18,595 nt of DNA, taken from NCBI GenBank assembly GCA_004296865.1, contig SCVQ01000485.1, positions 1 to 18,595 of the forward strand, written 5' to 3'. The stretch comes from Nitrospirota bacterium (lineage in GTDB: Bacteria > Nitrospirota > Nitrospiria > Nitrospirales > Nitrospiraceae). Below the pieces are notes generated by a model, which was not told the DNA's origin, did not search any database, and saw only the letters and a program-made list of their open reading frames with translations. A program made the position numbers and the translations under genes. Shown here one piece after another: positions 1 through 18,595 of this stretch; the stretch's first letter is position 1; each line of letters opens with the position of its first letter.

Positions 1-871
1 AGATCCTGCGGAGTTGCAGGGTCACAGGGCCGGGCTGGCCGGAGCCGATCGGACGGTTGTCGAGGGTGCGCACCGGCATGATTTCCATCGAGGTGTTGGT
101 CAGAAAACACTCCTCGGCCTGACGCAAGGCGTCCGGTTGGTAACAGCCCTCCTCGACCGGTATCCCGTTTTCACGAGCCAGGGTCAGCACGACTTCGCGG
201 GTAATACCATCCAGGATGCCGCAGGTCACCGAGGGGGTGCAGAGGCGTCCCTCGCGTAGGAAGAACAGATTACTGGTCGTGCATTCCGTGAGGTGCCCGT
301 CGGCGTTGAGCATGAGGCTGTCAAAGGCTCCGGCTGCGCTCGCCTCCTGCTTGGCCAGTATGTTGTTCAGGAAGTTGGTCGATTTAATCTGCGGGGACAG
401 GGCTGTGGCCAGATTCCGGCGCACGCGGGTGATGATGAGGGAGACACCTTCTCGAAACAAGTGGGGGGGATAGGGGGAGAGGGGCTTAACCATGATCACC
501 ACCGTCGGGCGCTTGCAGAGGGTGGGGTCCAGCCCAAGCTCCCCTTCGCCGCGGGAGACGGTGATGCGCAGGTGGGCATCGGCAGGAGGGTGCGGGGTGA
601 GGGAGGGTGCGTCGTGTTGTTGCCCAAGCCCGTTGCGATTCAGGGCTTCGCGCAGCAGTGCGAGCCAGTCGTGTTCGTGGATCGGAATGGTGAGGCCGAT
701 CAGGCGCCCCGAGCGATACAGCCTGGTCAGATGCGGTTGGAGCATGAACAAGCGACCGCCGTAGGTGCGGAGCGTTTCGTAGACCCCATCCCCATAGAGA
801 AATCCATGGTCAAAGACCGAGACGGTCGCCTCGGCGCGGTCCACGAACCGATCGTTTAGATAGACCCACAT
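1..871 (-). CDS. pabC: Class IV PLP aminotransferase, probable 4-amino-4-deoxychorismate lyase (partial)
   Basis: Reading the minus strand from an ATG at 871 gives 290 codons without a stop, continuing past the left edge. The protein is a fold-type IV pyridoxal-phosphate enzyme (branched-chain aminotransferase, D-amino acid transaminase and aminodeoxychorismate lyase family). Visible motifs are DHGFLYGDGVYETLR at 21-35, IKSTNFLNNILAKQEA at 162-177 with the likely PLP lysine K163, TSNLFF at 199-204 and GILDGITRE at 218-226. The substrate cannot be read from sequence alone. The pabB-like gene just upstream on the same strand favours ADC lyase, which releases pyruvate from aminodeoxychorismate to give 4-aminobenzoate; D-amino acid or branched-chain transaminase are alternatives. 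A Pro/His-rich stretch at about 84-100 looks like a small loop insertion. A 98-base gap with a repeat separates it from pabB. Confidence 0.85.
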   Translation of the reverse strand, partial: MWVYLNDRFVDRAEATVSVFDHGFLYGDGVYETLRTYGGRLFMLQPHLTRLYRSGRLIGLTIPIHEHDWLALLREALNRNGLGQQHDAPSLTPHPPADAHLRITVSRGEGELGLDPTLCKRPTVVIMVKPLSPYPPHLFREGVSLIITRVRRNLATALSPQIKSTNFLNNILAKQEASAAGAFDSLMLNADGHLTECTTSNLFFLREGRLCTPSVTCGILDGITREVVLTLARENGIPVEEGCYQPDALRQAEECFLTNTSMEIMPVRTLDNRPIGSGQPGPVTLQLRRI

Positions 872-880
872 CGCGTTATA

Positions 881-987
881 CCCAGAGCTGATGGCTGATA
901 GCCGATGGCAGACGGCTCATCTAATCATTAGCGGTTCTTGTCTTAGCTCTTACCATCAGCCATAAGCTATCAGCCATTCGCTCGTAG
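881..987. repeat. Intergenic inverted repeat, GCTATCAGCCATCAGC family
   Basis: This lies between the pabC and pabB genes and enters the pabB 3' end. ATGGCTGATAGC at 891-902 is perfectly complementary to GCTATCAGCCAT at 966-977, and a second copy of ATCAGCCAT sits at 955-963. Bases 965-987 match 3726-3748, upstream of atpE, at 21 of 23 positions. The pabB stop codon (970-972) is inside the repeat. Function is unknown. Confidence 0.75.
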
Positions 988-2463
988 TGCTTTGAGGAGC
1001 GCCTCAGCCTTGAAGAGCGTCTCTTCATATTCACGGTCCGGATCGGAGTCTGCGACGATGCCCGCGCCGACCTGCAGGTAGCCGCGTCCTTGTGTCAGGA
1101 GCAGCGAGCGGATCAGGATATTCAGGTCCAGGTCGCCGGACCAACTGAGGTAGCCCATCGAGCCTGTGTAGGGTCCGCGTCGGACCGGCTCCAGTTCCTC
1201 GATGATTTCCATGCACCGGATCTTCGGCACGCCGGTGATCGTGCCCCCCGGGAAGACCGCTCGGATCAGATCGAGCCCGTCGAGGTCGTCCCGCAGGACG
1301 CCGGTGATGTTGGAGACGATGTGGCTGACATGCGAATACCGTTCGATGACCATGAATTCATCGGCGGTCACGGTTCCATAGCGGCATACGCGTCCGAGAT
1401 CGTTTCGCTCCAGGTCGACCAGCATCAGATGCTCGGCCCGTTCTTTGGTGTTGGTCAACAGTTCTTCCGTCAGGCGACGGTCTTCGTCCGCAGTCCGGCC
1501 TCGCGGCCTCGTCCCGGCAATCGGTCTTGTATCCACCCGGCGATCTTGCAATCGCACGAGTCGCTCCGGCGACGAGCTGACCAGGCACAAGTCATCAAAG
1601 GCCAGCAGCCCGGAGAAGGGAGACGGGTTGACCTGTCTCAGCCGGCGATAGAGGGTCAGGCCGATGTCCTCGTGTCGGGTGCCGGGGGCACTGCCGAGGC
1701 CACCGAGGTCAATCGTGAAGCGGTGCGACAGGTTGGCCTGATAGATGTCTCCGGCGTGGATGTAGTCTTGACATTTCCGGACCCGCTCGATGTAGGACTC
1801 GCGGGGTTGGTCCGGCGTGACCGCGAGTCGGTCTCCCGTCCAGGGCGGTTGCGGGTGGCGGGTCGGGACCGAGAGCCTGGCCTCCAATTCAGCCAGGCGA
1901 TCGCAACCTTCGCGATAGAGTTTTTCACGGGGCTCGCCCAAGAGCCGATCCGTCGGAGGGGCATAGATCAAATGAAGCGTGTGGGTCTGGTGGTCGAGCG
2001 CAGCCAGAAGATCGAGGAAGGCGAAGCGGAGGTCCGGGACCTGCAGGTCGTCCACGGCTAGATTGGGCAGGCGTTCGAATTGTCGCACGGCATCGTAGCT
2101 CAGAAACCCTACTGCGCCGCCGAAAAACGGGGGCAGCCCCTCGGGCTTTGGGATGTGGGAAGCGCGGAGCAACGTTGTCAGGGCGGTCCAGGGGGAACCT
2201 TCGGAGGCCGTCGTCCGATCGCGCGTGCGCAGCTCGAATCCGGTCCCTTTTCCCGTCAGTACCAGGTAGGGGTCGCTTCCCAGGAAAGAGTATTGTGCGA
2301 TGGCGTCCCCGCCCTTGCCGCTTTCCAGCAAAAATGAGGGGCGGCCAGGCTGGGCGATCCGGCTGTACAGCTCGACGGGGTCCGCTGCAGGCAACGGCAA
2401 GGAGAGGGCCAACGGCTCGGGGCGTTCTTCAATCAGAAACCTGGCGCGCGAGGGGCGAATCAT
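970..2463 (-). CDS. pabB: Chorismate-utilising enzyme, aminodeoxychorismate synthase component I (PabB) or TrpE-like
   Basis: This 497-residue protein is a complete member of the TrpE/PabB family, which converts chorismate with ammonia from a glutamine amidotransferase partner. Visible are SFLLESG (43-49) with YSFLG (58-62), PIAGTRPRGRT (314-324), ELLTNTKERAEHLMLVDLER (334-353), HIVSNITG (381-388), FPGGTITGVPKIRCMEIIEE (404-423) and GYLSWSGDLDLNI (437-449). FPGGTITG and the SGDLDLNI region look PabB-like, and the class IV aminotransferase downstream supports PabB. The LLES segment, a tryptophan-site motif in TrpE, and PIAGT rather than the PIKGT of E. coli PabB keep anthranilate synthase possible. 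No amidotransferase gene is in the window. The last codons and stop lie in an intergenic repeat. No strong ribosome site precedes the ATG. Confidence 0.85.
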   Translation of the reverse strand: MIRPSRARFLIEERPEPLALSLPLPAADPVELYSRIAQPGRPSFLLESGKGGDAIAQYSFLGSDPYLVLTGKGTGFELRTRDRTTASEGSPWTALTTLLRASHIPKPEGLPPFFGGAVGFLSYDAVRQFERLPNLAVDDLQVPDLRFAFLDLLAALDHQTHTLHLIYAPPTDRLLGEPREKLYREGCDRLAELEARLSVPTRHPQPPWTGDRLAVTPDQPRESYIERVRKCQDYIHAGDIYQANLSHRFTIDLGGLGSAPGTRHEDIGLTLYRRLRQVNPSPFSGLLAFDDLCLVSSSPERLVRLQDRRVDTRPIAGTRPRGRTADEDRRLTEELLTNTKERAEHLMLVDLERNDLGRVCRYGTVTADEFMVIERYSHVSHIVSNITGVLRDDLDGLDLIRAVFPGGTITGVPKIRCMEIIEELEPVRRGPYTGSMGYLSWSGDLDLNILIRSLLLTQGRGYLQVGAGIVADSDPDREYEETLFKAEALLKALRANG

Positions 2464-2552
2464 GCGCTGGTTGTAGCATATTGCGGAAGGGATAGACCAG
2501 CCGAGGGGTGGGGAGAGTCCATTCCGATCGGTTGAGGGGCGATCTGTTCAGC

Positions 2553-2582
2553 TTGACATTGCACCTCGAATTTTGATTGAAT
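2553..2582 (+). promoter_or_regulatory. Candidate sigma70-type promoter for the F0 ATP synthase genes
   Basis: A perfect -35 box TTGACA (2553-2558) is followed after 18 bases by TTGAAT (2577-2582, 4 of 6 matches to TATAAT). It points toward atpI in the region between divergent pabB and atpI. The predicted start is near 2589, giving a leader of about 50 bases. Confidence 0.5.
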
Positions 2583-2638
2583 GCGCCGCCGTGCTTGGCG
2601 GCGCGCCGATTGTCCGTTTGCGAGCTGCTGAGGTTCCT

Positions 2639-2854
2639 ATGCCGCCCTCGACCGATCCGTTTTATGCGGGCTTGGGGCAGGCGGTCCGGATCGGGACCGA
2701 AATGCTCGCGGCCCTGATCGTGGGGGGTGGGTTGGGCTGGCTGGTGGATACCTACCTGTTTGCATCAGGACCCTGGGGCATGGTGGTGGGGTTGGTCCTG
2801 GGTGTGACGGCCGGGATCAGGAACGCCTATCGAATGGCCCAGCAATGGAAGTAG
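2639..2854 (+). CDS. AtpI/AtpZ-like ATP synthase accessory protein
   Basis: A 71-residue membrane protein of the ATPase_gene1 (AtpI/AtpZ) type, thought to help c-ring assembly or Mg2+ supply for F-type ATP synthase. Two hydrophobic helices are visible: AALIVGGGLGWLVDTYLF and, after a GPWG turn, GMVVGLVLGVTAGI, ending in NAYRMAQQWK. I place the start at ATG 2639, with GAGG at 2630-2633. The frame is open further up to a TTG at 2573, but that overlaps the candidate promoter -10 box and adds residues unlike the family. Its position directly ahead of atpB is the usual one. A 113-base gap follows, holding only short GC-rich dyads. Confidence 0.75.
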   Translation: MPPSTDPFYAGLGQAVRIGTEMLAALIVGGGLGWLVDTYLFASGPWGMVVGLVLGVTAGIRNAYRMAQQWK

Positions 2855-2967
2855 TGGAGGGATGGGAACCGGTCCCGTGCTCGCGCCACGCGCGGCCTCA
2901 GAAGGCCCTCGTTGGACGCGCGCAGTTCGACCCGGCTCCACTCCTCCGGTGGTGAAAGGTAACAATC

Positions 2968-3714
2968 GTGGAAAACCCTCTACACCCGTTCGAGTTGCAC
3001 CAGCTTGTGCAGCTGTCCTTGTTCGGCGTGGACATTTCCCTGAACAAGGCCGTGCTCATGATGTGGGTGGTCGTCGGGCTGGCCGCGACCCTCTTGGTTC
3101 TGGGCGGCGCCTCGCGCCGGCTTGTCCCCACCAAACTTCAGAGTCTGGCCGAGCTGCTGGTGGAGTTCATCCGCGGGATCATCATCGACACGATGGGGCA
3201 GGACGGCATCAGGTTTTTCCCATTGGTGGCGACGCTGTTCGTGTTCATCCTGTTCAGCAACCTCCTGGGCCTGATCCCCGGTTCCTATACCGTCACCAGC
3301 CAGATCGCCGTGACCGGCGCGTTTGCCTTGATGGTCTACGGGTTGAGCATCGTCCTGGGTTTCCTGCTGCATGGCGTCAAGTTTTTCGGCATTCTGATCC
3401 CGCCGGGGACTCCGGGCTGGCTGCTGCCCCTCATGATGCCGATTGAATTGATCAGCCAACTGGCCAGGCCGATTTCGCTGGCCGTCCGGCTGTTTGCCAA
3501 CATGACGGCCGGGCACGTCATCCTGGGCGTGCTGTTCGGGTTGGCCATCACCGGCGGGGCCCTGATCGGCTGGCTGCCGTTTGCGTTTACGATCGCCATG
3601 AACGCGCTGGAGGTCGGCATCGCCTTCATCCAGGCCTATATTTTTACGGTGCTGACCTGCGTCTACCTGGGAGACGCCGTGCACCTGCACGGACACGAAG
3701 CACACGCGCATTAG
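2968..3714 (+). CDS. atpB: F0F1 ATP synthase subunit a
   Basis: Subunit a (248 residues) forms the proton half-channels beside the c-ring in the inner membrane. The family signature SLAVRLFANMTAGH (170-183) carries the essential arginine R174. Several hydrophobic helices are visible (about 28-46, 84-104, 112-134, 184-200, 203-235). Before the last helix, NALEVGIAFIQAYIF (212-226) holds the conserved Glu and Gln of the channel. The start is GTG 2968 with AAAGG about 8 bases upstream. The C-terminus is His-rich (HLHGHEAHAH, 239-248), an unusual tail that might bind metal or be neutral. It is second in the atpI-B-E-F block; its stop is followed within a few bases by an intergenic repeat. Confidence 0.95.
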   Translation: MENPLHPFELHQLVQLSLFGVDISLNKAVLMMWVVVGLAATLLVLGGASRRLVPTKLQSLAELLVEFIRGIIIDTMGQDGIRFFPLVATLFVFILFSNLLGLIPGSYTVTSQIAVTGAFALMVYGLSIVLGFLLHGVKFFGILIPPGTPGWLLPLMMPIELISQLARPISLAVRLFANMTAGHVILGVLFGLAITGGALIGWLPFAFTIAMNALEVGIAFIQAYIFTVLTCVYLGDAVHLHGHEAHAH

Positions 3715-3715
3715 A

Positions 3716-3752
3716 AAGAGCCATCAGCTATCAGCCATCAGCTCGTAGCTAT
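3716..3752. repeat. Intergenic repeat, GCTATCAGCCATCAGC family
   Basis: It fills most of the 59-base gap between atpB and atpE. The words CCATCAGC, GCTATCAGCC and CATCAGCTCGTAGCTA run in tandem with a rough period of 7-8 bases. Bases 3726-3748 match 965-987 at 21 of 23 positions. The atpE ribosome site (3755-3766) starts directly after it. Confidence 0.7.
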
Positions 3753-3773
3753 TCAAGGGAGGAAAGGACGAAC

Positions 3774-4004
3774 ATGGATTCTGCAGCGGCGGCATTGTTG
3801 GGCATGGGATTGGCGGCGGCCGGGTTTGCCGGCGCCGGCGTGGGGATCGGCTACATTTTCGGCAAGATGATCGAGGCGGTCGCGCGCCAGCCGGAGGCCG
3901 AGGGGCGGGTCAGCAAGTACATGTGGATCGGCTTCGCGCTGGTGGAGGCGATCGCGCTGTACGGGCTGGTCATCGCGTTCATCATCATGGGCCTCCGGAA
4001 GTAG
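3774..4004 (+). CDS. atpE: F0F1 ATP synthase subunit c
   Basis: This 76-residue hairpin protein forms the rotor ring of ATP synthase. Helix 1 is Gly/Ala-rich (about 5-30), the polar loop is ARQPEAEG (37-44) and helix 2 spans about 50-73. The ion-binding carboxylate is E58 in FALVEAIALYG. Against the Na+-binding pattern of Ilyobacter-type c subunits, the Gln of helix 1 is Ile here (I25) and the Ser/Thr after the Glu are Ala/Ile (A59, I60), so I infer a proton-type ring. A strong ribosome site, AAGGGAGGAAAGG at 3755-3767, precedes ATG 3774, fitting the high copy number of this subunit. Confidence 0.95.
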   Translation: MDSAAAALLGMGLAAAGFAGAGVGIGYIFGKMIEAVARQPEAEGRVSKYMWIGFALVEAIALYGLVIAFIIMGLRK

Positions 4005-4023
4005 TGGAGAGTTGCTAGCGCTT

Positions 4024-4068
4024 GGTTTTGAGTTTCAACTCGACACTCAAAACTCGACACTCAAAACT
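4024..4068. repeat. Short tandem and inverted repeat, ACTCAAAACTC family
   Basis: It lies in the 74-base gap between atpE and atpF. A 14-base unit, ACTCGACACTCAAA, occurs at 4038-4051 and 4052-4065 and starts a third copy (4066-4068). TTTTGAGT at 4026-4033 is complementary to ACTCAAAA at 4045-4052 and 4059-4066. The same words recur at 5467-5541. Confidence 0.75.
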
Positions 4069-4078
4069 AGGAAGAGTC

Positions 4079-4588
4079 ATGCCACAATTTGAAACACACT
4101 TTTTCTCGTCGTTGATTTTCTGGGAGGTCGTCTCCTTCGGCATCCTGTTGTGGGTGTTGTGGAAGTTTGCCTTCCCGCCGATCCTGGAGACCCTGGAGAC
4201 GCGGGAGCGGAAGATCCGGGAGAGCCTGGAGCAGGCCGATCGACACCGCGCGGAAGCGGAACGCAAGATGCAGGAGTATGAGCTCAAGCTGAGCGCCGCA
4301 GCCAAGGAGGCCGAAACCGTGCTGGCCCAGGCAAAAGAGCGGGCGCAACGATTGCTCGAGGAAAACGAGCAGCGTCTGCAGGCCGAGGCCGACCGGATTA
4401 AGGGCGACGCGCACCGCGAGATCGAACACGAGCGCCGCAAGGCGGTCCAGGACATCCGTAACCAGGCGACCGATCTAGCGTTGTTGGTGGCGGAAAAGGT
4501 AGTGGGGCGGAGCCTTAGCGATGCCGACCATCGCCGGCTGGCCGACGAGGCCTTGCAGGCCGTGGCAGAGAACTACCGCAAGGGGTGA
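4079..4588 (+). CDS. atpF: F0F1 ATP synthase subunit b
   Basis: Subunit b (169 residues from ATG 4079) is the peripheral stalk that holds F1 to subunit a. The N-terminus has one membrane helix (about FFSSLIFWEVVSFGILLWVL) followed by WKFAFPPILETLETRERKI, the family hallmark, and a long charged coiled coil rich in Glu, Arg, Lys and Ala to near residue 140. It ends with DLALLVAEKVVGRSL. The frame is open upstream to 4022, but that stretch is translated from the repeat at 4024-4068, so I use ATG 4079 with AGGAAGAG just before it. Its TGA stop (4586-4588) is part of an inverted repeat. No atpH, A, G, D or C follows; the next gene is convergent. Confidence 0.93.
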   Translation: MPQFETHFFSSLIFWEVVSFGILLWVLWKFAFPPILETLETRERKIRESLEQADRHRAEAERKMQEYELKLSAAAKEAETVLAQAKERAQRLLEENEQRLQAEADRIKGDAHREIEHERRKAVQDIRNQATDLALLVAEKVVGRSLSDADHRRLADEALQAVAENYRKG

Positions 4589-4647
4589 GGCGTGAGGCGA
4601 ATTTTTCAGAGCGCGTAACCCCTTACGTCTTACCTTTCACGCCTCAC
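4585..4647. repeat. Inverted repeat between convergent atpF and larE
   Basis: GTGAGGCGTGA (4585-4595) and TCACGCCTCAC (4637-4647) are perfect 11-base complements with 41 bases between. The stop codons of both converging genes, atpF (4586-4588) and larE (4644-4646 on the minus strand), are the TGA words of the two arms. The interior holds the related words CTTACGTCTTACC. It may act as a two-way terminator, but there is no long T-run, so this is weak inference. Confidence 0.7.
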
Positions 4648-5441
4648 GTCTTGTTCCCACCGCCCCGTCGATAGCCGTCCAGGTCCAGCGTCACGAAGCG
4701 AAAGCCCAGCGCCTTCAAGGCGGCGGTGACCCGCGCCCGCCGTTCCTCGTCGAGCATCGCGGGGAGTTCCTGCCCCGCGACTTCGATCCTGGCCACCTCG
4801 CCGTGGTCCCGCACACGGAATTGCCTGAGCCCTTCCCGAAACAGTGCGGCCTCAGCCCGCTCGATACGACTCAGCTTGGCCTGCGTGATGGCGACTCCGC
4901 GTGGAATGCGTGACGAGAGGCAGGCCGCGGCCGGCTTGTCCCAGTTCGACAGGCCCAGCGTCTTGGCCAGTGTGCGAACCTCCTCCTTGGAGAGCGCCGC
5001 TTCTACGAGTGGACTGCGGACCCCCCACTCCTTGGCCGCTGTCATTCCAGGCCGGTCATCCCCCAGGTCATCCAGGTTGGTCCCATCCACCATGGCGCCG
5101 ATCTTGAGGTCTCGTTGCAGCTGCGCCAGCCCCTGGTAGAGGTCCGTCTTGCAGTGGTAACAGCGATCCGCCTCGTTGCGCACGAAGTCCGGACTTGCCA
5201 GTTGGTTCGTGTCGACGATCAGGTGGTGGGCGCCGACTTGGGCTGCGACGCGGCGGGCGGTCTCCAGTTCGATTTCGGGGAAAGTGGGGGAGACGGCCGT
5301 GACGGCGATGGCCTTGGGCCCCAGGGCATCGTGCGCGACTTTCATCACCAGCGTGCTGTCGATGCCGCCCGAATAGGCGACCAGGACTGACCCAAGCTCC
5401 TTAAACAGTTGGGTCATCCTTTGCAATTTCACGTCCAGCAT
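4644..5441 (-). CDS. larE: ATP-dependent sulfur transferase LarE
   Basis: LarE makes the sulfur groups of the nickel-pincer nucleotide cofactor, first identified in lactate racemase. The 265-residue protein has the PP-loop SGGIDS (24-29) for ATP activation, RCYHCKTDLY (93-102), DGTNLDDLGDDRPG (119-132) and KPAAACLSSRIPRG (169-182). C174 lines up with the cysteine that in Lactobacillus LarE gives up its sulfur, so I infer a sacrificial type; a cluster-binding type cannot be excluded. The start is ATG 5441 with GGGAG about 7 bases upstream; an in-frame extension to 5516 is translated from the repeat 5467-5541. No larA, larB or larC is visible, so the client enzyme is unknown. The stop lies in the repeat shared with atpF. 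Confidence 0.88.
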   Translation of the reverse strand: MLDVKLQRMTQLFKELGSVLVAYSGGIDSTLVMKVAHDALGPKAIAVTAVSPTFPEIELETARRVAAQVGAHHLIVDTNQLASPDFVRNEADRCYHCKTDLYQGLAQLQRDLKIGAMVDGTNLDDLGDDRPGMTAAKEWGVRSPLVEAALSKEEVRTLAKTLGLSNWDKPAAACLSSRIPRGVAITQAKLSRIERAEAALFREGLRQFRVRDHGEVARIEVAGQELPAMLDEERRARVTAALKALGFRFVTLDLDGYRRGGGNKT

Positions 5442-5466
5442 GGCCAACTCCCAGCGGGCAGCACGG

Positions 5467-5541
5467 GTGAGTGTTGAGTGTTCAGTTGAGTCAAAAACTA
5501 AGAACTCAACACTCACAACTCAAAACTGTTGAGTTGTGAGT
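5467..5541. repeat. Two overlapping perfect inverted repeats, ACTCAACACTC family
   Basis: GTGAGTGTTGAGT (5467-5479) pairs perfectly with ACTCAACACTCAC (5504-5516). ACTCACAACTCAA (5511-5523) pairs perfectly with TTGAGTTGTGAGT (5529-5541), with a 5-base loop. The two 13-base-pair stems share bases 5511-5516, so they cannot both form fully. The block lies between the inactive M16 gene and larE on the minus strand and contains the M16 stop codon (5520-5522). Confidence 0.8.
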
Positions 5542-6866
5542 TTCGCCTTGGCCAAGTTGCCGACGACGACGAGGGCGTAGCGGTCAGGATGCAGGTATTG
5601 TGTGGCGACCCGCAGGACGTCTTCTTTGGTGACCCGCTCGATCCAGCGCGGGTACTGGGTGAAATAGTCGAACCCCAGCCCATAGAATTCCACCTGGCTC
5701 AGGATGTCGGCCAGCTTCGCGGTGGTCTCGAGGCGGAGCGGGAAGCTGCCCATGATATAGGCCTTGGCGTCGGCCAGTTCCTCGTCCGTGACCGGCGCCT
5801 CCCGCATGCCGTTCAGCTCCTTCAGGACGCCGGAGATAGCCTGGTTGGCCGTTTCGTTGCGGGTCTGCAGGCTCACAAAGAAAGTCCCCGGCATCAAGCG
5901 GGCGTCGAAGGCGCTGCCCACGCTGTAGGCCAAGCCTTGGTTGTCGCGGATCGAGTCCATGAGCCGCGAGGAGAAACCGCCGGCGCCCAGGATGTAGTTC
6001 ATGACCGTCACGGCGTAGAAGTCGGGGTTCGTGCGGCTGATCCCCAGGTGTCCCAACATGATGGTGGCTTGGGAGAGGTCCTTGTCGATGAGCTGGACGG
6101 TCGGCTTGTCGACCGGTTGGGGCGTCCCTGCGGTCCGTGCCGGCTGGGGTCCCGCCTTCCATGCCTCGAACTGCGTGGCCACGAGCGTCTTCGCCTGCTC
6201 AATGGTGATGTCTCCCACGATCGCCAGGATGGTCCGGTTCGGCAGGTATTCGCGGGTATAAAATTGTTCCAGGTCGGCCCTGGTGATCGTGGGCAGGCTT
6301 GTCTCGGTGCCGTTCACCGGCCAGCGATAGGGATGTCCGTCGAACACGAGCTGGTTAAAGGCCTTGCCGGCGATGATGTCCGGAGCGTCTTGCTCGCTCT
6401 GGATTTCCCCCAGGAGTTGGGTTTTGACTCGCGCCAGTTCCTTCTCCGGGAAGGCAGGATGCAACAGGACATCGGCCAGGAGGGTCACGCCCAAGTCCGC
6501 GTCCTTCTTCAAGACGCGGGCTGAAACTGTCGTGAAGTCTTCTCCCGCCTTGGCGCCCAGCGCCCCCCCCACGAAGTCGATTTGCTCGGCGATCTGGCCG
6601 GCCGTGCGGGTCGTGGTGCCTTCGTCTAATAGGCTGGCGACAAGATTCGCCAAGCCGGCCTTTCCAGGCGGATCCTGGGCCGAGCCGACCTTGACGAGCG
6701 CATGGAATTGGACGATCGGCAGGTAAGGCTGCTCCAGCACCAGGACGGTCATGCCGTTGGGCGTGGTGAACCGGACCGGCTTGATGTCCGCAGCCTGAAC
6801 GGTTCCGGCAGGCCCCGCAAGGCTCAGGAGCAGAACGAGGGTTGCGAGTAGCGCCGGTGCCGGCAT
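5520..6866 (-). CDS. M16-family peptidase-like protein lacking the zinc site
   Basis: About 448 residues, with a signal peptide (hydrophobic core and TVQA/AD cleavage site near residue 26), so probably periplasmic. The fold is that of M16 (pitrilysin/insulinase) proteins: NGMTVLVLEQ near the start, the C-terminal-domain signature around GGFSSRLMDSIRDNQGLAYSVGSAFD, and a final HPDRYALVVVGN. Where the active family member has HxxEH, this one reads AGLANLVASLLDEGT, with N, A and S in place of H, E and H, so it should not bind catalytic zinc. With the active paralogue upstream this suggests a heterodimer, as in processing-peptidase-like pairs. ATG 6866 overlaps the upstream stop by one base (TGATG); GTG 6869 is an alternative. 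Its final residues LTTQQF and stop come from an intergenic repeat. Confidence 0.88.
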   Translation of the reverse strand: MPAPALLATLVLLLSLAGPAGTVQAADIKPVRFTTPNGMTVLVLEQPYLPIVQFHALVKVGSAQDPPGKAGLANLVASLLDEGTTTRTAGQIAEQIDFVGGALGAKAGEDFTTVSARVLKKDADLGVTLLADVLLHPAFPEKELARVKTQLLGEIQSEQDAPDIIAGKAFNQLVFDGHPYRWPVNGTETSLPTITRADLEQFYTREYLPNRTILAIVGDITIEQAKTLVATQFEAWKAGPQPARTAGTPQPVDKPTVQLIDKDLSQATIMLGHLGISRTNPDFYAVTVMNYILGAGGFSSRLMDSIRDNQGLAYSVGSAFDARLMPGTFFVSLQTRNETANQAISGVLKELNGMREAPVTDEELADAKAYIMGSFPLRLETTAKLADILSQVEFYGLGFDYFTQYPRWIERVTKEDVLRVATQYLHPDRYALVVVGNLAKAKLTTQQF

Positions 6867-8254
6867 CACGGAACCTCACTGGCCGAGGCCGACTGTTGGG
6901 GCGGAGTGGGGATGAGGATCCCGACCGTGCGCGCGTCCGAGACGAAGTAGCGTCGTGCCACCCGCTGGACATCCTCCGCCGTGACCCCATGGAGGCGTTC
7001 GAGGAACTGTCCCGCATGACGCCATCCGGCGCCGACCGTCTCGGCCTGGCCGAGCAGCATGGCTTGGCGAAAGTTGGAATCCTGGCCGAACACGTAGGAG
7101 GCTTCGACCTGGTTTTTGGCGCGCTGAAGCTCCTGCGCCGTCGGTGGCGCGGCCTGCAGCTTCTCAATTTCCCGGTAGAGCGCCTGCTCGACGTCCTCGA
7201 CTTTTCGGCCAGGGGCCACGACTGCATAAAAATAGAAGAGTTCCGGGTCGGCTTGCAGAAGGCTGTACTCGGCTCCCGCTGCCAGCGCGGCCTTCTGCTC
7301 ATAGACCAAGCTGCGATAGAGCCGCGAACTCTTGCCCTGCGACAGGATCGATTCCAGGATCGTGAGGGGATAGGAGTCTGCCTCGGTGTAGTTCGGCGCA
7401 CGATAGCCTGCCATGACGAAGGGAAGCTGCGCGTCCCGCTTGACGACGATCCGCCGCTCCCCCCGCTGCTCCGGCTCGGCCACGACCTGTTGCGAGGGCA
7501 GCGGTCTCTTGGGGATGGAGGCAAACAAGCGCGTGATCGTGGGGAGCAGGGTGTCGGCTTTGATGTCTCCCGCCACGATCAGCGTGGCGTTGTTCGGCAC
7601 GTAATAGGCGTCGTAGTGGCGCTTGAGGTCTTCGCGGGTCATGGCGTCCAGGTCGGGGAACCAGCCGATGATGGGCCAATGGTAGGGGTGCATCAGAAAG
7701 GCTTGGGCAAAGAGGGATTCGACCAAGAACGATTGCGGATCGTCCTCCGTGCGAAGCCGGCGCTCTTCCTTGACCACGTCGCGTTCAAGCTGGAATTCCT
7801 TCTCGTCCAAGAGCAGGCCGCGGAGGCGGTCGGCTTCCAAGGCCAAGGCCAACTCCACCCGATCCGCCGCCAGGTTTTCAAAATAGGCGGTGTAGTCCTG
7901 GCTGGTGAAGGCGTTGTCGTTCCCGCCGTTTTTGCGGATCGTGCGCGAGAAGGCGCCCTTGGGATGTTTCGGCGTGCCCTTGAACATCATGTGCTCAAGC
8001 ATGTGGGAGAGTCCGGCCCGCCCCATCACTTCGTTGCGCGAGCCGACTTTGTACCAGATCTGGACGGTCACGACCGGCGCTTTCGGCACTTCCACCAGTA
8101 AGACCTTCAGCCCGTTCTCCAGGATGAATTCTTTGGTCTCTGCCGCAAGGACGGTGCTGCGGTCGGTGGATAGCAGCACGATCAGGGTGAAGGCGACGAC
8201 ACGGGCGACGAGGGATACGCGCATGGGACTGGCATCTCCGCGAGCGGGGCGCAT
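6866..8254 (-). CDS. M16-family zinc metallopeptidase
   Basis: A 462-residue exported zinc protease. The inverted zinc motif HMLEH is at 84-88 (H84, E87, H88) and the third ligand is expected at E163 or E164 in VVKEERR, the usual 75-76 residues on. NGGNDNAFTSQDYTAYF (109-125) is typical of the family. The N-terminus carries a signal peptide with a likely cut after VLA near residue 37. ATG 8254 is only one base after the rlmN stop, suggesting coupled translation; ATG 8224, which gives a cleaner signal peptide, is an alternative. The partner downstream is an M16 protein without the zinc site. The natural substrate is unknown; degradation of small or misfolded envelope peptides is plausible. Confidence 0.9.
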   Translation of the reverse strand: MRPARGDASPMRVSLVARVVAFTLIVLLSTDRSTVLAAETKEFILENGLKVLLVEVPKAPVVTVQIWYKVGSRNEVMGRAGLSHMLEHMMFKGTPKHPKGAFSRTIRKNGGNDNAFTSQDYTAYFENLAADRVELALALEADRLRGLLLDEKEFQLERDVVKEERRLRTEDDPQSFLVESLFAQAFLMHPYHWPIIGWFPDLDAMTREDLKRHYDAYYVPNNATLIVAGDIKADTLLPTITRLFASIPKRPLPSQQVVAEPEQRGERRIVVKRDAQLPFVMAGYRAPNYTEADSYPLTILESILSQGKSSRLYRSLVYEQKAALAAGAEYSLLQADPELFYFYAVVAPGRKVEDVEQALYREIEKLQAAPPTAQELQRAKNQVEASYVFGQDSNFRQAMLLGQAETVGAGWRHAGQFLERLHGVTAEDVQRVARRYFVSDARTVGILIPTPPQQSASASEVP

Positions 8255-8255
8255 G

Positions 8256-9362
8256 CTAACAATCGGCTCCCACCGGTGTCAAGGCGACCGGCTCGCGACG
8301 GCGGACCTCGCCGAGTTGGCCGCAGGCTCCGAGCACGTCGCGTCCTTTGCTCTTCCGGATGAACGTGTCCAGCCCGGCTTGCTTTAAGTGTGCTTGGAAA
8401 CGCAGGGCGGTGGCGTCGTCGGGCCGTCGATAGGGGCTGTTGGGGAATTCGTTAAAGGGGATGAGGTTGACTTTGCACGGCAGTCCCCGGAGCAGCTTGG
8501 TCAACCGCTTGGCGTCCTGGTCGGAGTCGTTGACGCCGGCCAGGAGGACGTATTCGAACGTCAATCGTCGGCGCGGCGGGAGCGGATAGGCCCGGCAAGC
8601 AGCCAGCAAGGCGTCCAAGGGATGCAGGCGGTTCACGGCGGGCATGAGCCGGTCGCGCTGTGCGTTGGTCGTGGCGTTCAAGGAGATGGCCAGGTTGACT
8701 CCGAGGGAGGCGATCTCCTTCAAGCGGGAGGCCAGGCCCGCGGTCGAGAGGGTGATGCGGCGTGCTGGAATCCCCAGGCCCCATTCTTCGTTGGTCAGCC
8801 TGGCAATGGCGTCCGAAACGGCGTCCAGGTTTGCGAGCGGTTCTCCCATGCCCATCAGGACGAGGCTGGACAGGCGCTCGTCCGGCTCGAGCCGGTCTTG
8901 GACCACGAGGACCTGCTCCACGATTTCATGGGCCTTGAGGTTCCGCTTGAGGCCCATCTTTCCGGTCAGGCAGAAGTCACAGTCAAGAGTGCAGCCGACT
9001 TGAGTGGACAGGCAGAGCGTGAGCCGACGGCCCTCTGGAATGAGGACGCTCTCAACCAGCAGGCCATCTTCGAGGCGGATCAGAAATTTCCTGGTTCCAT
9101 CCTCCGATCGAATGATCCGGCCGTCCTGGGACCGTCCGACGAGGGCGACGACTTTGAGACAGGCCCGTTCCGCCTTCGAGAGGTCCGTCATCTGCTCGAT
9201 GTCGCGGACACGCTTTTGGTAGAGCCAGCGAAGGAGCTGCTTCGTCCGGTAGCGGGGCCAGCCCAGTCCCAGCACGAACTGCTCGGCGGACGTTTGGTCG
9301 AGGGCCAGGAGGTTCGTCAGGTCCGTACTCGGCGAGGTGTGCGCGTCGTTCACAACAGGCAT
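8256..9362 (-). CDS. rlmN: Dual-specificity 23S rRNA/tRNA adenine C2-methyltransferase RlmN
   Basis: RlmN is a radical SAM enzyme that methylates C2 of A2503 in 23S rRNA and A37 in some tRNAs. The 368-residue protein has the cluster motif CTLDCDFC (C124, C128, C131), the nearby C117 in TLCLSTQVGC, MGMGEPLAN (170-178) and the methyl-carrier C347 in GACGQL. These sit within a few residues of the E. coli positions, so all catalytic cysteines are present. The N-terminal helical part (about 15-80) is the RNA-binding region. ATG 9362 has no strong ribosome site. It heads the minus-strand group rlmN, M16, M16 and is divergent from slt across a 110-base region. Confidence 0.95.
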   Translation of the reverse strand: MPVVNDAHTSPSTDLTNLLALDQTSAEQFVLGLGWPRYRTKQLLRWLYQKRVRDIEQMTDLSKAERACLKVVALVGRSQDGRIIRSEDGTRKFLIRLEDGLLVESVLIPEGRRLTLCLSTQVGCTLDCDFCLTGKMGLKRNLKAHEIVEQVLVVQDRLEPDERLSSLVLMGMGEPLANLDAVSDAIARLTNEEWGLGIPARRITLSTAGLASRLKEIASLGVNLAISLNATTNAQRDRLMPAVNRLHPLDALLAACRAYPLPPRRRLTFEYVLLAGVNDSDQDAKRLTKLLRGLPCKVNLIPFNEFPNSPYRRPDDATALRFQAHLKQAGLDTFIRKSKGRDVLGACGQLGEVRRREPVALTPVGADC

Positions 9363-9391
9363 GGAGAGAGCCTAACACAGCGCGAAATCAC

Positions 9392-9430
9392 ATGACAAGG
9401 CGCTCAGCAGTGGTATACTGAGACCACTGC
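9392..9430 (+). promoter_or_regulatory. Promoter with overlapping operator-like dyad ahead of slt
   Basis: ATGACA (9392-9397, 5 of 6 to TTGACA), 16 bases, then TATACT (9414-9419, 5 of 6 to TATAAT) point toward slt. A perfect 8-base dyad, GCAGTGGT (9407-9414) and ACCACTGC (9423-9430), brackets the -10 box and the expected start site near 9426. This is where a repressor would bind; no regulator is identifiable. A second small dyad, GGGTG/CACCC, lies just downstream at about 9434-9447. Confidence 0.55.
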
Positions 9431-9472
9431 GCGGGTGCTCTCACCCACGTCAAACCCGGATGTTCGTTTGCC

Positions 9473-11731
9473 ATGTGGGTTCGTCGGCGAGTCACTGCCA
9501 TTCTCTTTCTTCTGGTGCCCTGCTTCGTGCTGTCCAGCTCTTCCTATGCGATCAGTGTCATACAGGATCAAGCCGATCTCACCTGCGAGTCGGCGGAGGA
9601 TTGCTATCGGGCGGCGCTCAATCAGACGATGCAGGTGATGCCATCCGGATCTGCGCCGGTTCGGGGCGACCGGGTTCAAGGTGCGATCCAGCGGTTGAAG
9701 GCAGTCCAAGAGCGCCATCCTGGCTCCACCTGGGCCAAGCGGGCCGGCCTGCTGACGGGGTTGCTGTTGGCCGAGCGGGACCCTGGCGATGCGGTCTTTT
9801 ATTTCAGAGTCGCTCAGCGAGATATGCCCCTCCTCGGTGACTATATCCGGCTCTGGATTGCGGAAGCGCTGCTCGCGTTAGGAGATGCCTCACGCGCTGC
9901 CGCTTTGCTGGAAGGTATTCCGGAGGCCGTGCCGGATACGCTCCTTGCCAACCGTGTGGCTTTCCGAGGCGGCGAAGCCTGGTACCGGGCGGACCAATGC
10001 CGGAAGGCGATGGGACTGCTGGAGCGTGCGGTTTCGCTCGACCCGCAGGACCCCGTCGCTCCCTCCGCGTTGTTGCAGTTGGCCGACTGTCAGATGCGTG
10101 ATGCCCGCGTGGCAGACGGTCAGACGACGTTCAAGCAGATCTGGATCCGTTACCCGCAGGCACCGGAAGCGAGCGAGGCCGTGACGCGCCTGACCAGGAG
10201 CTTGGGCGGAGAGACCTGGCGTCCGACGCCGGAGGAACAATACGGACGGGCGTTGGCCTTCTTGAACCTTGCTTTGCATGAGGAGGCCGTGGCCGACATC
10301 CAGAAGTTTCTGGCGGCGGCTCCCGGCCATTCCAAACGCGGGGAGGCGAGGCTGAAGCTGGGGACGGCGCTGGTCAGGCTGAAGCGATATGATCAGGCCC
10401 GGCAGGTGTTTCTGGATTTGGCGGCGGACCATGCGGCGGAGTCCGATGACGCCGCCGTGTGGCTGGCCAGGGTCTATCTCAGGCAGGGAGAGGGCGACAA
10501 GCTGCTCGCCCTGTCCCAGATGTTGTCTCGACTGGCTCTCTCCGAAGAGCAAAAAGCGACGATTCAGATGCTCATGGGCACATGGCTGGAGGACCAGGGA
10601 CGATACGACCAGGCGCTCTCCAAATATCGACAGGCGGCTCAGGCCGGCGAGGGGACCACGCAACGCGCGGACGCGCTGTGGCGCATCGGCTGGCTTCACT
10701 ACCGGACCGGGCATTTTTCCGAAGCACGCGAGACGTTCCAGGACCTGAGCAAAGGCAAGGAAGACGGGCCCTATGCGCCCCAAGCGCTCTACTGGCTGGC
10801 CAGGGCCTCGGAGCGTCAAAAGGACCGCCGGGCCGCCGATCTCTACCTCAAGCTGTGTCGCCAGTATGCCTTTACCTACTATTGCCAGTTGGCGCAATTG
10901 CGAACCGAGTTGCCGGGTTTGGTTCAGGTGTCGGCCGCCGGGGCAGCCCCGGCGGCGGGGACGGCGCCTTCCGAGGGGCGGCCGGCGGTGGTGCAGGATG
11001 TGCACTACTTACGGGCGGTGGAGTTAAAGCTCCTGGGCATGGATCAGGACGCGGCCAGGGAGTTGGCCTCGCTGATCGAGCGCTACGCGCGGGACCGAGC
11101 GGGCCTGATTGAACTCTCGACCCTCCTCAGCGAGGCCGGCGCCTACCACCATGCCCTCCGTCTGGCCCGGCTGCATTTCCGTGAAGGACTTGAACGAGGC
11201 GGCGAATCGGTCCCGCCGGCGCTCTGGAACGTGGCCTATCCGACCGCCTATCTGCCGACGATCCGGGCCCATGCCGGCCCCGTCGTAGATCCCTATCTGG
11301 TGGCGGCGATCATTCGAGAAGAAAGTCAGTACGATGCCCGGGCCGTCTCGCGGGTCGGGGCGGTGGGGCTTATGCAGGTGATGCCAGCCACCGCCCAGGC
11401 AGTTGCGAGGAAGCAGGGCCTCCCCGACATCGGACGGGATGATCTCTTCGATCAGGAGACGAACATCCGGGTGGGGGTGCGTTACATGGAGCAGTTGCTG
11501 CAACAGTTTTCCGGGAATCCCGTGCAGGCCGTTGCAGCGTACAATGCGGGCCCGCCGATTGTGACGACCTGGGTTGCCAAAAACGGGCACCGGGAGCCGG
11601 ATGAATTTGTCGAGCTGATTCCCTATCAGGAAACGCGGCAATATGTGAAACGAGTCCTCCGCAGCTATCGCGAATATCGCCGGCTCGGCGGCAGAGGCTG
11701 CGAGGTTCGCTTCCTTGACAAGGTCTGCTGA
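9473..11731 (+). CDS. slt: Soluble-type lytic murein transglycosylase with TPR-rich N-terminal region
   Basis: A 752-residue periplasmic enzyme that cleaves peptidoglycan glycan strands to form 1,6-anhydro ends. It has a Sec signal peptide (cut near SSSSYA/IS, residue 26), a long helical repeat region (about 65-480) with TPR-like units such as RYDQALSKYRQAAQAGEG, an Ala/Pro-rich linker (486-505), a second helical part, and a C-terminal SLT domain from about 600. Catalytic E617 is in IIREESQYD, followed by RVGAVGLMQVMPATA (627-641) and AAYNAGPP (688-695). The length and order resemble Slt70 with extra repeats. Transcribed from the promoter at 9392-9419; ATG 9473 lacks a clear ribosome site. 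A 113-base gap with a repeat follows. Confidence 0.92.
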   Translation: MWVRRRVTAILFLLVPCFVLSSSSYAISVIQDQADLTCESAEDCYRAALNQTMQVMPSGSAPVRGDRVQGAIQRLKAVQERHPGSTWAKRAGLLTGLLLAERDPGDAVFYFRVAQRDMPLLGDYIRLWIAEALLALGDASRAAALLEGIPEAVPDTLLANRVAFRGGEAWYRADQCRKAMGLLERAVSLDPQDPVAPSALLQLADCQMRDARVADGQTTFKQIWIRYPQAPEASEAVTRLTRSLGGETWRPTPEEQYGRALAFLNLALHEEAVADIQKFLAAAPGHSKRGEARLKLGTALVRLKRYDQARQVFLDLAADHAAESDDAAVWLARVYLRQGEGDKLLALSQMLSRLALSEEQKATIQMLMGTWLEDQGRYDQALSKYRQAAQAGEGTTQRADALWRIGWLHYRTGHFSEARETFQDLSKGKEDGPYAPQALYWLARASERQKDRRAADLYLKLCRQYAFTYYCQLAQLRTELPGLVQVSAAGAAPAAGTAPSEGRPAVVQDVHYLRAVELKLLGMDQDAARELASLIERYARDRAGLIELSTLLSEAGAYHHALRLARLHFREGLERGGESVPPALWNVAYPTAYLPTIRAHAGPVVDPYLVAAIIREESQYDARAVSRVGAVGLMQVMPATAQAVARKQGLPDIGRDDLFDQETNIRVGVRYMEQLLQQFSGNPVQAVAAYNAGPPIVTTWVAKNGHREPDEFVELIPYQETRQYVKRVLRSYREYRRLGGRGCEVRFLDKVC

Positions 11732-11743
11732 TGCCCCTATAAG

Positions 11744-11808
11744 AAGCTATCAGTTGTCAGCTTTCGGCTCTCAGTTCAGAGCTGACCGCTGCAGGCTGAT
11801 GGCTCGTT
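11744..11808. repeat. Degenerate intergenic repeat, GCTATCAG family
   Basis: In the gap between slt and the zapB-like gene, AGCTATCAG (11745-11753), GTCAGC, CTCTCAGTTCAGAGCTGA and GCTGATGGCTCGTT (11795-11808) are variants of the words at 881-987 and 3716-3752. Direct and inverted copies occur, giving an imperfect stem-loop. It is followed by the simple run TTAGTTATTAGTTAATGGTTA. Confidence 0.55.
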
Positions 11809-11844
11809 CGTTAGTTATTAGTTAATGGTTAGGGGAGAGATTCC

Positions 11845-12093
11845 ATGGCATTGGACAAAATGGAGGCCCTGGAAACGCGCGTGCGGGGTTTGGTGGAGAT
11901 GATCCACACGCTGAAACGCGCCAACGCCGCGCTGGAGGAAGAGTTGCGGGGGGCGAGAGAACGTCTGTTGAAGCAGAGCGAATTGGAGCGGCGATGGGAG
12001 GATGAGCGGGCCGGCATCAAGTCCCGGGTTGAAAAGGTCTTGGGCGAACTGGATTTCCTCGAGTGCATGGAAGGCGCATCGTGCGAGGAATAA
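11845..12093 (+). CDS. Small coiled-coil protein, ZapB-like
   Basis: An 82-residue, highly charged protein predicted to be almost all coiled coil: MEALETRVRGLVEMIHTLKR and ANAALEEELRGARERLLKQS, with heptad-spaced hydrophobic residues, then VEKVLGELDFLE. Size, composition and position directly before zapA fit a ZapB-like division factor or DUF904-type protein, which cross-links with ZapA at the Z-ring. Coiled coils have low sequence specificity, so this is mostly context. ATG 11845 has GGGGAGAG just upstream. zapA follows after 63 bases, probably in the same transcript. Confidence 0.7.
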   Translation: MALDKMEALETRVRGLVEMIHTLKRANAALEEELRGARERLLKQSELERRWEDERAGIKSRVEKVLGELDFLECMEGASCEE

Positions 12094-12156
12094 CGAATCG
12101 TACTCCTATGCGCGCCGGCGAGTCGGTGAGCCGGCCGGTCTTGAAGGAGGTGACGC

Positions 12157-12453
12157 GTGACTAAGCCCATCGAGGTGGATATTTTCGGCCAGCGCTATAC
12201 GATCAAAGGCGCGACGGACGAAGCTTATGTGAATCGGGTGGCTGCTTACGTGGACGAGCAGATGCAGCAGTTGTCCAAGGGGATGAAAACCGCCACCCCG
12301 ACCAAGGTGGCGGTGCTGGCGGCCATCAACATTGCGCATCAACTGTTCCAGGCGGAACAGCGTCGAGAGCAGGGCGAGGCCGACGTCGAGCGGCGGGCGG
12401 TCTGCTTGATGGAGTCGATTGAGGAACACTTGCAGCCGGCGAGGAACCGGTAA
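12157..12453 (+). CDS. zapA: Cell division protein ZapA
   Basis: ZapA (98 residues) bundles FtsZ filaments at the division site. The start KPIEVDIFGQRYTIKG, then EAYVNRVAAYVDEQMQQLSK and KVAVLAAINIAHQLFQAE, match the ZapA N-terminal globular domain and the beginning of its coiled-coil tail. The start is GTG 12157, fixed by a full-strength ribosome site, AAGGAGGTGA at 12144-12153. The zapB-like gene is just upstream. A 621-base non-coding stretch follows before rny; in E. coli zapA is likewise followed by the 6S RNA gene. Confidence 0.9.
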   Translation: MTKPIEVDIFGQRYTIKGATDEAYVNRVAAYVDEQMQQLSKGMKTATPTKVAVLAAINIAHQLFQAEQRREQGEADVERRAVCLMESIEEHLQPARNR

Positions 12454-12478
12454 GGAGCCGAGAGGAGATGCGCCAGGC

Positions 12479-12507
12479 TTGCAATGTTTTCGGGTATTTG
12501 ATAGGGT
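12479..12507 (+). promoter_or_regulatory. Weak candidate promoter downstream of zapA
   Basis: TTGCAA (12479-12484), a 17-base spacer, then TAGGGT (12502-12507). The match to sigma70 boxes is modest (4 of 6 and 3 of 6). It would start a transcript near 12514 that covers the structured RNA region. Confidence 0.3.
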
Positions 12508-12650
12508 ACGCGTAACTAAAGAAAGGGCGCCTGAGCAAGGTAAATGTGGGTGAGAGTGCTTGGGTGACGACAATTTAAGAAGCGACAGGACTGACAGGGA
12601 TTGTCCAGTGCGACTGAACGTCATGCACATGCTGGTTCTGATGATCGGGT

Positions 12651-12868
12651 GGTTGAGATTGTTCGGAGTAGGGATGGCGGAGAGGACTGCAGCCCGGGCG
12701 AACGACCAAGGCGATGCAGGGCTTTCTCGCGATAGGCTGGCGGTGGTTTCTCGTTGGATGAGAGGGGGGCCGGGTGATGCGCTCGCGAGGCAGCGGGTCG
12801 TGTCAGGGCTGAACTCGGGTTTCTCTCCCAGCAGGGGTCGTCCGCTGTCCACTCCGTCGGTCTCGTTC
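12651..12868 (+). ncRNA. ssrS: Candidate 6S-like regulatory RNA (approximate ends)
   Basis: The sequence folds on paper into one rod. GAGATT (12655-12660) pairs with GGTCTC (12859-12864), CGGAGT (12664-12669) with ACTCCG (12851-12856), GGA with TCC, GCGGA (12677-12681) with TCCGC (12841-12845), ACGACC (12702-12707) with GGTCGT (12796-12801), CTCGCGA (12726-12732) with TCGCGAG (12783-12789), and TCTC/GAGA closes the tip at 12749-12763. A rod with a central open part, about 200 bases long and just after zapA, is what 6S RNA looks like; 6S binds sigma70 RNA polymerase. The 5' words TTGAGATTGTTCG resemble the E. coli 6S 5' end, CTGAGATGTTCG. Outer stems extend the fold to 12579-12912. The ends are uncertain and the identification is by eye. 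Confidence 0.45.
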
Positions 12869-13074
12869 AGTCGCCGTTCGTTCTAGTCTGCACTGGTCCT
12901 CCGTCGCGCTTCCGCTCTGTCGTCTCCGCGGGATTTCCGGTTCTCTCCGCCTCATACTCTCTGCCCCTTGCCTTGCTGCTGCGGTCGCCCCGGCTCGTTG
13001 CACACAGCCGAGTACGACCACGGTCTGATGCAGCCATTCAATCGTACTTAACGCTAAAAGGGGTGGAGGCCATT

Positions 13075-14640
13075 GTGACAACCATCGCCGTATATGTGAT
13101 CGTAGGCATGCTGGGAGCGCTGGCGGGAGCCGGCGTTGCTGCGGTACTCCGTCGAAGGGCGCTGACGGCCAGCCGGACCCAGGCCGATGACCAGGCCCGC
13201 CAGGTCGTCCAGAGCGCGGAACGGGAAGCGGAGAATCTAGTCAAGGAAGCCAAGCTGGAGGCGAAGGATTTACTATTTCAGACGAAAGCCGAGATTGAGA
13301 AGGAGCAGAAGGAAAAACGCTCGGAACTGACGTCTCAAGAAAGGCGCTTGATCCAACGGGAAGAAAATCTGGACCGCAAGGTCGGCGCCGTCGAAAAACG
13401 CGAGGCCGAGACGCAGAAGCGCGAACAAGCGCTGGCCAGGCGTGAAGAAGCCATTGCGGCCAAGGAGGCGGCTTGCGAACAAGCGGTCAAGGAGCACCGG
13501 CAGGCCTTGGAGCGGGTGGCCGGGATGACGGTCGAGGAAGCCAAGCGGCATCTCCTGAGCGAAATTGAGAGCGAGGCCAGGCTGGATGCGGCCGGGCTTG
13601 CCAAGCGCATTCTCGATGAGGCGAAAGAAAACGCCGAGCGCGAGGCGCGGGAGATCATCGCCCGCTCGATCCAACGGGTGACCAGGGATTATGTGTCCGA
13701 GGCCACGATCTCGGTGGTGCAGATTCCCAACGACAGCATGAAGGGGCGCATCATCGGACGCGAGGGGCGGAACATCCGCGCGATCGAGGCGGCCACAGGC
13801 ATCGACCTGATCATCGACGAAACGCCGGAAGCGGTCATTATTTCCGGCTTCGATCCGCTGCGCCGGGAGATCGCCAAGATTTCTCTGGAGCGGTTGATGC
13901 AAGACGGCCGCATCCATCCCACCCGGATCGAGGAGATCGTCGAGAAGGTCAAGACGGACTTGGACAAGCTGATGATCGAGGAAGCCGAAAAGATCATCTT
14001 CGAGGTGGGGCTGTCGGACTTCAATCCCGAACTGGTCAAGGTCCTGGGCCGGCTGAAATACCGGACCAGTTACGGGCAGAACAATTTGTACCATGCCAGA
14101 GAGGCGGCCTACATCTGCGGCATCATGGCGTCGGAGCTGGGGCTGGACGTGAAACTGGCCAAGCGCGGCGCCCTGCTCCACGACATCGGGAAAGCGGTGA
14201 GCCACGAGGAGGAAGGACCCCACGCGATGTTGGGGGCCGAGATCGCCAAACGCTACGGGGAGTCGGCGAAAGTGGTCAACGCGATCGCCGCGCACCATGA
14301 ACAGGTGGAACCGATCTGCCCGGAGACGGTGCTGGTGGCGGCGGCTGAGGCCCTGTCGGCGGCCAGGCCGGGCGCCAGACGCGAGGCCCTCGAATCCTAC
14401 GTCAAGCGGCTGGAGAAGCTGGAGTCCCTGGCGGTCGGGTTCAAGGGGGTGCAGAAAGCCTATGCGATCCAGGCGGGTCGCGAGATCCGGGTGATCGTCC
14501 GGCAGGAGGAGGTCAGCGACGTGGAATCGTCCCACATTTCTCGTGAGCTGGCCAAGAAAATCCAGGATGAGTTGACCTACCCCGGTCAGATCAAAGTGAC
14601 GGTGATCCGGGAAAGCCGCTTCGTGGATTACGCAAAATAG
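13075..14640 (+). CDS. rny: Ribonuclease Y
   Basis: RNase Y is a membrane-anchored endoribonuclease that starts mRNA decay. From GTG 13075 the protein has 521 residues, close to the usual size. An N-terminal membrane helix (IAVYVIVGMLGALAGAGVAAVL) is followed by RRR, a long charged coiled coil (about 30-190), a KH domain with GREG at 228-231 (KGRIIGREGRNIRAIEAATG), and an HD domain with H369 and D370 in GALLHDIGKA. The C-terminus ends in YPGQIKVTVIRESRFVDYAK, typical of the family. The frame is open upstream to 12973, but GTG 13075 directly follows a ribosome site (GGGGTGGAGG) and puts the membrane helix at the N-terminus. ymdB follows after 97 bases, a pairing often seen with rny. Confidence 0.95.
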   Translation: MTTIAVYVIVGMLGALAGAGVAAVLRRRALTASRTQADDQARQVVQSAEREAENLVKEAKLEAKDLLFQTKAEIEKEQKEKRSELTSQERRLIQREENLDRKVGAVEKREAETQKREQALARREEAIAAKEAACEQAVKEHRQALERVAGMTVEEAKRHLLSEIESEARLDAAGLAKRILDEAKENAEREAREIIARSIQRVTRDYVSEATISVVQIPNDSMKGRIIGREGRNIRAIEAATGIDLIIDETPEAVIISGFDPLRREIAKISLERLMQDGRIHPTRIEEIVEKVKTDLDKLMIEEAEKIIFEVGLSDFNPELVKVLGRLKYRTSYGQNNLYHAREAAYICGIMASELGLDVKLAKRGALLHDIGKAVSHEEEGPHAMLGAEIAKRYGESAKVVNAIAAHHEQVEPICPETVLVAAAEALSAARPGARREALESYVKRLEKLESLAVGFKGVQKAYAIQAGREIRVIVRQEEVSDVESSHISRELAKKIQDELTYPGQIKVTVIRESRFVDYAK

Positions 14641-14650
14641 GAGCGGGCGA

Positions 14651-14730
14651 GGGGCTAGAGGCGATGGGTAATGGGTAGGAAACTCTCGCAGGGTTCTCCG
14701 CCCATAGCCCCTTGTCCATCGCCTATTGCC
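14651..14730. repeat. Intergenic repeat with crossing inverted modules
   Basis: In the 97-base gap between rny and ymdB, GGGGCTA (14651-14657) is complementary to TAGCCCC (14705-14711), and GGCGATGG (14660-14667) to CCATCGCC (14716-14723). GGTAAT (about 14667-14672) nearly matches ATTGCC (14725-14730). The modules keep the same order on both sides, so the pairings cross as in a pseudoknot instead of nesting. Function is unknown. Confidence 0.6.
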
Positions 14731-14737
14731 AGTCTTT

Positions 14738-15520
14738 ATGAAAGTTCTGTTTATCGGCGACATTATGGGGGAACCCGGGCGGCGGGTGATTGCGCGGACG
14801 CTGCACAAGGTGGTGGCGGAGCACGCCGTGGACCTCATGATCGGGAACGGGGAAAATGCGGCCGCGGGGTTCGGGATCACGCCGGAGCTGGCCCACGAAC
14901 TGTTCGAGATGGGGTTGTCGGTGATTACGACCGGCAACCACGCTTGGGACAAAAAGGAAATCCTCGAGTTCATCCCGCATGAACCGCGGTTGTTGCGTCC
15001 GGCGAATTACCCTGACGGCGTGCCGGGCCGCGGCAGCATCGTGGTGGAAACACCCGGAGGCGAGAAGCTTGGAATCCTGCAACTCATGGGGCGGATCTAC
15101 ATGCCGGCCATTCTGGAGTGCCCCTTCCAGGTGGCCCGTCGGGAGATTGCCAGACTGAAACAGGAAACGCGCGCCATCATTGTGGACATGCATGCGGAGG
15201 CGACGTCGGAGAAAATGGCGATGGGGCACTTTCTGGACGGCGAAGTGACAGCGGTCGTCGGGACCCATACGCACGTCCAGACCGCCGACGAGCAGATTCT
15301 TCCCAAAGGCACGGCCTATCTGACGGACATCGGCATGACAGGGCCGGTGCTGTCCGTGATCGGGATCAAGAAGGAATTGGCCATCGAGAAATTTCTCACG
15401 CAGATGCCGCGTCGCTTTGAAGTGGCGTCGGGACCGGCGGTCTTGAGCGCCGTGCTCATCGAACTCGACGGCGTGCTTGGGAAGGCCGTCGCCATCCGGC
15501 GGATCCGGATTCCGGAGTAA
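14738..15520 (+). CDS. ymdB: YmdB-family metallophosphoesterase
   Basis: A 260-residue dinuclear-metal phosphodiesterase of the TIGR00282/YmdB family, which hydrolyses 2',3'-cyclic nucleotides and in Bacillus affects biofilm and RNA turnover. The metal ligands are visible: D8 in FIGDIMGEPGR, E39 and N40 in NGENAAAGFG, N67 and H68 in GNHAWD, H152 in DMHAEATSEK, H177 and H179 in GTHTHVQTAD. Positions match the Bacillus protein within about two residues, so it should be active. The start is ATG 14738 because the product begins MKVLFIGD; an upstream in-frame TTG at 14726 lies at the end of the repeat. No ribosome site is evident. It follows rny and precedes xseA. Confidence 0.93.
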   Translation: MKVLFIGDIMGEPGRRVIARTLHKVVAEHAVDLMIGNGENAAAGFGITPELAHELFEMGLSVITTGNHAWDKKEILEFIPHEPRLLRPANYPDGVPGRGSIVVETPGGEKLGILQLMGRIYMPAILECPFQVARREIARLKQETRAIIVDMHAEATSEKMAMGHFLDGEVTAVVGTHTHVQTADEQILPKGTAYLTDIGMTGPVLSVIGIKKELAIEKFLTQMPRRFEVASGPAVLSAVLIELDGVLGKAVAIRRIRIPE

Positions 15521-15533
15521 TGTCCGGTCGGGC

Positions 15534-15549
15534 CGGCCAGACCTGGCCG
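15534..15549 (+). other. GC-rich hairpin between ymdB and xseA
   Basis: CGGCCA (15534-15539) pairs with TGGCCG (15544-15549) around a GACC loop in the 57-base gap. There is no T-run after it, so I do not call it a terminator. It could slow polymerase or shield the ymdB 3' end. Confidence 0.4.
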
Positions 15550-15577
15550 TACGCTCGATATTCGCGGGTATTCTTGA

Positions 15578-16927
15578 ATGATGGTGGGCGCTCAGCCGCA
15601 ACGAATCCTCACGGTCAGTGAACTGACCACCCTTGTGCGGGACCGGCTCGAGCAGGGGTTTCCAGACCTCTGGATCGAAGGCGAGGTCTCGAATCTCCGG
15701 ACGCCTTCCTCCGGCCATTGCTATTTCACCTTGAAGGACCAGAACAGCCAGATCAGGGCCGTGTTGTTCAGGACCGGCGCGCAGCGCCTCCGGTTCGCGC
15801 TTCGCGAAGGGCTCCAGGTCATCGTGCGCGGGCGCTTGACGGTGTATGAACCGCGCGGGGAGTATCAGGCCGTCCTGGATTACCTGGAACCGAAGGGCAT
15901 CGGGGCGCTTCAGCTTGCGCTGGAGCAGTTGAAGGAGAAGCTGGCCCGCGAAGGCCTCTTCGATGCCTCTCGCAAGCGGCCGTTGCCCTTTCTTCCGCGC
16001 CGGGTCGGCCTCGTGACGTCGCGGTCCGGCGCCGTGCTCCACGATATGCTGGTGGTGCTGGAGCGGCGCTGCCCGTCCTTGTCCGTGCTGATCTGCCCGG
16101 TGCCGGTTCAAGGGGACGGGGCGGCGCCGCAAATCGCGGAGGCGATCCGCACGCTCGGCCAATCCGGCAACGTGGATGTGATCATCGTGGGACGCGGGGG
16201 CGGCTCCTTGGAAGACCTCTGGAGTTTCAACGAGGAGGTGGTCGTCAGGGCGATCGCGGAGTCGCCCGTCCCCGTCGTGTCGGCCGTCGGCCATGAGACC
16301 GATTACACTCTGGCCGACTTTGCGGCGGACTACCGGGCGCCGACGCCTTCGGCGGCTGCCGAGGCGGTCGCTCCCGTTCTGGACGATCTCATCCAAGGGC
16401 TGGAAGATTGGCGGGCTCGTCAGGAACGGGCGATGCAGGTGCGCTTCGCCCTCATACGGCATCGGCTGGAAGAGTCAGGCGAGATGCTGTCTGTCCGAAC
16501 GGTGCCCCTCCAGCGGCATGTGCAGCGCTTGGATGAGTACACCAGCCGGTTGGGATGGACGGTGAAAAGCTCGCTGGCGACCTTTCGCCAACAGATCATG
16601 GCCTGTCGGCACGATCTGGGTCTCTCCAGCCCCCTGGATCGAGTCAGGGGTGCCATGGTGCTCGTGCCGCAGTTCCTCAAGCGCGTCGAACAAGGCATGC
16701 GCTCGGGGCAGGCGTTCCGGTCCCAGGCGGTGCGCTCGCTTGTGCAGGCCCTGGACGGTCTGAGTCCCTTGGCGATTCTTGCGCGGGGCTACAGCATCAT
16801 CCAGACCGTGTCGGATGGGGCGGTTGTCAGGAGGGCGGAGGATCTATCCGTGGGGGATGCCGTGCGGGCGCGGTTGGCCGAGGGCCATCTGATCTGCTCG
16901 GTTCGGCAAGTCCTGCCGAAGTCCTAA
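15578..16927 (+). CDS. xseA: Exodeoxyribonuclease VII large subunit
   Basis: XseA is the catalytic subunit of ExoVII, a single-strand DNA nuclease that works with several XseB copies. The 449-residue product has an N-terminal OB-fold (about 10-105: LTVSELTTLVRDRLEQ, WIEGEVSN, GHCYFTLKD), then the catalytic domain with RRVGLVTSRSGAVLHDM (141-157), IVGRGGGSLEDLWSFNEE (203-220) and SAVGHETDYTLADFAADYRA (235-254). A helical region follows, and the family ending LSPLAILARGYSI is present. The start is one of ATG 15578 or ATG 15581; neither has a clear ribosome site. xseB follows after 68 bases containing its own promoter. Confidence 0.95.
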   Translation: MMVGAQPQRILTVSELTTLVRDRLEQGFPDLWIEGEVSNLRTPSSGHCYFTLKDQNSQIRAVLFRTGAQRLRFALREGLQVIVRGRLTVYEPRGEYQAVLDYLEPKGIGALQLALEQLKEKLAREGLFDASRKRPLPFLPRRVGLVTSRSGAVLHDMLVVLERRCPSLSVLICPVPVQGDGAAPQIAEAIRTLGQSGNVDVIIVGRGGGSLEDLWSFNEEVVVRAIAESPVPVVSAVGHETDYTLADFAADYRAPTPSAAAEAVAPVLDDLIQGLEDWRARQERAMQVRFALIRHRLEESGEMLSVRTVPLQRHVQRLDEYTSRLGWTVKSSLATFRQQIMACRHDLGLSSPLDRVRGAMVLVPQFLKRVEQGMRSGQAFRSQAVRSLVQALDGLSPLAILARGYSIIQTVSDGAVVRRAEDLSVGDAVRARLAEGHLICSVRQVLPKS

Positions 16928-16931
16928 GCGC

Positions 16932-16959
16932 TTGACCCCGTGGGCTGCCGGGGTATAAT
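16932..16959 (+). promoter_or_regulatory. Strong candidate promoter for xseB-tlyA
   Basis: TTGACC (16932-16937, 5 of 6) and a perfect TATAAT (16954-16959) are 16 bases apart, in the gap after xseA. The spacer contains a perfect 5-base dyad, CCCCG (16936-16940) and CGGGG (16949-16953), which could be an operator or a small hairpin in the xseA transcript. The predicted start is near 16966. Confidence 0.65.
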
Positions 16960-16980
16960 AGCTGCCAGTCTGCGTGTGAC

Positions 16981-16990
16981 GAGGAGGAGG
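16981..16990 (+). promoter_or_regulatory. Ribosome binding site that fixes the xseB TTG start
   Basis: GAGGAGGAGG ends 5 bases before TTG 16996. No ATG or GTG in this frame is better placed, so the site supports the rare TTG start. Confidence 0.6.
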
Positions 16991-16995
16991 TTCCG

Positions 16996-17253
16996 TTGGC
17001 TGCACTGAAGTTTGAAGACGCCATGGCCCGGCTCGAAACGATCGTGTCGGAGCTGGAAAAGGGGGACCTGCCGCTCGATGAATCGCTGAAGATCTTCGAG
17101 GAGGGCATCAAACTCTCCAAAACCTGCCTCAAGATGCTGGATGACGCGGAGCGGAAAGTCGAGATCCTCATTCAGGACAAGGAAGGGAAGAAGCGGCTTC
17201 GCGCCTATACCTTCGGCAGCGAAGAGGCCGATGAATCTTCTCCAGTTGGCTGA
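16996..17253 (+). CDS. xseB: Exodeoxyribonuclease VII small subunit
   Basis: XseB (85 residues) is the helical small subunit that coats XseA in ExoVII. The hallmark pattern is present: [20 protein letters not shown], then [20 protein letters not shown] and [14 protein letters not shown]. The start is TTG 16996 behind a strong ribosome site; the next in-frame ATG (17023) would cut the conserved first helix. A promoter lies just upstream, so xseB and tlyA may be made independently of xseA. Its last codons overlap a possible early tlyA start (17231). Confidence 0.92.
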
Positions 17254-17314
17254 CTTGCCGCCGAAGCTTGAACCACCTCCCGTGACTCTCTCATCGGATG
17301 CGTCCCGTTTCTCC

Positions 17315-18100
17315 ATGCCCAGGAAAACTGCGTCGCTTCGAGAACGGTTGGATCGTGCATTGGTCGCTCGCGGGTTGGTCGAAAGCCGTGAACAGGCCGC
17401 TCGATTGATTCTGGCCGGGGCCGTCACCGTGGATGGGGTCTTGGCCGACAAACAGGCCAAGCTGGTGTCTGTGGAGGCCAGGATCGAAGTCGCAGCCAGA
17501 GAGACTCCGTACGTGAGTCGGGGAGGGGGCAAGCTCGTTGCGGCACTGGAGGCGTTCGGGGTGGCGCCGAGCGGCCTCGTCGCCATGGATGTGGGCGCCT
17601 CGACCGGCGGATTCACGGATTGCCTTCTCCAGAGCGGCGCGCGACGCGTTTACGCGGTGGACGTCGGCTACGGACAACTGGCGTGGCGGTTGCGCCAGGA
17701 CTCCCGCGTGGTCGTGCTGGAACGGCGCAATATTCGGTACCTCGACCGCTCAGCGATCCCTGAGCCTATCGATCTGGCTGTGATCGACGTGTCGTTCATT
17801 TCGCTGACCCTCGTGCTGCCCTGCGTGGTCCAGTTCCTTGCCGAATCGGCGACGGTGATTGCCTTGGTGAAGCCTCAGTTTGAAGTAGGGAAGGGGCAAG
17901 TGGGCCGCGGCGGAATTGTGCGGGATGACCAGCAGCGGCGCAAGGTGGCCGACAAGGTGCTGGCCTGCGCCGAGGGCCTGGGATTGACCAGGTTGGGCGT
18001 GCTGGACTCTCCGGTGATCGGGCAGAAGGGCAATCGCGAAATCTTGGTCGGGCTGCGTCGATCGGCGACGGGCAGCTTGTGCAATAGCATAGAGCCATGA
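17315..18100 (+). CDS. tlyA: TlyA-family rRNA 2'-O-methyltransferase
   Basis: TlyA proteins methylate ribose 2'-OH groups in 16S and/or 23S rRNA and affect capreomycin sensitivity in mycobacteria. The 261-residue product has an N-terminal S4 RNA-binding domain ([33 protein letters not shown]) and an FtsJ-like Rossmann domain with the SAM loop [19 protein letters not shown]. The K-D-K-E tetrad is present: K in [16 protein letters not shown] in [11 protein letters not shown] in [13 protein letters not shown], and E in [10 protein letters not shown] chose ATG 17315 because the product then begins [16 protein letters not shown], like family members, though it has no ribosome site. ATG 17231 overlaps xseB, has GAAGAGG upstream, and would add a Pro-rich 28-residue leader. 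Confidence 0.88.
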
Positions 18101-18113
18101 GACAGGGGGTGGC

Positions 18114-18595
18114 ATGAAGATCGTCGTGACGGGCGGTGCGGGATTCATCGGGTCTCATCTGGTGGACCGTCTGGTGCAGGAGGGGCATGAAGTCGTGGTG
18201 GTGGACAACCTCTCGACGGGGAAGCGTCGCAACCTGAACCGGGCAGCCGAATTTTACAAGATGGACCTGCAGAGCTCTCGCTTGGAGCGGGTGTTTAGGA
18301 AAGAACGTCCGGCCATGCTCATGCACCTGGCAGCCCAAATGGATGTGCGGCGTTCGGTCGAGGACCCGATCTTTGACGCGCAGGTGAACATTCTCGGGAC
18401 GTTGAATGTGCTCGAACAAGCCGTCAGGCATGGCACCAGGAAAGTGGTCTTTGCCTCGTCCGGCGGGGCCATCTACGGAGAGCAGGAGGTGTTCCCTGCA
18501 TCGGAATCTCATCCCACCCGCCCGGCGTCACCCTACGGGATCAGCAAGTTGAGCGGGGAGCATTACCTGGGGTACTACCAACAGATCGGAAGAGC
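18114..18595 (+). CDS. NAD-dependent epimerase/dehydratase, UDP-glucose 4-epimerase-like (partial)
   Basis: The gene starts at ATG 18114 behind CAGGGGGTGG and runs off the right edge after about 160 codons. It is an extended short-chain dehydrogenase: the NAD loop GGAGFIGSHL is at residues 7-16, DNLSTGKRRNL at 38-48, the LAAQMDVRRSVEDP region follows, then SSGGAIYGE and the catalytic SPYGISKLSGEHYLGYY. These resemble GalE-type sugar-nucleotide epimerases used for polysaccharide precursors, but the exact sugar cannot be told from this half. It follows tlyA by 13 bases. The final residues after YYQQ read IGR, where the family normally has a Tyr-Gly pair; this coincides with the adapter-like end at 18583-18595, so the last codons should not be trusted. 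Confidence 0.85.
   Translation, partial: MKIVVTGGAGFIGSHLVDRLVQEGHEVVVVDNLSTGKRRNLNRAAEFYKMDLQSSRLERVFRKERPAMLMHLAAQMDVRRSVEDPIFDAQVNILGTLNVLEQAVRHGTRKVVFASSGGAIYGEQEVFPASESHPTRPASPYGISKLSGEHYLGYYQQIGR
18583..18595. other. Illumina adapter-like sequence at the contig end
   Basis: The last 13 bases, AGATCGGAAGAGC, are identical to the common start of Illumina TruSeq adapters. They sit exactly at the end of the window, inside the epimerase gene. This is most likely untrimmed adapter, not genome. Confidence 0.85.

Follow-up and report, generated by a model that had tools for sequence, protein, structure and literature searches.

Degenerate heptamer arrays at gene junctions of a Nitrospirota bacterium: candidate gene-boundary elements with exchangeable words

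What are the short repeated words that occupy gene junctions in an 18,595-nucleotide stretch of Nitrospirota contig SCVQ01000485.1 (the window), alike in design and different in sequence from one junction to the next? Bacterial heptamer repeats have long been noted, and to our knowledge no function has been agreed for them. The initial annotation of this DNA listed words of period 7 to 14 at seven junctions. Arrays are indeed present at all seven, and their period is exactly 7, with 14 its double: dinucleotide shuffles gave p = 0.002–0.004 for identity at lag 7 at every one of them, and p > 0.4 at the seven other window junctions tested (14 in all, not counting very short junctions and the final few of the window). 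Tandem Repeats Finder detects a 7- or 14-base period at five of these seven named junctions (spans 887–917, 953–977, 3719–3742, 4037–4068, 4581–4599 and 5468–5527). A signal at lag 8 (p = 0.004) is present at one of the other seven, the zapB-like/zapA-like junction, and the atpE/atpF junction also shows a weak lag-6 signal (p = 0.022). The window lies above the average of its genome, since in 19 arbitrary contigs of the same genome 6 of 36 junctions of 45–400 nt reach lag-7 p ≤ 0.01.

The arrays, none of which is assigned to a strand, are as follows. An inverted pair at 885–983 (arms 885–915 and 953–983) has a first arm of ATRGC type and a second of GCYAT/TCAGC type, and the pabB stop codon (970–972, minus strand) lies within the second arm. 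The ATP synthase genes atpB (2968–3714), atpE (3774–4004) and atpF (4079–4588), all on the plus strand, are separated by a single-arm TCAGCNN array at 3719–3748 (AGCCATCAGCTATCAGCCATCAGC...) and by an element at 4025–4068, in which a short inverted stretch, TTTTGAGTTT, precedes an ACTCNAN array (4031–4068). Inverted CGTGAGG and TCACGCC arrays at 4585–4650 (arms 4585–4599 and 4621–4650) lie between the convergent atpF and larE-like genes and include the stop codons of both (4586–4588 and 4644–4646). The larE-like gene and the M16 peptidase gene, which are on the minus strand, are separated by inverted TGAGTNT and ACTCNAN arrays (5467–5534) that contain the M16 stop codon (5520–5522, minus strand). 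A TCAGCNN ... NNGCTGA hairpin (11745–11804) separates an SLT-TPR gene from a zapB-like gene, and a TTAGTTA-like stretch was seen by eye just after it (11808–11835). Finally, GATGGGY ... CCYATNG inverted arrays occupy 14661–14730, between plus-strand genes that we take to be rny-like (about 13075–14640) and ymdB-like (14739–15520). Read by eye, these words form at least four families, as first proposed: TCAGCNN (at 3719 and 11745), ACTCNAN (4031 and 5467), the GCYATNN/ATRGC or CCYATNG kind (887–983 and 14661–14730) and TCACGNN (4585–4650).

The initial annotation also described the repeats as confined to junctions, with none seen in gene bodies. Within the window this is nearly so, as only 2 of 145 genic 90-nt tiles reach lag-7 p ≤ 0.01 where about 1.5 are expected by chance, but the arrays do reach into gene ends and contain the stop codons of four genes (pabB, atpF, the larE-like gene and the M16 gene). 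Beyond the window the claim is too strict: TCAGC hairpins fall within ORFs in 3 of 128, 2 of 17 and 13 of 170 cases in three sets, and when arrays of any word were sought with strict criteria and compared with crude gene calls, 1 of 4 and 4 of 12 (two sets) from the same genome fell in predicted genes, as did 5 of 10 in G060, none of 2 in G055 and 1 of 14 in G154. Where the elements lie between tandem genes they prefer the region just behind the stop codon, at a median distance of 7 and 8 nt (67 and 102 tandem junctions, respectively). At 42 long tandem junctions (≥200 nt), the 30 nt next to the stop hold 21 elements and the 30 nt next to the start hold 7, against an expectation of 4.3 for either. 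Divergent junctions, which have no stop nearby, also carry elements: 17 of the 108 and 15 of the 141 that were placed between genes. Arrays with words other than TCAGC carry stop codons in all frames more often than expected (107 of 250, vs 86.6 ± 5.8 with permuted column order and a maximum of 103 in 300 trials).

Many elements have two inverted arms of about four to five heptamers each, with a loop of some 12 nt between them. For the TCAGC word the order of the arms is fixed, with 383 matches in this order and 5 in the opposite one (overlapping matches counted, in 22 genomes selected because they carry arrays), and at least 120 stretches vs 2 in IMG/VR. The modal arm has five units in bacterial hairpins (65 and 79 of 149, in a walk allowing 2 mismatches) and four in IMG/VR hairpins (94 and 82 of 170, allowing 1 mismatch). 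A hairpin is not obligatory, since by eye 5 of 17 copies in the source genome have one arm only and the atpB/atpE array has a single arm in each of four genomes from three genera. The spacer bases of opposite arms show no complementarity. An apparent avoidance of pairing at spacer base 7 (83 seen vs 129 expected in IMG/VR; weak in the genome contig set, z −2.6, and absent in the source genome, z −0.4) is probably a matter of composition, since it is also found at shifted registers. General rules of arm order failed on 117 non-TCAGC pairs, a set that contains some misfiled TCAGC pairs: 64 were purine-first, 51 pyrimidine-first and 2 equal, and 74 were G-first, 42 C-first and 1 equal. Nor is a design of five word bases plus two spacer bases universal: among TCAGC arrays 83 of 106 have their two most variable phases side by side, among arrays of other words only 35 of 79, a third being the expectation (5 perfect arrays and all ties, 29 TCAGC and 47 other, were dropped). 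Many different words occur within one genome.

Three TCAGCNN units in succession occur 62 times in the source genome, while the reversed control does not occur; the words are enriched between genes there, the opposite of what would have spoken against the first description. The triple unit is found in 80 of 198 genomes of the phylum, with a patchy spread among genomes and up to 505 sites in one of them, and the TCAGC hairpin is present in several phyla (80 titles among the matches listed) and in IMG/VR contigs. One tailed phage carries the hairpin at 14 of its 28 longer junctions and so offers a compact test system; two dense IMG/VR phage contigs are counted once because they are 99.4–100% identical over the shorter one. 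A single query with a 66-base hairpin, a weak probe for so degenerate a motif, gave no match among cultured phages and plasmids. Many genomes do without arrays, since the lag-7 signal is weak in the samples of G060 and G154 and lacking in that of G055, and at the strict threshold the samples yield few (4 in the source genome, 10 in G060, 2 in G055 and 14 in G154).

Comparison of three orthologous junctions, each in the best 30 of 59 matching genomes (source genome included, words read by eye), showed that relatives keep the architecture but spell it with other words. Among junctions of at least 45 nt, lag-7 p ≤ 0.01 was reached by 9 of 17 at atpB/atpE, 14 of 27 at atpE/atpF and 11 of 18 at rny/ymdB (in the atp comparison the G205 row is unreliable, its atpE being misparsed). 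The atpB/atpE TCAGCNN array is shared with G199 (same genus) and with G209 and G060 (two other genera). The rny/ymdB array is re-spelled in the close relative G198, where the junction is identical at 53 of 88 positions and the flanking genes at 1261 of 1300 (rny) and 658 of 700 (ymdB). Versions with 6- and 8-base units were seen by eye at the atpE/atpF and rny/ymdB junctions. Among relatives the same junction is occupied, empty or re-spelled, and the early suggestion of spreading junction elements gains support in the form of spreading and turnover. That relatives place an element with other words at the same junction suggests that it may be a selected gene-boundary element, and such word exchange, which includes the ATP synthase operon, separates architecture from sequence.

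Selection shows in the TCAGC word. In eight TCAGC elements orthologous between the source genome and G199, word sites changed in 33 of 322 cases and spacer sites in 40 of 87 (Fisher p about 1e-12), totals in which sites are partly counted twice because the pairs were read from both sides. Taken one-sidedly, the changes are 29 of 187 word sites vs 25 of 52 spacer sites from the G199 side and 4 of 135 vs 15 of 35 from the other, and omission of one wholly replaced element leaves 16 of 297 vs 37 of 81. The one-sided test was used instead of labelling words on both sides (3 of 128 vs 14 of 36), which is biased towards conserved words, and one of nine pairs (L318/L334) was excluded, its array lying within an ORF. 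Since the 5-base words are conserved and the spacer bases have drifted between these two species, the elements are not neutral; a conserved word with free spacers is a direct sign of selection.

Period 7, location at junctions, post-stop preference, other words at the same junction and occurrence throughout one tailed phage are thus features of the arrays, and inverted arms in fixed order and a conserved word are features of the TCAGC arrays. We tentatively read them, in what is a serious possibility although short of a probable one, as a widespread class of selected, word-agnostic gene-boundary elements: degenerate heptamer arrays, often with two inverted arms, preferentially close behind a stop codon. 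Such an element, an imperfect hairpin with stop codons in all three frames (7 divided by 3 leaves a remainder of 1), would act at the end of a transcript or of its translation; any word would do if it is common to both arms and every unit, and new words would arrive by replacement of the whole element. Elements at divergent junctions and in a few ORFs, the single-armed copies and the many genomes without arrays speak against this reading, and so do the signs, described below, that the word itself is read. A bolder extension, which we consider doubtful, is a pan-bacterial, unrecognised class whose architecture is selected and whose word is a replaceable local dialect, carried by infecting phages because the host machinery reads it.

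A placement at the 3' ends of genes is supported; the early idea of mRNA-end stabilisers, taken as RNA pairing, gains no support from the tests run. Tandem junctions showed no wobble asymmetry in TCAGC arms (wobble-keeping changes 25 vs 2 in the first arm and 5 vs 25 in the second), and one atpE/atpF word group of 5 species had 1 compensated pair of 24 (covariation term +2.68); neither the single word family nor the single group of 5 sequences examined showed the compensatory or wobble changes expected of a stabilising hairpin. At p ≤ 0.01, no more than 3 of 17 atpB/atpE, 10 of 27 atpE/atpF and 10 of 18 rny/ymdB junctions had a significant fold. None of the nine terminator-like window sites (stem plus T run; 14.4 expected) lies on an array, and Rfam gave no match in the window at gathering score. 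The constraint on the word thus appears, from these comparisons, to stem from something other than RNA pairing.

A sequence-specific protein is the strongest rival, although we think it rather unlikely. On this view a multivalent protein, such as a transcription roadblock or a nucleoid protein, would bind the 5-base words, spaced at 7-bp pitch, on double-stranded DNA (or RNA), and the inverted arms would let it work from both sides. The word is strongly constrained, and its spectrum of variants, read on the TCAGC strand, is similar in both arms and position-specific; with G4 nearly invariant (4 variants) and C2 most variable (89), this looks like sequence reading and not mere arm matching. PMC5930380 supplies a precedent for one monomer per heptamer in PimR, which acts on heptameric direct repeats with 3–4 nt spacers. 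The protein-binding sites proposed in the initial annotation are compatible with such a constrained word, their reader being only putative, but the many words per genome and the word swaps at orthologous junctions would call for many readers.

Less likely again is a mobile REP- or MITE-like hairpin, which a transposase or some other enzyme would copy to fresh junctions and whose conservation would reflect only the youth of its copies. It would account for the patchy distribution with its very dense genomes, for presence, absence and replacement at orthologous sites, for the densely occupied phage and for the few copies within ORFs. Orthologous copies, however, stay at fixed sites with their word kept and their spacers drifted, and so are not young. 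Moreover, four array-rich genomes (G060, G195, G153 and G077, with 83, 78, 41 and 20 TCAGC sites) have no match (E ≤ 0.001) to Y1_Tnp or RVT_1, the transposase and reverse transcriptase (RT) families checked, and the source genome yields a single weak hit to Y1 (1.2e-5). A RAYT/REP origin is accordingly not required, and neither is a telomerase-like or retron-like one, since arrays abound in genomes that lack an RVT_1 match.

Neutral simple-sequence repeats from polymerase slippage, the usual account of heptamer excess and that proposed by Mrazek 2007 (as told in PMC4679880), are improbable here. Heptamers are, by the same account, the commonest long repeat unit in most surveyed genomes, and neighbouring spacers within an arm are slightly more alike than by chance (0.159 vs 0.09), but slippage predicts neither conserved words with free spacers nor fixed arm order, modal arm lengths or post-stop preference. 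Scars of a telomerase-like RT that added repeats to broken 3' ends, later joined head to head, are the least credible origin of all: the inverted geometry would fit and a bacterial RT that makes tandem-repeat DNA, DRT10, is known (PMC12632851), but RVT_1 has no match in the source genome (96% complete) or in the four array-rich genomes above, and the general purine-first order that had hinted at an RT failed (64 vs 51 non-TCAGC pairs).

Among known repeats, the candidate gene-boundary elements come closest to the STRR/GGGAATC kind, as they have a tandem 7-base unit concentrated, though not exclusively, between genes and convergent inverted pairs near stop codons (the single-armed copies apart). 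The STRR heptamers of filamentous cyanobacteria are intergenic and comprise several words; they are not known to form inverted arm pairs, to keep a word while its spacer bases vary or to exchange words. REP/BIME and MITE sequences are intergenic and palindromic, and a post-stop place is typical of REP; we know of no period 7 in them, and array-rich genomes without Y1_Tnp exist. A paper on stem-loop families (PMC2267715) contained none of the heptamer terms looked for. The TAACTGA direct repeats of Beggiatoaceae, some Cyanobacteria and Bacteroidetes (PMC4679880) are likewise intergenic heptamers, patchy across phyla, with heptamer mixtures in Microcystis. They consist, however, of an exact heptamer, in 169 direct sets and one indirect in the main genome described there, and lie mostly directly upstream of start codons, so both word and preferred position differ from the post-stop arrays described here. 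The nearest known kind is the convergent GGGAATC heptamer repeats of Xanthomonas, reported with GGGGA(C/T)T of Nostoc (PMC4692102). Those repeats belong to a single G-rich word family and are discussed in that paper as G-quadruplexes, which are ruled out as a general reason for such arrays: TCAGCNN, ACTCNAN and TCACGNN have no GGG in their fixed part. Some other words do contain GGG, for example ATGGGCG. The arrays described here, by contrast, are mostly without G-runs, have many words per genome, exchange their word at orthologous junctions and are carried throughout one phage.

The seven gene junctions at which the initial annotation had placed short repeats (881-987, 3716-3752, 4024-4068, 4585-4647, 5467-5541, 11744-11808 and 14651-14730) do carry them: autocorrelation at a shift of seven bases (lag-7), measured against dinucleotide shuffles, is significant at all seven (p 0.002-0.004); seven further junctions tested in the window all give p > 0.4. 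These are repeat arrays, as had been proposed, but their period is 7 rather than 7-14 bases. The accompanying statement that no repeat lies inside a gene body agrees with the 2 of 145 genic tiles that reach lag-7 p ≤ 0.01, and fails at four window genes that end in a TGA supplied by an array, namely pabB (970-972), atpF (4586-4588), a larE-like gene (4644-4646) and an M16 peptidase gene (5520-5522). Genes bordering the junctions include those for a chorismate-binding enzyme, ATP synthase subunits a, c and b, M16 peptidases, RlmN and a lytic transglycosylase with TPRs; larE, zapA, zapB, rny and ymdB are names that we assume for genes in the window. The window is the entire contig C401 of a draft genome (2.71 Mb, 613 contigs, 96% complete), and its terminal AGATCGGAAGAGC (18583-18595) is presumably an Illumina adapter left as an assembly artefact. 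Several other intergenic features were seen. The zapB-like/zapA-like junction (12094-12156) gives a signal at lag 8 (p=0.004), which may be chance among the tested lags or a relative of the heptamer arrays with 8-base units; the 620-base gap between the zapA-like and rny-like genes (12454-13074) lacks a lag-7 signal and matches no Rfam family at the gathering score; and a palindromic GCGCGGCCTCAGAAGGCCCTCG..GACG between an atpI-like gene and atpB (about 2880-2930) recurs in another contig of this genome (L036, within 1826-2207) as a second kind of intergenic repeat.

The arrays extend over the genome, whose source we infer to be a Nitrospira-like member of Nitrospirota; by blastn its loci matched three of ten loci titled Nitrospir* (about 70% identity over 2 kb to Nitrospira sp. 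RSF3 and RSF48) and none of ten differently titled named loci. Among 36 junctions in 19 of its contigs chosen arbitrarily (110 kb, with masked contigs excluded), 6 show lag-7 p ≤ 0.01. The proposed genome-wide word count gave 62 sites for TCAGCNN x3 and none for the reversed control, and GCTATCAGCCATCAGC with at most one mismatch gave 19 and 0. Searched without a preset word, the arrays spell TCAGCNN, TCACGCC, GCCATNN/CCYATNG, ACTCNAN, CGTCAAT and others, with GTGACNN at one junction. The heptamer dialect varies between genomes: sites of TCACGNN x3 and TCAGCNN x3 number 89 and 32 in the related genome G127, 62 and 1 in G125, 0 and 505 in G154, and 0 and 128 in G006. Reversed control patterns match many sites in some genomes (67 in G005 and 30 in G015 in the TCACGNN scan, 27 in G135 in a separate scan), and these are further heptamer words of those genomes. 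Periods of 6 and 8 were also seen by eye at two orthologous junctions.

TCAGCNN arrays frequently form a pair of inverted arms, with TCAGC units on one side of a loop and GCTGA units on the other, in a fixed order: 383 matches are TCAGC-first and 5 opposite, a count that includes overlapping matches in 22 genomes selected for carrying arrays, and in the genome of the window the figures are 27 and 0. In a set of 149 hairpins taken from own, related and named sequences, arms of five units are the commonest (65 and 79 of 149) and the median loop is 13, a few loops being negative where arms overlap; among 170 IMG/VR hairpins (identical cores removed, near-identical contigs retained) the commonest arm is four units and the loop 12. 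Visual inspection of 17 own copies showed a single arm in 5. Two TCAGC-type arrays apparently lie within ORFs, judged by eye to be a recombinase-like frame (L009, about 1492-1531) and a metal-ATPase-like one (L334, about 1211-1258).

Orthologous junctions were compared in the best 30 of 59 relatives with a match, own genome included. The atpE/atpF junction is at least 45 nt long in 27 of the 30, with lag-7 p ≤ 0.01 in 14; by eye, four of the 27 are unclassified, 21 hold arrays that fall into about eight word groups, and the remaining two have an unrelated MITE-like inverted repeat. This inverted repeat (about 140-165 nt, ends near GCTGCTGAAAACG and CGTTTTGAGCAGC) occupies junctions that hold heptamer arrays in other relatives, at atpE/atpF in L202 (G060) and L209 (G077) and at atpB/atpE in L200 (G215) and L214 (G211). 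The rny/ymdB junction is at least 45 nt in 18 of the 30, 11 of these reaching p ≤ 0.01; arrays judged by eye occupy 16, in about nine word groups, and 8 relatives have a 4-base overlap of rny and ymdB. At atpB/atpE, 13 of the 30 junctions are short, and 9 of the 17 long ones have lag-7 p ≤ 0.01. Own and G198 sequences agree at 1261/1300 bases of rny and 658/700 of ymdB, but at 53/88 of the junction, and a TCAGC element of G199 aligns with the own GTGACNN element (L310/L285). Elements also persist, since a single TCAGC arm at atpB/atpE is common to own, G199, G209 and G060.

In eight orthologous TCAGC elements of own and G199, each read from both sides, the five word positions changed at 33/322 (17 of the 33 in one replaced element) and the two spacer positions at 40/87, and flanks and loops differ at 14% (544/3887). 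Within TCAGC, G4 scarcely varies, and the two arms, read on a single strand, show similar variants. RNA pairing between the arms does not explain the word constraint, because the second arm shows no preference for changes that keep a wobble pair; between the arms, spacer bases do not complement one another (60/498 in register, 9% expected, in the 149-hairpin set), and no covariation was found in the one word group tested. Neutral slippage would make such arrays with no contrast between word and spacer, contrary to the 33/322 and 40/87 seen. In the window there are no Rfam matches, and no terminator-like site lies on an array. A reverse transcriptase (RVT_1) or a Y1_Tnp transposase is rejected as a requirement for the arrays: RVT_1 has no match in own genome, and G060, G195, G153 and G077 are array-rich with neither match.

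With genes called by simple ORF picks, elements at tandem junctions start a median of 7 nt behind the upstream stop in named genomes (n=67) and 8 nt in IMG/VR (n=102); at 42 such junctions of at least 200 nt, the 30 nt next to the stop hold 21 elements and the 30 nt next to the start 7, where 4.3 would be expected in either place. Of 250 non-TCAGC arrays, 107 have a stop in every frame of a strand, against 86.6 (sd 5.8) with permuted columns.

TCAGC hairpins occur in at least 119 stretches of named genomes; the matches listed (80 titles), mostly MAGs, include Nitrospira, Planctomycetota, Acidobacteria, Deltaproteobacteria, Verrucomicrobia, Omnitrophota, Elusimicrobia, Bacteroidales, Chloroflexi and Cyanobacteria. 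IMG/VR has at least 120 such stretches against 2 of opposite arm order; viral nature was checked for one contig only, UViG_3300045936_000120 (loci L420, L429 and L430), which encodes terminase, portal, head protease, major head and tape measure proteins and is a tailed phage. UViG_3300045933_000102 (L457, L463) is the same phage. In the former, hairpins occupy 14 of 44 predicted junctions, or 14 of the 28 of at least 45 nt (11 of 19 tandem ones), and 3 of 21 hairpins lie within predicted genes.

The literature among the matches listed, with most subscription journals outside it, held no account of phage junctions, of heptamers in Nitrospira or of words being exchanged at orthologous junctions. 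TAACTGA repeats (PMC4679880) run in direct orientation, mostly ahead of start codons. The GGGAATC repeats of Xanthomonas, discussed in their source as G-quadruplexes, share with the present arrays a convergent, post-stop, degenerate heptamer design (PMC4692102).
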